DNA from: a virus
Strand: one strand, 5' to 3'
IMG/VR virus record: IMGVR_UViG_3300042397_002774
Coordinates: 96,927 to 160,926 of that record
DNA: 64,000 nt
Shown: piece after piece, positions 1-64,000 of the stretch
Numbering within the stretch: position 1 is the first letter of the stretch
How the letters are laid out: the number at the start of each line of letters is the position of its first letter
Position numbers and translations under genes: made by a program
The notes under the pieces: generated by a model
The model's input: only the letters and a program-made list of their open reading frames with translations
The model's database searches: none
What the model was told of the DNA's origin: nothing

Positions 1-1995
1 TGCTCCTTGAGCTCCGTTTGTTCCATTAGTTCCATTCGTACCTGCAGTTCCTTGGGCACCTGTCGCTCCTTGAGCTCCGTTTGTTCCATTCGTACCTGCA
101 GTACCTTGGTCGCCTTTAAAGCCTTGGAAACCTCTGTCGCCTTGATCGCCTTTAAAGCCTCTATCGCCTTGGTCTCCTTTATCTCCCTTGTCGCCTTTTA
201 ATCCTTGAAAACCTTGAGTCCCTCTATCACCTTGAGAACCTTGTCTTCCTTGATCGCCTTGGAAGCCTCTAGCACCTTGATCACCTTGGTTACCTTGATC
301 GCCTTTAAAACCTTGTTGGCCTGTAGAGCCTTGAGCGCCTGTTGAACCTTGAATACCTTGTACAGACATATCTGTAGTAAAGGACCAAACCCCACCGCTT
401 CTTAAATATAATTTTCCATAATCTGGATCTGATTGAGATAAACTACCACCAACTAAACCGAATTGTCCATCAGGACATGTATTGTCTGCTAATAATGCAG
501 ATACTGAGTTATATGTTTGGTAAATTATAAAACCTTGTCCTGTAATACCTTGGTATCCTTGATCACCCTTAGCACCTTGAGCACCAGTAGTACCTTGTGT
601 ACCTACTGTACCTTGTATTCCTTGAAAACCTTGGAAGCCTCTATCGCCTTGGTCACCCTTATCGCCTTTAATACCTTGAGGACCTATAGGACCTTGGTTG
701 CCTTGATCTCCCTTAGCGCCTTGAAATCCTTGGTCGCCTTGATCGCCCTTAGTTCCTTGGATACCTTGATCACCTTGGAAACCTTGGATACCTTGAAAAC
801 CTTGATCTCCTTTAGCACCTTGTAAACCTGTTGGTCCTTGGTTACCTTGAAATCCAGTTTCACCTTGAGGACCTACACTTCCTTGAGCTCCAACAGAACC
901 TTGAGATCCAGTGGGGCCTTGAGCACCAACAGCACCTTGATTGCCTGTTGCTCCTTGAGCACCAACAGATCCTTGTGCACCTGTTGCACCTTGATTACCT
1001 TGAGAACCAATTTCTCCCAAGTAATTATTTATTTCTATAGTATCTCCTTCAGCAGCACCATTAGCTAAAACAACGGTTGTACCGTTTGATGCTGTATAAT
1101 CTACTCCTACTGTTTGTTTAACACCGTTCCAGAATACATCTACTAACCCAATATTATAACCACCAGGTACTGTAAATGTCGTTTGATTTAATGTTGTTGT
1201 AAATACAGTTACATTTCTTGCTGATGCACTTATTGCTCCTTGAGCTCCAGTTTCACCTTGACTACCTTGAAATCCTATAGGGCCTTGAAAACCTTGAGCA
1301 CCTGTTACTCCTTGATCTCCTTTTACTCCTTGAAAACCTTGGAAACCTCTATCACCTTGAGTACCTTGTACTCCATCAGCTCCAACATATCCTGCTTGGC
1401 CTTGGAAACCTTGGAAACCTTGATAACCCCTCATACCACCAACAGTAGCAACTGCAGTACCTGCTACAGGAACTGCAAAAGTAATTGTTAATGTATTAGC
1501 GTTTGTTGCTATAGTAGGAGCAACTAGAATTTGATCATCAATATCATATAATTCTACTACAGGATATTTTTCATTTAAATTATGTGTAAACACCCATGTT
1601 GTTGAGGCAGCAAATGTTTGTTTGGCTGTTCTTCCATCTCCAGAACTAGCAGCTGTATTATCAATCCATACAGCTCCGTTTTCAGTTATTTGTAGAACTT
1701 GTCCTACAGATCCTGTACTATTAGTATAGTCACGAACTGTATTTGGTAGTTTTACACTACCACTTAATGTTAAAGCTCCTGTAATGTTGTGAGATGAACC
1801 TGAGATTGAAAGTGATCCTGTGTTTTGGGCGTTCGTTACAAGTATTTCTTCAATACTTTCGCCTGCTGATCCACTTTTCTCAAAATAAATTTTACCGTCG
1901 TAGGTATTCATTGCCAACTCACCCAACTCCAACTGCGATGTAGTTGGTTTGTTGCCAGTGGTTGCACTCCTACGTAACTTAACAATTTGCGCCAT
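1..1995 (-). CDS. Collagen-like tail fibre protein, 3' end outside window
   Basis: The reading frame is open from the ATG at 1995 to the window edge, so at least 665 residues are seen and the C-terminus is missing. The N-terminus (MAQIVKLRRSATTG, then GELAMNTYDGK) is the short virion-attachment-type module shared with the next two fibre genes. It is followed by a beta-rich region, then long Gly-X-Gln/Gly-X-Asp collagen-like triplets interrupted by globular inserts at about 1009-1233 and 363-540. The first insert (DVFWNGVKQTVGVDYTASNG) is nearly the same as one in the fibre gene at 2066-7483, so the two genes are paralogues. Collagen-like triplets form trimeric rods in phage fibres. The role is inferred to be host recognition or adhesion at the tail. 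Its chaperone or receptor-binding tip would lie beyond position 1. Confidence 0.85.
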   Translation of the reverse strand, partial: MAQIVKLRRSATTGNKPTTSQLELGELAMNTYDGKIYFEKSGSAGESIEEILVTNAQNTGSLSISGSSHNITGALTLSGSVKLPNTVRDYTNSTGSVGQVLQITENGAVWIDNTAASSGDGRTAKQTFAASTTWVFTHNLNEKYPVVELYDIDDQILVAPTIATNANTLTITFAVPVAGTAVATVGGMRGYQGFQGFQGQAGYVGADGVQGTQGDRGFQGFQGVKGDQGVTGAQGFQGPIGFQGSQGETGAQGAISASARNVTVFTTTLNQTTFTVPGGYNIGLVDVFWNGVKQTVGVDYTASNGTTVVLANGAAEGDTIEINNYLGEIGSQGNQGATGAQGSVGAQGATGNQGAVGAQGPTGSQGSVGAQGSVGPQGETGFQGNQGPTGLQGAKGDQGFQGIQGFQGDQGIQGTKGDQGDQGFQGAKGDQGNQGPIGPQGIKGDKGDQGDRGFQGFQGIQGTVGTQGTTGAQGAKGDQGYQGITGQGFIIYQTYNSVSALLADNTCPDGQFGLVGGSLSQSDPDYGKLYLRSGGVWSFTTDMSVQGIQGSTGAQGSTGQQGFKGDQGNQGDQGARGFQGDQGRQGSQGDRGTQGFQGLKGDKGDKGDQGDRGFKGDQGDRGFQGFKGDQGTAGTNGTNGAQGATGAQGTAGTNGTNGTNGAQGA

Positions 1996-2039
1996 ATCTA
2001 TGGTCTGTTTTTAATTTAGTATGTACTAATATGTCTTAT

Positions 2040-2053
2040 GATCTATATAGATC
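2040..2053. repeat. 14-bp perfect palindrome between fibre genes
   Basis: GATCTATATAGATC is a perfect dyad between the stop of the large fibre gene and the start of the next fibre gene, next to an ATATTTAT motif. It has no adjoining T-run, so it does not look like an intrinsic terminator. It could be an operator or chance in A/T-rich DNA. Confidence 0.3.
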
Positions 2054-2057
2054 GTGT

Positions 2058-2065
2058 ATAAATAT
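2058..2065 (-). promoter_or_regulatory. ATATTTAT motif (putative late promoter)
   Basis: Minus-strand TAAATATTTATACAC abuts the stop codon of the large fibre gene, about 63 nt upstream of the ATG at 1995. Confidence 0.4.
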
Positions 2066-5000
2066 TTACTTAGAAGCTAACTGCGATTCTAGGTATGCTA
2101 TTTTTGCATTTAATTCTTTTATTGCTTCTACTAATAATGCTGTAACTTTTCCATAGTCTATAGAATGTCTATCATCAATGCCAGCAAGTAAATCAGCTTG
2201 GATGCTTACTACTTCAGGAACAATTTCTTTAACATCTTGAGCAATGAAACCAATTTTAGTAGATTTATCTTCAGTATCTATTCTATTGTAATAGACACCA
2301 TTTATTTTTACTACTTTTTCTAAAGCATTAGTAATTGGTATAATATTTTCTTTAAGTCTAGCATCTGAATATGCTGTTACATCCCCGGTAGCTGTAGTAT
2401 TACCACTATTATCAACTCTTAAAATCCAAGAACGACCTGTACTCAAAAATCCAATTGCATTATCTGAAGCGTTATGTATATAATTTCTAGCTGTACCGCC
2501 ACTTACTAAAAAGTGAATACTAGCATCAGAATTACCAGATCTCATATAAAAATCAGAACCATCTTTTGGGTATAAATGCCACCCTGTAGTTGACCAGTAT
2601 ATACCATTACTGTTAGTATGATTTCTAAACCAACCTCCTGTTGTGTATACATCACCACCTCTTACTACACTAAAACTAACATCATCAGAAGTTCTTACAT
2701 ATTGATTCATATTCCAAGCATATGCAGCATTACTGGATGTCATTATTCTTTCCCAACCAGACCATCCTGAAGGAGTATATCCACTACCTACAGCATATCT
2801 GTAACTTAATCCTGAAGAACCACCCCACCATAATTGCATTTGTCTATGAGAAGTATTAAATTCACTCCATGGAGCGACTGTTTGCATAGCTCCCCAATAA
2901 TCACCAGCTGGACCACCATTTTGTCCAGTATTATTAAAGTGCCATCCTACTCTATTTCCATCATAAGTATTAGGCCCATAACTTGTATCTCTCCAATCGG
3001 GGATATTTATACTTCCTGCATAACCACTAATATTTGTTACTCCAGTAATATATCCACTATTATTAGTAAATTGAGATATATTCATACTAGATAATGATCC
3101 TGCACTAGATGCATATCCTGCACTATCAGCATATCCTGCATATATTTTGCTCCAACCTCCCCAAGAACCACCTTCTAAAAATCTTACAGAAACATATGGA
3201 TTACCCCCAGTGGATGTTCTATTCCAATAAAATTGAGATCCATAGTTACTATATTCGTTACCTAAACCAATAGTCATTCCATAATACTGAGAGGCTCCTG
3301 TACTAGGACCATTAGTATTTCCTTGCATATATCTAAAACCCCAATCTCCATAGCTATTAAAGTTAGTATAAGTACCATGTACTTGACCCATATTATTAAA
3401 TAACTGAGTAGACGATAGACCATTTAATTGAGATGAATTTGTTGCAGTAGTAGCTGTTGTTGCACTAGTAGCTGAAGTAGCTGTAGATGCATTTCCTATA
3501 AAATTACCACTATTATCTATATATGATACGTCTGTACCATTTCTTCTAAATTGAACAATTCTATCAGACCCACTATCAGAAACAATATACCATCTAGCAG
3601 CATGATATTGTATTTTACCTTGTGTACCCGGGTCTCCAGTCCAGTTAGAAGTTGAATTACTTCTTATATCTGAATTTGTTATTGTTATAGTTCCGGTCAT
3701 TGTACCACCAGAAAGAGGTAATGCATAAGAAGAATAATTACTACTATCTAAAACAGTTCTCCATGCTTGCCAAGTACCACTATTTTTACCTCTAATAGCT
3801 ATTTGACCCGTTCTAAAATCACCATATATTTGATGTATCCAAGATGAATTATAAGCAGATGAATATAACCCACCATCTGTTTGTCCAAATAAACTTACAG
3901 ATGTATTATAACCTAACTGATTTTGTGTTACTGAATCTGGATTGATTCCATTCGCACTACTAGTTAATGTTAATCCTGATACAGAGCCTGCTGTTCCCGA
4001 TGTATTTTGGTTCCATGTTGGTATATTACCAGCATGATAAATTATATTACCTCCTACAGTAGGTGTGGCTCTAGGAAAGTTTACTACACCTGTATTAGTT
4101 GCAGTCATAAATAATTGAGGGCCTGTTGCATATGAATCTGTTGTTGCAAACCCCATTGCAGTACCACTACTATTATTATTAGAAACATAAATACCTGCTT
4201 GAGATTCAGAAGAAGAACCTCCCATAAAAGTAATTGCTGCTTGGTAATTATTTCCTGAAGTACCAGCTCCATTTTGAAAATGGTAATTACCTATTATTGT
4301 TTTCCCAACATTAAAACTGTTATTAGCAATACCTGTAGCCGTATTATAAGTAGTATATAAAATACCACTCATAGTATCTCCAGACCTAGCTACAGCATTT
4401 AAAGAACCTGCTGTGCCTTGAGCACCTTGTACTCCTGTACCTGTAGCTCCTTGAGCACCAGTACTACCTTGGGCGCCTGTAGCTCCTTGAGCACCTGTAG
4501 CACCTTGAGCACCATTAGTACCATTAGTACCATTAGTTCCGTTTGTACCTGCTGTTCCCTGTGCCCCAGTACTACCTTGAGCGCCTGTAGCACCTTGGGC
4601 TCCAATAGTACCTTGAGCTCCATTCGATCCGTTAGTTCCATTAGTTCCTGCTGCTCCCTGAGCACCTGTTGCTCCTTGAGCACCATTTGTACCATTTGTA
4701 CCTGCTGTTCCTTGTAAACCAGTAGGACCTATATTTCCTTGATCTCCTTTAGCACCTTGTAAACCAGTAGGACCTACTGGACCTTGGGTTCCTTGATGAC
4801 CTTGCTGACCTGTAAATCCTTGATCACCTTTATCACCTTTTAATCCTTGAACACCAATAGCCCCTTGAAGACCAGTTGGTCCTGTAGCACCTTGCAATCC
4901 TGTTGGACCTATAGGACCTTGAGGACCTTGAACACCTTGAGGACCCCCTGCTAATAAATTTGTACCTACACCAGCAGAAGCTGCTGTTAAGTCAATATAA

Positions 5001-7483
5001 GCTCCTCTTGCATTTCCCCCTTGTTCAAAAAATCTTAATCTATTTTGCCAAACGTCTACTGTTACACCTACACCAACAAGTGATGTATTAGTTGCTGGTT
5101 TACCTAATAGTATTTCACCCCCTTCATCTCCTGATTGGTATAATATACTTAATTTTTGACCATCAAATTGAAGTAATGATTCTCCATTAAATGGAGTACT
5201 ACTATTACCTGTAGCAGTAACAACATAATTGTCTGTGTTATTAGTTATTGAAACTGATGCTGATGTGCCTTGATTTCCTTGAAAACCTTGATCGCCTTTA
5301 GCACCTTGATCACCTTTAGTACCTTGAAATCCAAATCCTTGATAACCTTGGAAGCCTCTATCACCCTGGTCGCCTTGAAAGCCTTTATCACCGGTTGGAC
5401 CTTGAAAACCTTGAAATCCATCTCCTTGGTAACCTTGAAAACCCATGTCACCCTGAGCGCCTTGGAAACCTTGATCTCCATCAGCACCTTGAGAGCCTTG
5501 ATATCCAAAACCTTGATAACCTTGGAAACCCATATCGCCTTGAGGACCTTGAAAACCTTGATCGCCTTTAGTACCTTGGACTCCAGTAGCACCCTGTGCT
5601 CCATCAGCACCAATATAGCCATCTGCCCCTTGAAAACCTTGATTACCTTTAGCACCTTGTAAGCCTGTAGGACCTTGATAGCCTTGATCACCTTGGTCAC
5701 CATGGTCACCTTTAAATCCTTGATGACCTTGGAAACCTTGATCACCCATATCACCTTGAGTACCTTGAACACCTTGGAAACCAGTATCACCTTTAAATCC
5801 TTGAGCACCAGTAGGACCTTGATTGCCTTGATGGCCTTGAACACCAATAAGACCTTGATGGCCTTGGTTACCTTGAGCACCTATATTGCCTTGATCGCCT
5901 TTAGTACCTTGATGTCCTTGAGCACCTTGAGGTCCTAATTGTGTATAAGTAATTTGTTCTACATCTACAATAACTGAAGGTGATTGTGGTTGACCATTTG
6001 AAGGTAAATTAACAATTTGTGCGTGATCAGAATTAGATTGAAAATAAAATTCTAAATAATCTCCAGCATTAACTGTAAAAATATAAGCTACATAAGGTAA
6101 TTGATATGCACTATTTGATATTAAAGTAACAGTAGATGAACTTCTTGGAACATTAACTCCATTTATTTTAGCCCAAATAATAACATCAGCTGCAGAACCT
6201 CCTTGAGTTTTTCCTATTTGTGCTGAATATCCTATTCTGTAAGTTCCAGCATAATCAAAAATAATTTGAGATCCACTAATACGAACCCCATTTGCATTTT
6301 CAGTTGTATTTAAGGTCCATACTGTTTCAGTATTTGCTGCTGTTACATTTTGAGTTTGAGTAGATGAAAATTGTCCATAGTAAGCTACTGTACCACCCAC
6401 ACCTACAGGACCCGCTATACCTTGATAACCTTGATCGCCTTGAAAACCTCTAGGACCTTGATTACCTTGAGGACCTACTACTGTTGAATCAGCACCTTGA
6501 TGACCTTGATCACCAATTAAACCTTGGAAACCTTGATATCCTTGAGGGCCTTGAGCACCTTGATCGCCTTTAAAACCCTGGATGCCTTGATGGCCTTGAG
6601 CCCCTTGATCACCTTTTAAACCTTCATTACCTTGAAAACCTTGAAATCCTCTAACCCCCTGTGCACCTATTTCTCCTAAATAATTATCTATTTCTATTGT
6701 ATCACCTATACTAGCAGGATTTGTTAATACTATTGTTGTACCATTTGATGCTGTGTAATCTACTCCTTCAGTTTGCTTAACACCATTCCAAAACACATCA
6801 ACCATAGTTAACGTATATCCACCTGGTACTACAAATGTTGTTTGACCAGCAGTTGCAGTAAATATAGTTATATCTCTAGCAGATGAACTTACTGCTCCTT
6901 GGGCACCTGTTGCACCTTGACTACCTTGAAATCCTAAAGGACCTTGAAAACCTTGAGCACCATCTGCTCCAAGGAATCCATTAGATCCTTGAAAACCTTG
7001 GAATCCTATAACTCCTTGAGCACCAGTTGTACCATTAAATCCTTGATCGCCTTTATCGCCTTTATCTCCTTGAAAACCTTGGTCGCCTTTTGTTCCTTGA
7101 ATGCCTTGAGGACCTGCTATGCCTTGAAAGCCTTGGTCGCCTTTTATACCTTGAAAACCTTGGTTGCCTTGAAATCCTTGAACACCAACTGGTCCTTGAT
7201 TACCTTGAGGACCTGCTATGCCTTGTGGACCTGGAGTTCCTATTGATCCTTGAGGACCTAATGGGCCAGGACCTCCTGAAGGGCCTGTTGCTCCTTGAGC
7301 ACCTTGAGCTCCTGCTCCTCCTGTTTCACCAAGAGTTACAATAGTTTCAACACCGTTAACATTTTTCTTAAGATAAACCTTACCATCGTAAGTATTCATA
7401 GCTAACTCACCTAATTGTAAGTCAGCAATTGTAGGAATCTTTCCAGGCGTAGCTGTTCTACGCAGAGTAATAAGACGAGACAT
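2066..7483 (-). CDS. Giant collagen-like tail fibre with S74 chaperone tail
   Basis: An 1805-residue fibre. The order is: an N-terminal module (MSRLITLRRTATPG, GELAMNTYDGK); collagen-like GXQ triplets; a globular insert (DVFWNGVKQTEGVDYTASNG, about 6667-6891); more triplets; a C1q/TNF-like beta insert (about 5940-6400, from VAYYGQFSS); a long triplet block; a beta-rich insert (about 4940-5260); more triplets; and a tip with pyocin-knob-like W-rich repeats (GTWQAWRTV, GSWGGWSKIY). The last ~100 residues (SDARLKENI ... GFIAQDV) match the Peptidase_S74 endosialidase chaperone. That family trimerises the fibre and usually cleaves itself off just before the Ser of SDxRLK. I infer a receptor-binding fibre. 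The preceding gene ends in a hairpin terminator, so this gene probably has its own promoter. Confidence 0.9.
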   Translation of the reverse strand: MSRLITLRRTATPGKIPTIADLQLGELAMNTYDGKVYLKKNVNGVETIVTLGETGGAGAQGAQGATGPSGGPGPLGPQGSIGTPGPQGIAGPQGNQGPVGVQGFQGNQGFQGIKGDQGFQGIAGPQGIQGTKGDQGFQGDKGDKGDQGFNGTTGAQGVIGFQGFQGSNGFLGADGAQGFQGPLGFQGSQGATGAQGAVSSSARDITIFTATAGQTTFVVPGGYTLTMVDVFWNGVKQTEGVDYTASNGTTIVLTNPASIGDTIEIDNYLGEIGAQGVRGFQGFQGNEGLKGDQGAQGHQGIQGFKGDQGAQGPQGYQGFQGLIGDQGHQGADSTVVGPQGNQGPRGFQGDQGYQGIAGPVGVGGTVAYYGQFSSTQTQNVTAANTETVWTLNTTENANGVRISGSQIIFDYAGTYRIGYSAQIGKTQGGSAADVIIWAKINGVNVPRSSSTVTLISNSAYQLPYVAYIFTVNAGDYLEFYFQSNSDHAQIVNLPSNGQPQSPSVIVDVEQITYTQLGPQGAQGHQGTKGDQGNIGAQGNQGHQGLIGVQGHQGNQGPTGAQGFKGDTGFQGVQGTQGDMGDQGFQGHQGFKGDHGDQGDQGYQGPTGLQGAKGNQGFQGADGYIGADGAQGATGVQGTKGDQGFQGPQGDMGFQGYQGFGYQGSQGADGDQGFQGAQGDMGFQGYQGDGFQGFQGPTGDKGFQGDQGDRGFQGYQGFGFQGTKGDQGAKGDQGFQGNQGTSASVSITNNTDNYVVTATGNSSTPFNGESLLQFDGQKLSILYQSGDEGGEILLGKPATNTSLVGVGVTVDVWQNRLRFFEQGGNARGAYIDLTAASAGVGTNLLAGGPQGVQGPQGPIGPTGLQGATGPTGLQGAIGVQGLKGDKGDQGFTGQQGHQGTQGPVGPTGLQGAKGDQGNIGPTGLQGTAGTNGTNGAQGATGAQGAAGTNGTNGSNGAQGTIGAQGATGAQGSTGAQGTAGTNGTNGTNGTNGAQGATGAQGATGAQGSTGAQGATGTGVQGAQGTAGSLNAVARSGDTMSGILYTTYNTATGIANNSFNVGKTIIGNYHFQNGAGTSGNNYQAAITFMGGSSSESQAGIYVSNNNSSGTAMGFATTDSYATGPQLFMTATNTGVVNFPRATPTVGGNIIYHAGNIPTWNQNTSGTAGSVSGLTLTSSANGINPDSVTQNQLGYNTSVSLFGQTDGGLYSSAYNSSWIHQIYGDFRTGQIAIRGKNSGTWQAWRTVLDSSNYSSYALPLSGGTMTGTITITNSDIRSNSTSNWTGDPGTQGKIQYHAARWYIVSDSGSDRIVQFRRNGTDVSYIDNSGNFIGNASTATSATSATTATTATNSSQLNGLSSTQLFNNMGQVHGTYTNFNSYGDWGFRYMQGNTNGPSTGASQYYGMTIGLGNEYSNYGSQFYWNRTSTGGNPYVSVRFLEGGSWGGWSKIYAGYADSAGYASSAGSLSSMNISQFTNNSGYITGVTNISGYAGSINIPDWRDTSYGPNTYDGNRVGWHFNNTGQNGGPAGDYWGAMQTVAPWSEFNTSHRQMQLWWGGSSGLSYRYAVGSGYTPSGWSGWERIMTSSNAAYAWNMNQYVRTSDDVSFSVVRGGDVYTTGGWFRNHTNSNGIYWSTTGWHLYPKDGSDFYMRSGNSDASIHFLVSGGTARNYIHNASDNAIGFLSTGRSWILRVDNSGNTTATGDVTAYSDARLKENIIPITNALEKVVKINGVYYNRIDTEDKSTKIGFIAQDVKEIVPEVVSIQADLLAGIDDRHSIDYGKVTALLVEAIKELNAKIAYLESQLASK

Positions 7484-7544
7484 AAGCGCTCAATATTTTT
7501 AAGTATATACTTGCACCTTGCGGTGACCTATCTATCAGGCATAT

Positions 7545-7552
7545 ATAAATAT
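7545..7552 (-). promoter_or_regulatory. ATATTTAT motif (putative late promoter)
   Basis: It lies between the terminator at 7557-7575 and the giant fibre gene, about 62 nt upstream of the ATG at 7483. This is where a new transcript would be expected to begin. Confidence 0.45.
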
Positions 7553-7556
7553 AAAA

Positions 7557-7575
7557 GGGCTCCGAATTGGAGCCC
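7557..7575 (-). terminator. Intrinsic terminator after the 445-residue fibre gene
   Basis: On the minus strand GGGCTCC-AATTC-GGAGCCC forms a perfect 7-bp stem with a 5-nt loop, followed by CTTTTATAT. It sits 29 nt past the stop at 7604. Confidence 0.8.
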
Positions 7576-7603
7576 TAATTAATTATATATTTAAATTATT
7601 ATT

Positions 7604-8941
7604 TTAGAATGTACCGCCGTCTATAACATTAGTCATTGTCCAAGCGCTACCATCCCATTTAGCATATTGATCTGCAGCTGAAGGAGCAGTCATTGAAACT
7701 ACTTCACTTGAAGCATTGCCATATATTAAAGCATTTGTTGTTAAAGAAGCTGCATTTTGAACTGCAATTCTTTTTTCTGATCCTAATGGACCTGCTATCC
7801 AGTAATCGTTTGTTGTATCCCAAAGTAATGAACCAGATACTGTATTTGGTGAGGTTGGATCTTTAACAACCAAACCTGCATTTGTAGCACCAGTACCATT
7901 TAATGAAATTATATTATCACCAATTTCAACTGTTGTTGAGTTTACAATTGTTGAAGTACCACTTACTGTTAAATTACCTCCAATTACTAAATTGTTTGCA
8001 AATGAAGCATTTGAACCACTTAAAGTTAATACTGTAGCTCCAGTACTTGATTTAATATCATTACCTGAAACTTGTAAATCACCTGAAATAGCTACATCAG
8101 AACCAGATAATGTGATTGCTGTACTTCCACCACTTGATTTAATATCATCACCACCTACTGTTAAATCACCACTAATTGTTACATTATTTGGTAATCCGAT
8201 AGTTATTGTTTGTCCTGAAATTGAAGTTTCAACTTCATTAGCTGTTCCTACAACTGATAAAGCTTGAGTTAATAAATCAACACTTCCTGAACCGCTATCT
8301 GATGTAATATCTAATTCAGTTACTAATCCAGTTAAACCAGCACCATTACCTACAAATGAACCACTAAATGAACCACTAGCTGATGTAAATACACCTTGTT
8401 GAGCATAAATTGTTCTCCAACGTTTACTATTTGTACCTAAATCAAAAGCAATATCTACATCTGGTATGATGGATGAACTAATATCAGCTCCGAATGTTAC
8501 AAAATCTGTATTAGAATCACCAACTGTGATATTACCACCTAAAGTAATGTTACCATCAATTGTTGCGTTACCACTTAAATATAAGTTAGAACCTGTAATT
8601 ACACCTGTAGTAATACTTGAAGGAGTAATTGCACTTCCACTTACAGCACCTGCTAAGTCTAAACGAACATTACCAGCTGTTTTTAAAATGTAAAGATTTT
8701 TACTACCAGTTTCATAGAAAGAAACACCTTCTAATTGGCTATAGCTAGAAATATCTGGTGCAGAAGAACCATAATATAATTGAGGGACTGCTTTGTAAGA
8801 GCTTGAATCTCCAACGAACAATACAGGGCCTACTAGGTTACCTATGGAGCCTGTACCTAATATAATTTCACCAGCATTTATTGGTGTTATATTACCGACG
8901 TTGGCTATCGAACCGCGACGGTGTTTAATTATTTGGGCCAT
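7604..8941 (-). CDS. Beta-repeat tail fibre / structural protein
   Basis: A 445-residue protein with the fibre-type N-terminus (MAQIIKHRRGSIANVG ... AGEIILGTG) resembling the start of the two collagen-like fibres. It is rich in Gly, Ser and Thr. It has hexapeptide-like strands (NGNITLGGNITVGDS), the fibre signature FDLGTNSKRWRTIYAQ, and a tandem repeat of about 29 residues (GDLTVGGDDIKSSGG / GDLQVSGNDIKSSTG; DNA about 8010-8190). Such sequences form beta-helical trimeric shafts in phage fibres. It probably belongs to the tail-fibre complex, perhaps as a proximal segment. The exact position in the virion is not known. Confidence 0.75.
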   Translation of the reverse strand: MAQIIKHRRGSIANVGNITPINAGEIILGTGSIGNLVGPVLFVGDSSSYKAVPQLYYGSSAPDISSYSQLEGVSFYETGSKNLYILKTAGNVRLDLAGAVSGSAITPSSITTGVITGSNLYLSGNATIDGNITLGGNITVGDSNTDFVTFGADISSSIIPDVDIAFDLGTNSKRWRTIYAQQGVFTSASGSFSGSFVGNGAGLTGLVTELDITSDSGSGSVDLLTQALSVVGTANEVETSISGQTITIGLPNNVTISGDLTVGGDDIKSSGGSTAITLSGSDVAISGDLQVSGNDIKSSTGATVLTLSGSNASFANNLVIGGNLTVSGTSTIVNSTTVEIGDNIISLNGTGATNAGLVVKDPTSPNTVSGSLLWDTTNDYWIAGPLGSEKRIAVQNAASLTTNALIYGNASSEVVSMTAPSAADQYAKWDGSAWTMTNVIDGGTF

Positions 8942-8978
8942 ACTTTTTATTTATAATTTAATGGAATTATGTCTATTA

Positions 8979-8986
8979 ATAAATAT
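8979..8986 (-). promoter_or_regulatory. ATATTTAT motif (putative late promoter)
   Basis: Minus-strand TAATATTTATTAAT, 38 nt upstream of the fibre gene starting at 8941 and just after the stop of the 86-residue gene. Confidence 0.4.
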
Positions 8987-8990
8987 TAGA

Positions 8991-9251
8991 TTAGAACGTA
9001 CCCAAGTCAACTGATTGAGGGGTTGTTTCGTCTCCTAAAGTATCTATATTATCTATTGTTAAAGATGCAGAAGATATTCCAGGTTGATCATGTATTACAG
9101 CATCTCCATATATGGTTATTGCAGGGATTGATGATGTTTGTTGATAGAAGGTTGCTGAACCACTGGTTACAGTTAAATCACCTTCTATTACTAATGAACT
9201 CCCTGATAAGCTTAATGGAGATAATATTTGTTCTAATCTAATTCGTGACAT
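8991..9251 (-). CDS. Small structural protein, fibre-associated
   Basis: 86 residues, starting MSRIRLEQILSPLSLSG and then a beta-rich Ser/Thr segment (GDLTVTSGSATFYQQ) resembling the shaft strands of the neighbouring fibre protein. It ends in LGTF, like the GGTF end of the 445-residue fibre. It lies between the neck-region gene and the fibre genes, so it may be a short fibre or an attachment protein. I do not recognise the family. Confidence 0.55.
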   Translation of the reverse strand: MSRIRLEQILSPLSLSGSSLVIEGDLTVTSGSATFYQQTSSIPAITIYGDAVIHDQPGISSASLTIDNIDTLGDETTPQSVDLGTF

Positions 9252-9258
9252 TTTTATA

Positions 9259-10491
9259 TTATATTATTTTACCTATTACTATTATTTTATCTGCAGGTAC
9301 AAATTCATATTCTAACAATGTAGGATTTATTGTTAATATTGAATTTGATCCTACAGTTTCAAATGATACAATTGCTGATAATGGTATGTAAAGGCTATTA
9401 GCAGTAAATGTAAAGTTTGATAATGTAGGAGCAGGAACTAATGATCCTTGTGGTGGGTTCAATATACTAACACCAGCAAATACTGCTTGGGTTGGTGTTA
9501 CAGTTGTAGCTACTCTTGTATTATTTGTTTGTAAGTATTCAAGATCACTAGCTGCTACACTTACAAGAGTAATATTAGTTGATCCTTCAACAAATGATGT
9601 ACCACCACCTATATTTGGTCTAATTCCAATTGTTTGTACTTCTTCAGCATCACCTGTTGTAGTTTCTAAACCAAATACAACTTGGGATTTTGAATAAAAC
9701 ATATCACTATTAGCTAATTCTTTATTAATAGAATCCGGAATTATATACCCATTTAATGTAATACTAAATGTTGTTTTTGCAATTCTATCATTATCTGATT
9801 CTACTGACACTGTTGTAGCAAATGAATCGATTTTAGATCTAAATTGAAAACGTTTTGGATCACCCCAATATGAATCAGAAGCAAATTCTACAGCTTCAAC
9901 AATTTTATTATTTTGTTCTACATAGTTTGTAAATATAATACATTCATATGTTACAGTAACGTAATCAGGTACTACAGATACATAAAACTGAGATGATGGA
10001 ACTTTATTTGTTAATATTGAAAATTTATCATAATGGTTTTTAGCATTATATTTTGTTTCAAATACTTGAAATAAATGAGCTTTATTACCATCTATTTTAT
10101 TACCTAAAGTTCTATTTTTTTCAACATTATTACGTCTGAATACTATAATAGGAACTCTAACTTTATTATTTGAATCTCTTAAGAATCCATCCTGTTGTAT
10201 TGATTTCCATCTTTCAGGAGAACCATATATTATAGGAACATTAATCATTTCCCCATCTTGGAAGACTTGAGGTTTGATTGTGTTGTTAAAATAATATATA
10301 ATAGCTCCATCTAAGTCTTGTAAACCAATAGAAAAATCTTTTATTTTATCGTTTTTACGAGAAATTTCTTTAGCACGATTTTGAGTAAAAGAAGTAGTAG
10401 AAACTGGCTTGCCTATTGATTTATCATAGGCTGTTATTTGTGACTGTGCAGCCTCAAATGGTTTTGTTGTTTCTATAGATCTTTTTCTCAT
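9259..10491 (-). CDS. Neck/tail-completion region structural protein (unknown)
   Basis: 410 residues, starting one base into the stop of the preceding 117-residue gene. The N-terminus is basic and Ser/Thr-rich; the middle is mixed alpha/beta with a conserved-looking stretch (FRSKIDSFATTVSVESDNDR ... FSITLNGYIIPD); the last third is beta-rich. In T4-like genomes of marine bacteria, proteins in this place after the neck genes are virion components. The context suggests a head-tail connector, tail-completion or tail-terminator function. No motif fixes which. Confidence 0.5.
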   Translation of the reverse strand: MRKRSIETTKPFEAAQSQITAYDKSIGKPVSTTSFTQNRAKEISRKNDKIKDFSIGLQDLDGAIIYYFNNTIKPQVFQDGEMINVPIIYGSPERWKSIQQDGFLRDSNNKVRVPIIVFRRNNVEKNRTLGNKIDGNKAHLFQVFETKYNAKNHYDKFSILTNKVPSSQFYVSVVPDYVTVTYECIIFTNYVEQNNKIVEAVEFASDSYWGDPKRFQFRSKIDSFATTVSVESDNDRIAKTTFSITLNGYIIPDSINKELANSDMFYSKSQVVFGLETTTGDAEEVQTIGIRPNIGGGTSFVEGSTNITLVSVAASDLEYLQTNNTRVATTVTPTQAVFAGVSILNPPQGSLVPAPTLSNFTFTANSLYIPLSAIVSFETVGSNSILTINPTLLEYEFVPADKIIVIGKII

Positions 10492-10844
10492 TATATTCTA
10501 CCTTGCTTTTCTAAAGCCATTAATTTATCTAAAGCATTCATCGCTCTAAATAATTGATTGTATAATTTACTAATTTCTTTTGCTGTAGCAGCAATATCTG
10601 GATTTGTGGAGAAAGTGAATACATCAAATTCTCTTTTATTTTGAATAATATTTCTTTTAATACCATCAATTTTAGGTAGATTAATTACTTGAGAAGCAGA
10701 CATTTCAGGACGATTTGGATCCTGAGGTAATGGGACTAAAAGTCTTCCTGTTTTGTATAATTCTCTTTTTTGATCGGGAGTTAAGTCTGAAATAGTTACT
10801 TCAGGACTTCCCATAATTTCGTCTAATATATCTGTTAATTTCAT
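10491..10844 (-). CDS. Small protein with MKLTDILDEI leader, neck region
   Basis: 117 residues. It begins MKLTDILDEIMGS, a clear member of the window's leader-peptide group with an LDE tripeptide. The rest is mostly helical and has no recognised domain: PLPQDPNRPEMSASQVI, then a segment ending in a coiled-coil-like KLYNQLFRAMNALDKLMAL. It is translationally packed with its neighbours (2 nt to the upstream gene, 1-nt overlap with the downstream gene). It lies among neck genes, so it may be a connector component or a capsid-targeted small protein. Confidence 0.55.
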   Translation of the reverse strand: MKLTDILDEIMGSPEVTISDLTPDQKRELYKTGRLLVPLPQDPNRPEMSASQVINLPKIDGIKRNIIQNKREFDVFTFSTNPDIAATAKEISKLYNQLFRAMNALDKLMALEKQGRI

Positions 10845-10846
10845 AA

Positions 10847-11185
10847 TTAATATTGTCCTACTTTTTCAATTGTTTGTAATCTAGGTAAAAATTGTAATAA
10901 ACCATCTACTTTATGAGTAGTTGATGCTGCAACTTTAATTTTTTGAATATCTTCTTCTGGTGTTGATGATACAATATATTTTAATTTTAATAAAGCAAAT
11001 TCAGCTACATTAGTTGCCTTTGCATCTAAAAAATCACTTTGTTGTACAGTTACAACTACAACTCCAGGAAGAGCTCTAACCTCATTATAAATCAATACTT
11101 GATTATAATTTGAATTAGTTTTTATCAATACTTCTATTTTGTATATAGATAAAATTTCGTTTAATATATTTTCTAGTTTTATCAT
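10847..11185 (-). CDS. Small protein with MIKLENILNEI leader, neck region
   Basis: 112 residues from the ATG at 11185. A longer frame exists to 11227, but the ATG at 11185 forms an ATGA overlap with the upstream stop and aligns the N-terminus MIKLENILNEIL with the leader group, so I choose it. The body has a predicted alpha/beta pattern (YNEVRALPGVVVVTVQQSDF) that could be a small ferredoxin-like or ACT-like fold; this is only a guess from strand pattern. It lies between the gp14-position gene and the 117-residue gene in one tight transcription unit. Confidence 0.55.
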   Translation of the reverse strand: MIKLENILNEILSIYKIEVLIKTNSNYNQVLIYNEVRALPGVVVVTVQQSDFLDAKATNVAEFALLKLKYIVSSTPEEDIQKIKVAASTTHKVDGLLQFLPRLQTIEKVGQY

Positions 11186-11775
11186 GATTCTAATATATTT
11201 AATCTTGTCATTCTTGTTAAAGAACAATTCAAGATATATATAATAAGGTTGCCAGATGCATTTGCTGATTGAGCTGATACAGGTGATCCTGCAGCTGTAT
11301 AAAACTGAGCATCTGTTGATGTTACTTCATAATATCTATCTCTATCAACTACTATATCTCCCACTTCTGGAGTAAAGTTAAATTGTTCAACTGTTAATTT
11401 TGGTATGCTTATTGTAATGTTTTGAGTAGGGTCGGAACCATAATCAGCATCTACATAAGATAAAGCAGTTCTTTCAATTAAACACTTTATTTCCATTGGA
11501 GGATAATACCATTTCTCCATTGACTCACCATACATATTAGCTACTGTATTATCTAAGTCACATTTAAAATACCCTACCTTCATACCAGCAAAATTAATTG
11601 CTTGTTGAACAGTAGCAGCTGCTTGACCACCAGGTCCTGGGGCAGGTGATGGTGGTGCAGGTGGAGGAGTTGGACCTGAAGGAGCAGGGGATCCTACTCC
11701 ACCTCCTTTTGGTGGAGATGGTATAAATGGAGCCTGTGAAACTGTTCCTCCTTCTTTTCTAATTCCTTTTTGCAT
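11182..11775 (-). CDS. Putative neck protein, gp14 position
   Basis: 197 residues, joined to the upstream gene by a TAATG overlap. Residues 10-50 are a Pro/Gly-rich linker (PSPPKGGGVGSPAPSGPTPP). The C-terminal ~130 residues form a compact beta-rich domain (GYFKCDLDNTVANMYGESME ... FTPEVGDIVVDRDRYYEV). In T4-like genomes the gene after gp13 is usually the gp14 neck protein, and the beta domain and position fit a head-completion or neck role. I assign this mainly from position, so homology to gp14 is not certain. Confidence 0.5.
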   Translation of the reverse strand: MQKGIRKEGGTVSQAPFIPSPPKGGGVGSPAPSGPTPPPAPPSPAPGPGGQAAATVQQAINFAGMKVGYFKCDLDNTVANMYGESMEKWYYPPMEIKCLIERTALSYVDADYGSDPTQNITISIPKLTVEQFNFTPEVGDIVVDRDRYYEVTSTDAQFYTAAGSPVSAQSANASGNLIIYILNCSLTRMTRLNILES

Positions 11776-13772
11776 TACTTAATATAAATTGGTAAAGGAA
11801 TAGATGCTAAGGTATCTTTTAAGAAACCTGCTTCTTGTTGTTTTCTCTCAAGTTGACTCTTACGAGAAACTTCATTTAACATTTCCTTTAATTCTAAGAT
11901 TAAATCCTCTTTTTCTTTTCTAGCATCCGTAATCAATTCAGAACCATTTATCGGTCCTATACCTTGAATACTTGTACTAGAATATTGAATACGAATATGT
12001 GCTTCAACTTCCCTAGCTAATGCTAAAGTATACTTAAATATCCACATTCTACCAACGGTATTAATGTTCATATATACAGGATTTCTGTAAGGAACATTCA
12101 TTACATCAGTAACAACATTTTTTCTTCTATCTCTTAATATATTATTTTTATTGCTTTTTTTAACATATTCAAAGAATAAATTTAGATCAATAGAAGGTCT
12201 TGGGAATATTCTTAATTGGTTATTTTGTAATTCAAATGAATAACTAGCACGTCTAATAGTATCGTTTAATTCAATGGATTGAATTTTCTGTAAGTCAAAA
12301 TTCATAGGCATTAACAAGAAGTTAATACCAGGAGAAAACTGACCAAATCCAAATGTTTCAAGTAATGATTGAACACCAGTACCTGTACCAGCATATGGAT
12401 CAAAATATCTTGCGATTGCTGGGGGTTGTTCATAATACACTCTTCTAACCTCGATTGTATCTCCAGGTTCTAATGATTCAGAAACAGCAGCCCAAGCATT
12501 TAAATCATAATCTTGTTCTCCAGGAATTAATTTTAATGAACCCTTTTTAATATCATAACTACCACCCACATTAGCTTCAGCACCATAACCATCAGCAATA
12601 ACTGATGTTATAGTTGTTAAGTTGTTGCTTAATACTTTATCATTAAATGTTTCTAAAGTAGTTTGAATATAAACTGTTGGAATTTCACCATTTGAACCTG
12701 TAAATCTTGCACCATTACCCGCAATATTAGGAGTAGTAGTAAAGAAATAAATGTGAGAAAATCCTTCAGGAATTTCATAATTAGATCCTGATGTTACTCC
12801 TGTAAATTGAGCTGATGTTCCGTTAATTCTAAAATTAGTAATATTAGAATATGATAATGAAGAAGAAATATTTAAAGTTGTTGCAGTAGATCCTGTAGTA
12901 AATACCATATTAGTGCCAAATGAAGCAGAAGATACTGCTGTTAATTTAGCTGCTATGTTTGCTGCGGTTGCTGCAGGTGTACTTCCAGTTACAATATAAA
13001 AATTTGTACTAGTGTCAGGTAAACTACCAGAACCAATATTAAAAGTTGTAATAGTATTATTACTACCTGTTACAACAAATGATGTTGAACCTGAGGTAAT
13101 ACTAACGCTAGCTGCATCCCATGATGAAGTAGTAGCATTGTAAAATGGTGTAACAACTGTTGCACCACCAGTTCTGTTAAATTGATTATATACAAATTGG
13201 CTCAAATCCATTATAAGATCACCAGGTCCTGTATATGTTGGGTCATTAAATCCAGATCCTAAAGTAAATGAGTTGATATAATTAAAATCAGGCGCGATAA
13301 AATCGTTTATAGAGGCGGAAATAACCCAGATCTCATTATCTACGATAGACGCTGAATAAGACTGATTAAAGTTTACTTCAGCAAAATTCGCTGGTCTTGG
13401 AGCAGACCAAGATACCGGAGAACCAATATCATCACTTAATATATGTGTGTATCCTATATTTGAAAATGGAGAGGTTTCTGAACCTTCCATGTTAATATAG
13501 TTGTCTCTAATTTTGTATTGGTAAACTAAATTACCGTATGTAGTAACGGCTTCTTCAAATGCAGCATATACAGTTAAATCACTAATGTTCAATGTTGATA
13601 AACCTATACCTGTACCTAAACGTTGAGCAATATACTTAGCAGCACTCTTAGCATCACGTAAGAATTCAGGATCATCAGTATAATATTCAAAAGGACAATT
13701 GCCTTTTACATTAGAAAGGTATGATACATCACCACCGTAATTATCATATAGTTGCATTAAGTTAATCGCCAT
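11775..13772 (-). CDS. Neck protein, gp13-like, with large insert
   Basis: 665 residues, about twice the length of T4 gp13. The N-terminal ~120 residues (DPEFLRDAKSAAKYIAQRLG ... AAFEEAVTTYGNLVYQYKIR) and the C-terminal ~200 residues (YVKKSNKNNILRDRRKN ... LKEMLNEVSRKSQLERKQQ) look like the neck-protein core. Between them sits a beta-rich Ser/Thr/Gly region (about residues 170-420; GSTSFVVTGSNNTITTFNIG) that resembles an inserted decoration domain. It follows PhoH in the transcription unit and has an ATATTTAT motif 23 nt before its start. The inferred role is in the head-tail connector. Confidence 0.65.
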   Translation of the reverse strand: MAINLMQLYDNYGGDVSYLSNVKGNCPFEYYTDDPEFLRDAKSAAKYIAQRLGTGIGLSTLNISDLTVYAAFEEAVTTYGNLVYQYKIRDNYINMEGSETSPFSNIGYTHILSDDIGSPVSWSAPRPANFAEVNFNQSYSASIVDNEIWVISASINDFIAPDFNYINSFTLGSGFNDPTYTGPGDLIMDLSQFVYNQFNRTGGATVVTPFYNATTSSWDAASVSITSGSTSFVVTGSNNTITTFNIGSGSLPDTSTNFYIVTGSTPAATAANIAAKLTAVSSASFGTNMVFTTGSTATTLNISSSLSYSNITNFRINGTSAQFTGVTSGSNYEIPEGFSHIYFFTTTPNIAGNGARFTGSNGEIPTVYIQTTLETFNDKVLSNNLTTITSVIADGYGAEANVGGSYDIKKGSLKLIPGEQDYDLNAWAAVSESLEPGDTIEVRRVYYEQPPAIARYFDPYAGTGTGVQSLLETFGFGQFSPGINFLLMPMNFDLQKIQSIELNDTIRRASYSFELQNNQLRIFPRPSIDLNLFFEYVKKSNKNNILRDRRKNVVTDVMNVPYRNPVYMNINTVGRMWIFKYTLALAREVEAHIRIQYSSTSIQGIGPINGSELITDARKEKEDLILELKEMLNEVSRKSQLERKQQEAGFLKDTLASIPLPIYIK

Positions 13773-13794
13773 TATTCACTAGTATTTGTCATGT

Positions 13795-13802
13795 ATAAAT
13801 AT
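13795..13802 (-). promoter_or_regulatory. ATATTTAT motif (putative late promoter)
   Basis: Minus-strand CAATATTTATACATG, 23 nt upstream of the neck gene start at 13772, in a 38-nt intergenic gap. Confidence 0.5.
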
Positions 13803-13810
13803 TGAATATA

Positions 13811-14479
13811 TTACTTCCCATATTCATAATCCAATATCTTACCAACTAGGTCCGATCTATGGTTTGTTGCTAATTTAATCCACTGAATTTCTTCAATTTT
13901 TTTAGATAATTCAATAGCATATGATAATCCATTTAATTCACCTGTTGGGTTTTTAATATCAGTTTGTTCATTATCCCCATTAATCACTATTTTACCGTTT
14001 TTACCCAAACGTGTTAATATAGCTAACATCTCACCTTTAGTTAGGTTTTGAGCTTCTTCAACAATTAAAATATCATCAATTGTTTTACCACGAATAAACT
14101 GAACAGGTAATGCTTTAATTTTTTCGTCCTGTACCAATTTTGCAACTTCATTTTTATCAGAACAACATTTAGATAAATTTTCTAATAGAGCTTCCATATA
14201 TGGATCAAACTTTTCACTTAATGCTCCTGGTAAAAATCCTAAACTTTTACCTACCTCAACAGCAGCACGTGTATTGTATATGCAATCTATTTGTTTTCTT
14301 TTAAGAAAATCTAATGCTGCTTGAGCACATACTAATGATTTTCCGCTCCCTGCTCTACCTGTTATTATAACAATTTGGTTTTCTACTATTAATCGTTTTG
14401 CTTCTTTTTGTTCTTCATTTAATTGAACTGCGTTAATTGATTTAATTTCACTTTTGCGTTCGCGATTAGGTTCTCTCAT
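13811..14479 (-). CDS. phoH: PhoH-like ATPase
   Basis: 222 residues from the ATG at 14479. A TTG at 14503 would add eight residues but overlaps the putative promoter, so I reject it. The protein has Walker A GRAGSGKS (about residues 41-48), Walker B-like DDILIVEEAQNL, and a helicase-like TNHRSDL near the end, as in the PhoH family of superfamily-1 ATPases. PhoH genes are very common in marine phages; the biochemical role is unsettled, with RNA metabolism and phosphate stress both proposed. The gene stands alone between the capsid terminator and the neck operon, each side having its own ATATTTAT motif. Confidence 0.9.
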   Translation of the reverse strand: MREPNRERKSEIKSINAVQLNEEQKEAKRLIVENQIVIITGRAGSGKSLVCAQAALDFLKRKQIDCIYNTRAAVEVGKSLGFLPGALSEKFDPYMEALLENLSKCCSDKNEVAKLVQDEKIKALPVQFIRGKTIDDILIVEEAQNLTKGEMLAILTRLGKNGKIVINGDNEQTDIKNPTGELNGLSYAIELSKKIEEIQWIKLATNHRSDLVGKILDYEYGK

Positions 14480-14502
14480 ATGTAACGGTTGTTTAATTTC
14501 CA

Positions 14503-14510
14503 ATAAATAT
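14503..14510 (-). promoter_or_regulatory. ATATTTAT motif (putative late promoter)
   Basis: Minus-strand TTAATATTTATTGG directly after the major-capsid terminator and 24 nt before the phoH ATG at 14479. Confidence 0.5.
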
Positions 14511-14512
14511 TA

Positions 14513-14544
14513 ATAAAAGAAGCCCGACCTTACGGGGTCGGGCT
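14513..14544 (-). terminator. Strong intrinsic terminator after the major capsid gene
   Basis: On the minus strand AGCCCGACC-CCGTAA-GGTCGGGCT gives a 9-bp G+C-rich stem, followed by TCTTTTATT. It lies 49 nt after the stop at 14593. Confidence 0.9.
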
Positions 14545-14592
14545 CTTTATAACTATAATACTGAGACTATAGCGGGGTATTGTTTAATTAAA

Positions 14593-16185
14593 TTAAACAG
14601 TTTCTAAACCATGAACGATCACTTTACCATAGAATTCAGGACGAACCATTTTCTTAGCGTAACGAGTCATCAAACCTTTACGTGGAGTAAATGTTGTTGG
14701 ATCGTATACTAATGGAGTCATCATTACAGGGATGTAAGGAGCAAATACAGCACCAGTTTCTAAGAACTGAGCACCTTTATAACCCATCAAGATGATGTTT
14801 TCAGTGAAGTAAGGGTTTTTGTAAACTTTGTAACGGCTGTTTAAAGAACCGATCTTTTGGATACCGAAATTGAATTCAGCTTTATCACCATCACCATCAG
14901 AAGCAAATCCTGGGATTGATTCTAAGATAGTTGCAACAGTTGGAGATACTACTAAGAAGTTAGCACCACCACGTAATGTTAATTGGTGAATCTTGTTAGA
15001 TACTTTTTGTAACTTAGTACCTAAAGTTTGGAACCAACCACCTTGAGTGTTGAAGAAAGTGTTTGTTAAAGAAGCGAAAGCGCTACCGTTCCAAGCTACG
15101 TTGTTCTGAGCTGACCAATATTCAGTAGTTGAAGTTGGTACGTTCTTGATCAACATTTCTAAGATTTCTAAATCGATTTCCATAGAGATGTATTGGCTCA
15201 TCAAGCTAGTTAATTCAGCTTCAGCGTCGATTGAATGGTAAGCATTCAAATCTTGAGCGAATTCTGGAGTCCATTGTGCTTTTAACTTACGAGTTTTAGC
15301 AACAACTGCTTCAGACTTCATGTTAACGTCTAATGAAGGGATAACGATTTGAGAAGCGCTGTTAGCGTTAGGTACGCTGTAGTCAGCTCTGTCTTCGAAA
15401 TCACCACGAGCGTTATCACGGTTAGCTTTATTGTAGAATAAAGTTACAGTACCGTGAGCTGGAGAACCAGTTGCGATGAAGATCATATCATTACCAGATA
15501 CTTTAGTGTACTGAGGTAAGATTGTAGATTCGTCGAAGTTAGAACCACTAACGAAACAAGCTCTTGCAGCTTCTAAATCTTGGTCAGTTTGAGCAGCACC
15601 GTTAGTTACAGTGATTTTCTTTAAAGAACCTGTAGCTACAGTTGAATCGAAGTTAACGTCAGCTAACAATACAGAAGAAGTAGCTGCAGTTAAAGATGCA
15701 GAGAATTGGTTAATTGAATAACCGAATTTACCAACACCATATAAACCTTTAGTGATGTCAGTTGACTTTAAGTCAGCAGAAGCACCATATAAAGATCCAG
15801 CAAATGCTTTCTTATCAGTACCATACTTGAAATCAAGATAGAAGATAAGACCTGAAGGTAAGCTCATTGATTGAACTGAAACGAATTCTTTAGCGCTGAT
15901 ATCACCGAACACACGGCGAACTAACGGTAAAGCAACTCCAGCCCAGTTTTCACCAAAACCACCAGCACCGAAAGTAGCAGCACCACCACCTAAACCAGTT
16001 TGGTTGCTTTCTACTACTAATTGCTTAGCTTGGTTTTCTAATAAGATAGCCATGTTGTTTTTCTCAACTTCGCCTTTAAGACCTTCCAAAAGGCCAGACT
16101 TAGCCCACTTAGAGACTAAGGTGTTAGCTGTATCCATTACACGAGCGTAAGGATTAGCTGATTCTAATAATTGTTGAATTTCCAT
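14593..16185 (-). CDS. Major capsid protein, T4 gp23-like
   Basis: 530 residues, close to T4 gp23 (521). The N-terminal ~60 residues are helical and charged (MEIQQLLESANPY ... KQLVVES), like the gp23 propeptide that the prohead protease removes. A likely cut is after VVE at residue 59, just before the Gly-rich GLGGGAATFGAGGFGENWAG. The rest has the HK97-fold capsid pattern (ALPLVRRVFGDISAKEFVSVQSM; VSPTVATILESIPGF). The start of the propeptide resembles the leader peptides on other proteins in this window. It follows the scaffold gene by 25 nt and precedes a strong terminator, as fits very high expression. Confidence 0.95.
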   Translation of the reverse strand: MEIQQLLESANPYARVMDTANTLVSKWAKSGLLEGLKGEVEKNNMAILLENQAKQLVVESNQTGLGGGAATFGAGGFGENWAGVALPLVRRVFGDISAKEFVSVQSMSLPSGLIFYLDFKYGTDKKAFAGSLYGASADLKSTDITKGLYGVGKFGYSINQFSASLTAATSSVLLADVNFDSTVATGSLKKITVTNGAAQTDQDLEAARACFVSGSNFDESTILPQYTKVSGNDMIFIATGSPAHGTVTLFYNKANRDNARGDFEDRADYSVPNANSASQIVIPSLDVNMKSEAVVAKTRKLKAQWTPEFAQDLNAYHSIDAEAELTSLMSQYISMEIDLEILEMLIKNVPTSTTEYWSAQNNVAWNGSAFASLTNTFFNTQGGWFQTLGTKLQKVSNKIHQLTLRGGANFLVVSPTVATILESIPGFASDGDGDKAEFNFGIQKIGSLNSRYKVYKNPYFTENIILMGYKGAQFLETGAVFAPYIPVMMTPLVYDPTTFTPRKGLMTRYAKKMVRPEFYGKVIVHGLETV

Positions 16186-16210
16186 TTTTAAATGAATTTG
16201 TTTTTTATTT

Positions 16211-17344
16211 TTAATATTTTGTTATACCTGCTAACTTTTGGAATCTAGAAATTTGTTCGTTTGTTTCAACGATTTGTTTGCTAGGTGCATTGCCAGCTGG
16301 TTTTGAAGCGAATCCTTTAATGATTCCTTCTTTTACCATACCTTTAGAAGTTTCTTTAGCTTCTAGAGACTCATTAAGAGCTTCGAATACTAATTTAGCT
16401 TCGTTTGGTGTTGATGCTTTATCAAAGGCGTTAATTACTTTGATTTTGTTGTCTTCTGATAAGTTTTTAGCTTTGAAGATCTTGTTAACATATAATAACT
16501 TAGCGTTTAATAAGTTAACTTCATTCAATTCGTTACGTAAAGTTTTGATTGTAGCAACTGCTTCATCTAATTCTTTTTCGTCTTTTTTAGCTTTCTTAGC
16601 TTCATCTACTACATCTTCAGTTGCTTCGTTTTCGTCTAAAGCATCTAATTCAGCTAATAGTTCTTCTAAGTTGATTTCATCTTCTGAAGATTCAGTTTCT
16701 TCTTCAGTACCATCTAATTCAACAGCATCATCTCCCATCATTTCTTCTTCATCTTCTGCACCTTCAGCGCCTAATTCAGAATCTACGATGTCTTTGATAA
16801 TGTCTTTTAAATCTTCAATAGATAAATCAGCTACTGATGTTTCTTCTTCAGATGTTTCATCTTCCATTTCTTCTTCAGTTTCTTCTTTACCTTCTCTCAT
16901 ACCAGAAGCGGCTGCGGCTCCTAATTTTTCTAATTCAGCATATGCCTTCTTAGCCATAGGTCCACCCTTCTTAATAAGAGATTTAATACCGTTGATGATG
17001 TTTTCTAAACCAGCACCAGCTGCATTTGATGGATCATATCCACTGCTTGCTCCGGTTACTTCGTCGATTTCTTCATCAGAACCTTCTTCAAGTTCTAATT
17101 CAGCTAAAAACTCGTCTAAATTCAACTCTTCTTCCATGTTTTCTTCATTGAAAGTTTCTACTTCTTCGATTTCTTCTTTAACATCTTCATCATCTTTTGC
17201 CATTTCTTCTAATTTAGAAGCTAACATAGATTGTAAATGAGGAGTTAAAGTTTCTTCAAGAGCAGCTTTTGCATTAACTAACGCAGCTTCGCGAATAGTT
17301 TTTGCTTCAGCAATTGCTTGCTTAAATAATTCTTTGTTTGTCAT
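16211..17344 (-). CDS. Prohead scaffold (core) protein, gp22-like
   Basis: 377 residues, very acidic and rich in Glu, Asp, Ala and Lys, with long predicted coiled coils and many (L/I)xE sites, as expected for the T4 gp22 core protein that the prohead protease digests. Synteny (protease, then this gene, then major capsid) is the T4 order. The C-terminus reads NEQISRFQKLAGITKY. A closely related motif (NEIxRMQQLAGI) occurs in neighbouring head-region proteins, suggesting a shared capsid- or core-binding peptide. A long antisense frame over this gene is a composition artefact. Confidence 0.85.
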   Translation of the reverse strand: MTNKELFKQAIAEAKTIREAALVNAKAALEETLTPHLQSMLASKLEEMAKDDEDVKEEIEEVETFNEENMEEELNLDEFLAELELEEGSDEEIDEVTGASSGYDPSNAAGAGLENIINGIKSLIKKGGPMAKKAYAELEKLGAAAASGMREGKEETEEEMEDETSEEETSVADLSIEDLKDIIKDIVDSELGAEGAEDEEEMMGDDAVELDGTEEETESSEDEINLEELLAELDALDENEATEDVVDEAKKAKKDEKELDEAVATIKTLRNELNEVNLLNAKLLYVNKIFKAKNLSEDNKIKVINAFDKASTPNEAKLVFEALNESLEAKETSKGMVKEGIIKGFASKPAGNAPSKQIVETNEQISRFQKLAGITKY

Positions 17345-17369
17345 TTTGTCCTTAAATTTTTTTCGGAAA

Positions 17370-17393
17370 TAAGCTTATTAGAGGGGAAGCTTA
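17370..17393 (-). promoter_or_regulatory. Stem-loop in the scaffold/capsid mRNA leader
   Basis: On the minus strand TAAGCTT-CCCCTCTAAT-AAGCTTA forms a 7-bp stem with a C-rich loop in the 80-nt leader before the scaffold ATG. AAGGA occurs 4 nt before that ATG. The hairpin could stabilise or regulate this highly expressed mRNA, but HindIII-like palindromes can also occur by chance. Confidence 0.3.
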
Positions 17394-17424
17394 ATAGGGA
17401 TTTGTATAATACCTGAACTACAAT

Positions 17425-17455
17425 AAAAAATGGGTAGTCCATTTTAGGCTACCCA
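17425..17455 (-). terminator. Intrinsic terminator upstream of scaffold/capsid operon
   Basis: On the minus strand TGGGTAG-CCTAAAATGGA-CTACCCA forms a 7-bp stem extended by CC/GG inside, followed by TTTTTTATTG. It ends the transcript of the 503-residue gene (stop at 17491). Confidence 0.8.
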
Positions 17456-17462
17456 TAAATAT
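17455..17462 (-). promoter_or_regulatory. ATATTTAT motif abutting a terminator
   Basis: Minus-strand ACATATATTTATGGG touches the first base of the terminator stem at 17455. It lies 111 nt before the scaffold ATG, farther than the usual spacing. Confidence 0.3.
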
Positions 17463-17490
17463 ATGTAGATACGAAAAACCGTGAAAAGTT

Positions 17491-19002
17491 TTAAGCAGCT
17501 ACTATTTTTTGTGCTAGTTGTATAACTTCTGCTGTTTTAAATGCTGCTGCTCCTCCTTCTAATCCTTTTATAACTAAATTAACGGCATTAGCAGCTTCAA
17601 ATCCTGAGGCTACAGCAGCTGCGGTTAATATAGCGGCATAAACTCCATGAGCGGCATCATATAACGGTGATGTTTGATCAAATGGGTCTTGATTACCAAA
17701 TTTTTTAGGATATGCTTTCTTTAACACATAAGAAATTGCTTCAATATATTTGTGTTCTAAGTCATGCCCCTTTTTTTGCAACCATTGTCCTACTTGTGTT
17801 TGTCCTACAGCTCCATAAGAAAAATAATTAGCAGCTCCATCAACAGCTTTACCAAGTAAATTTATTAAACCTGGAGCACCTGCAGTTAGCGCAAATAATG
17901 TAAGTGGTCCTAGTTCATTTATTTGTCCATCTTTAGGAGATGGTTTTATTGTTGATGCTGCAGATTTAAGATCTCCTAGTATATCTAGTAATCCTTTTTC
18001 AACTCCTTGCCCAACATTAGCTTCTACTTCAGTAATAATACCAGCTAATTGCTGCATTCTTATAATTTCATTGATATTAGATTTCATTTCTTGAATTTTA
18101 ATTTTTGTATTAGAAATACTATTTACTTTTTCTTCTATAGATTTTATAGTTTTATATAGATCTTTTAAAAATTCTTTATAACCTTCGGGGTTATGTTGTT
18201 TTATTTTAGATAAATATTCTAAATATTCTGATAGAGCATAATCTGAGTCGGAAGGTGTTCTTATTATTTGGCTTACAAAGTTAAATATTTTTTGGAAAAA
18301 TTTTCTACTACCTGTTCCATCTATAAATTCTTTTGTTTCAGTACTAATAATTTTAGTTTTACCTGCAAAATATTGTAATATGTTTAACAGTGCTTTTTCA
18401 ATCCTTTTAATATCTCCGGGATTATTTGTAGTATTTAATACTCTATCAGTTCCTGTTATTAAGGATTCAAAAAATTGACCAGTAAATGTTTGAAATTCAG
18501 CCCATGATTTGTAATAAATAGCTTCATCATTAGGATCATAAGCTTGTTTTAAATAATGGTGGTTTAAGGCAGGATCTTTAGCATGTATTAACTCATGTTT
18601 AAGAGTCTGTCTTAACCTTTCAATACCTGTATTTTCATTTCCAGTAACAGTTTTATAAAGTCTTTGATCAAAGTCTTGAAAACTATTAGGTCCCGGAAAA
18701 AATTGTTTAAAATAGGTTTGATTTATAAAAATCCAATTATCTGTTCTATTATTTTTATCATACGTAGAAAATTGACCTTTAGCATTTTTGTCAATAGCAC
18801 CAACACCAATTTCTACTTCTCCTTTTTCACCATCAGAATAGATGTATGATATTTTACCAGCAGACCAAACCTGCCCACTACTAGGAATATTTTTGGTTTT
18901 AATAATCTCAATTATTTCTGGGATTATTGTTTCTAGTTGTTGTCTTTCTTCAGGGGTAAGAGTTAAAGTTCCTTCTTCAATTATGTTTAGTAACTTTATC
19001 AT
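17491..19002 (-). CDS. Metallopeptidase-like / head-targeted protein fusion
   Basis: 503 residues that look like two proteins joined. Residues 1-300 start with the leader MIKLLNIIEEG and contain LKHELIHAKDP (HELIH at 136-140), a zinc-metallopeptidase HExxH motif. Residue Met306 begins MKSNINEIIRMQQLAGI, almost the same as the natural N-terminus of the 225-residue protein at 22691 (MKNQLNEIKRMQQLAGLLNE). The remaining ~180 residues are Ala/Gly-rich with hydrophobic stretches (LTLFALTAGAPGLINLLG; AAILTAAAVASGFEAANAV). It lies between the prohead protease and the scaffold, so it is probably a head component or cargo. The substrate is unknown, and the metal site is inferred from the motif only. 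Confidence 0.6.
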   Translation of the reverse strand: MIKLLNIIEEGTLTLTPEERQQLETIIPEIIEIIKTKNIPSSGQVWSAGKISYIYSDGEKGEVEIGVGAIDKNAKGQFSTYDKNNRTDNWIFINQTYFKQFFPGPNSFQDFDQRLYKTVTGNENTGIERLRQTLKHELIHAKDPALNHHYLKQAYDPNDEAIYYKSWAEFQTFTGQFFESLITGTDRVLNTTNNPGDIKRIEKALLNILQYFAGKTKIISTETKEFIDGTGSRKFFQKIFNFVSQIIRTPSDSDYALSEYLEYLSKIKQHNPEGYKEFLKDLYKTIKSIEEKVNSISNTKIKIQEMKSNINEIIRMQQLAGIITEVEANVGQGVEKGLLDILGDLKSAASTIKPSPKDGQINELGPLTLFALTAGAPGLINLLGKAVDGAANYFSYGAVGQTQVGQWLQKKGHDLEHKYIEAISYVLKKAYPKKFGNQDPFDQTSPLYDAAHGVYAAILTAAAVASGFEAANAVNLVIKGLEGGAAAFKTAEVIQLAQKIVAA

Positions 19003-19006
19003 AATA

Positions 19007-19615
19007 TTAGCATAAAGGACAAACTCCTGTTGCGTTACAAATAATTTCTGTAATTAATCCGTTTACTTTGCTATAGTCTTTACTAGATTGTACTTTTTTA
19101 CCTTCAGATAATGACATATAAGCACCCGGAGTTGATGGTACTGATACTAGATCCCAACATAATAATTCAAAATCGTCTTGTACCTCTACTGTTTCACCCA
19201 ATTGCTTAACACTACCCATACCACGAGATGAAATACCTAATGGAATGCCGGCTAGTACAATTTCTTGTGCAATTTTACCTGATGGTGTGTTTAATAATTC
19301 TAATTCACCCATTACATCATTACCTTCCCACCAAACCTTAGTGATTATATGAGAAACGTTATTTAAGTTAATAATTGATGATTCTGGGTGGTCTAATTCA
19401 CCTGTTGCTGTTCTAGTAGCTACAGGTCCTTTAGTATACATTTCTACTTGTTTTCTAAGAATATTCATAGGATAAACACGACCATTACCGTTTTTAACTT
19501 CGGCTTCTTGTAATTTACCTTTGATACGCATTCTAGTACCAGTTCCTTCTTTACCTTCAGATAAAGTAAGTTTAGCTACGTGGAATGGTGTATGATCTAC
19601 TAATAGTTGTTTCAT
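19007..19615 (-). CDS. Prohead core protease, gp21-like
   Basis: 202 residues, similar in length to T4 gp21 (212). The fold features of the S78 prohead protease family are present: GRVYPMNILRKQVE near residue 46, the His of GELDHPES (H76), and the catalytic Ser in GIPLGISSRGMG (S129/S130). This protease matures the prohead by cleaving the scaffold, capsid propeptide and internal proteins after short (L/I)xE-type sites. It is placed directly before the fusion gene, scaffold and capsid. The C-terminus ends with an unusual Cys pair (GVCPLC). Confidence 0.92.
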   Translation of the reverse strand: MKQLLVDHTPFHVAKLTLSEGKEGTGTRMRIKGKLQEAEVKNGNGRVYPMNILRKQVEMYTKGPVATRTATGELDHPESSIINLNNVSHIITKVWWEGNDVMGELELLNTPSGKIAQEIVLAGIPLGISSRGMGSVKQLGETVEVQDDFELLCWDLVSVPSTPGAYMSLSEGKKVQSSKDYSKVNGLITEIICNATGVCPLC

Positions 19616-19617
19616 GT

Positions 19618-20718
19618 TTATTTACTATTTTCTTCTGCTAGTACTTCACGTACAATATTTTCTAATGTTGCTTTAAATTTATCAAAAGCAGCACCTACAT
19701 CTACTTTACCAATTGGTCTTAATGGGGTTAAAATATATGCGGTTGTTGGTAATCTGTCATCATGTTCTTCTACATCCTCTTCAACATTAAATTGTAATTT
19801 GAATTTTTCTAAAAGAGTTGATGGTAATTTTTCCCAATAACCATATCTTAATACGGCTCTATCACTATGTCTACCAATATTTTGTAAAATAAATTTATTT
19901 GAGTATGGATTTAGAGTATTATTCATCTCAATAAATTTTGCTGCTTGTTTAACAGTGTCATTTGGTTCTTCACCAGGAAACATATTTAATTTAGTTTCTT
20001 GAAGATTTTTTACAAATTCTTTACCTACATAATAGCTATCACCTTTTACTCTAATATAACCACCTTGAATAATTGGATTTTTTTCAATTCTTGCAGTTCC
20101 ATATTCTTTTTCACGTGGAGTTCTTGAACCAGCACCACTTTGTCTATATCTAGAATTAGGAATAATCACATAATCAATTTCAAAATATTCAGGAGTGTTG
20201 TCAATTACTTTAAATTCAATTGAAGATCCAGTATCACCCATATTTTGTCCAGTACCACCATATACTTTGTTAGCCCAGTCTAAATTTTCTTTAACAACCT
20301 TCATACCATTTTCTTTATCAACTAATTCACCTTTCTTTGGTGCTTTAGGAGATTTAGATTTAGCTTTTGCTTTTGGTCTTTCTTGATGAGAATCAATACC
20401 AGATAATTTTAATTGGCTATAATATGATGGATTTTCTTTTAAATGATCCATAGCAATTTTTTCTGCTTTTTTAGGATCATCTGTATGTTCCATTTCAACT
20501 TTAATACCCATTGCTAATTCAACAGGATTACATTGATATTCTTCTTTAGCTTCAGATAAAAGACCTTTGTTTTTTAAAATTTTAACTGAATCAGTAAATG
20601 ATGTTACATTAGTAATGTATTGGGGAAATGTCATACGAACAGCTCTCATAAAGTTAGCCTGAGATAAATTTCCTTCTACTAATTGGTTGTATTGATTTTG
20701 TATACTTTTCATATTCAT
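19618..20718 (-). CDS. Head-region protein with DUF5661-like domain
   Basis: 366 residues. The N-terminal ~55 residues (NQLVEGNLSQANFMRAVR ... FTDSVKILKNKGLLSE) form a helical module. Then comes VELAMGIKVEMEHTDDPKKA ... IAMDHLKENPSYYSQL, which resembles the small DUF5661 family (from memory). A basic linker (RPKAKAKSKSPKAPKKGE) leads to a mixed alpha/beta C-terminal half with no recognised fold. The C-terminus is helical (FKATLENIVREVLAEENSK), similar to the leader peptides found at other N-termini here. It lies between portal and protease and is probably a virion or prohead protein. Confidence 0.55.
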   Translation of the reverse strand: MNMKSIQNQYNQLVEGNLSQANFMRAVRMTFPQYITNVTSFTDSVKILKNKGLLSEAKEEYQCNPVELAMGIKVEMEHTDDPKKAEKIAMDHLKENPSYYSQLKLSGIDSHQERPKAKAKSKSPKAPKKGELVDKENGMKVVKENLDWANKVYGGTGQNMGDTGSSIEFKVIDNTPEYFEIDYVIIPNSRYRQSGAGSRTPREKEYGTARIEKNPIIQGGYIRVKGDSYYVGKEFVKNLQETKLNMFPGEEPNDTVKQAAKFIEMNNTLNPYSNKFILQNIGRHSDRAVLRYGYWEKLPSTLLEKFKLQFNVEEDVEEHDDRLPTTAYILTPLRPIGKVDVGAAFDKFKATLENIVREVLAEENSK

Positions 20719-20725
20719 TTATATT

Positions 20726-20854
20726 TTATCGGCCTTGTCCTCTATATTTTTTAGGTTTTTGTTCTGTTGGGCCATAAGATTTTTTTGCTTTTCCGCTTAT
20801 CTTTTTACCAAATGAAACCTTTTGAGAAGAAGATGATGATTTTGTTTTTGCCAT
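20726..20854 (-). CDS. 42-residue basic protein, head region
   Basis: A small gene whose ATG at 20854 overlaps the upstream stop as TAATG. The product has a Ser run (MAKTKSSSSSQKVSFGKK), a Lys/Ser middle and the C-terminus PKKYRGQGR. About a third of the residues are Lys or Arg. It fills almost the entire gap between two tightly packed head genes, which supports it being real. A small, very basic protein here could be an internal head protein that neutralises DNA, or a minor assembly factor; neither is shown. Confidence 0.7.
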   Translation of the reverse strand: MAKTKSSSSSQKVSFGKKISGKAKKSYGPTEQKPKKYRGQGR

Positions 20855-22014
20855 TATTGGTTCAAGTTTTTAATTTTATTATTAAGTTGATTAACCATTT
20901 CTGAAATATTAGCAACATTCTTTTGGGTTGCTTTCCAATATCTAATTCCATCTTCTCCTTCACTTAATTCTTGTTTCATACGAGATGTATATTCAACAAT
21001 ACGATCAATTTCTTGTAATTTACGCTTTACTTCACGAATTGCTTTATGCAATTGTTCAGATTTAGTTCTATATGTTACTTCTTTTTTGAATTTACCATAG
21101 GACACTTCATTAAGTACTCCTTGTTCAATAATATCGTTTAATTTCATTTCGTATATTTTTTTATAATCAAACATTTTTGAGTTTTTTGGTAGTGTTAAAT
21201 CTGCTACTGTCCAACCCATTTTCTTTAAAAATTTTACTGCTCTGTTCTCACCTTTCTTTCCAAAGGCTTTTGGTGTAGCATAATTTTCACCTGATCCTGC
21301 ACTGAAAGAAGCACCACTACCAGTTACATTTTCCTCGTTCATCATTATTTCACGAGCATATGCTTTGATAGCAGATTTTAATGCTGCTCTTTTTTCTTCA
21401 TCTAATCCTTCTCTTCTTATTAAATTAAATCTTTGTGTAAAAAGTTTAGAATCATAAAGAAATTTTTCAATACTTGATTTCATTACTTCATACAACATTT
21501 CAACTCCTTTAATAATAGGTTGTATCCATCCTACAAAAGCATTAAAACTAGCTAATTTAGTAATTAAAGTTTGTAATCCATTTTCAGATAAATAAGAAAC
21601 TATAAAATTTTTAATAGCATCCGGAGCTAATCCTGACATTTTGTCTATTACATGTTTGGCAATGGCACCAATTCCAACAGATGCTAGAAATTTTTGCCAT
21701 CCAGTAAGATCAGTAATTTTAGTTACTACATTATTGATAGAGGCAACTAAATTGTTTAATCCTAATTTATTTAAAAAATCTATTAAACGTTTTAAAGTAT
21801 TTCGTTTGAAATTATACCAAACATCATCTGAAAAACGTTGTAGTATTGTTGGGTTTGACATTACCTGCCCTATGACAGCAGCTGCATCTTTCCAATCATT
21901 AATTTTATTAATTACATCATCATACTTTTCTCGAGCATATGCTTTCACACTATCCAAGAATGCTTCTTGTAATAGTTGTTCTTGCAAAAGTTTATTTTCT
22001 ATGCTCAATTCCAT
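20854..22014 (-). CDS. Helical head-region protein
   Basis: 386 residues, mostly helical. The N-terminus (MELSIENKLLQEQLLQEAFL) contains repeated LQE tripeptides like prohead-protease sites. Residues 30-210 hold amphipathic and hydrophobic helices (WQKFLASVGIGAIAKHVID). Then comes a Gly/Ser patch (VTGSGASFSAGSGENYATPK, AFGKKGENRAVKFLKKMGW), followed by a long charged coiled coil to the end. A motif like GSGASFxxGxGExYATPxAF seems to recur in head-region proteins of marine phages (from memory). It is coupled by a TAATG overlap to its upstream neighbour, and I infer an internal or prohead protein. Confidence 0.5.
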   Translation of the reverse strand: MELSIENKLLQEQLLQEAFLDSVKAYAREKYDDVINKINDWKDAAAVIGQVMSNPTILQRFSDDVWYNFKRNTLKRLIDFLNKLGLNNLVASINNVVTKITDLTGWQKFLASVGIGAIAKHVIDKMSGLAPDAIKNFIVSYLSENGLQTLITKLASFNAFVGWIQPIIKGVEMLYEVMKSSIEKFLYDSKLFTQRFNLIRREGLDEEKRAALKSAIKAYAREIMMNEENVTGSGASFSAGSGENYATPKAFGKKGENRAVKFLKKMGWTVADLTLPKNSKMFDYKKIYEMKLNDIIEQGVLNEVSYGKFKKEVTYRTKSEQLHKAIREVKRKLQEIDRIVEYTSRMKQELSEGEDGIRYWKATQKNVANISEMVNQLNNKIKNLNQ

Positions 22015-22691
22015 TATTTATAGCCTAACTTAGTTAATACTTGTTCAACTTGGCTTCTAACAGCAGATTTACTAATTTTACCTGGCTCAAACCCTAAAGA
22101 TTGAAACCAAACTTCAAAAGCTCCTGGAAATTCCTGAATGCTGTTGATGTTTTTAGATTTATTAGCTACAGTAGTTGCTGATGCTTGAGCTCTACCTAAA
22201 GCAGCAACATCACTAGGTGTATTGGTTGCTGGGGCTTCATTTAAATTTTTCTCTAATTCATCAACTAGTTGATATACTATTGATTGTTGAGCTACAAGAT
22301 ATCCTGCGTTAGCTTCAACTTCTTTACCATATCCTCTATAAACACTTCCTTCTTGTCTAGCTATAATACATTTTAACCCATCAGGTTTTATGCTTATAGT
22401 ACTTTGTGTAAAATTATCATCCTTTGTATTTACTCCTTTTGATAATCCACTATTTCTGTTACCAGCAAATTCTTTAGCTAATTTATGTAATTCTTTTGCT
22501 TCTTCAACTGATATAGTTAATTGATTGTCTTTAAAACCCCCACCTAATACACTTAAAGTAATTTGTGTGTTTCCTTCTTTACTGGTGTCTTTTTGTATAT
22601 CTAAAGTATCTACAGCTTCTTCTAACTGCGATTCATTAAGTAATCCAGCTAATTGCTGCATTCTTTTAATTTCGTTAAGTTGATTTTTCAT
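22014..22691 (-). CDS. Head-region protein with N-terminal MQQLAG motif
   Basis: 225 residues. The N-terminus MKNQLNEIKRMQQLAGLLNE carries the motif shared with the scaffold C-terminus and the middle of the 503-residue fusion. The central part is a small alpha/beta domain (GNTQITLSVLGGGFKDNQLT ... STISIKPDGLKCIIARQ). An Ala/Thr-rich linker leads to a C-terminal helical domain (FPGAFEVWFQSLGFEPGKIS ... VEQVLTKLGYK). No enzyme motif is seen. It is 1 nt from the upstream gene and overlaps the downstream gene. A head-assembly or packaged role is inferred from the motif and position. Confidence 0.5.
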   Translation of the reverse strand: MKNQLNEIKRMQQLAGLLNESQLEEAVDTLDIQKDTSKEGNTQITLSVLGGGFKDNQLTISVEEAKELHKLAKEFAGNRNSGLSKGVNTKDDNFTQSTISIKPDGLKCIIARQEGSVYRGYGKEVEANAGYLVAQQSIVYQLVDELEKNLNEAPATNTPSDVAALGRAQASATTVANKSKNINSIQEFPGAFEVWFQSLGFEPGKISKSAVRSQVEQVLTKLGYK

Positions 22692-22692
22692 A

Positions 22693-23547
22693 TTATTTAA
22701 CAGATTTTAATTCGGCTACTAATTGATGATAAGTCAATAATGTAATTATATCATCATCTTTTACACTTTGGTTTTTATCTAGAGGTTTAATTAAATTAAC
22801 TACTTCATTAATTTTAATTTTAATAGTATTATCTTCAACTTTTTCAACTAATTTAATTAATTGTTTTTTAATACCATCTATATTGTTGTTAACAAAATCT
22901 TTTAATTTTGTAGTACTAGATACGTTATTAATAAATTCTTTCAATACTAATTTTTGATCTGCTGTTAAATCACCGTACTTCTCATTGAATTTTTCAATAA
23001 GCATTTTATAAGCTAAAATACGAGTGCTCTTATCCATTGCACTATATTCTTCCATTACACGATCTTTAACTTCTTCTTTATTTACTTCTTTACGAGTAAT
23101 ATGTTCAAGTAAAGTTACTTTATTATCAATAACATTAGATGGATCTACAAATTCTAATGTAGAATAAGCTTCCATTAATGTATAAACAGCAGCATGTTGT
23201 TTGTAATTGTTTACTTTAGCTTTAAAGAATTCTTCTAAATTATAATGTTGCTTAATTTCTTTAATTAAGTTATATTTTTCTTTACGAAGAGCAGTGCGAT
23301 TTAGACGTGAATGGATTTCTAAAGTAGTATTGATTAATGATTCAGCTTTACCTTCAGAAATGGTTTTATTAGCTGTTAAGGTTTGATATAATTTATATTC
23401 CTTAGCTAATTCAGATTTGCTAAAATACTTTTTAATTAAAGGCAAAGATGCAGAATCTTTACCAGAAATAGTATCGGATGTTACTTGTCTCAATAAGAGT
23501 TCAAATAAAATTCCAGTATTTTTGTATTTGTTATGTTTTATTTTCAT
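22693..23547 (-). CDS. Conserved helical protein after portal (unknown)
   Basis: 284 residues, almost all predicted helix and rich in Lys, Glu, Asn and Leu, with no metal-binding or catalytic motif. The N-terminus is basic (MKIKHNKYKNTGILFELLLR). It follows the portal gene with a 31-nt gap that holds an ATATTTAT motif. In T4-like phages the genes between portal and prohead protease (gp67, gp68) encode small core proteins. This one is much larger but sits in the same place, so a prohead-core role is possible. I do not recognise the family. Confidence 0.45.
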   Translation of the reverse strand: MKIKHNKYKNTGILFELLLRQVTSDTISGKDSASLPLIKKYFSKSELAKEYKLYQTLTANKTISEGKAESLINTTLEIHSRLNRTALRKEKYNLIKEIKQHYNLEEFFKAKVNNYKQHAAVYTLMEAYSTLEFVDPSNVIDNKVTLLEHITRKEVNKEEVKDRVMEEYSAMDKSTRILAYKMLIEKFNEKYGDLTADQKLVLKEFINNVSSTTKLKDFVNNNIDGIKKQLIKLVEKVEDNTIKIKINEVVNLIKPLDKNQSVKDDDIITLLTYHQLVAELKSVK

Positions 23548-23569
23548 AAAAAGTATATAATCATTGCGT

Positions 23570-23577
23570 ATAAATAT
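23570..23577 (-). promoter_or_regulatory. ATATTTAT motif (putative late promoter)
   Basis: Minus-strand AACATATTTATACGC in the portal/284-residue gene gap, 23 nt before the ATG at 23547. Confidence 0.5.
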
Positions 23578-23578
23578 G

Positions 23579-25441
23579 TTATTTTTCTATACCCTTGATG
23601 TTATCTTCATTTAATAAATTAGATTCTACAGGTTTTGTACTTTCGTATAATGTTACTTTTTTCAATTCAGCAGCTTCTTTTGCTCTTTTTAATTCAGCCA
23701 ATGCTAATGGTGAACCACCCTTATATGCTGTTTGCATTGGGTTTTTATCTTGGGTAGCAGTCATGTTGTATTCCTTACTACCAATTGGATCTTTACCAAA
23801 TGAGCTTTTCTGAGTGCCAAATATAGATGCTTTTTGTGTTGGTCTACCAACTGGATCTTTTTCATCATATCCTACTGGTACTGCTCCGTTACCGCTTCTA
23901 CCTTTACCATATAGTGAAGCTAAATCATGTGGTGTACCAAATGATCTACCTGTTTTAGCTGGATCATTGCCTTCATTTTCAACTTGTTGAAGTCTAAATG
24001 CACGTTTTTTATCCTCTAATACTAAATCACGATATTCATCTACTTGATCATCACTGAATTGGAATATTCTATCGTATATAAAATCTGATGGGATAATACC
24101 TGTATCAATAGCATCTTTAGCTAATGATACTTTTTCTTTCCACAATGCGATTTGTTCTTGTTGATATATAATAGATGGTGGTGTTAAAGATAATTCAAAG
24201 CTTGTTAATGAATCACCATCAAATCCTTGTGTATATAAATGTACTAATGCAATTTTGTATAACTCAGATACAAGTACCTTTTGTATACGTTCAATTGTAC
24301 GAGCAAATCTAATATCTTCAGCAGCTAATGTTGCTTTACCAGTTAAGTCTTTTTCAAATCCAAAGAATGCTTTAGGTACCTTAAGGGCAGCTAACATTTC
24401 ATCACGTAAGAAGTTTACATCCTCAATACCATTATATTCTAAACCTTTTAAGGTATCAATTTTGGTATTTTGGTTTGCACCTCTAACAGGAATAATAAAA
24501 TCTTCAAGTGAGTTTTGGATATTAAAACGTAAGTTGTATTCACCTGTTTGAGCATCCATGAATGGAGTCTTCTTCATTTTATTGGTGATACGCTCCATGT
24601 AGTTATCAACTTCATGTGCTGGTATTCCACCAACGTCTACGTAGAAGATACGTTTTTCTGGAGATCTCATAATACGATGAATTAACATCGCATCTTTCAT
24701 TAATGTATATTGCTTATAAACCTTACGAGCTGGTTCAATAAATGAACGTCCATAAGGTAAATAGTTAGCATCAGCATATAATCTAAAATGTGCTACTTCA
24801 TAATTCTCAAAACGCTTTTTCATGTTACTCTTATCCATATGGATAGTACTTGCTAATGCGTTTGGATCGTATTCGTAATAAACCTCAAATGGGTTTTCAG
24901 GATTTAAACCTTCTCTTCTAGCTAATTCATATGAAGATAAAGGCATAACATTATATACACCTACCTCACTATTAATTTCTAGGAATAAATAAAAATCTCC
25001 GTACTTACACATCTGACGTGTCCAAGGCCAAAGATTAAATTCTATGTTTAAGATATCGTAAAATAAATTGTAAAGTACTCTTTGTACTTTTTCATCTGAA
25101 GAACGAATTTGTAATACTTCTCCAGCTTCATTCTTTAATGTAGTTTCATCAGCAACAATGTCAAGAGCAGAAGCAATAATTGATTCTGAATCCATTGCTT
25201 CGTAATCATTATATAATTGTGTTCTTAATGTCTGATAGTTAATAGCAGGATTGAACATAGCAGACATGCTAGTTCTGTGTAGACGTGTAAAACGGTCTAC
25301 CAAGCTATTTGTTTGTGCACTTCCATAAGCTTGAGTGCGGTCGGTATCAACCACTTTTAATTGGCTTCCACCAACGTTTCTTACGATAACGTCAGTTGAA
25401 AACAATCTTCTCAGCCTTGAAAATAAATCTGTATTAGCCAT
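23579..25441 (-). CDS. Portal vertex protein, gp20-like
   Basis: 620 residues (T4 gp20 is 524). Portal-type features are clear: YNDYEAMDSESIIASALDI near residue 75, YEVAHFRLYADANYLPYGRS, MRSPEKRIFYVDVGGIPAHE, and FLRDEMLAALKVPKAFFGFE. The C-terminal ~110 residues are Lys/Gly/Pro-rich and low in complexity and probably extend past the usual core. The protein forms the dodecameric ring at the capsid vertex through which DNA is packed. It directly follows the large terminase in the same order as in T4-like phages. Confidence 0.93.
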   Translation of the reverse strand: MANTDLFSRLRRLFSTDVIVRNVGGSQLKVVDTDRTQAYGSAQTNSLVDRFTRLHRTSMSAMFNPAINYQTLRTQLYNDYEAMDSESIIASALDIVADETTLKNEAGEVLQIRSSDEKVQRVLYNLFYDILNIEFNLWPWTRQMCKYGDFYLFLEINSEVGVYNVMPLSSYELARREGLNPENPFEVYYEYDPNALASTIHMDKSNMKKRFENYEVAHFRLYADANYLPYGRSFIEPARKVYKQYTLMKDAMLIHRIMRSPEKRIFYVDVGGIPAHEVDNYMERITNKMKKTPFMDAQTGEYNLRFNIQNSLEDFIIPVRGANQNTKIDTLKGLEYNGIEDVNFLRDEMLAALKVPKAFFGFEKDLTGKATLAAEDIRFARTIERIQKVLVSELYKIALVHLYTQGFDGDSLTSFELSLTPPSIIYQQEQIALWKEKVSLAKDAIDTGIIPSDFIYDRIFQFSDDQVDEYRDLVLEDKKRAFRLQQVENEGNDPAKTGRSFGTPHDLASLYGKGRSGNGAVPVGYDEKDPVGRPTQKASIFGTQKSSFGKDPIGSKEYNMTATQDKNPMQTAYKGGSPLALAELKRAKEAAELKKVTLYESTKPVESNLLNEDNIKGIEK

Positions 25442-25465
25442 TTTTTTATTTTAGTATGTATAACA

Positions 25466-25473
25466 ATAAATAT
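25466..25473 (-). promoter_or_regulatory. ATATTTAT motif (putative late promoter)
   Basis: Minus-strand AGAATATTTATTGTT in the 33-nt gap between terminase and portal, 25 nt before the portal ATG. Confidence 0.5.
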
Positions 25474-25474
25474 T

Positions 25475-27052
25475 CTAACCCAATAACCATCGTATATCTT
25501 CTGCATTTCCGTGGGCATCATCTATTTTGTATGGATTACCTCCAGGTATCCATTGCCCACCTCCATACTGCTGATCTCCAGTTTTCCTAAAGTTTAATAA
25601 ACTTGCAGTTGCTAGATCACGACCTATTTGCGCAAATCTGGATGCTGTATCTCTAATAAAGAGACCCATTGATAATGACAATACTAAGTCATCATTATAT
25701 CCGTTTTGTGCTTGCCCCTTACCATGCATCCAAATAAACACTCTTAATTCCTCAAGTAAGCGCTTTGAATGAAAGGTAAATGACTTATCTCGAAGGTACG
25801 ACTCCATCTTTGAGATAACAAGTGGTCTTGTCTTTGCTGATGTAGTAAATCCAGGAACTGTTTGCCCTGAGTCTAATTTTGATAGATATTTGTCAGCACT
25901 TAATTCACCATATGAGCGAGGTGAATAGTATAAATTTGCGTACTCGCGGTCTATAATAGTATTTACGACATCCCAACCGATATTAGCATTTTCCACTACT
26001 AAAAGCGCATTATTATATTCAGTAGCCACCGATACTAACATATTTCCGTACTCACGTGTGCCTATTTGGGATTTAAACTCAGCTACTTGCTGACATGCTT
26101 CTAAATCAATGACTTGGAATGCAGAATAGTCACTTCCATCTCCACGGGCAACGTCGGCTGATACAATGTAGTTTTTATTATAATCAGGATATTGCCAAAT
26201 CCAAAAATCACCTCCCATGAAACGACGTTCAACAGGATCCATTATAAATCCTTCATAATATTCTAATGTTTCTGGGTCAATTACTGTTGCACCTGAGCCT
26301 AAGAAGTCACAATCATATTCCTGCGCAAAATCTCTTGCAGTCATATTTTCTTTTTCATTCTTAACCCAAGCACTATCTCTATCAGGGTGAACATCCCATT
26401 TTAATTGGATAGGAACAAAACTATTTTTACTTAATTCTGCTTCAACCCAGGTTTTGTGGAACCAATTACCTACACCATTTGGTGAAGATAATGCTACGCA
26501 ACCACCACCTGTTGAGATTGTAGGTTTAATTGCGGTATATATTTTATCAATACCCTCAATAAACGCAGCCTCATCCATAATCAACCAAGATACTGCAAAC
26601 GAACGACCAGCATCACTAGAAGCAGAGGTCGCTTTAATAAACGAACCATTTGATAGTTTTAATGATGTTTGGTTTGATGCTACTGGTTTAGAGCCTTTTA
26701 ACCATGAAGGTAAGTTATTGTACATGAATTGAACCTTTTCAACCATGTTTTGTGCTGTTAGTTGCTTAGTTGCAATACATAATATTGCTTTATCTTTATG
26801 GAATAACATTAACCATAAAGCATAACCGGCACATAAAGTAGAGATACCTAACTGACGAGATTTATTAATAATATTGTAGTCGTTTGCTCTAAAGGATTTT
26901 AATACATCTTCCTGAAAAGGATATAGATGAAATAAAATTCTACCTTTAATTGGATGGGTAATGAAACAATATTTTCTAAAGAAATGGACAGGATCAGAAG
27001 CACATTTGATGTATTCCTGTTTAATTATGTCCTTTATATTTTGATCGCTCAT
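25475..27052 (-). CDS. Terminase large subunit, gp17-like
   Basis: 525 residues, slightly shorter than T4 gp17 (610). The ATPase domain has the Walker A-like SRQLGIST (65-72), Walker B WLIMDE (156-161) and a coupling motif around ALSSPNGVGN. The nuclease domain begins at YIVSADVARGDGSDYSAF (Asp300) and ends with NGYNDDLVLSLSMG, giving the acidic residues expected of the RNase H-like fold. The enzyme drives DNA into the prohead through the portal and cuts concatemers. No small terminase is visible in the window. A terminator and an ATATTTAT motif lie just upstream, so the packaging/head operon appears to start here. Confidence 0.95.
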   Translation of the reverse strand: MSDQNIKDIIKQEYIKCASDPVHFFRKYCFITHPIKGRILFHLYPFQEDVLKSFRANDYNIINKSRQLGISTLCAGYALWLMLFHKDKAILCIATKQLTAQNMVEKVQFMYNNLPSWLKGSKPVASNQTSLKLSNGSFIKATSASSDAGRSFAVSWLIMDEAAFIEGIDKIYTAIKPTISTGGGCVALSSPNGVGNWFHKTWVEAELSKNSFVPIQLKWDVHPDRDSAWVKNEKENMTARDFAQEYDCDFLGSGATVIDPETLEYYEGFIMDPVERRFMGGDFWIWQYPDYNKNYIVSADVARGDGSDYSAFQVIDLEACQQVAEFKSQIGTREYGNMLVSVATEYNNALLVVENANIGWDVVNTIIDREYANLYYSPRSYGELSADKYLSKLDSGQTVPGFTTSAKTRPLVISKMESYLRDKSFTFHSKRLLEELRVFIWMHGKGQAQNGYNDDLVLSLSMGLFIRDTASRFAQIGRDLATASLLNFRKTGDQQYGGGQWIPGGNPYKIDDAHGNAEDIRWLLG

Positions 27053-27068
27053 ATACTAATTGTTGTAT

Positions 27069-27076
27069 ATAAATAT
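27069..27076 (-). promoter_or_regulatory. ATATTTAT motif before terminase
   Basis: Minus-strand TATATATTTATATAC, 9 nt after the terminator stem and 17 nt before the terminase ATG. This is a clean terminator-then-promoter junction. Confidence 0.55.
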
Positions 27077-27078
27077 AT

Positions 27079-27105
27079 AAAAGAAACCCCAACTTATGTT
27101 GGGGT
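27079..27105 (-). terminator. Intrinsic terminator before terminase
   Basis: On the minus strand ACCCCAAC-ATAA-GTTGGGGT is a perfect 8-bp stem with a 4-nt loop, followed by TTCTTTTATAT. Confidence 0.9.
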
Positions 27106-27136
27106 CAGTCCTACAATACTATTATAGGAGGGGCAC

Positions 27137-27832
27137 TTATTTAACTAACATTAGATAACCTAAACCTCCAATCACTATATAACTTCCTATACGTTGGAAT
27201 TTAGATTTTGCTTTTAATTTCTTTAATTGCAAGTCTATTTGGTTATATTGATCTTCCCAACCTGCAATTTCCTTATCTTTATTTGTTAAAATCAACTTAT
27301 ATTTACTTTCTTTATTTTCAAATCCAGTAATAATATTGTCTTTAACAGTTATTTTTGCTTCCAATGTAGTAATAGTACTATCTTTTAATACGATAATTTG
27401 TTTAGTACCATCTAATTCTACTAAATCTTTAGCAGCAGCAACTAATACTGGTTGTGCTAAAGGTAATGGGTTAGTTATTGTATCTTTAGGGTAACGAGTA
27501 TTAAATGAACTGATTAATTCATGTTCTGTAAAAGTATCAACTTTGCTTTTTTCTACTTCAATAGTTTCAACAATCCTAATTACTTTTGCTTTTTGGTGTT
27601 CTACCTTATATGTTAATTCTTCACTAACATAATTTAATGAGTCAATAACAGCATCATCTTTTTTAATTTCAGCAAATAATGAATCATTTACTTTATGTAA
27701 ACTATCCATTTCAACTAAAAATGCTTTATGATCAGCATTACTACTACATTTTTCAAACAATACACTACCTATTGCTATAATAGCTACTACTATAACAATT
27801 TTTGGCAACCATTTTTTAACTAATAACATCAT
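27137..27832 (-). CDS. Membrane-anchored coiled-coil protein (spanin-like?)
   Basis: 231 residues from the ATG at 27832. A longer frame to 27886 would overlap the upstream gene by 50 nt, so I reject it. It has an N-terminal membrane segment after a basic stretch (MMLLVKKWLPKIVIVVAIIA), a long charged coiled coil of about 170 residues, and a C-terminal hydrophobic segment (IGSYIVIGGLGYLMLVK). This layout of two membrane anchors joined by an envelope-spanning coil resembles single-protein spanins or a lysis/superinfection protein. I see no convincing lipobox, so the spanin idea is only a suggestion. The gene ends in a strong terminator. Confidence 0.5.
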   Translation of the reverse strand: MMLLVKKWLPKIVIVVAIIAIGSVLFEKCSSNADHKAFLVEMDSLHKVNDSLFAEIKKDDAVIDSLNYVSEELTYKVEHQKAKVIRIVETIEVEKSKVDTFTEHELISSFNTRYPKDTITNPLPLAQPVLVAAAKDLVELDGTKQIIVLKDSTITTLEAKITVKDNIITGFENKESKYKLILTNKDKEIAGWEDQYNQIDLQLKKLKAKSKFQRIGSYIVIGGLGYLMLVK

Positions 27833-27836
27833 ATTT

Positions 27837-28982
27837 TTATTTTTTGATACCTGCATAATACTGCATTCTGTGTTTAATACCTTCATTCAAATCATCCATT
27901 TCATCTTCGTCCTCAAGTGGATTTTCGATTGGTGGTGGAGCAATATATTCTTTGCCTGCTTTTTTAGCAATATCTTTTTGTAAATATTCTGATTTAGCAA
28001 CTAAAGCATCAATTCTCTGTTCTAGACTTGCTTTTAAATCAGTTAAACCTTTAATTTCTCTAGCTGTACTACCTACGTCATTAATATCACCAGGTGTGCT
28101 TCTATATCTTTTAGTTTTTAATAGATTTGATTTAACACTTCTTAAACGATCAGATAATTTTGAATATTCCATCCAATCTTGATAATCTTCATCTGAAATG
28201 GTAACTGCTGATTTTGATCTGCTACCACCTGTCATTTCAGGTTCTGGTTCTTCTCCTGAAGCTTTAGCTGCTGCGAATGCTGCTTCTACTTCATCATCTG
28301 ACATTTCTTCTTGGCCTGATATTCCTAATGAATCTAATTCACGTGATGTAAACATACTACCAGCTCCTGCTCTTCTACCTCTTGGATTGTAATATAATTC
28401 TTCATCACCAGTCGCTGTTGTAGATGCTGTTGGAGTAGGTCTTGGGTTTGTTAATCTTGGTGCTGCTTGTTCTGATGAAGAAACAATAACACCTGCATCA
28501 ACTAATTCCATAAAATCTTTATTGATTGGATTTTGTTTATCATAACCCATTTCACCAGCTACGTTCATTTTTGATACTGCTGATCCTGCTGCTTGAATAG
28601 CTGCTAAAATTTTAGCTTTTTTACCAGAAAATCCTGCAATTTGTGCATCAGTAACATCGTCTGCTAATTGATATCTAACACCAACATTTGCCATTTCGTC
28701 TAATTCTGTTGAAGACATACCTGGTTTTGATAGTTTGGTAAGTTTTAATTGTGCTGCTTGTATATTTTTATTAACAGCATTTATTTCAGCATCTTTTCCT
28801 GGTTTATCTACTGGAGCTACTTGTTGAGCAGTTAATTCTTGTTTTTTCTTATTAAGTGCTGCTATTTTAGCTCTTTCGGCAGCTAATGCTGCATTTTGTG
28901 CTTGTTTATCCTCAGCAGGACCTTCTTCAATTACTTCAAGTAATGCTTCACGGATAATATCTTGCAGTTCAGATTTTTTCAT
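27837..28982 (-). CDS. Putative capsid-targeted protein, two head motifs
   Basis: 381 residues from the ATG at 28982, which aligns the leader MKKSELQDIIREALLEVIEE with others in the window. An ATG at 28997 would add five residues. The body is Ala/Glu/Lys-rich: a coiled coil (AALAAERAKIAALNKKKQEL), a small winged-helix-like region (YQLADDVTDAQIAGFSGKKA), Pro/Thr linkers, and another coiled coil. The C-terminus LNEGIKHRMQYYAGIKK is a variant of the MQQLAG motif at the scaffold C-terminus. It therefore carries both proposed head signals. Cargo or a core protein are the likely roles; no enzyme motif is seen. Confidence 0.5.
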   Translation of the reverse strand: MKKSELQDIIREALLEVIEEGPAEDKQAQNAALAAERAKIAALNKKKQELTAQQVAPVDKPGKDAEINAVNKNIQAAQLKLTKLSKPGMSSTELDEMANVGVRYQLADDVTDAQIAGFSGKKAKILAAIQAAGSAVSKMNVAGEMGYDKQNPINKDFMELVDAGVIVSSSEQAAPRLTNPRPTPTASTTATGDEELYYNPRGRRAGAGSMFTSRELDSLGISGQEEMSDDEVEAAFAAAKASGEEPEPEMTGGSRSKSAVTISDEDYQDWMEYSKLSDRLRSVKSNLLKTKRYRSTPGDINDVGSTAREIKGLTDLKASLEQRIDALVAKSEYLQKDIAKKAGKEYIAPPPIENPLEDEDEMDDLNEGIKHRMQYYAGIKK

Positions 28983-29009
28983 GGTATCGTTATTCATAAT
29001 TTTATATGT

Positions 29010-29017
29010 ATAAATAT
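29010..29017 (-). promoter_or_regulatory. ATATTTAT motif (putative late promoter)
   Basis: Minus-strand TTTAATATTTATACATA overlaps the last base of the AAA_28-like gene's stop codon, 28 nt before the ATG at 28982. Confidence 0.45.
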
Positions 29018-29535
29018 TAAAGACTTTGCAAAATTGCAGCAATACGTTCTTCAGTTGTACCTTCGACTTTAATTAATTTATTAGGTTTAAACTCATCTAA
29101 TGATAATTGTATAGCTACATCTATTTTTCTACGATATTCTAAATCAGTTTCACGTACACCATTATCTTCCATTTCAACACCATTTGGCGATACATAAATA
29201 ACTAAATCATAATAACTACGAAGATGCATAGCTGATTCAACAAATGAGCGTTTTTCCCAATCTTTTATAGTTTTTGATGATAAAGTAAATGAACATACAT
29301 CCCATACTGTACGATCTGTAATGATTTTAGGTTGTAATAATTCACTAGCACGTTCTGCTAAAAATATAAATTGACCTGGTAATGTTGAATCTGTATTTAA
29401 TGGAATACCTAGCCCACTAAGATATCTACTACGTTCAGTTTGTACAACATGATCTTTAAATTGATCAGTTTCACCTAACGCTTTTGCTAATGTAGTTTTA
29501 CCTACACTCATTGTTCCTGCTAATCCTATTCTCAT
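29017..29535 (-). CDS. AAA_28 / NadR-like P-loop ATPase or kinase
   Basis: 172 residues. The P-loop GTMSVGKTT is at residues 7-15, followed by a thymidylate-kinase-like core: DRTVWDVCSF (an Asp-Arg 'DR' motif), a lid-like Arg region (RETDLEYRRKIDV) and LIKVEGTTEERIAAIL. This pattern fits the AAA_28 family, which includes the ribosylnicotinamide kinase domain of NadR. It could phosphorylate a nucleoside or NAD precursor, but the substrate cannot be read from the sequence. It is coupled by an ATGA overlap to the upstream 84-residue gene. Confidence 0.7.
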   Translation of the reverse strand: MRIGLAGTMSVGKTTLAKALGETDQFKDHVVQTERSRYLSGLGIPLNTDSTLPGQFIFLAERASELLQPKIITDRTVWDVCSFTLSSKTIKDWEKRSFVESAMHLRSYYDLVIYVSPNGVEMEDNGVRETDLEYRRKIDVAIQLSLDEFKPNKLIKVEGTTEERIAAILQSL

Positions 29536-29786
29536 TTATTTCTATTATTTATTTTTTTCATTTGACGTGCTACTTTCTTCTGCTGTAAAGCTTCTTTAAC
29601 TTGTTGCTTTAAACGTTTTTCAGCACCTGGTTTGTATTTGACATCTACCTCAATTGGTCCTTTATCAAATTTATCCAAATCATACTTCCATGTTTCAACA
29701 GTATTATCATCCTCATAAACTCTACTGAATTTACGAGGTTGATCTACTGGTTGTGATTCTTTAGGTCTACCTCTTCTCTCTTCCAT
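29532..29786 (-). CDS. Small basic protein with AT-hook-like N-terminus
   Basis: 84 residues. The N-terminus MEERRGRPKES holds the AT-hook core RGRP with a basic neighbour. The middle is acidic and aromatic (YEDDNTVETWKYDLDKFD), and the C-terminus is a very basic helix (KRLKQQVKEALQQKKVARQM). DNA binding in the A/T-rich minor groove is plausible but not shown. It overlaps the AAA_28-like gene by ATGA. Confidence 0.55.
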   Translation of the reverse strand: MEERRGRPKESQPVDQPRKFSRVYEDDNTVETWKYDLDKFDKGPIEVDVKYKPGAEKRLKQQVKEALQQKKVARQMKKINNRNK

Positions 29787-29812
29787 GCTTAAATGTATGA
29801 ATTTTATTTTGC

Positions 29813-30043
29813 CTAAACTCTAGCACCTGCTGCTTTACCTGCTGCTGTTTTATGGAATGGTTGCCCATTGCCATCTTTTTTTCGATCATCCCATTGTTCT
29901 TTGGTAAATTGAAAACCAAATAACCAATACTCGGCTGCGCGTTTATTACCTTGGGGAATATATGCGGGACCGTCCCAGTTATGCATTTTTCCATCTAAAT
30001 AGTATACTATACTACCGTCTGCTGTTTTTATTCTTTTTGTCAT
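29813..30043 (-). CDS. Small MORN-like protein (unknown)
   Basis: 76 residues. The N-terminal half reads GSIVYYLDGKMHNWDGPAYI and then RAAEYWLFGFQFTKEQWD, a beta-hairpin pattern like the xGxxHxxDGPAxxxxxGxxxYWxxG repeats in many phage small proteins (from memory). The C-terminal tail is basic. The function is unknown. It lies 4 nt downstream of the FAD oxidoreductase gene and is probably cotranscribed with it. A shifted frame over the same DNA is rejected because this one keeps the recognisable repeat. Confidence 0.6.
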   Translation of the reverse strand: MTKRIKTADGSIVYYLDGKMHNWDGPAYIPQGNKRAAEYWLFGFQFTKEQWDDRKKDGNGQPFHKTAAGKAAGARV

Positions 30044-30047
30044 TGTT

Positions 30048-31448
30048 TTATTTTAAAAGTGATTCTGCTACATAAATTCCGTGTGCACCTGATACTGTAA
30101 TACCACGAGCTGATAGTGCATCTCCTACAAAGTGTACATTTGGATATGTTGTTAAAGACAAATCATTGTAATTAACTAATGGTTCAGGTGAAAGATATTT
30201 TACCTCAGGCATGTATATACCCCAATCATTTTTCATTTTTGGAAATACTATTTGCATATTAGTAATAAAATCCTCAATATATTGAGCATATTCTTCACCT
30301 AAAGCATTAAATAAAACATCCATTGTATCTACTTGTACAGCTGATACTGTATTATTTTCTGATGTAGTTCCTGGTTTGCGAGTTCTGTTTGGTGAATAAT
30401 AAGTACCTGTTCCATCGATTTGTAGTTTTTGTACTACATCTCTTGACCATGCAAATGGATCTTCAATACCCTTAATTTCCATCAGGATACCAAAGTTAGT
30501 CATATTATTTCTAAATTCTTCACCTTTCTTAGCGTGACCATTATAACTAATATCACCATATGTTTCTTCTACAGCAACATAAGCAGCATTATTATTCGTG
30601 CAGAATGAGCGTAAAGAAACATTATCAAATTTCTGGTAGAGTTTAAAATCGTAAGATACATCTATTAATTTTTGGAAATATTTTTGTGGCGCTTCAAAAC
30701 GAACACCAATTTGTACTGATTTAGGTTCGTTAGGTAATTCATATTGGTTTGCTAGTTGTTGAGCAAAATCAATACCTGATTTACCTACTGCAAATATTAG
30801 TTCATCATAATTATAGTATTCTGCTAGTTTAGGATTTTCACATACTGTTGTAATATCTTGTTTCTGGAAATCAATGTTAATAACAGTTGTATTCCATTCA
30901 AATCTAATACCTTTATCTAACAAATACTGATACCATGTTTTAGCAATTTCATGTAAGAAATTAGATCCAATGTGCCATACAGGAAACATTCTTAAACCAA
31001 AGTATGGTTTGATAAATTCAGGTTCTTCCTGAGGATCAGACATGAATATTTCTTCTGGTTTAGGGTGAAAACGTCTAAAATTAGAAATAACCTGGTCCAT
31101 TAATTCCATTGCTTTTTCATCACCACAATACTTAGATAATTGACCACCGATTTCGGTGTGATATGTTAATTTACCATCACTCCAACCACCAGCACCTAAC
31201 ATACCTGTCATTACTTCTTCAGGTAGGCGATTAATTGGATCATTACCTTTATCTAAAATAGTAATAAATTCACCAGGATATCCATTATCTACTAATTTAG
31301 TAGCAGCGTTAATACCTGCTACCCCCGCACCAATAATAACAATATTTTTATATTGTTTTTCTGGCTTCGTTCTTATAATCCTTGATGTTGATCTAGGAGT
31401 ATCAAACAGCTCCTGTGTTTGTCTAAATGAATTTTGATATTCTCTCAT
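30048..31448 (-). CDS. FAD-dependent oxidoreductase (COG2509-like)
   Basis: 466 residues. After a ~30-residue extension comes the dinucleotide-binding motif IVIIGAGVAGINAATKL (GxGxxG at 40-45) and an acidic strand end (ITILDKG). A second signature, NYDELIFAVGKSG, appears mid-protein, and the C-terminus has the FAD-closing motif VHFVGDALSARGITVSGAHG. The layout fits uncharacterised FAD-dependent dehydrogenases such as COG2509. Such enzymes are unusual in phages. The reaction is unknown; redox change of a cofactor, lipid or modified nucleoside are all possible. There is no leader peptide, so it probably acts in the infected cell. The codons look as A/T-rich as its neighbours, so transfer is not recent. 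Confidence 0.8.
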   Translation of the reverse strand: MREYQNSFRQTQELFDTPRSTSRIIRTKPEKQYKNIVIIGAGVAGINAATKLVDNGYPGEFITILDKGNDPINRLPEEVMTGMLGAGGWSDGKLTYHTEIGGQLSKYCGDEKAMELMDQVISNFRRFHPKPEEIFMSDPQEEPEFIKPYFGLRMFPVWHIGSNFLHEIAKTWYQYLLDKGIRFEWNTTVINIDFQKQDITTVCENPKLAEYYNYDELIFAVGKSGIDFAQQLANQYELPNEPKSVQIGVRFEAPQKYFQKLIDVSYDFKLYQKFDNVSLRSFCTNNNAAYVAVEETYGDISYNGHAKKGEEFRNNMTNFGILMEIKGIEDPFAWSRDVVQKLQIDGTGTYYSPNRTRKPGTTSENNTVSAVQVDTMDVLFNALGEEYAQYIEDFITNMQIVFPKMKNDWGIYMPEVKYLSPEPLVNYNDLSLTTYPNVHFVGDALSARGITVSGAHGIYVAESLLK

Positions 31449-31501
31449 AAATTTTTATTGATTGTTAAATATACTATTTTGTTTTGCCATTACCAAAAAA
31501 G

Positions 31502-31526
31502 AGAGGGCACACCTTTTGGGTGCGCC
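31502..31526 (-). terminator. Intrinsic terminator before the FAD oxidoreductase gene
   Basis: On the minus strand GGCGCACC-CAAAA-GGTGTGCC forms an 8-bp stem with one G·U pair. The G·U exists only in minus-strand RNA, which supports the direction. CTCTCTTTTTT follows. Confidence 0.85.
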
Positions 31527-31585
31527 ACAGCTGCATTAATATTATTTCGATGCGACAGGCTATGAATCTGTCTATATGTTTATTT

Positions 31586-32740
31586 TTATTGTAATGTTGG
31601 GGTTTTGTTATAATCAATAACTAAAGTTTTTCCTCCTTTAGTTGGTTCTAATTTTGCTTGTTTTAATGGAATTGTTCTAAAATCAATTCCGTATTTTTGA
31701 TTTTCATGACGTGCAATTGATATAATAGGCATATCGTCAGGTTGTAAATCATCTTTATCATTCATATTTCTAGTAGTCTTAATGGTTAAAATACCATTTT
31801 CAAGACTATAATCAGTTGATGAAAATGAACGTTGTACTATTTTAGCTTTATCAGGGCCAAATGTAATATTTTCTAAATTTTCTTCTATTCCTGGGTAATT
31901 AAGTATGAATATTCTTCCATATCTTCTTTCATCTTCAGGATCTACCATATCTAGTACCTTAGGTTGGAGTGGGTTTGGTTTTATTTGTAACTTAGGTATT
32001 TCACCTTTTTGTCCACCCTCAATAAATTTATTCAACAAATCATTAAAATTTTTTCTTTCACTACTCCACCAATAAGGACCGTCTTTTTTTACAGATATGT
32101 TTTGTTCACCTTCTGATGTTGTTAATGATACATCTCCTTTAAAACCTAATTTACTACCTTTTACCCCCATACCTTCTGCTTTTGAAACATCAGAAATGAA
32201 AATTTCTTTTCCTTTTTCATCAACAAACTTAACATTTATAGGACCACCATTTTCTTCTACAAAATTATTAATAGCATCTACTAACTCTTTTTCATTAGAT
32301 ACTCCAGCTCCACCTGATGTTTGGCCACCTAAATTAGATGATTTATAAATTGTACTTACATTTATTGATGTTTCTTGACCATTTAATTGTCCTATAATTT
32401 TTACATTACGAGCATTACTAACATTTCTAATAGCTCCTATCAGATTAGATTTTTCTTCTGGTTTATCTGCAAAAAATGTTTCGTTATTTACAACAATGTA
32501 GTCTGCTATGAAATCTTCTTCACCTTTAGAACCTAATTTAAATGGTTCTAGACTATAAAAAATATCAACAAATTGATCAGGACGTTTTTTAATTGTATTT
32601 AACGATAACATAGCTTCTTCTAATTCTATTTCATTAATTATTTCTTGTAAAATAGATAGCTTTTTAGGATTGTTTAAATCAACAATCCCATCATGGCAAC
32701 GAAATGACCACTCATTTAATATTTTATCTATAACTGTCAT
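31586..32740 (-). CDS. Leader-bearing protein of unknown function
   Basis: 384 residues from the ATG at 32740, placed 1 nt after the upstream stop. A longer frame to 32899 would read Gln/Lys/Leu-rich nonsense antiphase to the upstream gene and is rejected. The N-terminus MTVIDKILNEWSFRCHDGIV contains the LNE leader tripeptide, and a second similar stretch follows (LSILQEIINEIELEE). The body is mixed alpha/beta with a Gly/Lys-rich part (EGMGVKGSKLGFKGDVSLTT) resembling a nuclease-type core (FKGDVSLTT ... NISVKKDGPYWW) in spacing only. I cannot name a family. It may be packaged with its neighbours. Confidence 0.5.
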   Translation of the reverse strand: MTVIDKILNEWSFRCHDGIVDLNNPKKLSILQEIINEIELEEAMLSLNTIKKRPDQFVDIFYSLEPFKLGSKGEEDFIADYIVVNNETFFADKPEEKSNLIGAIRNVSNARNVKIIGQLNGQETSINVSTIYKSSNLGGQTSGGAGVSNEKELVDAINNFVEENGGPINVKFVDEKGKEIFISDVSKAEGMGVKGSKLGFKGDVSLTTSEGEQNISVKKDGPYWWSSERKNFNDLLNKFIEGGQKGEIPKLQIKPNPLQPKVLDMVDPEDERRYGRIFILNYPGIEENLENITFGPDKAKIVQRSFSSTDYSLENGILTIKTTRNMNDKDDLQPDDMPIISIARHENQKYGIDFRTIPLKQAKLEPTKGGKTLVIDYNKTPTLQ

Positions 32741-32741
32741 A

Positions 32742-33284
32742 TTATGCTTCTGCTGGTGGAGGAGTTTCTTCTGCTGGTGTTTCTTCAGGTGTAGCTGGGG
32801 TTTCAGCTCCTGATAAATCATTAAATGCTGCTTCGCCAGCATCTGGTGCTGCAGGAGCTTCTGGAGCTGCTGCGTCTGCAGGTACTGCTGTATTTGCATC
32901 TTCTTTAAGTGCAGGAGATAATGATAATAAATTTGATACAGCTTGGCTTGCTTTATCTATAGCACTACCCATAGCTAAATCATATCTTTTACCTGCTACT
33001 TTAGCTATAAAAGTACCACCTGAGTATACTAATTGGAAATCTAATCCATTGATTAATTCAATATTAAGAGTTGTTGGTTTTGGAGCAACAACAGTAACAC
33101 TGCTTAAATATCTACTAAATGAAGGAGACATTATTGATTCAACAGCATCTTTTAATTTAGGAAAACGATATATTAAATACAAAGATTTTTCAGCACGCTT
33201 GATTGCTTGCTCTTCCTCTTGCAATCTTTGTCTGATTGCTTTTTTAATATATTTTTCTAATAATATTTTTTTAGTATTCTCCAT
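32742..33284 (-). CDS. Leader-bearing protein with Ala/Pro/Glu tail
   Basis: 180 residues. The N-terminal helix [20 protein letters not shown] is followed by LQEEEQA. A compact alpha/beta domain comes next ([20 protein letters not shown] ... [20 protein letters not shown]). The last ~50 residues are a low-complexity Ala/Pro/Glu tail ([31 protein letters not shown]). The start overlaps the upstream stop region by 14 nt. No function is recognised; the tail may be disordered. Confidence 0.5.
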
Positions 33285-33642
33285 TATTTTCCATTTCGTT
33301 AGCTTCTTCAGTTAAATATTGTTCTATACTATTCATATAATCTGAAGCTAAAGTAATATATGCAGATACCCAACCTGGTAATTGTTGGTTAGGTTCGATC
33401 ATTTTATAAATTTTAGAAGCATTTTCTACCATACTTCTTAGTTCACTTTTAGCCATTGTGGCTTCGTGATCTTCAGTTTTAGGCCAAGTTAAATGAGTTT
33501 CTTTAACTAAAGCTACAGCAATTTTTTTACGACGATTAGCAAGATAAGAATCTGTCTTATTTACTTTACCATCATTGTTGATGTCTTTATCTTCTTTACC
33601 CACTGGGTCTAAGCCTTCTACTAAATTTGATAATCTAATCAT
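33271..33642 (-). CDS. Leader-bearing protein with EF-hand/dockerin-like loop
   Basis: 123 residues. It starts [11 protein letters not shown]. Residues 20-31 ([12 protein letters not shown]) match a calcium-binding EF-hand or dockerin loop (D-x-N-x-D-G-x-hydrophobic-x-x-x-D), followed by [13 protein letters not shown]. The C-terminal half is a helical bundle ([20 protein letters not shown]). If cut after the leader VEG/LVE site, the loop would sit at the new N-terminus. Calcium binding is inferred only from the pattern. Confidence 0.6.
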
Positions 33643-33644
33643 TG

Positions 33645-34076
33645 TTATTTCATTGATTGTTTTGTAGCAGTTGCGTACATAACTTTTTCAGCGTCTTTGC
33701 CATATTTGTCAAAGCCATCTGATTTTTTCATTGCTTTAACATTTTTTTCTTTTTTAGCTTTTTCGCTTTTAGTCATCTTACGCTCTTTAACTGGTTTATC
33801 CATTGCTTTTAATTGTTCTTCAAGCTCTTTTTTCTTAGCTTCAAGTTCAGCAATGCTGTTATCCATATCATCCATCAAATCACCAATAATTTCTGTATCA
33901 ACATATTGATTAATATTTGTTGGAATAGCAGATTTAATATCGCTAGCTTCTTTGATATCTTCTTCGATTTTAGCAATTTTTGCACTAATTGCTGCTTTAT
34001 CACCAGCCTCATCGATCATTCTTAAACGTTCTCCGATAGCTTCTTTAATAATTTGGCGTAATTGATTAGTATTCAT
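33645..34076 (-). CDS. Leader-bearing coiled-coil protein
   Basis: 143 residues. The N-terminus [20 protein letters not shown] is a class-II leader (xLxxIIxEAI). The middle is an acidic coiled coil ([20 protein letters not shown]). The C-terminus is Lys-rich ([20 protein letters not shown]) and ends in [20 protein letters not shown]. The charge is strongly split between acidic and basic halves, as in DNA-associated internal proteins. No enzyme motif is seen. Confidence 0.5.
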
Positions 34077-34091
34077 TGTATGTGTTTATAT

Positions 34092-34099
34092 ATAAATAT
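34092..34099 (-). promoter_or_regulatory. ATATTTAT motif (putative late promoter)
   Basis: Minus-strand TTTACATATTTATATAT, 16 nt before the ATG at 34076, in a 30-nt gap. Confidence 0.45.
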
Positions 34100-34106
34100 G
34101 TAAATT

Positions 34107-35123
34107 TTAGTCTAAATCTTGTAATCCGGTATCATCTTTTGTTAAATCACGAGCAATATCTCTTATTTCCATTTCAGCCCAGCGTTTTTGAGAAGATGTT
34201 AATGTACCGTTGATTGCATTTTCAACAAACGGAAAAAATTCATTATCAGATAATTTATAAACAGATGCAAAAAACAGTTCACGAACACGTGGATCATCCA
34301 CATCCGATGAAATATATAAATCATTAATAGCATCATATATAAATTTACCATAACGTAAATCTTCAGGTTCATTTGAAACCTTATCTACAGCATTAATAAT
34401 TGATTGATTTTTTTCTTTATCTGATCCGAATCCTTCTGTACCTACGATTTCATATAATCCTTTTATAATTTCATGAACTAACATAGGAAAACACATTGCT
34501 TGTGCTTTAATTATAAATTGATCATTTTCATCATCGTATTCCATTTCACTTTCACCACCCTGCATTTTAGCACCTTGTGCAATTGCTGCTAACATCATTG
34601 CAATAGCATTATCATCATCATAAGTACCAAATACTAATTTTAATATTTCACTATATTTGCTTACTAATTCTGGATTGATTTGGTCAATGTATTCTTTGAA
34701 TAACATAAATGCAAAAGCTCCTCTAACAGATGCTCCTTGAGTAATACCGTTAATAAGACGACGTTTTGCTTTCATCTTTTCAGGATCATCTTCACCAAAA
34801 TCAGGTTGTGAAGGATCTTCATTGTTAGGATTCATCTCAATATCCATATCATTACCTATACTAGCAATAATTTTAATATTAGCATAGTCAATAATTGGAT
34901 AAGCATCAGTAACCATTTGGATAGCTATTGCCTCTAATTCATCTCTATATCCTTCTTCAGCAGCTATAATTTGGTCTAATACTTCTTTAGAGCGCATCAT
35001 TGTTTGCATTAATGGTCTATTACCAACCATTTGGCGCAATGATTCACCAGACTTACCTTTCAAAGCAGACATGGTGTTAGGTGAAAATATTTTGTCGTAT
35101 TCTACTTCTAATAATTTTGCCAT
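34107..35123 (-). CDS. Conserved helical protein of unknown function
   Basis: 338 residues, mostly helical and acidic. It has a distinctive N-terminus (MAKLLEVEYDKIFSPNTMSA) and a central Met/Ala-rich stretch (NAIAMMLAAIAQGAKMQGG). No catalytic motif is obvious. It is joined to the upstream 83-residue gene by a TAATG overlap. It resembles hypothetical proteins I associate with marine T4-like phages, but I cannot assign a role. Confidence 0.45.
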   Translation of the reverse strand: MAKLLEVEYDKIFSPNTMSALKGKSGESLRQMVGNRPLMQTMMRSKEVLDQIIAAEEGYRDELEAIAIQMVTDAYPIIDYANIKIIASIGNDMDIEMNPNNEDPSQPDFGEDDPEKMKAKRRLINGITQGASVRGAFAFMLFKEYIDQINPELVSKYSEILKLVFGTYDDDNAIAMMLAAIAQGAKMQGGESEMEYDDENDQFIIKAQAMCFPMLVHEIIKGLYEIVGTEGFGSDKEKNQSIINAVDKVSNEPEDLRYGKFIYDAINDLYISSDVDDPRVRELFFASVYKLSDNEFFPFVENAINGTLTSSQKRWAEMEIRDIARDLTKDDTGLQDLD

Positions 35124-35374
35124 TATTTTTTAGATTGAAATCTTTTAACAATTTTATCTACCATTTCTTCTTCATTCATTGAAGCCTTTGGTTTTGGTTT
35201 AACATCAGGATTTCCCAATGGACGACGAGGTTTTGGTTTATCAGTACCAGGTTTAGCTGGTATTGTTGTAGGTTCTGGGCTAACGCCTGGTTTTGAAGGA
35301 GCTACTGCTGGGCCTTCAGCTAATACTTTCTCTATCACTTCACGGATAGTTTCTTTTAATTTACTTATTTGCAT
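35123..35374 (-). CDS. Small leader-bearing Pro-rich protein
   Basis: 83 residues. The N-terminus MQISKLKETIREVIEKVLAE is a class-II leader ending in LAEG. The rest is Pro/Lys-rich and probably unfolded (GVSPEPTTIPAKPGTDKPKP), closing with EEEMVDKIVKRFQSKK. The protein is little more than a leader plus a flexible tail, which makes it a useful test of the targeting idea. Confidence 0.5.
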   Translation of the reverse strand: MQISKLKETIREVIEKVLAEGPAVAPSKPGVSPEPTTIPAKPGTDKPKPRRPLGNPDVKPKPKASMNEEEMVDKIVKRFQSKK

Positions 35375-37985
35375 TCTTTTTTTCGTTTATATGTTTACGA
35401 AGTAATTCTTTAAATTCTTTTATATGACCTGGATGATCTGCTAAATATTCATTTACAATATACTGATGTGCTTCTGCCAATCCTCGTTGTTGTAATGCTG
35501 TTAATAAATCTGCAGGTGAAGCTAATGGAAACGCATTATTACCACCTTCATTACCTGTTAATATATAGTTACTATTACCTGGTTGTACATTAATAGATGC
35601 TATCACTTGTTGGTTAGCTAATCTAATAATATATATTTTACTAGCACCAATTTGAATTACTCGTCCTACTCTACCTGATGTACCTAATAAGTTATTACGA
35701 CGAGAAGCACCTCTATCACCATTTGGATCAACACGGGATGCATTATTAACATTTAATCTTCTTAATATAGCTCTTGGTAAACGTAAATATGCTACTTCTA
35801 ATCCAATTGCATTCATTTCTTCACGAACGTTTATATCACCTGCTGCTGGAGCTGCGGCTGCCTGACGAGGAGCATTTGGTACACCTGCTGGTCTACCTCT
35901 TCTACCTGTTGTAGTAGCACCTGCAGCAGCGGCAGCTGGTGCAGCAGTACCTAACATTTGTGCTGCTTTAGAAGCAGGAATATTAGCAACAACTAATTTA
36001 CCTGAATTAGAAGATACTGTGTAGCTTGTTCTTGGATTTGTTGTATTAATAATGTAAGGAATACCTTCATAAATAACAGATCTAAGTACACTACCAGCTT
36101 GCATTGGGGGGTTAGCTCCAATAATAGCTTTTCTAATATCACCACCGGAATAACTGCTTACATTTTTTATAGCATTTATATAGTCATTATCACTAAATGC
36201 TAAATTCTTAGATCTTAAGTAATCAAACCATGCAGAATATACTAATCCATTTGCAATAGGTGAATTTCTAATTTGTTGCCTCCAATCCATTCCTGACCGT
36301 CCATAAACTGCTGTAAATATCAGACTAGTTGTACTTCTTTCTAAATATTGAATAAAAAATGGAGAATCAGGACTTTCAGTTGTAAGTACAACTGCTGGTC
36401 TTCCATCCCACTCAATAATTCTTTTATCTGCAGGTATAGATTTTAATAATGAAACAAATGCATCTTTATCTATAGTATTAGGAATATTATCTCTAACATT
36501 AAGTAATGATAATGCATTCTTTTGGAATCCTTCATTATCTTTTTGTTGTGTAAATACTTCTTGTACCTCTTCATCATCGAATGGTACTTTAGAAACTTTA
36601 TCACCGTCTATTTTATAAGATACAAATGAATTAGAATCAATTAATATTGTTTTGTTATTAATATCTTTAGCAATAATAGCTGAGTTGCTGTCTGTTTTTG
36701 CTTTTTCGATTACGTTATCTAATACACTTTTATCAATTACTTCATTAGAAACTAATGTTATTAAATTTTTAAAAGGAATCTTATCTAAATCTGGGTAGTC
36801 TAATAAGTAACGTGATGTACGTTTATTTAATTTAATATTAGGATAATCATCATCTTCAGTATATAATCCTACTTTAATGTCTTCACCAAAAGTTAATTTA
36901 ATAATACTTTCATTATCTTTGGTAACATATATCCTTTCATTTTTAGGAACATCCCATTTATCAAATTTAACTAAAAATTTCTTAATTTCAAATGAAATAG
37001 AATCTAGAGTTAGATATTTCAACTCTATTTTATCTCTCATATTTGCTATGATTGATCTTGTATCTCCATTTGAGAATTTATCTAAATTTTTAACTAAAGT
37101 TATACTATTTAAAATACCAAAATTAGTAGCAATAGTATTAGCAATTTGTGGATATTTTGGTAAGTATTTTTCTACAAAAGTATCATTACTAATATCTTGG
37201 AATAATTCTCTACCTTTTCTAACAACTAAATATTGTTCTTTAGCTTTAAAAGGAAGTTTAGCCCACTCTCTAACACCAATGGGATTATTTTTATATAATT
37301 GATTTATTTTTTCTTTGTTAGATAAAGGAATATATTTGAATACACTTCTTAAACCAGTAACTGAAGGGAAATTTTGTTCAATAAAGCTCCATGGTTCCCA
37401 TCTATCCCATTCTGTAGCTCTACCACCAACATCATTATTTGATCTGTCTGATGCTTTATAAGTGTCATCTTTACCAACAACCACAACAAAGAAACTCTTA
37501 CGATCGCTATTAGGTAAATTTGTATCTTTTACTAAATAAAATGTTGGGTTTTTTCTATTATCATCATAACGATAGTTACCAAATGAACCTCTGGTAATAC
37601 ACCAAGATTCACCTCTACCGAAATTTAAACAGTTTTCTTCTTTAGAACCATTATATATAATTAAACCATTCTGGTCATAAACCACATCTGGAGTAATGTC
37701 AACTTCTTCTTCAGGTTCTTCAACACCTTTAGTTGAAGTTACTAATTTTATTAATTTAGATAAACTATATTTACGTAAATCTTTTTCAGTAACTTTAGGT
37801 GAATTTTTTAAAGAATCAAAACGTTCAATATATGCTTTTAATTTATCATCAGCAATTTCAATATTTAAATCATCAGCTTCTTCTTTAAATTTAGTCATCA
37901 ATTTATTAATCTCACCTTCTGAGTATTCATTAAGGGAAAATAAATTGTGTGTTACGTGAATTATGAATTTGTCAATTGCTCTCAT
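35361..37985 (-). CDS. Large AT-hook-containing protein (unknown)
   Basis: 874 residues, coupled by TAATG to the DUF5872-like gene. The N-terminal ~90 residues are helical (MRAIDKFIIHVTHNLFSLNE ... KVTEKDLRKYSLSKLIKLV). Residues ~105-200 hold a conserved-looking core (NGLIIYNGSKEENCLNFGRG, ESWCITRGSFGNYRYDDNR, PTFYLVKD). The long middle is alpha/beta. Near residue 700 an Ala-rich linker contains GRRGRPAG, an AT-hook core. The C-terminal ~150 residues are a separate domain. Proteins with the FCISxRGSGNYYDxYRY-type core appear in other marine phages (from memory), without known function. DNA contact is suggested by the AT-hook. Its size makes it a candidate for an injected or DNA-modifying effector. 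Confidence 0.5.
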   Translation of the reverse strand: MRAIDKFIIHVTHNLFSLNEYSEGEINKLMTKFKEEADDLNIEIADDKLKAYIERFDSLKNSPKVTEKDLRKYSLSKLIKLVTSTKGVEEPEEEVDITPDVVYDQNGLIIYNGSKEENCLNFGRGESWCITRGSFGNYRYDDNRKNPTFYLVKDTNLPNSDRKSFFVVVVGKDDTYKASDRSNNDVGGRATEWDRWEPWSFIEQNFPSVTGLRSVFKYIPLSNKEKINQLYKNNPIGVREWAKLPFKAKEQYLVVRKGRELFQDISNDTFVEKYLPKYPQIANTIATNFGILNSITLVKNLDKFSNGDTRSIIANMRDKIELKYLTLDSISFEIKKFLVKFDKWDVPKNERIYVTKDNESIIKLTFGEDIKVGLYTEDDDYPNIKLNKRTSRYLLDYPDLDKIPFKNLITLVSNEVIDKSVLDNVIEKAKTDSNSAIIAKDINNKTILIDSNSFVSYKIDGDKVSKVPFDDEEVQEVFTQQKDNEGFQKNALSLLNVRDNIPNTIDKDAFVSLLKSIPADKRIIEWDGRPAVVLTTESPDSPFFIQYLERSTTSLIFTAVYGRSGMDWRQQIRNSPIANGLVYSAWFDYLRSKNLAFSDNDYINAIKNVSSYSGGDIRKAIIGANPPMQAGSVLRSVIYEGIPYIINTTNPRTSYTVSSNSGKLVVANIPASKAAQMLGTAAPAAAAAGATTTGRRGRPAGVPNAPRQAAAAPAAGDINVREEMNAIGLEVAYLRLPRAILRRLNVNNASRVDPNGDRGASRRNNLLGTSGRVGRVIQIGASKIYIIRLANQQVIASINVQPGNSNYILTGNEGGNNAFPLASPADLLTALQQRGLAEAHQYIVNEYLADHPGHIKEFKELLRKHINEKKNANK

Positions 37986-38404
37986 TATTTATTAAACTTT
38001 ACTTTTGCTTTATCTGTATTAGATACAAATTGCTTACCTTTTTTAGACCCAGCTACTTTTTTACGTGATGTAGCAGCGCGTTCAGCTTTAGTTAAACGAT
38101 TTGCCTTAGCACGAGGTAAACAACGAGTTGTTGCTTTATCTTTTTTCATTGTACCACAAGGACCAGTTATGTTACCTTGTGTATCAATACGAACCCAATC
38201 TTCTTTTTTAAACCAATCACGAAGAGATTCATGTAAATCTAAATCATCTTCTTCCATTAATCCTTTACATACCTTAACAGCACGACCAGAAAGATAAGCT
38301 GATGGTTTTTCACCAGCAGCTCTGCGACGATCATAATAAGCTTTACCTTTTTTGCAAAGCTTTTCTACAATGATCTGGTCTAGTATTTCTTGTAATTTAA
38401 TCAC
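37985..38404 (-). CDS. Leader-bearing DUF5872-like protein
   Basis: 139 residues from a GTG start (GTGA overlap with the upstream stop) that aligns MIKLQEILDQIIVEK with the leader group. The middle has CKKGKAYYDRRRAAGEKPSA. The C-terminal ~70 residues match DUF5872 from memory: LRDWFKKEDWVRID, GPCGTMKKDKATTRCLPRAK, LTKAERAATSRKK. Two conserved Cys and many basic residues suggest a small metal- or nucleic-acid-binding domain. The family has no known function. Confidence 0.65.
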   Translation of the reverse strand: MIKLQEILDQIIVEKLCKKGKAYYDRRRAAGEKPSAYLSGRAVKVCKGLMEEDDLDLHESLRDWFKKEDWVRIDTQGNITGPCGTMKKDKATTRCLPRAKANRLTKAERAATSRKKVAGSKKGKQFVSNTDKAKVKFNK

Positions 38405-38664
38405 AATTTTTGAATTTTGATTACCAACGAGCCATTGCCTTTAATAGTGCGATGCCAGGTATGTTTTGGTATAAATATCGATTTATTTATAAGTGTTGGT
38501 AATTCGTCTTCAAGTTGTATAAACCAATCTGTGGGTTGTGTGGGTTCAATAAGACGGTCTTCATTATCACGATGCCAAAGAAGTTCGATGGGATCTATAT
38601 TTTCATCGAACTCTCTAATAACATATTCTTTTGTTATCTCTAAATCAGTATAAGGATGACTCAT
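38401..38664 (-). CDS. Small cupin-like protein
   Basis: 87 residues. It reads IELLWHRDNEDRLIEPTQPT, then WFIQLEDELP, LINKSIFIPKHTWHRTIKGN and LVIKI. The order of beta strands with His residues (WHRD, KHTWHR) resembles a minimal cupin, often a dioxygenase or sugar-binding fold, but it is short. A coding-region copy of the ATATTTAT motif (38471-38478) lies 67 nt before the next gene. Confidence 0.5.
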   Translation of the reverse strand: MSHPYTDLEITKEYVIREFDENIDPIELLWHRDNEDRLIEPTQPTDWFIQLEDELPTLINKSIFIPKHTWHRTIKGNGSLVIKIQKL

Positions 38665-39074
38665 AACAATATTTCATCTGGTACTTTAAACTGCCATATA
38701 GTAGCTTTACCCTTTTGTAGCATCAATGCTGTAAGTCTAGTATTACCACCAATCAATTCTTTGTATCCATCTGAATATAAAGCAACAATTGGCATTTCTA
38801 CATTGCCTGCTTCAATTTGAGCTAATGCTCTTTTTTGTTTTTCTGGGTTTAAAGTTTTAAAAGTACTTGGTTCATCTGCGTTAGTATTATTTATATCCTT
38901 TGCAGAAGTTAAATTAACAGGTTTACCAGTCTTAGCTAATTCTACCCATTTAGCTTTACCTAATTTTTTAAATTCAGGATAGCGTTTTGCTTCCATCCAT
39001 TCTTTTTCAAAATTAGGATTGCTATATTGAACAGAATCTGTAATTTCTTTTAATATGTCGAATAATTTAATCAT
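38661..39074 (-). CDS. Leader-bearing ParB/sulfiredoxin-like protein
   Basis: 137 residues from the ATG at 39074, which overlaps the upstream stop as TAATG; a TTG two codons earlier is less likely. The leader is MIKLFDILKEI. The C-terminal half has the ParB-type N-terminal domain signature MPIVALYSDGYKELIGGNTR followed by LTALMLQ, where the GGNTR box corresponds to the GxxR nucleotide-binding motif of the ParB/Srx fold. ParB-like domains can bind CTP or ATP, or cut DNA. The exact activity here is unknown. Confidence 0.65.
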   Translation of the reverse strand: MIKLFDILKEITDSVQYSNPNFEKEWMEAKRYPEFKKLGKAKWVELAKTGKPVNLTSAKDINNTNADEPSTFKTLNPEKQKRALAQIEAGNVEMPIVALYSDGYKELIGGNTRLTALMLQKGKATIWQFKVPDEILL

Positions 39075-39682
39075 TACCAAAATCCACCAAATGATGTTTT
39101 AAAGCCTAATAATTTAGCATATCTTGGTAAACGACATGACCAATATGATGCTTTTGTTCTATCTTTTTTCTGAGCGCATTTATGGCGAGCTGCAAATGCT
39201 TTACGGGCTTTTGGATTATTTAATTTAGCTCTTAATCCTGTAGTATCACCAAATGATACTTTTTTAATACCCCCACCCGGTTTACGAACATATACATAAA
39301 ACTTTTTAGAACCACCACGTTTTGGTTTACCAATAGGAGGTGTTTTCTTTTTATCTACTTCGTTTATAATTTCTTCTAAACTGATTGGGTAATCTAAAGG
39401 AACATTGAATCCATTATAATTATCAATTTCACCAATATTAGATTCTAATAATTCAGCATCATCTTCAGTTACAGATAATATACCTTTATTATATAATTCA
39501 CGTGCTTCACGAAATAAAGCAAAATAATTATTAGATAGGGGGCGGTAGATATTGTGAATTAACTGTCTACCTTCAGTTATATGGTATTTCATACCTTCAG
39601 ATAACAATATTGATTCTTTACCTTCAGATATTATTTGAGGACCATTGCAGCCACAATCTTGTTCTTCTTGTAAATTTATCAT
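39074..39682 (-). CDS. Leader-bearing Cys/Trp-domain protein
   Basis: 202 residues. The N-terminus MINLQEEQDCGCNGPQIISE has an LQE site and a Cys-x-Cys pair. A helical middle (FALFREARELYNKGILSVTE) leads to the C-terminal domain KKFYVYVRKPGGGIKKVSFG, KARKAFAARHKCAQKKDRTK, ASYWSCRLPRYAKL. The ARHxCxxxxDxTxxxYWSCRxxR core is recurrent in marine phages from memory (DUF6321-like) and may bind a metal or nucleic acid. Its function is unknown. Confidence 0.6.
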   Translation of the reverse strand: MINLQEEQDCGCNGPQIISEGKESILLSEGMKYHITEGRQLIHNIYRPLSNNYFALFREARELYNKGILSVTEDDAELLESNIGEIDNYNGFNVPLDYPISLEEIINEVDKKKTPPIGKPKRGGSKKFYVYVRKPGGGIKKVSFGDTTGLRAKLNNPKARKAFAARHKCAQKKDRTKASYWSCRLPRYAKLLGFKTSFGGFW

Positions 39683-39957
39683 ATACTTCCAATACGTTTA
39701 TCAGTTAGGTACTTAATTTCGGTACGTAGTGCTGCTACTTCAGCTACTAAATCTAAAATTTGCTTACGCATTTCATCTTTTTCTTGAGATGATTTTTCTA
39801 ACAATGCTTCTAATTTAGATATTCTATCTTTACAATCATGTCTAACGAAATCATCATCTCGTTCTTTCTTTAAAGCACGTTTTTCATAATATCGAAATGC
39901 TGTAGTACCTCCTAAAACTGTAATTGCTGTAATTAATACTGAATAGATATTCTCCAT
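39679..39957 (-). CDS. Small membrane-anchored coiled-coil protein
   Basis: 92 residues. There is a single N-terminal membrane segment (IYSVLITAITVLGGTTAFRY), then a basic stretch (KRALKKERD) and a coiled coil (ISKLEALLEKSSQEKDEMRK) to the end. The topology resembles an inner-membrane spanin subunit or a small lysis-accessory protein. No partner gene with a lipobox lies nested within it, so this remains a guess. Confidence 0.5.
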   Translation of the reverse strand: MENIYSVLITAITVLGGTTAFRYYEKRALKKERDDDFVRHDCKDRISKLEALLEKSSQEKDEMRKQILDLVAEVAALRTEIKYLTDKRIGSI

Positions 39958-39990
39958 TATATGTACTTATATATTTAGTTATTGATAGCA

Positions 39991-39998
39991 ATAAATAT
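39991..39998 (-). promoter_or_regulatory. ATATTTAT motif (putative late promoter)
   Basis: Minus-strand CGTAATATTTATTGCTA abuts the stop of the 193-residue gene, 34 nt before the ATG at 39957. Confidence 0.4.
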
Positions 39999-40579
39999 TA
40001 CGATTGGGTTATTGCTTTTACCTTCTCAATATATTCCTGGAACTCTTTAACTAATTCGCTATTATTCCCACCAGACCATTGTTCCATTTCACCATTCTCA
40101 GTAACAATTTGTTCTGGGTGTACATCATTAATTAAATCTTGTAATATTTGTTCAAGATCACCAATAAATCCTTTAGCGTTACGTTGAACCATGTCTTGAA
40201 CATATGCTTCGTATTGACCATCTAAACGTAATTTAGTTTCTCTTGTAATAACACAATCAAAGCATTCTTTATGTATTGCATACATTTTAGTATCCAATAC
40301 TTTTTTCTTCATTGCTTTACCGCACTTAGGACATGTAAGAGGAATTTGAAGGGCTTTCTTAACTAAATCTAATTTGGATATGGTCATCTTGATACCATTT
40401 TTAATGGTCCAATTTTTCCCATTTTCTTCCCAAATATCGCCTTCTTTACGATCAATATTTTCTTTAGTATAACCTACTTGAGTTGAGATCTTATCTCCGT
40501 ATTTTTTATTTACTATATTTCTTACTCTCTGTACATCTTTTTCTCGAAACTCTTTTTTCAAAACACTTTCATTCATCAT
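39998..40579 (-). CDS. Zinc-ribbon-like protein (unknown)
   Basis: 193 residues, coupled by ATGA to the upstream gene. The N-terminus MMNESVLKKEFREKDVQRVR is helical. A Cys motif LTCPKCGKAMKK ... HKECFDC (CxxC plus HxxCxxC) in the middle looks like a zinc ribbon. The C-terminal half is acidic and helical. A zinc ribbon in a small phage protein suggests nucleic-acid or polymerase contact. The family is unknown to me. Confidence 0.55.
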   Translation of the reverse strand: MMNESVLKKEFREKDVQRVRNIVNKKYGDKISTQVGYTKENIDRKEGDIWEENGKNWTIKNGIKMTISKLDLVKKALQIPLTCPKCGKAMKKKVLDTKMYAIHKECFDCVITRETKLRLDGQYEAYVQDMVQRNAKGFIGDLEQILQDLINDVHPEQIVTENGEMEQWSGGNNSELVKEFQEYIEKVKAITQS

Positions 40580-41964
40580 AAACCTAATTCTTTTAATTGT
40601 TGAATTGTATCAGCAGCTGAAGTATGTAATACACCTACACCACCTGCATCCTTCCATCTTTGAATATTATCTGCTCTATCATCAATCAATATTGATTTAG
40701 GAGACGCATAAAATTGTTTATACTCTGCTGATTTAAGAAGTAATACTGTACCTGGGAGATTTTGTTCTACCCATTTTTGTTTTCCTGTTCTTGAAGATTC
40801 TTGTCTTGAAGGAGCTGAAAGTAATTTAGGAGAATATGGTTTAATGTAATTCCATAGTTCTTGACCATCTTCCATCCACTCCATTTCAGTCCAAAATGAT
40901 TCACCAGCATCAGTTATTGGTTGCCAAAAATCAGCATCACCCTTAACATGATTTCCTCTAATATTTTTGCCTGTTAGTTTTTCATAAGCACCTTCAAAGT
41001 CAACAATAACACCATCCATATCGCAATAGATTCTGTATTGTGGTGATTGTGCTTCGAATATCATAGGATTAATTTGTGCAAATTTTCTCATTATTTGCCC
41101 TGCTTTAGAATTTGCTTCGTTTTCAGTATCAGAACCTGTAGTTCCGTCTAAAGGTTGACCTTTTTGTTTTTGTGATAAGTGTACCAATTCATGAGAAACA
41201 GTTCGGCAAATATCAGCCATATTACGGTTACCCGTATAAATCCAAATCTTGTCGTCTTGTGGACTATATAACCCCATTGACCTCATTTCTCTCGCTTTCT
41301 CCGTATCCCTACTTATCACGATTTTTCCCCCTCCCCCCTCAATACCCAATTCACGTAGGGTAAATCTAATGAACTCCTTTAATAAAGACAAGTTTTCTTG
41401 GCCTTCTTTTAACTCTTCTTTTTCCGTGTCGCCCATTGTATAACCAGCAGCATCCATGAATTGCTTCACATCAATACCATCTGGTAAAAATTTTTTGATT
41501 AGGTCTTCTTTTTTAGATTTAATTGCTATTCTAAAATTAGTAGCACTTATATTATCAAATGTTCCTGCATTAAATAATTCAGCATTTCTATATTTTTCAT
41601 TTGAAAGAATAGAATTAAAACGAGTAAATTCATCTTTACCAAATGCTGCTACAATTTTAGCTTCTGGATTTGATGTAATTATGTCATAGGTTTCTCTAAC
41701 AGGATTTTCATCTACAACTAAAAAATTAACATTTCCTGGCAGTAAGGTTTTATATAATTCCCACACTCTATAACTTTCATCAGCTGTAATTCCTTCACGA
41801 GTTTTAGGAGAGATAAAGACTTGAACTTCATCACACATATCTGATAAGCGTTTAACAACATTAAAATGACCTTTATGTGGTGGTTTAAATGCACCTGGGA
41901 ATACACCAATAACGTATTGTTTTTCCTCTAATAATTGTTTTGCTATGTGTTGTCCTAAATTCAT
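40576..41964 (-). CDS. Nucleotidyltransferase / HExxH / HAD phosphatase fusion
   Basis: 462 residues with three modules. First, after the leader MNLGQHIAKQLLEEK, a cytidylyltransferase-like domain with GVFPGAFKPPHKGHFNVVKR (HxGH at 30-33) and a matching SATNFR near 140. Second, residues ~195-300 with TVSHELVHLSQKQK (HELVH at 258-262) and a downstream acid-rich helix (TENEANSKAGQIMRKF), a metallopeptidase-like domain. Third, a HAD-type phosphatase (YCDMDGVIVDF at 313-323; LIDDRADNIQRW) close to 5'(3')-nucleotidases. It is adjacent to a P-loop kinase gene. The combination suggests transfer and removal of a nucleotide or phosphate, with unknown substrates. Confidence 0.75.
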   Translation of the reverse strand: MNLGQHIAKQLLEEKQYVIGVFPGAFKPPHKGHFNVVKRLSDMCDEVQVFISPKTREGITADESYRVWELYKTLLPGNVNFLVVDENPVRETYDIITSNPEAKIVAAFGKDEFTRFNSILSNEKYRNAELFNAGTFDNISATNFRIAIKSKKEDLIKKFLPDGIDVKQFMDAAGYTMGDTEKEELKEGQENLSLLKEFIRFTLRELGIEGGGGKIVISRDTEKAREMRSMGLYSPQDDKIWIYTGNRNMADICRTVSHELVHLSQKQKGQPLDGTTGSDTENEANSKAGQIMRKFAQINPMIFEAQSPQYRIYCDMDGVIVDFEGAYEKLTGKNIRGNHVKGDADFWQPITDAGESFWTEMEWMEDGQELWNYIKPYSPKLLSAPSRQESSRTGKQKWVEQNLPGTVLLLKSAEYKQFYASPKSILIDDRADNIQRWKDAGGVGVLHTSAADTIQQLKELGL

Positions 41965-42800
41965 TACTGCACAAATGATTTTACTTTAGATATAATTTCT
42001 GATTCAGATAAAACGGATTCTTTAATTTTTTTATCAATATTAATGAATTCGCGTTCTAGCTGCTCTACTTGTTTTTTATAGTTTTCTCTTGATTTTTCTG
42101 ACGCTTTATCCTTTTTAGCCTGCTCATCAGGTGATAAAGGTTCATCTTGAGTTTTACGAAAAGTTGATATAAACTGTTCTGGATTTGTTTGAGTTAATTG
42201 TTCTAACCAATCAAATAATTTACCTTGTTGAACGGCTTGATTAAACCCATTAATTTCTTTTTGATACTCTTGATCAGGAGCTTGATATAATACAAAATTA
42301 TCTCCTAATTTATTTTTATAAGTATCTATATTTCCATAAACATTATTCCATGTTTGGATAACACCAACTTTAGGTACTCTACGTTCACGTTTGAAATTCC
42401 TTAAAAATGATACAATTGGGTGAGCATACACCATAATCATTAATGTATCATAATTAGACGCAGTGTTTAATAAACCTGGTACTTCTTTTCTTTTATATAG
42501 ACCACCGATTAATTTAGCGGCATTAGATGCGGTAGTATCCCAAATAAACGCCTTACCTGATGAAAGTGCATTAGGTACGTCAACATCATCTACTTGAGCA
42601 GAAGCCGCTGTAAGATTGTTGAACATTTCACTTGATTTATCTTCAATGTACTTATCTGGGTTGATTATTTCAAACCCAGGTGTTACACCTTTAATTTTAT
42701 TTATTAAAGTAGACTTCCCAGCTCCGGCGCCTCCCGCCATGATTATCATTTTATTTTGAGGCATTGCTGCTTCCATTAATAAGTCAATTAATCTGATCAT
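41964..42800 (-). CDS. Leader-bearing P-loop kinase (zeta-toxin/PNK-like)
   Basis: 278 residues. The leader MIRLIDLLMEAAM is followed at once by the Walker A motif IIMAGGAGAGKSTLINKI (residues 19-36), an Asp-containing DKY after ~20 residues, FIWDTTASN, and a basic lid (FLRNFKRERRVPKVG). This resembles zeta-toxin or polynucleotide-kinase-type phosphotransferases. The C-terminal third is a charged coiled coil. It overlaps the nucleotidyltransferase/HAD gene by TAATG, implying joint function. The phosphate acceptor is unknown. Confidence 0.7.
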   Translation of the reverse strand: MIRLIDLLMEAAMPQNKMIIMAGGAGAGKSTLINKIKGVTPGFEIINPDKYIEDKSSEMFNNLTAASAQVDDVDVPNALSSGKAFIWDTTASNAAKLIGGLYKRKEVPGLLNTASNYDTLMIMVYAHPIVSFLRNFKRERRVPKVGVIQTWNNVYGNIDTYKNKLGDNFVLYQAPDQEYQKEINGFNQAVQQGKLFDWLEQLTQTNPEQFISTFRKTQDEPLSPDEQAKKDKASEKSRENYKKQVEQLEREFINIDKKIKESVLSESEIISKVKSFVQ

Positions 42801-42810
42801 ATATTAAATG

Positions 42811-42841
42811 TAAATAGGTGACCTGGATAAACCAAGCCACC
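42811..42841 (-). terminator. Hairpin terminator after the phosphoesterase gene
   Basis: On the minus strand GGTGGCTTGG-TTTAT-CCAGGTCACC pairs through 10 bp with two G·U wobbles that exist only in minus-strand RNA. The following tract (TATTTACATTT) is only moderately T-rich. Confidence 0.65.
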
Positions 42842-42842
42842 T

Positions 42843-42850
42843 ATAAATAT
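42843..42850 (-). promoter_or_regulatory. ATATTTAT motif abutting a terminator
   Basis: Minus-strand TTAATATTTATAGG runs directly into the hairpin at 42841, as also seen at 17455-17462. It is 43 nt from the kinase ATG. Confidence 0.35.
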
Positions 42851-42861
42851 TAATTTGTTAA

Positions 42862-43602
42862 TTACTTATGTAAAGTTACAGTACCATTATTATCAATCAA
42901 TATAGCACTCATATTTTCAACCCAATCACCACTATTCAAATAACGTTTACCATTAATTATTCTATCCTCAGGTTGATGGATATGTCCACAAATAACACCA
43001 TTACATCCTTTTTTATGAGCCATGGATAGTGCTGTGGTTTCAAAATCATTAATATAATTAGTAGCAGCTTTAACACCACCCTTAATCTTTTGTGATATAG
43101 ATTGATAAGGTAATTTTCTCCATTTACGGTAATTGTTATATACTCTATTTAACCATAATGCAAAATCATATCCAACAGCACCTATTTTAGCTAACCATTT
43201 GTATTTTGTTATAAAAACATCCACAACATCTCCGTGAAAAATATAATAATTTTCATTCCTATATACATCATTTTCAACCCAAACTTTTGTATTGAATACA
43301 TAATCTTCTCTAATTTCAATGCCGCCGAAGTGCATTCCAATAAATTCTTGTATAAATTCGTCATGATTTCCTCTAATCCAGATTATCTGGGTTTTATTAG
43401 ATAATTTTAATAGTTTTGAAATAACTTTAGTATGGTGTTTTTTCCATTTAGAACCTCTGTTTATTGCCCACCCATCTACTATATCACCATTAAGGATTAA
43501 TAAAGGTGTTGGGTGTTTATCTAAAAATTCGATAAATTCCTCTGCTTTAGAATCTTTAGTTCCTAGATGTAAATCCGATACTATAATTGCTTGATATTTC
43601 AT
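42862..43602 (-). CDS. LpxH-like metallophosphoesterase
   Basis: 246 residues. Calcineurin-type motifs are complete and in order: SDLHLG (9-14), GDIVDG (39-44), RGNHDEF (77-83), FHGDVVD, and CGHIHQPE. The family includes UDP-2,3-diacylglucosamine diphosphatase (LpxH), which acts in lipid A synthesis at the inner membrane; a Trp/Tyr/Arg-rich region (LNRVYNNYRKWRKLPY) could bind membrane. It is coupled by ATGA to the glycosyltransferase gene. A role in altering host envelope lipids or sugars is inferred; another phosphodiester substrate cannot be excluded. Confidence 0.8.
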   Translation of the reverse strand: MKYQAIIVSDLHLGTKDSKAEEFIEFLDKHPTPLLILNGDIVDGWAINRGSKWKKHHTKVISKLLKLSNKTQIIWIRGNHDEFIQEFIGMHFGGIEIREDYVFNTKVWVENDVYRNENYYIFHGDVVDVFITKYKWLAKIGAVGYDFALWLNRVYNNYRKWRKLPYQSISQKIKGGVKAATNYINDFETTALSMAHKKGCNGVICGHIHQPEDRIINGKRYLNSGDWVENMSAILIDNNGTVTLHK

Positions 43603-44303
43603 TTCCAGTAGTTATGGTGGTGTTTAAAAAATTCAGGGTTATTTCTGTTTAAATAACTTTTTATCATAATCCAAAACATATAACTAACTCCCTTATTTTT
43701 AAACCTTCGTGCTGATGTAAATATTCCGTTTGATTTATGAATCCAAAATTTATTAGATTTTACTTTAGATGATAGTGAATAATCTTCTGCAAATAATTCA
43801 TCTTCTTTATATCCGCCTAACTCCCAATATTTTTTAGTATTCCAATATTGAAACCCACCAACAGCAAATGGTGTTCCTAATTTTATACTTAATAGTTGAA
43901 ATAAATCAAATAATCTAAAAACCCAATTCCACCCCTTTTCAGTTTGGAAGGGTACTGTTAGTAAATCTCCTTCAAAATCAGATATAACGTCTAAAACTGT
44001 TTTATCAAGCAACATTATATCAGCATCTATAAATAAAATATAGGGGGTATCAACTAATTTCGAGCCTTCAAGACGCGCTTTAGATGGATACCCCCCTTTA
44101 ATTATTTCTATATTAAGAGAATGCTTATAATCAATTTGTGCTCTATATAACCATTCTAATGATTCTTTATCATCAGAATTATCCGCAATTATTACTTTAG
44201 TTCCTGCAATGTTTTTTTGCTTGCATATAAATCCTAAACAATCGTATATATTAATACTTTCGTTTTTGCAAGGAATTACAATAGTAAATTGATTATTATT
44301 CAC
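43599..44303 (-). CDS. Family 2 glycosyltransferase
   Basis: 234 residues from a GTG start; no ATG lies nearby in frame. The GT-A fold is seen: FTIVIPCKNESINIYDCLG, VIIADNSDD, KARLEGSKLVDTPYILFIDA, then the DxD motif (DAD), and FAVGGFQYWNTKKYWELGGY with the acceptor-site acid in LFAEDYSLS. It transfers a sugar from a nucleotide donor. It has no predicted membrane helices apart from a weak hydrophobic stretch near the end. It overlaps the phosphoesterase gene, and together they may modify host surface glycans. DNA-base glycosylation is an alternative. Confidence 0.85.
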   Translation of the reverse strand: MNNNQFTIVIPCKNESINIYDCLGFICKQKNIAGTKVIIADNSDDKESLEWLYRAQIDYKHSLNIEIIKGGYPSKARLEGSKLVDTPYILFIDADIMLLDKTVLDVISDFEGDLLTVPFQTEKGWNWVFRLFDLFQLLSIKLGTPFAVGGFQYWNTKKYWELGGYKEDELFAEDYSLSSKVKSNKFWIHKSNGIFTSARRFKNKGVSYMFWIMIKSYLNRNNPEFFKHHHNYWK

Positions 44304-44307
44304 ATAA

Positions 44308-44315
44308 ATAAATAT
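44308..44315 (-). promoter_or_regulatory. ATATTTAT motif (possible late promoter)
   Basis: Minus-strand AGAAATATTTATTTATG lies only 5 nt before the GTG at 44303, so a transcript from it would be almost leaderless. Confidence 0.3.
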
Positions 44316-44317
44316 TT

Positions 44318-45100
44318 CTAAGAAATTTTAACTGATGTTGGTAATAATTCAGTCATAGGTTTAGAATTTGGGTTTTCTAATTTGTATATTTCTTGAATAT
44401 TTTTAAACATTTTAAAGTTAGATTCAATATCACTTACAACTTTTAATTCCCAACCTTTACCTTGAATTTTATCACCTTTACCTTCACCACGTGTATTTGC
44501 TTTAACCCACAAAATACCTGTATGAGTTACTTTTTCATTATGAGTTTCATTCCAAGCTTGAGCATAAGCGGCTAATTGTAAATCATATGACGTATGTAAA
44601 CTGTTTGATGTCTTAAGATCTAGTAACCATATATTATCAAATAAACGAACAACTAAATCCGCAGTACCTGCATATTCATGTTCGTCTGAAAATAAATGGT
44701 ATTCTGTTGCAATTAATTCTGGCTTATGTGTGTTCCAAAAATCAGCAAATTTCAGAATCATTCTCCAAACATCTAAGTTATACTTAGCATTACCATATTC
44801 ATCAATCCAATTAATTTCTTCCCCATTCAAAAATGCTTCAACAGCATTATGTACTTGAGTTCCTTCACCAGCTGCTTTTTGAGCAATGATGTCACTGTTA
44901 TGTCCTACATCTTTTAACCAAGAATGAAAGAATTGATTCTTAGGAAAATAATTTAAAATACTAGACACTGAAGGATAGTATTTACCATCTCTTCTGTAGA
45001 ATCTTTGATCTAATACATTTACTTGTTTATTATCATTGCTGTATTCAACAATACGCTTGATCTTTGGATCTTTGATAATATTTACATTTTTTTCAATCAT
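44318..45100 (-). CDS. PD-(D/E)XK exonuclease (RecB/Cas4-like)
   Basis: 260 residues. Motifs of the PD-(D/E)XK nuclease fold occur in order: GEGTQVHNAVEAFLNGEE (the conserved His), EYAGTADLVVRLFD (Asp of motif II) and IWLLDLKTSNSLHTSYDLQL (the DxK motif with the Gln of QLxxY). This fits the RecB-nuclease and Cas4-like group used in phage recombination or DNA processing. It overlaps the primase by ATGA. Confidence 0.8.
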   Translation of the reverse strand: MIEKNVNIIKDPKIKRIVEYSNDNKQVNVLDQRFYRRDGKYYPSVSSILNYFPKNQFFHSWLKDVGHNSDIIAQKAAGEGTQVHNAVEAFLNGEEINWIDEYGNAKYNLDVWRMILKFADFWNTHKPELIATEYHLFSDEHEYAGTADLVVRLFDNIWLLDLKTSNSLHTSYDLQLAAYAQAWNETHNEKVTHTGILWVKANTRGEGKGDKIQGKGWELKVVSDIESNFKMFKNIQEIYKLENPNSKPMTELLPTSVKIS

Positions 45101-46065
45101 ATTAATTGTAGTTTTTTCTTAAGTAAACTCTGAAGATTCAGAGGTTCTGTTTGCTCAAGAGTAGTTAGAAATGAATCAAATCCAATTTCATTTGCATCTT
45201 TACCATCTAATTCAACCATATAAACTTCCTTACCATACGACATTAATTTTTCAGCGTGTTTTAAGGCGTCTTTTTTGGCATCATTATCTAATGCAATGTA
45301 AATTCTATCAACATTTGATTTTACTATTTTTTCCATTAACTTGTTATGTAATACTTTTCCAAGCAATGGAATGCAATTGCGTTTAATTGTAATTGCATCA
45401 AACATACCTTCACATAGTATGATTGGTGCATTCCAATTTATATATAACTCTAAACCTATAATTTCTTTAGAAGCTACAGGTGGATTTTTGTATTTACGAT
45501 CTGAATCTTTATAAGCGCGAGCTACAAAATAATTCAACATACCATTAGCATCATAAGAAGGAATAATAACTCGTCCAGCATATGGTCCTTCTTTACAGAA
45601 ACCAATATTATATTTAATCATATCATCTATAGTAATACCTCTCTTAGTCAAAAATCTGAATGCATGTTTTGCTTCGATTTGTGCTACTCTGTCAAGACCT
45701 TTATCGGTCATTATATGAGGTGTTGGGTTGCTTACTGATATGAATTCTGCGGGTAAAACGATTGCTTCATTAGAAACATCGTTTGTATTGAAAGCAGTAG
45801 GCTGAATGAGTAAACTTAAGTCTTTAAATTTATCTGGAGTTGCTTGAGCTTGTTTGAATAAAGCACGTATGGTTTTACCCTTCGCATCACAAACCCAACA
45901 ATGCCAAAAATTTTCTTTTTTAGCAGTAGTACGTAAACTAACTTCTAATTTGTTTTTGTGGTGTGAACAGAATGGGCATTTAAAAGCATAATTGCCCTTA
46001 CTTGTGACTTGCCCTTTGCCTAGTACTGATTCGACTAGAACTAATAATGCTGCATTTTCAACCAT
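45097..46065 (-). CDS. DNA primase (gp61-like, zinc finger plus TOPRIM)
   Basis: 322 residues. The N-terminal zinc site is KCPFC (C30, C33) with HH at 35-36 and HCWVC (C56, C59). A TOPRIM domain follows: PIILCEGMFDAITIKR carries the Glu, and YIALDNDAKKDALKHAEKL carries the DxD. This is the layout of DnaG-type and T4 gp61 primases, which make RNA primers for lagging-strand synthesis. No helicase partner is in the window. Its place within a virion gene block is unusual for T4-like genomes. Confidence 0.9.
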   Translation of the reverse strand: MVENAALLVLVESVLGKGQVTSKGNYAFKCPFCSHHKNKLEVSLRTTAKKENFWHCWVCDAKGKTIRALFKQAQATPDKFKDLSLLIQPTAFNTNDVSNEAIVLPAEFISVSNPTPHIMTDKGLDRVAQIEAKHAFRFLTKRGITIDDMIKYNIGFCKEGPYAGRVIIPSYDANGMLNYFVARAYKDSDRKYKNPPVASKEIIGLELYINWNAPIILCEGMFDAITIKRNCIPLLGKVLHNKLMEKIVKSNVDRIYIALDNDAKKDALKHAEKLMSYGKEVYMVELDGKDANEIGFDSFLTTLEQTEPLNLQSLLKKKLQLI

Positions 46066-46085
46066 ATAAGCATGAATATACGATC

Positions 46086-46541
46086 TTATTCTGCCTCAAA
46101 CAAGTCTTTGCGGAAAAATTTACCTAAAATATTATCATTTAAATAACGATCATCTTCCAACACATTGTGTTGAAATAGGTATTTTGTTTCCCAATATGTT
46201 AATTGTTTACTTGTTTTGCACAATTTATACACATATCGCTTTAGATTTTCTTTTGGTAATTTCTTTACTTCAAGAGAAGAACCATAGTAAGTCTTCCAGT
46301 CACTTTCTGATATAACTAGTTTTTTGCTTGGTTTTTTACCACGAGCCACAGGTAATGTTGCTAATTCTTTCTTACCTAATTTTTTGTTTTGTTTATGAAA
46401 GAATGCTTTTTTACCAATATATTGTTTACCTGTTGTTGTATCTAAAGTACAATAAACATATCCATAATATTCAGAGGGATCAAAATTAGGATCATTGATT
46501 AGATCCTCAACCTGTGTAACAGGTTCCATAACTTGTACCAT
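46086..46541 (-). CDS. Putative GIY-YIG-type nuclease (SegE-like)
   Basis: 151 residues. The pair YYGYVYCT ... GKQYIGKK could be the GIY and YIG strands, followed after a basic loop by SDWKTYYGSS and a helix with TYWETKYLFQHNVLED, as in T4 homing-type proteins such as SegE. The catalytic Arg and Glu cannot be assigned with certainty. It lies next to the primase as a stand-alone gene. It may be a homing endonuclease or a domesticated nuclease. Confidence 0.55.
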   Translation of the reverse strand: MVQVMEPVTQVEDLINDPNFDPSEYYGYVYCTLDTTTGKQYIGKKAFFHKQNKKLGKKELATLPVARGKKPSKKLVISESDWKTYYGSSLEVKKLPKENLKRYVYKLCKTSKQLTYWETKYLFQHNVLEDDRYLNDNILGKFFRKDLFEAE

Positions 46542-46555
46542 AACTATATTTTATT

Positions 46556-46864
46556 TTATGTGTCGTATTTCACCAAAAACGTCATATCAGTTTCTGATGA
46601 AATAGGAATTGGTTTTCCAAATTTAGCAACCATTAAAAGTTCATTTTGTTCATTATATAAACCTAATGTTGTAACATATGGTCTAAAATCAGAACCTGTT
46701 GTAAAACCAGCCAACGATGATGATACGTTAGTTCTATCAGATAGCAAAGTAGGATTGTAAGATAAATTATATTCACTTTCCTCAACAGTACATTTTACAA
46801 AATTTTCATAAATTGTATGTTCATTTCTAAAATTAATATTAAACGATCCTGTATAAACTGCCAT
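46556..46864 (-). CDS. Small tail structural protein, paralogue of 51229 gene
   Basis: 102 residues. The C-terminal ~75 residues (SEYNLSYNPTLLS ... VTTLGLYNEQNELLMVAKFG) align with the end of the 318-residue protein at 51229-52185 (SEYNYTSNPSIID ... ITTVGLYNDNNELLAVAKLS). It therefore looks like a free-standing copy of that domain. It is 11 nt past the 294-residue virion gene. A baseplate or fibre-collar role is inferred. Confidence 0.6.
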   Translation of the reverse strand: MAVYTGSFNINFRNEHTIYENFVKCTVEESEYNLSYNPTLLSDRTNVSSSLAGFTTGSDFRPYVTTLGLYNEQNELLMVAKFGKPIPISSETDMTFLVKYDT

Positions 46865-46875
46865 AATTATTTAAT

Positions 46876-47760
46876 TTATATACAACCATCAGATAAATCA
46901 CCATAAAATAATATTGAGTTTCTTACTTGTAGTGGATTAGGTAGTTGGAATACATTTGTTTCTAATGTTGAATCATTTGGACCAGAACAATAAACATTAC
47001 CATTTAATGGACCCGGACTAAAATCAGTTGTTTCAACTAAAACATATGCATTCATTCTTGGAACCCCACCGGTATTAGCTACAAGTATTTTATAATAATA
47101 CCCTGGCGTTCCATTAAATGATTGGGTTGCTAATTCACCATTTGTAGATGTACTTAATTGTACTGATGGAGTGAAAGTAATGTTGTCAGCTGATTGTAAA
47201 ACTGTTAAGTTACCTGAAGCTCCAACTCTACCATATAATTTAACATCAATAGTATAATAAGTAGAACCTGTTGGTGGGGGTGTTACGGTACAGCTACCAT
47301 TTGTAATTATAGTACCTGCATTATATCCATCTACATTTCCTGTTCCTACTTTATACCAATTACTACCAGAAGCATAATATGCATCAGGAGCTAATTCTAA
47401 ACTTGAAGATAAATACATACGAGACCCAGTATATAAGGTTACATTAGAAGTTTCATCTAACATAACACCTGTAGGGTCTATATTAATAGTTGCTGTATCT
47501 AAATAAAATTGATTACAATTTCCACTCTCACAAGCACTGCTAGAAGTAGAACCAGAACAAAAAGTAAAAGGACCATATAAACAATCTCTCCATTTACCAT
47601 TAGCTAAACTACTGGTTAGGCGTTGTTCATAAAAGAAATTAGTTCCACAAAAACTCTCAGTTGGGATGGTAAGAGAATGACTATACCCTACAGCTGAGCT
47701 GTTATCTGTAAAGTATTGTGTTACCTTTGTATAAATCTTATTTCCTGATCTTCTTATCAT
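46876..47760 (-). CDS. Beta-rich virion protein (unknown)
   Basis: 294 residues, rich in Ser, Thr, Gly, Asn and Tyr, with several Cys (FCGTNFFYEQ, CSGSTSSSACESGNC). A Pro/Thr linker (SCTVTPPPTGSTYYTI) separates an N-terminal half from a C-terminal jelly-roll-like half (DVKLYGRVGASGNLTVLQSA; YYYKILVANTGG). The composition and place between the SprB-repeat protein and the small paralogue point to a tail-tip or fibre component. Confidence 0.55.
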   Translation of the reverse strand: MIRRSGNKIYTKVTQYFTDNSSAVGYSHSLTIPTESFCGTNFFYEQRLTSSLANGKWRDCLYGPFTFCSGSTSSSACESGNCNQFYLDTATINIDPTGVMLDETSNVTLYTGSRMYLSSSLELAPDAYYASGSNWYKVGTGNVDGYNAGTIITNGSCTVTPPPTGSTYYTIDVKLYGRVGASGNLTVLQSADNITFTPSVQLSTSTNGELATQSFNGTPGYYYKILVANTGGVPRMNAYVLVETTDFSPGPLNGNVYCSGPNDSTLETNVFQLPNPLQVRNSILFYGDLSDGCI

Positions 47761-47765
47761 TAATT

Positions 47766-47773
47766 ATAAATAT
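47766..47773 (-). promoter_or_regulatory. ATATTTAT motif (possible late promoter)
   Basis: Minus-strand AAATAAATATTTATAAT ends 5 nt before the ATG at 47760, in the gap after the adhesin-like gene. Confidence 0.3.
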
Positions 47774-47782
47774 TTATTTTGT

Positions 47783-50700
47783 TTATCCTGGTGTCAATTC
47801 ATCATCACCTCCACCACCACCACTTGGTGGATTTGCTGGTGGGCTTTCTGGAGGTGGCCCGCCTACTCCTCCTGGGCTACCTCCCCCTCCTGGGCTACCT
47901 GAACCTCCTGATTGGCAAGCAGAAGCATTACAACTTGAAATTGGGGTTAAACCATCCAAGCTATGTTGGAAAGTACCGTTATTATCATTATCAAAACTAA
48001 GAAGAGTAGCACATGTTGTACCAGTAAGTACATAAATTTGATTAATTTCACTTAATAAAGCATTACTAGTACTTCTACCAATTACCGTACCTGTATTATC
48101 ACATTTATCTAAAATATAATAATGATATGTTGGTCCTGCAGGTGGGCTTGCAGGTGGGCTTGCTGGAGGGCTTGCAGGTGGGCTTGCTGGAGGACTTGCC
48201 GGTGGGCTTGCTGGAGGGCTTGCAGGTGGGCTTGGGTTACAATTACAAGAAGTATTATTATATGAAATGCTTGATATAGTAGCACTTGCACCCGCTAATG
48301 TACCATTTTTAATGCAACCATTAATGACTTGTGGTCCAATACCATAAAATCCAACTACGGCTTGTTCACAACAATCTAAATAACTAACGTTACCCGCAGT
48401 ATTAACTTCAAAATTTACTGATGTTACACACGATGGGCTCGGGCTACAATCACACGATGATGGTGTAGTTCCTGTTATTGGGGTTTTTCCTGTTATATTA
48501 GAAATTATACCTTCAGACACATAACATACTCCTCCTGATTCTAATTTAGTTCCAGAACTTATAGTACCAACATAATAGAAACCATTATTATTATCTGAAC
48601 ATCTTATTAATCCAGAATAAGTTGGGCTTGGTGGGGGTGAAGGTGGAGCTGGTGCCATATTACCTTCGGCTTTAATTAAGTAATATCTACTTGAATTAGC
48701 TGTTAAGCTATAGAACGGCCAATAAGCACTTCCTGTTTCAATACTAGAAGTCGTAAATGTTAATGAACCTGTAGTATAAACAGACATTGTATGAGAAGCG
48801 GAAGGATAAGTACCAACCCATCCTGTATCGTCTGGTGGATATAAAGGTGATTGGAAAGAATATGAAGTTCCACCATGTAGTTGGATATAATTTGCTGCTG
48901 TTGAGAATAATGTAGTTATATCTTGACCACTTCCTTTAACTTTAAGATTAGTACCAACATTCTTAGACTCATCAACTAAAATAACAGCATTTAATTCTTG
49001 GCAAACTGGGTCTGAGTATCTATATTCTCTAGCTCTTACTGCTTTAGTTGTTGTTGCTGTACATCCGTTAGCATCTGCTACTGTAATATTCCATGTACCA
49101 CCAGCTAATCCACTATTTAAAACAATAGTACCTGGACTAGTAGTAGGACCTACTGATTTTGTAGTTCCTCCATTTACTGCTACAAATGTATAAGGTGAAG
49201 TTCCTCCAGTAGCTGTAACTACTAAACTACTATCACATTCATTATAAGTAACAGAAGCACTTACTGAAGATATTCCTGGTGTTGATGTAACTGTTGCACT
49301 TCCAGAAGATGTACATCCTGTACCTGTATCCGTTACAGTTAAAGTATAAGTACCACTTCCTAACCCACTAATATCTTTTGTTGTTCTAACTGGATTTGTA
49401 TTCCAAGAATATGTAAAACCATTTCCACTTCCACCTGTTACCGAAGCACTAATAGAACCTGATCCATTTCCACAATTTTCACCTGTTGGTGTTAACACTA
49501 TAGAAATAAGATTAGTAGAACTAATAGTAGCACTACCTGTAGCAGTACAACTATTAGCATCAGTTACAGTAACATTATAAGTTCCTGCAGGTAATCCTGT
49601 TGGATCTTCTACTGTTCTTACTACTGTAGATCCAGTAACCCAAGAATATGTGTATGGAGCAGTACCTCCAGAAACAGTTATACTAATAGAACCAACATCT
49701 TGACCTGGTTCAGGACAATCTACTGTTGTTGAATTTATTGTTACTGTAGGTGAAGGAGTGGATGTTATAGTAACTAAAGATGAAGTACTACAAATATCGT
49801 CTTTAACAGTTACTGTATAAGTAGCTGGTGATAGATTTGAGAATAAAGTATTTGTAGTGAATCCTTGCCAGTTACTTCCTCCATTTATTGATGCAGAATA
49901 AGGAGCTCCATAGGTGGAAGACCCAGTAACTGCTATTTTACCAATATTACCAGCACCACAAGTTATATCTGTTTTGTTTGTAGTTACAGTAAAAATATCT
50001 GCTGCTACAGTAAATGAAGAAGTAACAATTGTTCCTTCACTATCTTTAATATATAATATATTACTACCAATAGGGGCTGTTGTTGATGCTGTTGGTTGAT
50101 ACCACTCACAATTAGCTAAATTATTATAAGTTCCACCACCAATTGAATATTGATAAGGAGGAACACCATAATTTATTGAAAAAGTTACAGGTGAAACACC
50201 CCCAACACAAACAATTGGTTGGTGTGTTTTAGACATTTCTAAAGGTAACTTATAAAGTTCTAAATCAATACTAGCGGTATTACTTATTAAACAAGTATTA
50301 TCATTTACAGTGTAATATAGTTTATAATTACCTGGTGTTATTCCTAAAGTTTCACATTCATCTATAAAAAGAGAACCTGTAATTAAAGTAACATCAGGGA
50401 AGCTATATCCTGTATAAGGATATGTGACTACTGAGCCAGTAGCAAGAGCTGTAGAATTACAACTATCAATATAGTCATTAGCTAAAATATCTAATTTTTT
50501 AACTCTCTGTACGTTTAATACTCTAAAATAATCATTTATAGCATTAGGAGGAGTAGGTAAAAAACACTTATAATTTTGGTTTGTTATTACTACTAAACCT
50601 TGAGAATAAAATATATTTCCTACATGAACTTTATTTTGTAATTCAGCAATATATCCCGGAGGAGCATAATAGCCAGGTTGTACATAATATCCTGTAAAAG

Positions 50701-51208
50701 AGATATCATATATATTTCCTAAACCATCATCAGCTAGTTGATAACTACCACTTGCTGTTAATATAAAGTTATTAGGTTTTATTTGTTCACCGTAAATGTT
50801 TTGGTTAAACGACATTACTCTAATAATATCGTTAGATGAAGTAGGGAAATTATTTACAAATGATGGATTCTCATTAAAATCAAAATAAGAACCAGTAGAT
50901 ATAGTACTAGATTCTGTCATATAAGACTCATAATATAATGAATCTAATAATGAATGAGAATTGAGAATGCTGGAAGAATGATATTGGTAATATAAGTGAT
51001 TTATTTGGCGATAAACTAAAGATTCATATTGACCTTCAGTTATAGGACCATTAACTAAATCAATATCACCATTTATATTTTTACCTTTTAATATGGTAAA
51101 GTAAGCACCATCCTGAGGAACACAAGCGAAATCAAGGTCCCAGTTTTTATTAGCTGTATAAGGAACAACGAATACATCTGGAGTACTCAGTTTTTTGAAT
51201 GATGCCAT
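47783..51208 (-). CDS. Large adhesin-like virion protein with SprB repeats
   Basis: 1141 residues. The first ~330 form an attachment region (LSTPDVFVVPYTANKNWDLD). Residues ~410-730 contain about four Ig-like SprB-type repeats, each with a Cys, a GGTxPYTYSW core and GTYxVTVTDxxxC ending (GSISITVSGGTAPYTYSWVT; AGTYNVTVTDANSCTATGSA). Such repeats are typical of Bacteroidota gliding adhesins. Next comes a Cys-rich region (CDCSPSPSC, YLDCCEQAVVGFYGIG), then eight PPAS repeats, and a Gly/Pro-rich C-terminus (GGGGSPGGVGGPPPESPPAN). It follows the 318-residue structural gene and is inferred to be a tail adhesin contacting the host surface. Confidence 0.75.
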   Translation of the reverse strand: MASFKKLSTPDVFVVPYTANKNWDLDFACVPQDGAYFTILKGKNINGDIDLVNGPITEGQYESLVYRQINHLYYQYHSSSILNSHSLLDSLYYESYMTESSTISTGSYFDFNENPSFVNNFPTSSNDIIRVMSFNQNIYGEQIKPNNFILTASGSYQLADDGLGNIYDISFTGYYVQPGYYAPPGYIAELQNKVHVGNIFYSQGLVVITNQNYKCFLPTPPNAINDYFRVLNVQRVKKLDILANDYIDSCNSTALATGSVVTYPYTGYSFPDVTLITGSLFIDECETLGITPGNYKLYYTVNDNTCLISNTASIDLELYKLPLEMSKTHQPIVCVGGVSPVTFSINYGVPPYQYSIGGGTYNNLANCEWYQPTASTTAPIGSNILYIKDSEGTIVTSSFTVAADIFTVTTNKTDITCGAGNIGKIAVTGSSTYGAPYSASINGGSNWQGFTTNTLFSNLSPATYTVTVKDDICSTSSLVTITSTPSPTVTINSTTVDCPEPGQDVGSISITVSGGTAPYTYSWVTGSTVVRTVEDPTGLPAGTYNVTVTDANSCTATGSATISSTNLISIVLTPTGENCGNGSGSISASVTGGSGNGFTYSWNTNPVRTTKDISGLGSGTYTLTVTDTGTGCTSSGSATVTSTPGISSVSASVTYNECDSSLVVTATGGTSPYTFVAVNGGTTKSVGPTTSPGTIVLNSGLAGGTWNITVADANGCTATTTKAVRAREYRYSDPVCQELNAVILVDESKNVGTNLKVKGSGQDITTLFSTAANYIQLHGGTSYSFQSPLYPPDDTGWVGTYPSASHTMSVYTTGSLTFTTSSIETGSAYWPFYSLTANSSRYYLIKAEGNMAPAPPSPPPSPTYSGLIRCSDNNNGFYYVGTISSGTKLESGGVCYVSEGIISNITGKTPITGTTPSSCDCSPSPSCVTSVNFEVNTAGNVSYLDCCEQAVVGFYGIGPQVINGCIKNGTLAGASATISSISYNNTSCNCNPSPPASPPASPPASPPASPPASPPASPPASPPAGPTYHYYILDKCDNTGTVIGRSTSNALLSEINQIYVLTGTTCATLLSFDNDNNGTFQHSLDGLTPISSCNASACQSGGSGSPGGGGSPGGVGGPPPESPPANPPSGGGGGDDELTPG
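48138..48233. repeat. 12-bp tandem repeat coding for PPAS
   Basis: About eight 12-bp units (minus strand ~CCACCTGCAAGC / CCTCCAGCAAGC variants) encode a Pro-Pro-Ala-Ser rod. Unit number may vary by slippage. It lies within the adhesin-like gene. Confidence 0.85.
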
Positions 51209-51228
51209 TTAATAACATTTCTTTTATA

Positions 51229-52185
51229 CTAGTAGTCTAACTTAATACGAATTAATGCTTCTTTAGTAAAGTCTTTTACTAATGGTTTGCTTAATTTAGC
51301 AACTGCTAATAATTCATTATTATCGTTATATAACCCTACAGTTGTGATATAAGTTTGTGGATTATCAATTAATGTAGTATACAAAATATTTCCTGTACTA
51401 TCAATAATTGATGGATTTGAAGTATAATTATATTCACTGTTCTTAATTCTTGTAAAGAAGAAACGTGATGAAATAGTTTCTGAAGATTGTAATCTAAATA
51501 ATCTTCCGGCTGTTGTAGCACCTAATATAGAAGTATATAATTTAGCATTATTATTTTCATAAGTATTTGCTGTTACAGCAGGTGCTGTCATGTATCCTGT
51601 TAATGCACCGGGGTTTAGAACGATTAAGCCTAAATCAGGGAACATATGACCATATACTGTTGTGTTAGCAGGTGTTCCTGCAGATCCACTAACAATATTA
51701 AAATATCTATTACTATCAATAAATTGACTAGTAGTTAAAACAGTACTATTATCTGTTAAAGAAATAATTCCAGAGCTTCCACTTAATGCTAAGGTTAAAG
51801 AACCAGGATGTAAAGATTCTTTATATCGAGATCTTGCTACGTTAATTACATAAAATTGACTTACAGTAGAACCTCCAATTTGGAAAGTTGCTTCTTCACT
51901 ACCATAAATTAGGTTTCTATATTGCCCATATACAACTTTAGTAGAAGTAGAACTAGTTACGCTTGAGTTAAAATAAGTTGAGCCTGAACCAGAAATATGT
52001 GCATATTCAATAGAAAATGCTACTTCCCCTGCATTATATACATCTAAATAAAATTTTGAAGCAGCTGCTTGAGTTGATGAAGTAGCCACGGCTGATAATG
52101 TAGCACTATCTCCACTCCATAAACCACGTACTACGGTTTCTGAGCTTATTACTGAATCTTCTGTGTTGTATCTATTAAATGACAT
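51229..52185 (-). CDS. Tail/baseplate structural protein
   Basis: 318 residues, beta-rich. The N-terminus is MSFNRYNTEDSVISSETVVR, followed by a Ser/Thr-rich domain (YLDVYNAGEVAFSIEYAHIS). The C-terminal ~75 residues are duplicated as the separate 102-residue gene at 46556-46864. It lies between the 219-residue and adhesin-like genes in one dense unit. I infer a virion role but cannot name a T4 counterpart. Confidence 0.6.
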   Translation of the reverse strand: MSFNRYNTEDSVISSETVVRGLWSGDSATLSAVATSSTQAAASKFYLDVYNAGEVAFSIEYAHISGSGSTYFNSSVTSSTSTKVVYGQYRNLIYGSEEATFQIGGSTVSQFYVINVARSRYKESLHPGSLTLALSGSSGIISLTDNSTVLTTSQFIDSNRYFNIVSGSAGTPANTTVYGHMFPDLGLIVLNPGALTGYMTAPAVTANTYENNNAKLYTSILGATTAGRLFRLQSSETISSRFFFTRIKNSEYNYTSNPSIIDSTGNILYTTLIDNPQTYITTVGLYNDNNELLAVAKLSKPLVKDFTKEALIRIKLDY

Positions 52186-52192
52186 ATGTTAA

Positions 52193-52852
52193 TTAATTAA
52201 CTTTTTGAATGATTAAAGGAACTGTAATTCTAGAACCACTATCTCTACCAGTTACAGTAATTGTAGTAGTCAATGAAGTGGCAGTAGAACCAAACAATGT
52301 GTTAATTGTAGTTCCAGTTAATGTAAATGAAGTACCAATTTCTGCTTTAGATAATTTAGTACCGCTTGTTGTATTTAATGTATTATTACCTACTGTAGCA
52401 CCAGTAATACCAGCACCTCTAAAAGTAGAAACTAAACGAACATCAGCAACACTCATTACATATCCATTAGTTTCAAAAGTACTATTTGCACCTAGATAAT
52501 TTAATGTTTGAGGAGTAATACTTAAAGAAGCACCTTGTTTCAAAATTATTGAAGTAGAACCTAAAGAAATAACAGGCATTTTGCTTGTACCTCTTGGTAA
52601 GGTTACTAATTTATAACGCATGATTTGAGCTTCATCTGGGAAAGCTTCAATGATAGGCATAGCTTCAATTGCTTCACCATAATATGCTGAGCCTGATGGA
52701 TGGGTTGGGTTATATAAAGTATAATCAACTTCATCATCTGCTAATGAAAATTGTGTAATCTGGAATGAGCCGTCATTACGAGCCAACAGTTCGCGGCCCT
52801 TTTTGGTTAAAACCGCATCGACAGTTACAAAAGAAGGATTTAATATTGCCAT
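52193..52852 (-). CDS. Conserved tail structural protein (unknown)
   Basis: 219 residues. The N-terminus (NPSFVTVDAVLTKKGRELLA, RNDGSFQITQFSLADDEVDY) is a conserved-looking module that I associate with virion proteins of marine phages (from memory). The rest is Thr/Val-rich beta structure. It is 7 nt upstream of the 318-residue gene and shares its promoter. A baseplate-linked function is inferred from context. Confidence 0.55.
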   Translation of the reverse strand: MAILNPSFVTVDAVLTKKGRELLARNDGSFQITQFSLADDEVDYTLYNPTHPSGSAYYGEAIEAMPIIEAFPDEAQIMRYKLVTLPRGTSKMPVISLGSTSIILKQGASLSITPQTLNYLGANSTFETNGYVMSVADVRLVSTFRGAGITGATVGNNTLNTTSGTKLSKAEIGTSFTLTGTTINTLFGSTATSLTTTITVTGRDSGSRITVPLIIQKVN

Positions 52853-52871
52853 AGTTTATTAGTTACTGTAT

Positions 52872-52879
52872 ATAAATAT
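52872..52879 (-). promoter_or_regulatory. ATATTTAT motif (putative late promoter)
   Basis: Minus-strand TTGTATATTTATATACA in the 44-nt gap after the 1468-residue gene, 20 nt before the ATG at 52852. Confidence 0.5.
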
Positions 52880-52896
52880 ACAAGTTTTAAATTTTA

Positions 52897-55800
52897 TTAT
52901 AATGTACCACCATCCATACCACCACCTTCAATCATTTTTGTTTTTACTTCGCGGGTGATTTTATCAATGTTTGCAAATACATCTGGGTGGATATCATCAG
53001 GGATGATAAAGCCGTATGATGTTTTACCATCACGTTTTATAAAGTTTATAATGGTATTTGTTTCGTCTTTTACTCTTTTTAGAAATACTATTTTTGTATA
53101 TTTACTTGGATCTTCAAAATCATTAGCTTTAGCACTATTATCAAATGCCGGAGAAATATCTAAGACTAATTTAGAGTTTATAGTTCTAGTATTTAAAATT
53201 CTATATTCAGATACTTGCCCACTAGTGTTGTGGTGAACTATCATATCATAATATCCGGGTGTAAATGCATAATCAACATCTCCATAAGTTGGATATAAAG
53301 AATGCTGAGTTAACCCAGATCCTGTTGGAGGAACTGGAACAAAATCATACCCTAGAAAACTAGTTAATTGAGTATTTAAAGTAATACTACTAGTAATCGA
53401 TCCTGAGGTGAATTGTACAGAATCAATAAACCCAGTACTTCCAGTAGTTGCACTAGGTAATTGATCTAATTGATTTGATACTGATTTTATTTTTAATAAT
53501 CCTCTAGTATTAAATGTAGCAATATAATTAGTTGCAGATAAATTCTTTTGTTTTATTCTAAATTCAATATTAGCATCTTTATCTAAATTTTGTTGTAATA
53601 GTGCATTAAGATTAATAGTTGTGGATTCAGCAACACTATATATGTTAGGAATTTCATACAAATTATAAGTGTCATAGTATTCATAATAACTATAAGAGTC
53701 ACAAGGAAATGTTTGACCAAATCCTCCAAAACATTGACCTGTATCTCTCCACATTGTTATACTTTCTTGCAACCCCCATAGTGATTTACTGTTTGAGAAA
53801 GATGGGAAACAGTTATTACAATCATTTTGGTTTGGAGGTGTTACAGTATCAAATACATTATACCCATAAATCCATTGCCCTTTGTTAAATATAATTGTAC
53901 CAACTGAATTTACTATGTCTGTAGTTAATTGATATGGGTATCCTTGATAAGTAAATGTTTCACTACCACCTCCATAATTTTGATAAAATACACCCCCTCC
54001 AGTAAATTGAGTGCCAAGAACTTGATCTAATATTGATACAATTTTAGTATCACTTGCTATAACTGTGCTTCCACTTACAATTTCTAAAGACCAAGTAACG
54101 TCTCCTCCATCAGACATGGTAATTGCTAAATCAACACTTGCTGTAATATTATATAATCCTGTTTCAGGAACTGAGTATGATGGGTAAGTATTTGGAGTTA
54201 ATGTACCAACATGATAGTCAGCTAATGAATTAATATCTTTAGTTACTGTTGTAAATACATTAAATATAGTTTTATCTGATCCTGTTGTAAACAAAGGATA
54301 ATCTGGTGAACCTCCTAATGAACTAGTAATAAGACCTATAGAATGGGTAGCTTCTAATTCTTTAGAAATATTACCAATTTGTGATTGGAAATATAAAATA
54401 CTATCACTTCCGCTAAGGTATAGTAATGGAGCATATGAATATCCACTTTCAAATATTAATTTAGTTCCATCTAAATTTTTCTGGTTGCTATATTTTTGAT
54501 TATCAAATAATGAAACGTCTAAAGTATCGTTTGTGGGGAATGTCCTTTGAACTTCCTCCCAATTTTTGTTACGTTGGTTTAATTCAGTTAAATTTCCTTC
54601 TTCATCTACAAGATACTTAGTTACTACATTATTTCTATTTGGCAAAAATTTGCTTTTAACTACTTCAGAAAATAAACCTAATTTTCTAACTTGATTATCT
54701 ATAGCAGCCGTTTTACCAAATGATATATCTCCGTCAGTATAATCGTTATATGTTGTACTTGTTAACTTAACACCACTATGTCTAGAACGTTCAAATGATT
54801 TTAAAGATTCATTACTATCTTGAACATCTGTTTGTACTTGAATTTGAGAACTTTGTTGTAAAGTACCACTTATATAAGAATATATTGGAGTTATTTTAGA
54901 TACCTTTGTTGAAGGTCTACCTAAAACAGAATTATTTAAAATAACATTAAAATCAGTATGTTCAAATTCATATGAACTTGAAGTTGTAGTTTTTAAAAAT
55001 GGGTTTGGATTAGTAATTTCAAAAGTTTCATTAATATCAGGCCAACTACCACTTAATTCTCCACTATAAAATGCTTCTCTATTACCAGGCAATAAACTAT
55101 ATAAATAATCATTATCCTCAGTAATTACCGGCCCATTATAATTTGCTTCATGTATTGTTTGATTAGTAATATTAGGTTGTAATCTTTTAAACTTAATTCT
55201 TTCTAAATTTTGTGGACGAATAGTAATACCGGTTAATAACGTAGATCTCCCAGGTACATAATCCTTCAACATTTTAAATAAAGAATTATCAAAAAATTTA
55301 ATTAACCCAATAAAACCAGCATAATCAAACTCTGTTGTAAAACTTGAAGTTATATGAGATTGTCTTAAAGTATTTAATGTAGGATAACTTCCACTAAGTT
55401 CAAATCGAGGATCACCAACATAGTTGTCAATCTCAAAATTAGAAATAACAGAAGAAATAGATGATGATAAAACGTTATCTATTTCATTTTGAGGTGAGAA
55501 TGAAATATCAATCTTGTGATAATCAGTTGATCTAACTGATGTAATATTGGTTGATTCTTCTTCAAGACGTACATAAGGAGATAAAACACTTCCTGTAATT
55601 TGAGTAGAGATAACTCTAATTTTATCATTATTACTATCTAGTAATGTATTTTGTTTAGTATTACCACCATATTCTTTAATAGGTAAAATACTACCTGTAA
55701 TACCAAATATATTAACTAAATGATCTAATCCTTTATTACTACCCTTTGAGCTAAATAGTAAAGGAATATTATGATATATTCTTTTATATACTTCAGCAAC

Positions 55801-57303
55801 TAAATCTTTTTTAGGAATATTGTTTAAATTACCAATACTTCCACTATTAGCTCCCAATAAAGCTAAATCTAAATCTACATCTGCTTTACTATTATATAAA
55901 TGAACTCCTAATGATTGTAAAGCATGGAATACAATATCTTTAGATATACCTTCTTCAAGATTATTCTCGTTTTTATATAAATCGGTTACTGATTTTAAAT
56001 AAATCCATATATTATCAAAATACTGACCCATCATATTAACAAATGTTAAGTATGGAGTATTTTCTGGATCTTCAAGAAGATAGCTAGGAATGAGTTGTAT
56101 TAAATGGTCTTGATTATCTAAATCATAATCTTGTGCTGCTATTATTCTATTATTATACCAGTTAGTAACAACAGATGATGTTACTGGTTGTAAAATAAAA
56201 GGTTTTGTACTTGTTGTTTTTGGATAAGCGTATGAGCTTGATTCAAAATACATATATTTTTCATATCCATCAAATCCAGTAATAATTGAATTAATACTTG
56301 ATGAATAGTATGCTAATTCAGTTGCTTTATTTGCTAAATTACTAGAATTTATAATTGATGATGTAACTTCATATTTTTGGATTGTAGTAACTTTACTTAC
56401 AAAATTTGAAATTCTACTCTCGGCTGAACTGAATCTAATAAAATCATCAAAATTTGTATAGTCTGTATTAAGATCAATAGATCCTTCTAAATACTGATTA
56501 ATAAAATTATGATTAGAACCTGTTAATTGATTAACTAAACTATTGTAATTATGGTAAGGTGTACTTAAATTATTAAAATCTACTTTAACACTAAAATTAG
56601 GTCCTTTAATAGTAGGAGCTGCATCTAATATTAGTAATCTATCTAAGTTAATATTAAAATTATAACTATCAATAATTTCATCTACAATCCAAAAAGTATC
56701 TTTTATAGAAATACTTTCTGAGAGTGGTTTGTAGAATTTGATTAAGATATAGAATGTGTCTTCTGTTGTATCTAGATCAATATTGATAATAACAGGTGTA
56801 TTATTTCTACTAAAGTTTGCTAAATAGTACTTTAAATAAGGAGTATTATTAATCTCATTAATTAAAATATCTGTTTGTTCTTTTATTAAATCATTATTTA
56901 AAAAAGTAGAACCTACTCTAATTTCTGTTCTATCATCAGATATTTCTTTAATAAAAAGCGGTGAAACTGGTGTTCCTATTTTATTTCTAAAAAAGTTATA
57001 TATTACTCGAAATTCACCATTATTATATTGTTGTTTTAAATCTTCTACAGGATCTATTTCTAAAGAAGAATAAGTACCATCTAGATTTAAAGCGACATCT
57101 GAGGGAGATTTGTATGATAGGTAGGAATAAGATTGGGATAAAATCTTACCCAAAGCATCAGTAATATGGTATTCTATATAATCATTTGCTAATCCAAAAT
57201 TATTTGCAATAATATTTTGGCCTAGTAAAGCAATATCTTTCTCATCAAATCTATTTGTTTGAGTAGTACTATTAATATTCCCTATGATCCTTATTTCAGC
57301 CAT
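52897..57303 (-). CDS. Large baseplate protein in gp7 position
   Basis: 1468 residues (T4 gp7 is 1032). It is joined by a TAATG overlap to the 109-residue gene and follows gp25- and gp6-like genes in the same block. The first ~450 residues are Asn/Ile/Tyr-rich. A central conserved-looking part contains RIYHNIPLLFSSKGSNKGLD and LKDYVPGRSTLLTGITIRPQ with NLERIKFKRLQP. The final third is beta-rich with aromatic and Cys residues (CFGGFGQTFPCDSYSYYEYY). The C-terminus is Gly-rich (KTKMIEGGGMDGGTL). It is probably a wedge or peripheral baseplate protein. Direct homology to gp7 is not demonstrated. Confidence 0.55.
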   Translation of the reverse strand: MAEIRIIGNINSTTQTNRFDEKDIALLGQNIIANNFGLANDYIEYHITDALGKILSQSYSYLSYKSPSDVALNLDGTYSSLEIDPVEDLKQQYNNGEFRVIYNFFRNKIGTPVSPLFIKEISDDRTEIRVGSTFLNNDLIKEQTDILINEINNTPYLKYYLANFSRNNTPVIINIDLDTTEDTFYILIKFYKPLSESISIKDTFWIVDEIIDSYNFNINLDRLLILDAAPTIKGPNFSVKVDFNNLSTPYHNYNSLVNQLTGSNHNFINQYLEGSIDLNTDYTNFDDFIRFSSAESRISNFVSKVTTIQKYEVTSSIINSSNLANKATELAYYSSSINSIITGFDGYEKYMYFESSSYAYPKTTSTKPFILQPVTSSVVTNWYNNRIIAAQDYDLDNQDHLIQLIPSYLLEDPENTPYLTFVNMMGQYFDNIWIYLKSVTDLYKNENNLEEGISKDIVFHALQSLGVHLYNSKADVDLDLALLGANSGSIGNLNNIPKKDLVAEVYKRIYHNIPLLFSSKGSNKGLDHLVNIFGITGSILPIKEYGGNTKQNTLLDSNNDKIRVISTQITGSVLSPYVRLEEESTNITSVRSTDYHKIDISFSPQNEIDNVLSSSISSVISNFEIDNYVGDPRFELSGSYPTLNTLRQSHITSSFTTEFDYAGFIGLIKFFDNSLFKMLKDYVPGRSTLLTGITIRPQNLERIKFKRLQPNITNQTIHEANYNGPVITEDNDYLYSLLPGNREAFYSGELSGSWPDINETFEITNPNPFLKTTTSSSYEFEHTDFNVILNNSVLGRPSTKVSKITPIYSYISGTLQQSSQIQVQTDVQDSNESLKSFERSRHSGVKLTSTTYNDYTDGDISFGKTAAIDNQVRKLGLFSEVVKSKFLPNRNNVVTKYLVDEEGNLTELNQRNKNWEEVQRTFPTNDTLDVSLFDNQKYSNQKNLDGTKLIFESGYSYAPLLYLSGSDSILYFQSQIGNISKELEATHSIGLITSSLGGSPDYPLFTTGSDKTIFNVFTTVTKDINSLADYHVGTLTPNTYPSYSVPETGLYNITASVDLAITMSDGGDVTWSLEIVSGSTVIASDTKIVSILDQVLGTQFTGGGVFYQNYGGGSETFTYQGYPYQLTTDIVNSVGTIIFNKGQWIYGYNVFDTVTPPNQNDCNNCFPSFSNSKSLWGLQESITMWRDTGQCFGGFGQTFPCDSYSYYEYYDTYNLYEIPNIYSVAESTTINLNALLQQNLDKDANIEFRIKQKNLSATNYIATFNTRGLLKIKSVSNQLDQLPSATTGSTGFIDSVQFTSGSITSSITLNTQLTSFLGYDFVPVPPTGSGLTQHSLYPTYGDVDYAFTPGYYDMIVHHNTSGQVSEYRILNTRTINSKLVLDISPAFDNSAKANDFEDPSKYTKIVFLKRVKDETNTIINFIKRDGKTSYGFIIPDDIHPDVFANIDKITREVKTKMIEGGGMDGGTL

Positions 57304-57632
57304 TATTTTTTATTATTTGTGTAATCCGTAATAATTGTTTTTGCTTCTAAAAGTTGTTGTCTTAAAGAAGTAATTTCATCAAGCAATGCTTGAATATCTA
57401 AATCATCAGCTAATTTAACTCCCAAATATTCGGCTTCTTTATTTAAAATATATCTATGAGATTCAACTTCATCTTCTTTAGGAATTTGATAAAATAACTC
57501 CTCATACAATTGAAAAAAATCTTCAATAGTAAAATCAGGAGTCGCATTAATTCTAGAAAAAAAACTAAAATTTGTGTCTAATACACTTTCATTCCTTCCT
57601 AAAATAGTTTTATCAACTTTTATATTAGCCAT
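57303..57632 (-). CDS. Small baseplate-region protein (unknown)
   Basis: 109 residues with TAATG overlaps on both sides. The sequence is acidic and helical, with a clear C-terminal coiled coil (DIQALLDEITSLRQQLLEAK). It lies between the DNRLRE-like and 1468-residue proteins and may be a wedge linker or a chaperone. No family is recognised. Confidence 0.5.
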   Translation of the reverse strand: MANIKVDKTILGRNESVLDTNFSFFSRINATPDFTIEDFFQLYEELFYQIPKEDEVESHRYILNKEAEYLGVKLADDLDIQALLDEITSLRQQLLEAKTIITDYTNNKK

Positions 57633-58699
57633 TATCTAATTACTTTAAAAATATAATCTTCATCAAATACAATAGTTGAACCATCAATTACTGATTTAAT
57701 CAAAATCTTGTAGAATCTTTCAGGTTGTAACCCATTCATATGAACTGTAAAGAAACTTGAAGTAGGATCAGCACTTATTTTAGTATAATTAGTATCAAAA
57801 TCAACTACCCATTCATCTGTATCTAAATCTTTAATAGCCCAATATGATGAACTAGGTAATAACTTAGACCCAGTTATATACAATTGGTTAGTATTAAATG
57901 TTCTTGGTGGATATTGATCTCTAACTCCTAATCTAAATTTATTAACCGAATCTTGTTGAAATTCAGATTTGTTATTCTTTAAAGAAACAACAGCTTTATG
58001 ATTATTAGTTACAGTTAAACTACCAGTAACGAATGTACTATCATTCCATCTAATTTCCAAACAAGGAGGATAAATAGTATGAGTATCTGATGAAAAATAT
58101 TTTAACTCGAATGGTGAACTTCCTGTTGAAAATTCTATACTACTTGAATGTTTTAATATAAAACCCTCATTTTGTATTTTTACAGAAGCAAATGGATTTG
58201 TTTCATAAGCATAAAACGCAGCTACAGTTGATGTAACATCTATTTCAATGTCTTTTTCATCACTATTAGTAAATGATTGAGAAGATGTTGGGGTTGTATG
58301 CCAATCACCACCTCCACTTATCCAAGTGTTTACTACAGTTTTATTACTCCAACTTACACCATCTGTTGTAGATGGAGAATTTGCTAAACGACCTGTACCA
58401 ACATCCCAAGATCCTGAAATAGGATGACACATTATTCTATAATCTGTTGGGATTTCAGAAGCATTTGCTAAATATAGTTTTAGATATGCTTTGTAATTAC
58501 TTCCAGACACTTTATTTGAAATAATATCACTTATTTCACTTGTTGAAAATTTAATAAGAGCTCTAGAAGATTCTCTTGTATTTGTGAATGCACTTTCAAA
58601 TGTGCTAATTTCTAGAATCTCGTCTATCCCTGTATTAACTGCAGGGTAATATGAGAAAATTGTTGCGTCCTTTTCAGGGAATAATTTATATACGGCCAT
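57632..58699 (-). CDS. DNRLRE-like beta-sandwich structural protein
   Basis: 355 residues. The N-terminal ~220 resemble DNRLRE-type beta-sandwich domains: KDATIFSYYPAVNTG, then RALIKFSTSEISDI, AYLKLYLANA, WSNKTVVNTW, IEIDVTSTVAAFYA, and GFILKHSSSIEF. The C-terminal part is Ig-like (KAVVSLKNNKSEFQQDS; FRLGVRDQYPPRTFNTNQ). Such domains serve in adhesion and fibre assembly. It lies in the baseplate block after a terminator and is probably a peripheral virion protein. Confidence 0.6.
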   Translation of the reverse strand: MAVYKLFPEKDATIFSYYPAVNTGIDEILEISTFESAFTNTRESSRALIKFSTSEISDIISNKVSGSNYKAYLKLYLANASEIPTDYRIMCHPISGSWDVGTGRLANSPSTTDGVSWSNKTVVNTWISGGGDWHTTPTSSQSFTNSDEKDIEIDVTSTVAAFYAYETNPFASVKIQNEGFILKHSSSIEFSTGSSPFELKYFSSDTHTIYPPCLEIRWNDSTFVTGSLTVTNNHKAVVSLKNNKSEFQQDSVNKFRLGVRDQYPPRTFNTNQLYITGSKLLPSSSYWAIKDLDTDEWVVDFDTNYTKISADPTSSFFTVHMNGLQPERFYKILIKSVIDGSTIVFDEDYIFKVIR

Positions 58700-58700
58700 G

Positions 58701-58749
58701 TAAAAGAGTTTCCGGTTATGCTACATATAAATATAGCAACCGGAAACTC
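58701..58749 (-). terminator. Long hairpin enclosing an ATATTTAT motif
   Basis: On the minus strand GAGTTTCCGGTT pairs perfectly with AACCGGAAACTC (12 bp), extended by GCTA/TAGC past a 2-nt bulge. TTTTAC follows. The loop contains TATTTATA. It lies between the GH19 gene and the next baseplate gene and probably terminates the upstream transcript. Confidence 0.8.
58727..58734 (-). promoter_or_regulatory. ATATTTAT motif inside a hairpin loop
   Basis: It lies in the loop of the hairpin at 58706-58749, 28 nt before the ATG at 58699. If it is a promoter, its start point would be within the 3' arm of the terminator. Confidence 0.4.
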
Positions 58750-58776
58750 CTATTTAATTATGTGTTATTTAAAATA

Positions 58777-59376
58777 TTATGCTAATAATGCATGATATTC
58801 TTTAAAGTGTTTAATTCTATCTGCTAATCCAATAGTTCCACCGTTAACACGCTTAGTGATTTGTGTAACAACTGCATCAGTTGCACCACCATCTGCTAAT
58901 TTATGTAAACCATTTTTACTGAAGAACCATGCAGCTGATAGTAAAGCATATTTTCCTGCTACTACTGTTGGGTCTGATATTAAGTCTTCATTAATAGATT
59001 TACCAAATGCAGTATAATTGTCTTTTCCTGTTAATTGAATATAACCACGGCCACAGAATTTAGCACCATCACCAGAAGATTCAGGTCCATTACCCATTCT
59101 ATTACCGTAAACCTTGTTAGCAATTTTTTCAGGTTTTCTAGCATATGCCGCAGCTGATGCTTCTGTTGGAAAATATTTTCTAAATGTGTTTGTTAATCCT
59201 TTAGCACTGTAATTCAAATTTTCTTTTGTTAGTCTAAATCCACCTGATTCATGACCACATTGTGCTAAGAAATGAGCTAATCTTAATGGAGTATTTATTT
59301 GGAATTTTTCCATAACTCCTGGAATTTGGGCTATGACCGCCTCGGGAATGTGTCCTTTTAATTTTTCTAGGTTCAT
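58777..59376 (-). CDS. GH19 chitinase-like lysozyme (endolysin or tail lysozyme)
   Basis: 199 residues, a complete GH19 catalytic domain: LAHFLAQCGHESGGFRLTKE carries the catalytic Glu (E43); NLNYSAKGL, FCGRGYIQLTGKDNY and TKRVNGGTIGLADR are further family motifs. Phage GH19 enzymes cut peptidoglycan for lysis or entry. No signal peptide is seen. The gene lies directly after gp6-like, in the middle of baseplate genes, so it might be a virion-borne lysozyme, but a soluble endolysin fits as well. A terminator follows it. Confidence 0.9.
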   Translation of the reverse strand: MNLEKLKGHIPEAVIAQIPGVMEKFQINTPLRLAHFLAQCGHESGGFRLTKENLNYSAKGLTNTFRKYFPTEASAAAYARKPEKIANKVYGNRMGNGPESSGDGAKFCGRGYIQLTGKDNYTAFGKSINEDLISDPTVVAGKYALLSAAWFFSKNGLHKLADGGATDAVVTQITKRVNGGTIGLADRIKHFKEYHALLA

Positions 59377-59388
59377 ATTTTATTTAAT

Positions 59389-61218
59389 TTATAAAGTTAC
59401 AATTCTTCCTTGTATATCTATATCTGGGAATCTGATTTCAAATATAGATGGGTCTAATGAAGGATACAATATATTATTTCTAATAGCACCATTAATATCA
59501 TAGCTATATGGAGAATAATTACCTCCAGATTTATTTACAATTTCAACCTTAGATATTGATTGAACTCCTCTAACTTGTAATAAAGTTGAATTTACATCAG
59601 ATATAACTAATGGTTTATTTATTTGCATATTTTCAATGCTAAATTTATCTTTTAATGCTTTTATACAATTACTTAATACTTCTTTATTATTAAACGTTGG
59701 TAAAACAGAAATATCAAAATTAATACCTATATTAAGATAATAAGCATTTTTAATATTAATAGCATCAGTGGCCATTCTATACTGTGATAAATAATTTTTA
59801 ATGTTATTTTTTAATACAGAAGATGGCATGATTAATTGTTTATTAGCGTTATATCCTAAAGTATATAAACTAATAGATAGTGGGTTATTATCTAATAAAC
59901 GATCATTTCCTGAATTTTGAGATAGAGCAAAATCATTAATTGCATATACTTTAGCTACAGAACCAAAATGACTAGGCATACTAAGTACTCTATTAATGTA
60001 ATCTTCTTTAGTTACTACTCTATTTTGAGAAGAGAATGAATAAAGGGTATTTTGTCTAATTTCTTCAACAGTATCTTCATCTCTACCCCCAACCGCAGGT
60101 TCAGGATTAGTTATAATCATACTATTAAAAATATCAGTATTTTGTGGAGATGTTACATTACCATTAAAAGTAATATCAGCTAAATTAAACTTTCTATTTA
60201 CGATTTCATTAGATGAAATATTAGAAGCAACACCACCACCTACAAGATATTTTATAGTTAAAACACCTGTTGGTGCTAATCCATATTCTCTAGTAGTTAC
60301 TACGGTTGCTTTATTAAATGAATTAGCTGGGTCATATACGTTAGCATCTATACCAATACTTAAATTATTTGGATTAGGTAGTATAGAAGAATCTGAAGAT
60401 GAATTAATACCTGCTCCAAATTGTAATTCTAAATCGCCATTTTCTTTAAATCTAGTAACAAATCTTTTAGGTGATTCTATATAACTTAATAAATACGGAA
60501 TAGAATCTGTATTATAAGTTGGGTTTGTTGCTCTTTGTGGGATACCTTGTTGCGCTAAATATGGTACTTCATACCAAATTCCATTTGTACTATCTGTTAC
60601 TTGTAATATATTTAATATTTGATTATCAGATATAGTAGTACTTGTGAATTTTTGAGGGGTTTGTCCAAAATCAACAGTAGTAGTTTTAATTTCTGCTGAA
60701 ATTGCTTTTACAGTTTTTGTAACTCTAGCAAATCCTGTATTTTCAAAGAATATAGTTCTATTTTCTTCTTTAGAAAAATCAACTAATTCAGTAGTTAAAA
60801 ATTTTACACCATTTATACTTTCAACAACACTATTCTCAGGAATTATCATATAATAATTGCTGTCTGGGATTTGGGTATTGTTTAATAAATTAGTAATTAA
60901 TGGTACTCTTTGAGACATTTGCAAATCAACATATGAAGCATATGACATTTTAGGTCTATACCCCAAAGCATAAGCTAAAGATAAAGCATTGCTTTTTTCT
61001 TTTGTATATAAGAGTAAATTTTCTTGGAATTGAGTGTCTAGATAAAAAGATAAAACGTCTCCTACATAAGAAGCCATTTCAATAAACATCATTCCTGGTG
61101 ATGCATCTGAAAAATCATTATGTACTGTAGGGAAATAAGTTTTAGCATGATTAATCAAAGTTGATTTAAAATCACTAAAACTTTTGTTTAAATACGATAT
61201 GTTTTTTGTTTCAGACAT
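59389..61218 (-). CDS. Baseplate wedge protein, gp6-like
   Basis: 609 residues (T4 gp6 is 660). Baseplate J-like features are present: FSDASPGMMFIEMASYVGDV and LSFYLDTQFQENLLLYTKEK near the start, GGRDEDTVEEIRQNTLYSFS with VVTKEDYINRVLSMPSHFG in the middle, and LKDKFSIENMQINKPLVISD with VNSTLLQVRGVQSI near the end. It overlaps the gp25-like gene by TAATG, the conserved gp25-gp6 pairing in contractile tails. Confidence 0.9.
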   Translation of the reverse strand: MSETKNISYLNKSFSDFKSTLINHAKTYFPTVHNDFSDASPGMMFIEMASYVGDVLSFYLDTQFQENLLLYTKEKSNALSLAYALGYRPKMSYASYVDLQMSQRVPLITNLLNNTQIPDSNYYMIIPENSVVESINGVKFLTTELVDFSKEENRTIFFENTGFARVTKTVKAISAEIKTTTVDFGQTPQKFTSTTISDNQILNILQVTDSTNGIWYEVPYLAQQGIPQRATNPTYNTDSIPYLLSYIESPKRFVTRFKENGDLELQFGAGINSSSDSSILPNPNNLSIGIDANVYDPANSFNKATVVTTREYGLAPTGVLTIKYLVGGGVASNISSNEIVNRKFNLADITFNGNVTSPQNTDIFNSMIITNPEPAVGGRDEDTVEEIRQNTLYSFSSQNRVVTKEDYINRVLSMPSHFGSVAKVYAINDFALSQNSGNDRLLDNNPLSISLYTLGYNANKQLIMPSSVLKNNIKNYLSQYRMATDAINIKNAYYLNIGINFDISVLPTFNNKEVLSNCIKALKDKFSIENMQINKPLVISDVNSTLLQVRGVQSISKVEIVNKSGGNYSPYSYDINGAIRNNILYPSLDPSIFEIRFPDIDIQGRIVTL

Positions 61219-61628
61219 TATTCAAAGTTAATTTGTATTTCATCCGCTTCTCCTGATATTCTCATACTATATTCAACTTTTACATTTACATAGTTTTGAT
61301 CTGGTTCAGGGGTAATGATTACGTTTTCTAAATTTATTTCAGGTATAAATGTTTGTACACCAACCCTTATGTTATTATTAATTTTATTAATATTATCCGT
61401 GTTGATAAAATCAAATATAGACTTTTTAATATCACAACCAAATTCAGGATTTTCAACTCTTTCACCTTTATTAGTTAATAAAAGATTAATCAAATTATAT
61501 TTTACCTGTTCTTTAGTACTATACGTGCTTTTAAAAGCAGAGAACTTATTAAAAGGAATACTAAGACCAATTGCAATATTTTTTTGCAAATCTCTAGGAT
61601 CAACACGATATATTCTTGGTGTAGGCAT
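61218..61628 (-). CDS. Baseplate wedge protein, gp25-like
   Basis: 136 residues, near the T4 gp25 length (132). It contains NLINLLLTNKGERVENPEFG followed by CDIKKSIFDFIN, the lysozyme-like-named but non-catalytic GPW/gp25 motif, and ends with beta strands (VKVEYSMRISGEADEIQINF). It joins gp6 in the inner baseplate wedge. It has TAATG overlaps on both sides. Confidence 0.92.
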   Translation of the reverse strand: MPTPRIYRVDPRDLQKNIAIGLSIPFNKFSAFKSTYSTKEQVKYNLINLLLTNKGERVENPEFGCDIKKSIFDFINTDNINKINNNIRVGVQTFIPEINLENVIITPEPDQNYVNVKVEYSMRISGEADEIQINFE

Positions 61629-61984
61629 TATCCTTGTGATTGTAACATTTGTCTCATTTCTTGAGGACTAAGGTTATTAGCAGTATCATTAATAAAAGCA
61701 GCAAATGGGTTATCACTATTTGGATCTACTTGTAGGTTTTTTGATTGAGGTTTAGCACCTGCTGGCATTCCGAACATTTCTGCCATTTTGTTACCAACTT
61801 GTGACCTCATCCCAACACTGTGAACATCCCCACTATCAAATGATAATGAACGATTTTCAGTAAGTGGTTTACTTTGTACAGCATTTCCACTTTTTAATTG
61901 TTCCAATAACATTAAGCCAATTTCTTCACGAACTGCTTCGCGAACTGCTTCTTTAATAACTGATTTGAATTGTTTAGCATCCAT
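61628..61984 (-). CDS. Leader-like helical protein in the baseplate block
   Basis: 118 residues. The N-terminus MDAKQFKSVIKEAVREAVRE resembles the class-II leaders of the accessory island. The rest is polar and flexible (SLSFDSGDVHSVGMRSQVGN), ending in PQEMRQMLQSQG. It overlaps the gp25-like gene. Here a leader-like helix occurs beside tail rather than head genes, which is a caution for the targeting idea. The function is unknown. Confidence 0.5.
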   Translation of the reverse strand: MDAKQFKSVIKEAVREAVREEIGLMLLEQLKSGNAVQSKPLTENRSLSFDSGDVHSVGMRSQVGNKMAEMFGMPAGAKPQSKNLQVDPNSDNPFAAFINDTANNLSPQEMRQMLQSQG

Positions 61985-61988
61985 AATA

Positions 61989-61996
61989 ATAAATAT
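61989..61996 (-). promoter_or_regulatory. ATATTTAT motif (possible late promoter)
   Basis: Minus-strand GCTTAATATTTATTATT overlaps the last base of the upstream stop codon and is 5 nt before the ATG at 61984. Confidence 0.3.
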
Positions 61997-63279
61997 TAAG
62001 CTTTAAGATTTTGTTGATCTATGATTAATTTAAGTTCTTCAATAAGAATGTCAGGGTCTAGTGTAAAAGAACGTTGAGATTGTAATACTTCATTCTTATC
62101 TCGATTTAAAGCAACCGCATAACGACGAGAATTTCCAGCCACGACGAATCTTGAATCGTTTTCTTCTTTTATAGCAAATGTAAATCCTTTATAACCTGAA
62201 TCTATAGTACCTAAGTTTCCTGATGGTGATAATGTTTGTAAAACTGCATCTAAATCAGTTCTATCAAATGCTGCTAAATTTGAAGGCTCGTCAAAAAATT
62301 TATCAATTTCTTTAAGTCTTTCTTTTTGTTCTTCTAATTCTTCAATAATTCTGTCTAATAATAATCTTATAATAGAAATAGCAGCTAATAACCCAGTTAA
62401 TATTTCAACAGCTAATTCATATTTTTTTCTAAATCTTTCTTTAGCTGGTGTTACAATATCAGGTAAAGGTCCTGGGGGTGTAGGTAATGGTAAAAGCACA
62501 TCAGCTAACACTAGTATAATATCTAATATAGATAATATAAGTGAAATTCTTTCTAAAATACTCTTTATTGAATTAATTTTAGCTTCATTTTCATTTATAA
62601 TTCTAATAGCATTATTTCTTAATAAAGTTGCTTTTTTAACGTCTTCTTTAGATTGAATATTATCAATAACACTATTAACATTATCAACTAATTCTTCAAT
62701 TCTTTTATTTCTTACTGAAACTAGTTGACAAGTTATAGTTAAAGAAGCCATGATTATAGGAACAGGATTCTTTTTAGCGGCATTTAATGCTCCTCTTAAT
62801 AAATCTTTTATTATTTTAGCATTTTTGCCTTTAACTCTTTTATGACTTTTCCTTAAAATACCTTTAATTTTTTCATCTGCTAATTTTAATTTAGCATTAA
62901 TTGCTTCTTTACTATTACTAATTAATTTTTGATAATCCTCTGTTTTATCAGCTATAAAATCTTGTAATTCTTCTTGTTCCTTATCAAAATTACCTTGTAC
63001 AATTTGCTTAATCCTATCAGCCTCTTCCCTAGTAATTGACTTATTCTCAATACGTTTATCTAAATCTGCAAATTTACCAAAAGTATCTGTTTTTAAAGTT
63101 TCAACTTTGCTTTTAGCTTCTTCAATATCGTTTAAAATACGTTGAATAGGGCTTGTTGTTAGTTGTTTTAGCTTATCTTTTGCTAATTTCTCTACATTTA
63201 TATTTTTAAGAGATTCTAATTTACTTTTAGCGGCTGATGCATTAGATGCTAACCCTGATATGTTGATTGTATTAGACAT
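61996..63279 (-). CDS. Coiled-coil protein with hydrophobic segments
   Basis: 427 residues. The N-terminal ~160 are coiled coil (KSKLESLKNINVEKLAKDKL ... RIENKSITREEADRIKQIVQ). A basic patch and hydrophobic stretches follow (PIPI-like PVPIIMASLTITCQLVSV; ISLILSILDIILVLADVLLP and EILTGLLAAISIIRLLLDRI), with a Pro-rich loop (PLPTPPGPLPD). The C-terminus is mixed. A membrane-active or tape-measure-like role could be imagined, but 427 residues is short for a tape measure. It overlaps the upstream baseplate gene. Confidence 0.5.
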   Translation of the reverse strand: MSNTINISGLASNASAAKSKLESLKNINVEKLAKDKLKQLTTSPIQRILNDIEEAKSKVETLKTDTFGKFADLDKRIENKSITREEADRIKQIVQGNFDKEQEELQDFIADKTEDYQKLISNSKEAINAKLKLADEKIKGILRKSHKRVKGKNAKIIKDLLRGALNAAKKNPVPIIMASLTITCQLVSVRNKRIEELVDNVNSVIDNIQSKEDVKKATLLRNNAIRIINENEAKINSIKSILERISLILSILDIILVLADVLLPLPTPPGPLPDIVTPAKERFRKKYELAVEILTGLLAAISIIRLLLDRIIEELEEQKERLKEIDKFFDEPSNLAAFDRTDLDAVLQTLSPSGNLGTIDSGYKGFTFAIKEENDSRFVVAGNSRRYAVALNRDKNEVLQSQRSFTLDPDILIEELKLIIDQQNLKA

Positions 63280-64000
63280 TATTTTGCTACTCTTACTTTC
63301 TGTGATTTAATTTTTTCTAATTTAGGGATTAAATTATCTACTGATTCTTTTAATCCTCTGGCGGCAGTATTAAGTTGAGTTATAGGACTACCTTTAGATC
63401 CATTTAATGCTGAAGAGCATATAGTACTAAATGAAGATAAACTTGTAAGTAATGAGTTTAATAATTTAATAGTTTCATTACCTAATAGTACTGGTTCTTC
63501 AGGGACTAAGCTACCATTTAATCCTAAAAGAATAGTAGGTGAATTAATTACAAATTTATCATCAGCATCTAAACTAATAGTATTTTTTGTATACAATTCA
63601 ATATTATTTTGAGCAAATACTAAAACATTTTCTTTTTTAGAATTTATAATAACTCTATCAGATGTTAGAATTGCTTGAGAACCTTCTAAATATTTGTTTG
63701 GTAGAGAGGTTGTAGAAAGAGGATTTAATTTTGTCTTAGATACCTCTAATGGAACCTTTTGAGTAGATGTTAAATACAAAGCAGAAGCATCTTTATTAAT
63801 ATCTTCAACGTATAATTTGCCACTTCCAAAACTATGACCATTAGTTAAAATAGTAATAGGATCACCATTTTTCCCACTATCACTCCAAAAATTTTCTCCT
63901 GTATTAATTTTATTCGTAGAACCAAATCTTAAAGTATTTCCAAATCTTCCTTCAAGTATATAATCTCCTTCAAAAGGTAAAATTGATTCAATAGATTGAT
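63279..64000 (-). CDS. Baseplate hub-like structural protein, 5' end outside window
   Basis: The frame is open from the stop at 63279 through the window edge, so the start is missing and at least 240 residues are seen. The visible part begins SILPFEGDYILEGRFGNTLR and continues with GDPITILTNGHS and VEDINKDASALYLTSTQKVP. From memory these phrases recur in baseplate hub or virion proteins of marine T4-like phages. The later part is beta-rich (VLVFAQNNIELYTKNTISLD), suggesting a beta-helix. The C-terminus is basic. Confidence 0.65.
   Translation of the reverse strand, partial: QSIESILPFEGDYILEGRFGNTLRFGSTNKINTGENFWSDSGKNGDPITILTNGHSFGSGKLYVEDINKDASALYLTSTQKVPLEVSKTKLNPLSTTSLPNKYLEGSQAILTSDRVIINSKKENVLVFAQNNIELYTKNTISLDADDKFVINSPTILLGLNGSLVPEEPVLLGNETIKLLNSLLTSLSSFSTICSSALNGSKGSPITQLNTAARGLKESVDNLIPKLEKIKSQKVRVAK

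Follow-up and report, generated by a model that had tools for sequence, protein, structure and literature searches.

Why do many proteins with different bodies, encoded around the head genes of one phage, begin with the same kind of short N-terminal segment? We analyzed this question in a 64-kb window (the whole stretch of DNA considered here), which is the final part of a 160,926-base virus record and for which an initial annotation had proposed that about 15 such N-termini load a diverse enzyme cargo into the head. The window phage is a T4-like marine myovirus, and a gp20-type portal and a terminase are encoded in the window in addition to the head genes listed in Table 1. Its closest cultured relative was Flavobacterium phage vB_FspM_immuto, with a capsid protein 57.7% identical over the full length and a region (81-133 kb) of matching layout harboring like kinds of leaders. 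The capsid delta end [LI][VI]xE↓[ASQ] and the LLE↓S site (↓ marks the predicted cut) were kept across about 90 relatives.

Shared N-termini around the head genes

All 15 listed N-termini, along with the capsid protein start MEIQQLLES, were recovered on the minus strand at the coordinates assigned to them, with the starts at 28982, 32740, and 39074 differing from the longest-ORF starts and 38404 being a GTG start. The (L/I)xE triplet, previously described in nearly all of these leaders, was present in 15 of 15. We distinguished class I (MIKLxxILxE), class II (MKKSxLRxIIKEAL), and class IV (xxRMQxLAGIIxE) leaders, as well as class III (FDLKKFLVENKLT) in phage immuto; classes I and II had been seen earlier, and the clearest one, class IV (RMQxLAGI-xE), had been overlooked. 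In immuto, which grows on Flavobacterium sp. LMO8, the leader proteins include QQO91867.1, where SQFNEEL... comes after IITE, and class II/III proteins located at 102-104 kb and 117-119 kb; the gp21-type protease of immuto is QQO91880.1.

A class I profile, trained on related contigs after removal of the window's close relatives and of capsid proteins, matched 12 of 55 proteins of the head/cargo block vs. 2 of 138 elsewhere in the genome (p = 6e-6), and (L/I)xE occurred within the first 22 residues of 29 of 55 block proteins vs. 21 of 130 others (p = 7e-7), with the excess repeating in five further genomes (p = 4e-5 to 0.007); these block p-values are somewhat generous because the borders were drawn from the flanking genes with the leaders in view. 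Over six genomes, the class I profile identified 51 of 306 proteins inside the block and 17 of 1,011 outside it, and shuffled N-termini yielded a total of 4.7 matches. Some of the class I profile matches, such as TerL, are probably false. When the N-terminal 25-mers of this genome alone were all compared with one another, 20 similar pairs emerged vs. 7-10 in control segments, a modest excess, and the case therefore rests on the profiles and the relatives. Judged by sequence, a short leader of about 10-20 residues is common to otherwise unrelated proteins of one phage. Some leader genes sit outside the head/cargo block.

Two expectations from the initial annotation did not hold. The capsid start MEIQQLLES had been likened to the leaders, but a profile of capsid starts failed to retrieve class I; the likeness is thus weak, and class I as a copy of the capsid protein start was rejected. 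Further, the N-termini at 32740 and 61984 were invariant along with their bodies in all homologues seen, and the latter belongs to the baseplate group; we therefore did not count these 2 of the 15 as leaders. The one at 32740 may not be a leader, and the one at 61984 is probably not a cargo leader.

Table 1. Head genes, predicted leaders, and putative cleavage sites in the window
Feature	Position	Strand	Basis
Class I leader MKLTDILDE	10818-10844	-	Class I profile, homologues
Class I leader MIKLENILNE, variable on conserved body	11156-11185	-	Homologues
gp23-type capsid gene	14593-16185	-	phrog_138
gp23-type capsid propeptide, N-terminal site LLE↓S, end QLVVE↓S	16009-16185	-	PHROG 138
gp22-type scaffold gene, N-terminus MTNKELFKQAIAEA resembling class II leaders	16211-17344	-	Position beside MCP, homologues, N-terminal profile
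Scaffold C-terminal tail RFQKLAGITKY, the class IV leader peptide, with IVE↓T just before	16214-16246	-	
Internal class IV leader MKSNINEIIRMQQLAGIITE↓V at junction of protein 17491-19002	18028-18087	-	Homologues ~40% identical
Class I leader MIKLLNIIEE↓G of two-part protein 17491-19002	18973-19002	-	Kept in homologues ~40% identical
gp21-type head maturation protease, with LSE↓G in its own N-terminus	19007-19615	-	phrog_207, E 4e-54
Internal LNE↓A ahead of C-terminal body PSDVAALG, which stands alone with class II/IV leaders in relatives	22236-22244	-	
Class IV leader MKNQLNEIKRMQQLAGLLNE↓S of protein 22014-22691	22632-22691	-	Motif, scaffold-tail profile, site count
Scaffold-like C-terminal tail RMQYYAGIKK of protein 27837-28982 (upstream of TerL)	27840-27869	-	Class IV motif search
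Class II leader MKKSELQDIIREALLE of protein upstream of TerL	28935-28982	-	Class II N-termini conserved in homologues
Class I-like N-terminus MTVIDKILNE, doubtful leader	32711-32740	-	Unchanged in distant homologues
Leader-like N-terminus	33255-33284	-	Distant homologues differ at N-terminus
Class I leader; leader and insert variable ahead of conserved body LDPVGKED	33616-33642	-	Homologues
Class II leader	34041-34076	-	
Class II leader, end VLAE↓G	35315-35374	-	Homologues
Class I leader MIKLQEILDQIIVE↓K ahead of body KLCxKGKAYY	38363-38404	-	Leader swaps
Class I leader MIKLFDILKE	39045-39074	-	Homologues
Looser leader, end IISE↓G	39623-39682	-	Homologous body elsewhere with class I or II leaders
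Internal IFE304↓A at predicted linker before HAD domain	41053-41061	-	pLDDT below 50 starts directly after, 305-307
Internal LKE187↓G in predicted linker between domains 1 and 2 of protein 40576-41964	41404-41412	-	pLDDT below 50, residues 178-188
Leader MNLGQHIAKQLLEE of three-domain protein 40576-41964	41923-41964	-	Kept in one homologue; AlphaFold helix 3-12 before domain 1
Class I leader MIRLIDLLME↓A of AAA/zeta-toxin-like kinase	42771-42800	-	
Class II-like N-terminus MDAKQFKSVIKE, baseplate-adjacent gene	61949-61984	-	Fixed in all homologues seen

A leader matching the end of the scaffold protein

The protein at 22014-22691 starts MKNQLNEIKRMQQLAGLLNES. RMQQLAGLLNE lies at 22691, and class IV also occurs inside protein 17491-19002. 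A search for [RHK][MFWL][QKM]x[LIYMF]AG[ILVM] in 2,227 proteins, taken from the window phage and from related phages, yielded 130 matches vs. 0.65 after shuffling, with almost all sites being either C-termini of scaffold or TerL-1 proteins or N-termini of many unlinked families. When a profile of scaffold C-termini was run against the 1,317 N-termini of six genomes, 8 matches scored 19-28 and the next one 10.5, and none was found among 13,170 shuffled N-termini. An exact DNA-pattern scan of viral contigs, which ignores position and head genes, returned 74 distinct matches, including 33 lying at most 14 residues from a protein start, 40 C-terminal ones, and 1 internal one. In contrast, bacterial and archaeal genomes totaling 257 billion bases gave 38 matches, and these had no such N- or C-terminal bias apart from three scaffold tails and one leader, four matches of apparent phage origin.

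Among cultured phages, tblastn of the class IV leader identified only records of Flavobacterium phage immuto. The motif was absent from the scaffold end in one cyanophage head region, and the T4 scaffold end is without LAGI, while scaffold-end motifs were identified in Rhodothermus RM378 (RIKRLAGL) and Microcystis Mel-JY01 (RMKKLAGIVK). As far as sequence can tell, the class IV leader and the terminal peptide of the scaffold protein are one and the same. For class II, the likeness to the profile of scaffold N-termini (best E about 0-0.3) is real in rank and weak, and is suggestive of class II copying the scaffold N-terminus. Class II is a generic amphipathic helix.

Leader exchange, predicted protease sites, and possible polyprotein cargo

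The bodies behind the leaders are unrelated to a large extent. The 93 class IV bodies fell into 79 clusters, and Pfam, PHROG, and PADLOC searches of 87 class IV proteins returned no family matched by two members. Of the diverse enzyme bodies anticipated by the initial annotation, a few were recognizable (a nucleotidyltransferase fold, a HAD phosphatase, and a kinase), and most are without a known family.

The same body was identified behind different leader classes in different phages. For the body PSDVAALG... of protein 22014-22691, seven distinct proteins had a class IV leader and six a class II one, with L008 and L009, near relatives of the window phage, among the latter. The leader on the body of 39074-39682 was of class I or class II depending on the phage, and ahead of the body KLCxKGKAYY of 37985-38404, most relatives had a class I leader and the remaining ones a class II leader. 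An (I/L)xE-type triplet stood directly before KLCxKGKAYY or at most 4 residues away in 38 of 38 distinct upstream contexts, with junction triplets IVE↓K, ITE↓K, IME↓K, LAE↓K, and LTE↓K found regardless of the leader and with IME↓K or ITE↓K at the end of the class II leaders. Because one body bears different classes across phages, at least three classes appear to do one job.

The ends of the leaders fit the cutting rule of the T4 gp21 protease, L/I-X-E (PMC9026906). In class IV, [ILV]xE was present at most 9 residues after the LAG motif in 86 of 93 leaders, with a chance rate of 10% taken from windows elsewhere in the same proteins; P3 was I or L in 84 of these 86 sites, and P1' was S, N, G, or A in 69. 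No such site was present in the remaining 7 of the 93. It was missing from some short class IV starts (MSNRLQELAGIPSD...). In class I, defined blind to E, an E stood two places past the core in 71% (background 7%), and in class II an E directly followed the core in 73%. In 60 of 65 scaffolds, [ILV]xE also preceded the C-terminal tail, but this count carries less weight, as 48% of windows in the acidic scaffold contain such a site.

Further, several proteins look like fusions with sites at their junctions. Protein 17491-19002 (503 residues) harbors a complete class IV leader at residues 306-325; its second half stands alone in G002/L139 with the internal leader at its start, and two homologues ~40% identical keep both the fusion and the internal leader, the residues of which are among the few invariant columns. 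The AlphaFold model of this protein was of low confidence (mean pLDDT 53) and was set aside. In protein 40576-41964 (462 residues), we identified nucleotidyltransferase-like, peptidase-like (HELVH motif), and HAD domains, with NMN/nicotinate and phosphopantetheine adenylyltransferases as the closest solved folds of domain 1. Its AlphaFold model (24 sequences, mean pLDDT 87) had two segments with pLDDT below 50, residues 178-188 and 305-307, predicted to be disordered linkers. The partners of the HAD domain vary by phage, as it occurs behind a class I leader, a kinase, or a peptidase, and [LIVM]xE was present at most 14 residues upstream of it in 14 of 15 contexts. In about 7 relatives, the HAD domain is leaderless and stands alone, and a cytidylyltransferase in G004 is also without a leader.

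Proposed role of the leaders and known systems

We consider it quite probable that the leaders are propeptides that target proteins to the capsid and are cut by the head protease, forming interchangeable classes of which one mimics the scaffold tail, with a cargo that includes polyproteins. The earlier reading that unrelated bodies carry a targeting peptide with a protease site is well supported on comparative grounds by the leader swaps with the junction kept and by the E at P1 spacing, as well as by the nearby gp21-type protease and the identity of class IV with the scaffold C-terminal tail. Given interchangeable tags, protease sites, and a copy of the scaffold tail, the head therefore probably carries a large and varied protein cargo. 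We lean slightly toward a narrower version as well, in which the cargo tag is the scaffold's own C-terminal docking tail (probably along with other scaffold-like ends), the classes are freely exchanged, and polyproteins are cut in the capsid before delivery.

Under this scheme, the short, mostly helical leader would dock its protein on the growing prohead, either on the scaffold core or on the inner shell, with the class IV leader using the binding site of the scaffold tail. As class IV is the scaffold-end peptide, it most likely takes that docking site. The scaffold of herpesviruses has a C-terminal tail, located after a maturation-protease site, that docks to the capsid protein; this tail is not known to be borrowed by cargo proteins. 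During prohead maturation, a gp21-type protease would cut after (L/I)xE at the leader end and free the body inside the head, and polyprotein cargo, with domains parted by (L/I)xE or by an internal leader, would be cut apart there. The freed bodies would then exit with the DNA into the next host. We infer loading, cutting, the docking partner, and delivery into the next host, arguing for injection solely from the T4 analogy, and some of the leader proteins may belong to the core or the neck and not to the cargo.

If the leader proteins were prohead core components similar to T4 gp67/gp68, they would be recruited, cut up, mostly lost, and left undelivered. The leaders do look like scaffold termini, the TerL-1 protein combines a class II start with a scaffold-like tail, and T4 core proteins are cut by the same protease (PMC9026906). 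However, a structural core is expected to be conserved and not a changing set, whereas the bodies here are very diverse (79 clusters among 93), some being folded enzyme-like domains bordered by sites, which makes this explanation unlikely. We regard as distinctly improbable that the leaders are docking helices, for protein-protein or membrane contacts, with no proteolysis involved and with (L/I)xE arising because L, I, and E abound in amphipathic helices. Both class I and class II are indeed generic helices of this kind, and the pairwise excess in the single genome was modest, but the class I E falls at the exact P1 spacing in 71%, [ILV]xE follows the LAG motif in 86 of 93, and the junction site is retained when the leader class changes. 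An origin of the shared N-termini in translation initiation or AT-rich start-codon context, apart from protein function, is weaker still and very hard to credit: although the leaders are short and AT-rich genomes favor K, I, and N after the start, only 2 of 138 proteins elsewhere in the same genome match, shuffled N-termini fail to match, and the presence of class IV at C-termini and within a fusion protein contradicts it.

The principle of capsid-targeting propeptides is already known from the capsid targeting sequence (CTS) of T4. In IPIII, ten residues are enough for packaging and are removed by gp21, and IPI, once injected, blocks a restriction enzyme (PMC9026906, PMC3012670); the CTS has already been proposed to let T4-like phages package varied proteins (PMC9026906). 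Similar to the window phage, T4 IPI, IPII, IPIII, and Alt carry a short N-terminal peptide ending in (L/I)xE on unrelated proteins (PMC9026906, PMC3012670), and gp21-type protease, gp22-type scaffold, and gp23-type capsid are all present here; this likeness was judged by the described CTS features, with gp20-gp24 being the T4 sequences examined. In T4, however, three IPs share one CTS type (IPII equal to IPIII, IPI similar), in addition to Alt, whereas the window phage and its relatives have dozens of bodies, at least three interchangeable classes, of which class IV is identical to the C-terminus of the scaffold, and cargo that includes polyproteins bearing internal sites. Because at least three unlike classes interchange on one body, we consider the system a variant and not a plain member of the T4-type CTS proteins, and we found no T4 precedent for the scaffold-tail docking and polyprotein steps.

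An N-terminal peptide is likewise used by DarB of phage P1, where it is sufficient to package a reporter, but no N-terminal consensus is common to the Dar proteins, and no scaffold has been identified in P1 (PMC9024508). Salmonella phage SPN3US has many internal head proteins, and N-terminal propeptides are removed by the prohead protease gp245; these propeptides are mostly 111-254 residues long, few proteins are cleaved, and no short shared leader family is reported (PMC10052503). Assignment to SPN3US/phiKZ-type ejection proteins was rejected, the leaders here being 9-20 residues long and the protease matching the T4-type phrog_207. In the open-licence literature, we identified no description of the class IV motif, the interchangeable class set, the identity with the scaffold C-terminus, the polyprotein cargo, or the number of bodies; as the coverage was of open-licence texts, a description elsewhere is possible.

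If the proposed role is true, the tags would provide a sequence handle for predicting phage proteins that travel in the head, most of which are without a known family, and would make T4-type cargo recruitment directly testable through competition between the tag and the scaffold tail. By analogy, the T4 precedent suggests that the cargo may have counter-defence roles. What has been a three-protein curiosity of T4 would then widen to a large set of rapidly changing cargo carried by uncultured phages of aquatic environments.

Scaffold-like and leader-like protein ends

The product of window 27837-28982, encoded directly upstream of the terminase gene, combines an N-terminus of class II (class consensus MKKSxLRxIIKEAL) with a scaffold-like C-terminus (RMQYYAGIKK). 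It may serve this phage group as a second scaffold or as a core protein. A class II leader-like sequence, ENIVREVLAEENSK, was found at the C-terminus of the protein encoded at 19618-20718, a gene adjoining the protease gene. We identified unannotated proteins encoded ahead of the capsid gene in Rhodothermus phage RM378 and Microcystis phage Mel-JY01, and these are likely scaffolds because of their C-termini (see table). Mel-JY01 also carries, between the head protease and capsid genes, a gene annotated as ribosomal protein S21 (L207, 17185-17412).

Features in other viral sequences (L numbers)
Feature	Sequence	Position	C-terminus
HAD-domain gene without leader	L427	479-946	
HAD-domain gene without leader	L430	716-1183	
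HAD-domain gene without leader	L441	1101-1568	
Unannotated pre-capsid-gene protein	L208 (RM378)	1863-2711	RIKRLAGL
Unannotated pre-capsid-gene protein	L207 (Mel-JY01)	18857-19972	RMKKLAGIVK
Class III N-terminus	L088 (immuto)	15807-16355	
Class III N-terminus	L088 (immuto)	29632-30932	
Class III N-terminus	L090 (immuto)	1803-2318	
Class IV start, class II-like leader inside	L228	538-1191	
Class IV start, class II-like leader inside	L319	4204-5277	
Class IV start, class II-like leader inside	L115	15673-16119	

Further leader types and arrangements

A further common N-terminus, class III (MENFDLKKFLVENKLTxNSxxLKE), was identified in 4 proteins of Flavobacterium phage immuto, 1 of them encoded far away from the head genes. 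In 3 other proteins, a class IV leader (xxRMQxLAGIIxE) at the start was accompanied by a class II-like leader deeper inside, as if two leaders stood in tandem.

Cargo genes and domain arrangements

Within the cargo block, the pyridine nucleotide-disulphide/FAD oxidoreductase gene (30048-31448) has no leader. The longest open reading frame at 31586-32899 includes about 50 extra low-complexity residues (QLQKLLQHQ...) ahead of a start at 32740, which is likely the true one. In L427, a peptidase-like-domain gene is directly followed by a leaderless HAD gene, the same two domains being fused in the window phage; because these are adjacent separate genes, the fusion appears to be split in some relatives.

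NMN-adenylyltransferase-like cargo candidates were identified in both the window phage (40576-41964) and immuto (L088, 19132-21855, annotated as NadR-like). We speculate that delivered NAD-making enzymes could matter for NAD-depleting defences.

Follow-up and report, generated by a model that had tools for sequence, protein, structure and literature searches.

Why does the scaffold of a T4-like phage end in a short peptide that recurs in neighbouring proteins with otherwise unrelated sequences? The question bears on how T4-type heads select their internal proteins, which a review from 2023 describes as mysterious (PMC9958956). The window analysed here covers the final 64 kb of a phage record of 160.9 kb; its minus strand holds a T4-type head module that includes terminase, portal, 284-aa, 225-aa, 386-/366-aa, protease, fusion, scaffold and capsid genes (Table 1). 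By capsid protein identity, the cultured relatives are Flavobacterium phage immuto (58%) and Microcystis phage Mel-JY01 (49%), with Rhodothermus phage RM378 more distant (37%). The phages bearing the motif are a large, mostly uncultured T4-like group. The scaffold has no match in Pfam or PHROG; it takes its name from its place in the module and from its homology to the head module annotated in immuto.

Motif copies in the genome

The motif RMQxLAG(I/L) is present in four copies in the 160.9-kb genome, every one of them within the head module. A six-frame scan of the window recovered all four peptides as quoted in the first-pass annotation, which had also seen no other similarity among the proteins sharing the motif; the tagged bodies indeed form separate BLAST clusters. 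The scan, made with the pattern R[MFILV]Qx[LYFM]AG, revealed no copy in the window beyond the four, and ORFs elsewhere in the genome (97 kb), searched with a slightly wider pattern, added none that was credible. The 381-aa protein is counted from the ATG at 28982; as listed, its ORF begins at an upstream TTG and has 401 aa.

Table 1. Head-module genes, motif copies and adjoining peptides in the window
Feature	Position	Strand	Basis or remark
Major capsid protein (gp23 family)	14593..16185	-	PF07068 E 5.5e-75
Scaffold (T4 gp22-position core protein), 377 aa	16211..17344	-	Gene directly upstream of capsid gene; motif at end
Scaffold C-terminal peptide NEQISRFQKLAGITKY	16214..16261	-	
Scaffold copy RFQKLAG	16226-16246	-	Scaffold C-terminus
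Predicted protease site IVE	16265..16273	-	Between scaffold body and motif
503-aa fusion	17491..19002	-	N-half (HELIH motif) and tagged C-half
Fusion internal tag MKSNINEIIRMQQLAGIITE	18028..18087	-	Own ATG; predicted cut after IITE
Fusion copy RMQQLAG	18040-18060	-	Middle of 503-aa protein
Prohead protease, Peptidase_S77 (T4 gp21 family)	19007..19615	-	PF03420 E 2.2e-31; phrog_207 head maturation protease E 4e-54
225-aa tagged protein	22014..22691	-	
225-aa protein N-terminal tag MKNQLNEIKRMQQLAGLLNE	22632..22691	-	Predicted cut after LLNE
225-aa protein copy RMQQLAG	22644-22664	-	N-terminus
Portal protein (gp20 family)	23579..25441	-	PF07230 E 2.7e-63
Terminase	25475-27052	-	Position and homology to annotated immuto head module, without family match
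381-aa protein, C-terminal motif	27837..28982	-	45/47 homologues keep C-terminal motif
381-aa protein C-terminal peptide GIKHRMQYYAGIKK	27840..27881	-	Preceded by LNE (27882-27890)
381-aa protein copy RMQYYAG	27849-27869	-	C-terminus

Conservation of the motif in related phages

In 1,690 ORFs (462,721 residues) drawn from this genome, 80 related IMG/VR contigs and four reference phages, a loosened motif was observed 174 times, where shuffling predicts 1.6. About 66 copies were N-terminal (0.24 expected) and 102 C-terminal (0.06 expected). Many of these ORFs are homologous and their counts are not independent; the key tests were therefore redone with one sequence per family, and these family-level tests are the ones to trust. 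Nearly all copies fall in three settings, namely the C-terminus of the scaffold, the C-terminus of the 381-aa protein and the N-terminus of other proteins.

The motif, about the last 10 residues of the scaffold, forms the end of all 74 complete scaffolds, including those of Mel-JY01 and the uncultured phage LR756508, and the RM378 protein adjoining the capsid gene ends in a similar, looser RIKRLAGL. Homologues of the 381-aa protein keep it at the C-terminus in 45 of 47 cases (40 by pattern, plus five pattern misses ending in RFQKLAN), the other two being without it. The consensus of the C-terminal copies is R[MFW]QxLA[GN]I. The first-pass annotation had proposed a motif search across related genomes, with homologues lacking the motif as the outcome that would speak against it; scaffolds and 381-aa homologues instead keep the motif, and in the cargo it is the bodies that are gained and lost, with the tag persisting. 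On one contig (L368, positions 1-2676 of IMGVR_UViG_3300008267_000265), the scaffold frame runs without a stop from RWQVLAG into the capsid-protein N-terminus, which is either a natural fusion or an assembly gap.

The N-terminal tag reads M-K-x-Q-[I/L]-N-E-[I/A]-K-R-M-Q-Q-L-A-G-[I/L]-[I/L]-x-E and heads proteins of 82 families without other detectable similarity (153 bodies gave 86 BLAST clusters, from which three untagged fusion segments and one chance match were subtracted); since distant relatives can fall into different clusters at E 1e-3, the figure of 82 stands at the upper end for the unrelated families sampled. The consensus is confined to the first 20 residues in an alignment of 85 tagged proteins. 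When DNA is aligned with one sequence per family, conservation is strong between the ATG and codon 20 (Glu) and then drops; an A-rich stretch lies upstream of the ATG. These some 80 families are nearly all unannotated: the 85 proteins matched three families in Pfam, four in PHROGs and two in PADLOC, each through a single member. Two or three tagged genes are adjacent on some contigs, and strict-pattern copies number from 0 to 4 per long contig, with none for a reversed control pattern. Two results count against the functional reading preferred below: many scaffold-bearing contigs have no tagged gene within the covered sequence, and the tag consensus, searched against 50,697 phage records, matched Immutovirus only. 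A text search of the literature for RMQQLAG returned no match.

Protease sites adjoining the motif

The pattern [ILVM]xE ends at most five residues after the motif in 75 of the 82 tag families (shuffled mean 5.8, maximum 15 in 1000), and it lies at most nine residues before the motif in 73 of 74 distinct C-terminal copies (12.9 when shuffled). At the C-terminal copies the site is IVE in most scaffolds and LNE or LDE in many 381-aa homologues. Since [I/L/V]xE adjoins the motif in each arrangement, the motif is separable from the body by cutting. A codon scan for RMQQLAG in the viral contigs found 81 in-frame copies, 76 with the site and 72 N-terminal by a simple rule that several others missed only through an earlier ORF-caller start. 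In bacterial genomes, none of 19 in-frame copies was N-terminal and none had the site, the two scan patterns differing slightly in that the viral one demanded a Lys before the Arg. [I/L/V]xE is a short and common pattern, which also counts against the preferred reading.

With nearly every copy split from its body by [I/L/V]xE, the peptide looks like a removable propeptide and, functionally, a capsid-targeting sequence. The first-pass annotation had taken it for a docking peptide common to scaffold and cargo; the shared peptide stands (74/74 scaffolds, 82 families), but its role does not look like docking only, and the protease sites had been missed.

The presence of [I/L/V]xE beside every class of copy would also suit a motif that recruits the S77 protease and marks substrates for cleavage, with no part in packaging. 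We regard this as unlikely. Near residue 60 of the capsid protein, [VI]xE and then A or S are conserved in the five N-termini examined (VVE/S here), which makes a plausible candidate propeptide site for the S77 protease; these N-termini are without the motif, and the protease thus probably acts independently of it. Moreover, T4 gp21 cuts after the short L/I-x-E signal, and the residues of the T4 IPIII peptide that serve targeting are not those that serve processing (PMC9026906).

DNA-level conservation and origin of the tag

Synonymous sites of the tag are conserved beyond codon usage, with AAC at 77/92 (31% background) and CAG at 74/92 (14% background). Codons 1-20 of tagged genes stand out for this synonymous conservation (AAC, CAG, GCT), which suggests spread as a DNA module. 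The C-termini of the scaffold and the 381-aa protein use different codons (CAA, GCA). Thus, the tags are probably copies of each other that arose through duplication or recombination, and their likeness to the scaffold end is one of protein sequence, of ancient or of convergent origin. We infer that the scaffold copy is older than the tag: the scaffold motif reaches Mel-JY01 and, loosely, RM378, whereas the tag consensus matched immuto alone.

The same synonymous conservation could mark the tag as a relic of a recent 5'-end duplication or as a nucleotide-level element, for example a translation start region, with no function as a protein. However, the same peptide is written in other codons at the C-termini of the scaffold and the 381-aa protein, where a start-region role is impossible, the strong conservation stops at the Glu of the protease site, and the tag is conserved more than the body in 94 of 108 homologous pairs. 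This explanation is therefore highly improbable.

Proposed role and binding partner

The presence of the tag on some 80 unrelated small proteins suggests a removable head-packing label that matches the scaffold's own end. The motif is probably a C-terminal binding peptide of the scaffold that has been reused as a removable capsid-targeting sequence. Building on the motif, its positions and conservation, the adjoining cleavage consensus, the protease gene and the unrelatedness of the bodies, we propose a course of binding, incorporation, cutting and ejection. During prohead assembly, the end of each scaffold molecule, a short helix R-[M/F/W/L]-Q-x-L-A-G-[I/L], would bind the nascent head at a site that recurs in it. 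The likeliest place for this site is the capsid protein, on its inner face or its N-terminal arm; the core is the alternative. Unrelated small proteins with the peptide in their first ~20 residues would be recruited to the head via this same site. The S77 prohead protease would then cut the [I/L/V]xE sites adjoining the motif copies, stripping the anchor from the scaffold and the 381-aa protein, splitting the 503-aa protein into two mature proteins and releasing the cargo bodies within the capsid, from which they might be ejected with the DNA.

We infer that docking is to the capsid shell or the core. A site on the capsid protein is favoured by analogy with phage 80alpha, in which the 16 C-terminal residues of the scaffold form a helix-and-hook bound to the capsid protein; the satellite protein CpmB of SaPI1 takes this capsid site with the same C-terminal peptide (PMC5644958). 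In a model of the homologue from contig L017, the scaffold C-terminus is a short helix (H332-340) after a disordered, low-confidence linker. A structure model of the scaffold and capsid read-through from the same contig (TAA read as Gln, 16 paired rows) was unusable, with a pLDDT of 40 and an unfolded capsid part.

The core is a real rival as partner. In this variant of the explanation, the peptide binds not the capsid protein but the scaffold or core (or the portal), and tagged cargo assembles together with the core. T4 internal proteins co-purify with gp22, their targeting sequences have been described as having affinity for the core, and their co-assembly with it has been proposed (PMC9026906). 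The scaffold-end peptide here, however, sits behind a disordered linker like the 80alpha end that touches the capsid protein, a resemblance that is not decisive; we consider core binding possible, and the less probable of the two.

Phage by phage, scaffold and tag motifs showed no covariation at the variable positions (LAN/LAN p=0.55, W/W p=0.31), which counts against the scaffold-end targeting reading. An apparent association of LAN between scaffold and 381-aa protein (7,0,0,17) was dropped because the pattern had omitted the K-type ends of the 381-aa protein.

More tentatively, the lineage as a whole may practise open cargo loading, in which any protein gaining the scaffold-end peptide and a protease site would be co-packaged, freed and injected, the tag DNA would spread as a module, and some cargo would be polyproteins cut in the head. 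A targeting peptide that matches a defined scaffold end gives a concrete binding site to seek, and the motif makes it simple to screen genomes for proteins that may be packaged, of which some 80 families have emerged. It may also be of use as a small tag, transferable between proteins, that brings them into phage heads.

Comparison with known systems

In function, the peptide is like the propeptides of T4 IPI, IPII and IPIII, 10-19-residue N-terminal capsid-targeting sequences of internal proteins that are removed by gp21 (PMC9026906). As in T4, a short N-terminal peptide (here ~20 residues, in 82 families) is shared by unrelated small proteins, it has a gp21-type L/I-x-E end (75/82 families), and the phage encodes an S77 protease together with a gp20/gp23-type head. 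The likeness does not extend to sequence, as the tag has no notable ungapped match to the T4 IPIII targeting peptide. The peptide here matches the scaffold C-terminus, whereas the T4 IPIII peptide has no clear match in gp22; some 80 body families carry it, and internal and C-terminal copies exist as well.

With 80alpha and SaPI1 the phages share a scaffold-end peptide that also occurs in a second protein, both using one site in 80alpha/SaPI1, and a short C-terminal helix behind a flexible region, found here in two proteins (in the scaffold by model, in the 381-aa protein by sequence only). The RIIK sequence of 80alpha/SaPI1 does not occur in the C-terminal consensus of these phages, the host is another one, and capsid binding has been solved in 80alpha/SaPI1 and is proposed here. 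Removable N-terminal cargo tags are not described for 80alpha/SaPI1 (PMC5644958). An N-terminal stretch of P1 DarB likewise suffices to deliver a reporter to the head, but identity of this signal with a scaffold peptide is not reported, and a separate scaffold has not been identified in P1 (PMC9024508). In phiKZ and SPN3US, ejection proteins have N-terminal propeptides with redundant sites that are cut off by the prohead protease and are thought to target inner proteins; these are mostly longer than 100 residues, and neither PMC5694885 nor PMC7411985 reports a short motif that they share with a scaffold.

Modular proteins and other N-terminal patterns

The 503-aa fusion consists of a ~304-aa HELIH segment, the internal tag, which has an ATG of its own (18087), and the C-half. 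The C-half is a separate gene with an N-terminal tag in contigs L050, L068 and L362, and has a longer relative in L024; a cut after IITE would yield two mature proteins. The HELIH motif of the N-half (18088-19002) is zinc-protease-like; this half has no family match, and a homologue was found elsewhere only in the near-identical L001.

Other proteins are modular too. One in L080 (9439-10506) has two internal tags, and a small protein in L012 (7101-7382), with a tag of its own, corresponds to the last ~73 residues of the 225-aa protein. A 521-aa protein in L099 (7480-9045) and L171 (3285-4850) has an internal copy of LDEIKRMQQLAGIKE at residue 346.

A second N-terminal class, MIKLxDILxE or MKLTDILDE, is present in the window at 10491-10844, 17491-19002 and 41964-42800. 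It has an [I/L]xE end after ~10 residues and occurs in 52 ORFs, many of them homologous, where shuffling predicts 1.4. This class, whose layout is closer to that of T4, may also be a targeting sequence. We do not claim that any one body has exchanged one tag class for the other, the search pattern being too loose and the sole candidate weak (E 0.005). A third N-terminal pattern (MKKSELQDIIREALLEV-like) occurs at 27840-28982, in the 381-aa protein, and at 33645-34076, 35123-35374 and 61628-61984.

Follow-up and report, generated by a model that had tools for sequence, protein, structure and literature searches.

Two adjoining genes in a T4-like phage genome, one encoding a P-loop kinase and the other a three-domain fusion, probably specify accessory enzymes that are packaged in the phage head and released into the host with the DNA. 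Both proteins begin with a leader of the T4 capsid-targeting type, an assignment that is well supported by sequence comparison, and the fusion looks like a polyprotein that is split in the head, since the L/I-x-E cut motif lies at both of its domain junctions and in related fusions as well. The genes lie on a 160,926-base (161-kb) virus record, and the window, which is the whole stretch of DNA analyzed here, is its final 64 kb. The window holds the T4-like head genes for portal, terminase, gp21-type protease and gp23, and the nearest annotated relative found, Flavobacterium phage immuto, which infects Bacteroidota, shares many genes with the record. The record represents a large T4-like bacteriophage whose host probably lies among the Bacteroidota. 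The kinase and fusion genes sit within the late head-gene cluster and are listed here with other relevant members; a slash in a sequence marks a predicted cut.

14593..16185, minus strand: major capsid protein (gp23), with an LVVE/S site in its N-terminal region (phrog_138, 2.6e-67)
19007..19615, minus strand: gp21-type prohead protease, the predicted cutter (phrog_207 head maturation protease, 4e-54)
38661..39074, minus strand: leader-bearing neighbour protein, MIKLFDILKE/I, in the same cluster as the kinase and fusion
40576..41964, minus strand: three-domain fusion gene, 462 aa, modelled by AF2 as three confident domains
41964..42800, minus strand: zeta-toxin/PNK-type P-loop kinase gene, 278 aa, typed from AF2, a PDB fold match and Pfam Zeta_toxin matches in relatives

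A sequence-only reading of this DNA had described the kinase as overlapping an HxGH/HExxH/HAD fusion, and this description holds: the two ORFs overlap by one base (41964), and their motifs are conserved. It had also proposed leaders on both proteins, and these are apparent from the N-termini, MIRLIDLLMEA in the kinase and MNLGQHIAKQLLEEK in the fusion.

41926..41964, minus strand: fusion leader MNLGQHIAKQLLE, 13 residues, ending in L-x-E and conserved in relatives L003-L007
42771..42800, minus strand: kinase leader MIRLIDLLME, 10 residues, T4 CTS-like, with a predicted cut before A11 and spacing as in T4 IPII/IPIII

T4 gp21 cleaves after L/I-X-E, and residues 4 and 7 of T4 leaders act in targeting while residues 8 and 10 act in processing (PMC9026906). 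The kinase leader is an exact fit to the T4 capsid-targeting sequence (CTS), with hydrophobic residues at 4, 7 and 8 and E at 10, and its MIRLIDLLME/A matches the MKTYQEFIAE/A of T4 IPII/IPIII in spacing. In both proteins the predicted propeptide falls within the length range of 10-19 residues and closes with L/I-x-E (LLME/A at 10 in the kinase, LLE/E at 13 in the fusion), and the fusion leader fits the CTS only at its longer spacing, with P1' being E in the window and A in L007. Leader residue E10 is invariant, like the P-loop, across 39 kinases down to 21% identity, where the other invariant positions are A22, G23, G28, K29, N47, D49, D88, Y117, M121, N135, R138 and R140. The motif [LIVMF]xE precedes the P-loop in 119 of 121 kinases (mean 60 and maximum 73 in shuffles), and the two exceptions lack a leader. 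The exact 10-residue pattern is found in 77 of 112 related kinases and in only 16% of the HAD and nucleotidyltransferase families; pelagiphage-type kinases start MITYEQFIKE/G. When this genome was scanned with any in-frame start allowed, rather than single predicted starts, the pattern appeared in 6 of 37 head-cluster genes and 2 of 158 other genes (Fisher p 7e-4). The leader also behaves as a detachable module, because related enzymes come with and without it: the L006 pol-beta enzyme reads MIKLIDIAKLIVE/GGNVF where its immuto counterpart reads MGGNVF, with homology beginning exactly at residue 14, and HADs occur both with a leader, as MIKLLDILKE/AEEQQYKIYCDMDG, and without one, as MSEYKLYCDMDG.

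Structural models, which had been suggested as a check on the domain assignments, are confident for the kinase (AF2 pLDDT 91.8) and for each of the three fusion domains. The fusion as a whole has a pLDDT of 88.5, with a linker at residues 179-189 below 50 and a dip (mean 66) at residues 301-310. Its motifs, namely FKPPHKGH and ISATNFR (a complete HxGH/SxTxxR site), HELVH, and DMDGV...S...K...IDD, are all kept in relatives.

41437..41916, minus strand: HxGH nucleotidyltransferase domain (aa 17-176), above the TIGR00125 cut-off and with NMNAT/PPAT matches in the PDB
41401..41412, minus strand: candidate prohead-protease site LKE/G between domains 1 and 2 (aa 185-188), within the linker of pLDDT <50
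41065..41394, minus strand: IrrE/ImmA-like zincin domain with HELVH (aa 191-300), from a weak match to Pfam DUF6782 and an IrrE-like fold match in BFVD
41050..41061, minus strand: candidate prohead-protease site IFE/A between domains 2 and 3 (aa 302-305), in the second low-confidence dip
40579..41040, minus strand: HAD phosphatase domain of the NT5C/5'(3')-deoxyribonucleotidase type (aa 309-462; phrog_2643, 5.5e-29)

By PDB folds and family models the nucleotidyltransferase domain is nearest to NMNAT, NaMNAT and PPAT. It scores 32.5 against TIGR00125 (cut-off 27.7), and an attempt to place it as NMNAT, PPAT or another subfamily with NCBIfam reached no equivalog cut-off, the general domain model alone passing. 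In the zincin, HExxH and a downstream E are conserved among relatives. The HAD motifs (DMDGV..DF, S/T, K and DD) are invariant or nearly so, the PDB matches are mostly 5'(3')-deoxyribonucleotidases, the best being 4mum, and the NT5C Pfam profile matches 16 of 24 HAD relatives, with the window HAD itself below the cut-off. On these sequence relationships the HAD domain is assigned to the NT5C 5'(3')-deoxyribonucleotidase family. A T4 Pnkp-like phosphatase was considered for this domain and rejected, as hhalign gave 0.9-1.4% with 7 and 24 sequences.

The two candidate sites are the only instances of [LIVMF]xE/[AGS] in the window fusion, and both fall at domain junctions. They are kept in L002-L007, with S replacing A in L003 and I replacing L in L005. 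Among related proteins the motif is present at the nucleotidyltransferase/zincin junction in 89 of 101 (shuffles mean 46, maximum 60; flanks 18 and 22 of 101) and upstream of the fused HAD in 32 of 32 (shuffles mean 16.4, maximum 24; stretches farther upstream 2/32 and 9/32), statistics that are optimistic and counts that are not independent, since the linkers are Glu-rich and the sequences share ancestry. Cutting would also give kinase-HAD fusions (...MLAE/AEQQYKLYCDMDG) and free HADs (...ILKE/AEEQQYKIYCDMDG) a nearly identical mature start. The L/I-x-E motif is short, and shuffled Glu-rich linkers attain about half of its observed level. One could accordingly read the fusion as a stable multifunctional enzyme in which the junction motifs merely reflect a Glu-rich flexible linker, since the motif turns up in about half of shuffled linkers. 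We regard this as unlikely: at each of the two junctions the motif outnumbers all shuffles, and it drops under the chance level in the adjoining stretches, and a stable fusion would leave unaccounted for the mature N-terminus that fused and stand-alone HADs would share. The case that fused enzymes retain old leader sites, at which the head protease would separate them, is good but not conclusive.

The kinase, whose Walker A motif is GGAGAGKS, is placed in the zeta-toxin family by way of its relatives, and the fold that it most resembles is that of polynucleotide kinase. Pfam Zeta_toxin (PF06414) matches 38 of 39 kinase relatives at E<0.001; the window kinase scores 20.7, just under the gathering cut-off of 22.3, while relatives reach 50 bits. 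The best PDB folds are the Clostridium thermocellum Pnkp kinase domain (4gp6), followed by thymidylate kinase (TMK), zeta toxin and the tRNA kinase PSTK, and the zeta-like AvrRxo1 is also among the fold matches. Against T4 PseT (T4 Pnkp), hhalign gives 96% (E 2.9e-9), and the two share the RN..R lid motif and the P-loop kinase fold. The homology to the T4 Pnkp 5'-kinase is distant, with zeta and PSTK also near. The window kinase resembles the zeta/PezT toxin kinases in its fold matches and in its relatives' Pfam assignments, but differs from them in its capsid leader, in a lid (RN..R.R) like that of PNK and PSTK, in its score just under the Pfam cut-off, and in that no antitoxin was recognized among the ORFs adjoining it. 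A tblastn search with the window kinase found no close relatives in annotated phage records, and kinase relatives were reached by way of HTVC008M and metagenome contigs.

Relatives of the set were gathered by scanning viral contigs and then searching the loci with profiles. The gene order of kinase, nucleotidyltransferase-zincin and HAD is kept, with all three present at 51 of 79 HAD loci. Counted as distinct ORFs, with overlapping loci included, the architectures comprise 65 nucleotidyltransferase-zincin, 33 nucleotidyltransferase-zincin-HAD and 8 kinase-HAD proteins, along with 76 free HADs; that the HAD fuses to either partner suggests that the components act jointly. In Pelagibacter phage HTVC008M the kinase, nucleotidyltransferase and HAD genes are likewise clustered, and the kinase and nucleotidyltransferase genes overlap like the kinase and fusion genes described here; its nucleotidyltransferase is matched in 555 phage records. 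T4-like cyanophages carry a nucleotidyltransferase labelled 'cytidyltransferase', and pol-beta nucleotidyltransferases adjoin the set in relatives.

Cyanophage virions provide experimental context. Mass spectrometry identified the orthologous nucleotidyltransferase in S-SM1 virions (PMC3037559) and, as ORF154 with 3 unique peptides, in purified S-CREM2 virions (PMC10665884), and an NMNAT-like protein was found in virions of S-SCSM1 and is cited for S-CBWM1 too (PMC9602691). The leaders of the first two are of the same type as those in the window (MKKFSAFLNE/A in S-SM1, MKNFSSFLTE/A in S-CREM2). The cyanophage protein (T4-GC190) shares with the window fusion a homologous HxGH domain, this leader type and the class of gene neighborhood, but stands alone or bears other tails, and the portions of the S-SM1, S-CREM2 and S-SCSM1 reports at hand neither describe a zincin/HAD fusion nor mention a leader. 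The literature search turned up nothing equivalent for the kinase, zincin or HAD in virions, and no proteomics for this phage or for its Bacteroidota relatives. The proposal that the leaders imply packaging and injection is well supported by the T4 CTS-like leaders, the gp21 gene in the window and the cyanophage virion orthologues; for this phage we infer packaging, cleavage and injection from leaders, motifs, protease gene, gene order and junction sites.

With T4-type N-terminal tags on the enzymes and head-protease sites between the fusion parts, several small enzymes are probably loaded into the head alongside the DNA. Each capsid-targeting leader would draw its enzyme into the prohead scaffold core, where the gp21-type protease would cleave after L/I-x-E and remove the leader. 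The same protease may also cut the fusion at LKE/G and IFE/A to yield nucleotidyltransferase (aa ~14-187), zincin (188-304) and HAD (305-462) as separate mature enzymes, which would be present in the head in equal copy number and pass into the cell along with the DNA and the kinase. It is quite possible, if still tentative, that T4-like phages use the prohead protease in this way as a polyprotein protease, with leader-bearing enzymes fused, packed in a fixed ratio and cut apart in the head into an injected kit (zeta-type kinase, NMNAT-like nucleotidyltransferase, zincin and deoxyribonucleotidase) that would be active before phage gene expression. The leaders could instead be assembly signals only, the enzymes acting late in the infected cell and their virion copies being passengers or scaffold parts. 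The position of the genes within the late head-gene cluster and the caution about co-purification voiced in the cyanophage mass-spectrometry studies would suit such a role. We find it improbable, as the catalytic residues are all conserved in distant relatives, and mere structural filler would not need them.

CTS-bearing enzymes in T4-like heads are already a known kind. The window proteins resemble the T4 internal head proteins (IPI, IPII, IPIII and Alt) in being accessory proteins with a short leader, hydrophobic residues at 4, 7 and 8 and L/I-x-E, in a genome with a gp21-type protease. They differ as a conserved set of small-molecule or nucleotide-type enzymes, partly fused and with internal cut sites, whose packaging in this phage is predicted. 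The polyvalent proteins that phages and conjugative elements encode (Iyer et al. 2017, PMC5512222) are likewise multi-domain, predicted to enter with DNA, and endowed with HExxH beside effector domains, but the window fusion is short, enzyme-only, supplied with gp21-type sites, and not self-processing by the zincin alone.

As to what the enzymes do, the set combines a kinase, an NMNAT/PPAT-like adenylyltransferase and a 5'(3')-nucleotidase, and our first choice, made with considerable doubt, is that their substrates are nucleotides or cofactors built on them, and that they would shift NAD-type or nucleotide pools, or signals, immediately on entry as a form of takeover or counter-defense. The sequence-only reading had likened the set to end-repair enzymes such as T4 Pnkp. 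An RNA end-repair kit of that sort would have the kinase phosphorylate 5'-OH ends and the HAD strip 3'-phosphates from cleaved tRNA or RNA, countering anticodon nucleases from the first minute, as T4 Pnkp does with RNA ligase. Several observations point this way, including the kinase fold nearest the bacterial Pnkp kinase domain, its hhalign relation to T4 PseT, eight kinase-HAD fusions in T4 Pnkp order, the adjoining pol-beta nucleotidyltransferases of relatives, and a BFVD match to a viral protein that bears the name tRNA ligase/uridine kinase. However, this reading is weakened because the HAD, of the NT5C type, shows no detectable similarity to the phosphatase of T4 Pnkp, and because the kinase groups with the zeta-toxin family. 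Activity on RNA ends is not known for HxGH enzymes, and no RNA ligase profile matched in the record: PF09414 gave no match, its control working, and PF09511 (T4 Rnl1) gave none either, its control being silent. PseT, which has no leader, shares with the window proteins a P-loop kinase of the same superfamily and, in some relatives of the window kinase, the kinase-HAD fusion order; in the window the HAD comes from another family, the chains are separate, and a nucleotidyltransferase and zincin are added. The likeness holds weakly for the kinase fold and lid, the fold matches and the kinase-HAD fusions, and fails for the HAD, the NMNAT/PPAT kind of HxGH domain and the ligase; end repair is an unlikely role, though still a contender. 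An adjoining calcineurin phosphoesterase, weighed as a Pnkp partner, was by eye LpxH-like and without a leader, and was left out.

NARP2-type NAD salvage pairs NadV with NMNAT. In a role of this sort, likewise still a contender, the kinase would join the NMNAT-like domain in restoring NAD(P), or a cofactor akin to it, in the face of NADase defenses, as in the phage NARP pathways, and this is consistent with the HxGH domain lying closest to NMNAT/NaMNAT/PPAT, with AvrRxo1 among the kinase fold matches, and with the NMNAT-like annotation of cyanophage virion orthologues (PMC9602691). It is doubtful, to about the same degree as end repair, since NadV and NAPRTase are absent from the record and the nucleotidyltransferase reaches no equivalog cut-off. 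A NadV-based NARP2 pathway proper was rejected, there being no NadV/NAPRTase profile match in the record with a control that worked.

The NMNAT-like virion protein had already been reported. New relative to the literature searched are the recognition of T4-type leaders on these enzymes, the conserved set with its zeta-type kinase and NT5C HAD, and the fusion whose joints carry head-protease sites. These findings connect a widespread set of phage enzymes that lack annotation with the capsid-targeting signal of T4. Such a connection would account for the recurrence of NMNAT-like proteins in cyanophage virions, and it offers a simple sequence rule for predicting the cargo that T4-like phages inject into marine and freshwater bacteria. 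The leaders may also serve as tags for loading foreign proteins into phages besides T4. If the fusion is cut in the head, the prohead protease would double as a cargo polyprotein protease, a use that we did not find in the literature searched.

Another enzyme is likely packaged in the cyanophage S-CREM2, where a pol-beta nucleotidyltransferase lies two genes away from the cytidylyltransferase and is included, under the name hypothetical protein, in the virion proteome (PMC10665884):

L022 (S-CREM2) 10013-10726, pol-beta nucleotidyltransferase, NTP_transf_2 score above the cut-off

A separate gene of this kind and a giant fusion, which joins pol-beta and HxGH nucleotidyltransferases to two HExxH-type domains, occupy the same location in Flavobacterium phage immuto and in locus L009:

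L010 (immuto) 8309-11942 and L009 3050-7242, pol-beta nucleotidyltransferase gene and giant fusion

In S-SM1 the virion cytidyltransferase has another neighbor directly 5' of it, a DUF6267 gene, which in HTVC008M falls within the same cluster. Its motif resembles nucleotidyltransferase/ligase motif I (KxDG), and the product is possibly a ligase-type enzyme:

L011 1673-2905 and L023 9296-10270, DUF6267 protein, KWDGAPAI motif

The window itself encodes further proteins:

17491-19002, 503-aa protein, leader MIKLLNIIEE|G (bar, predicted cut) and HELIH zincin motif
33271-33642, small protein, 10-residue leader and 12-residue Ca-binding-like repeat
37985-38404, protein ending in a conserved module, phrog_23735
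39074-39682, protein ending in a conserved module, phrog_7595, RGGSKKFYVYV..ARHKC
42862-44303, LpxH-like calcineurin phosphoesterase and family 2 glycosyltransferase, both without leaders

The first, flanked by gp21 and the scaffold gene, is a candidate for another packaged metalloprotease. The small protein's repeat also occurs in the cyanophage 'cytidyltransferase' PHROG 764. Both C-terminal modules recur in Pelagibacter and Methylophilales phages and are fused to the nucleotidyltransferase in Melnitz. Finally, the phosphoesterase/glycosyltransferase pair adjoins the kinase and is found in locus L006 but is missing from that position in L003, an apparent swap of cargo.
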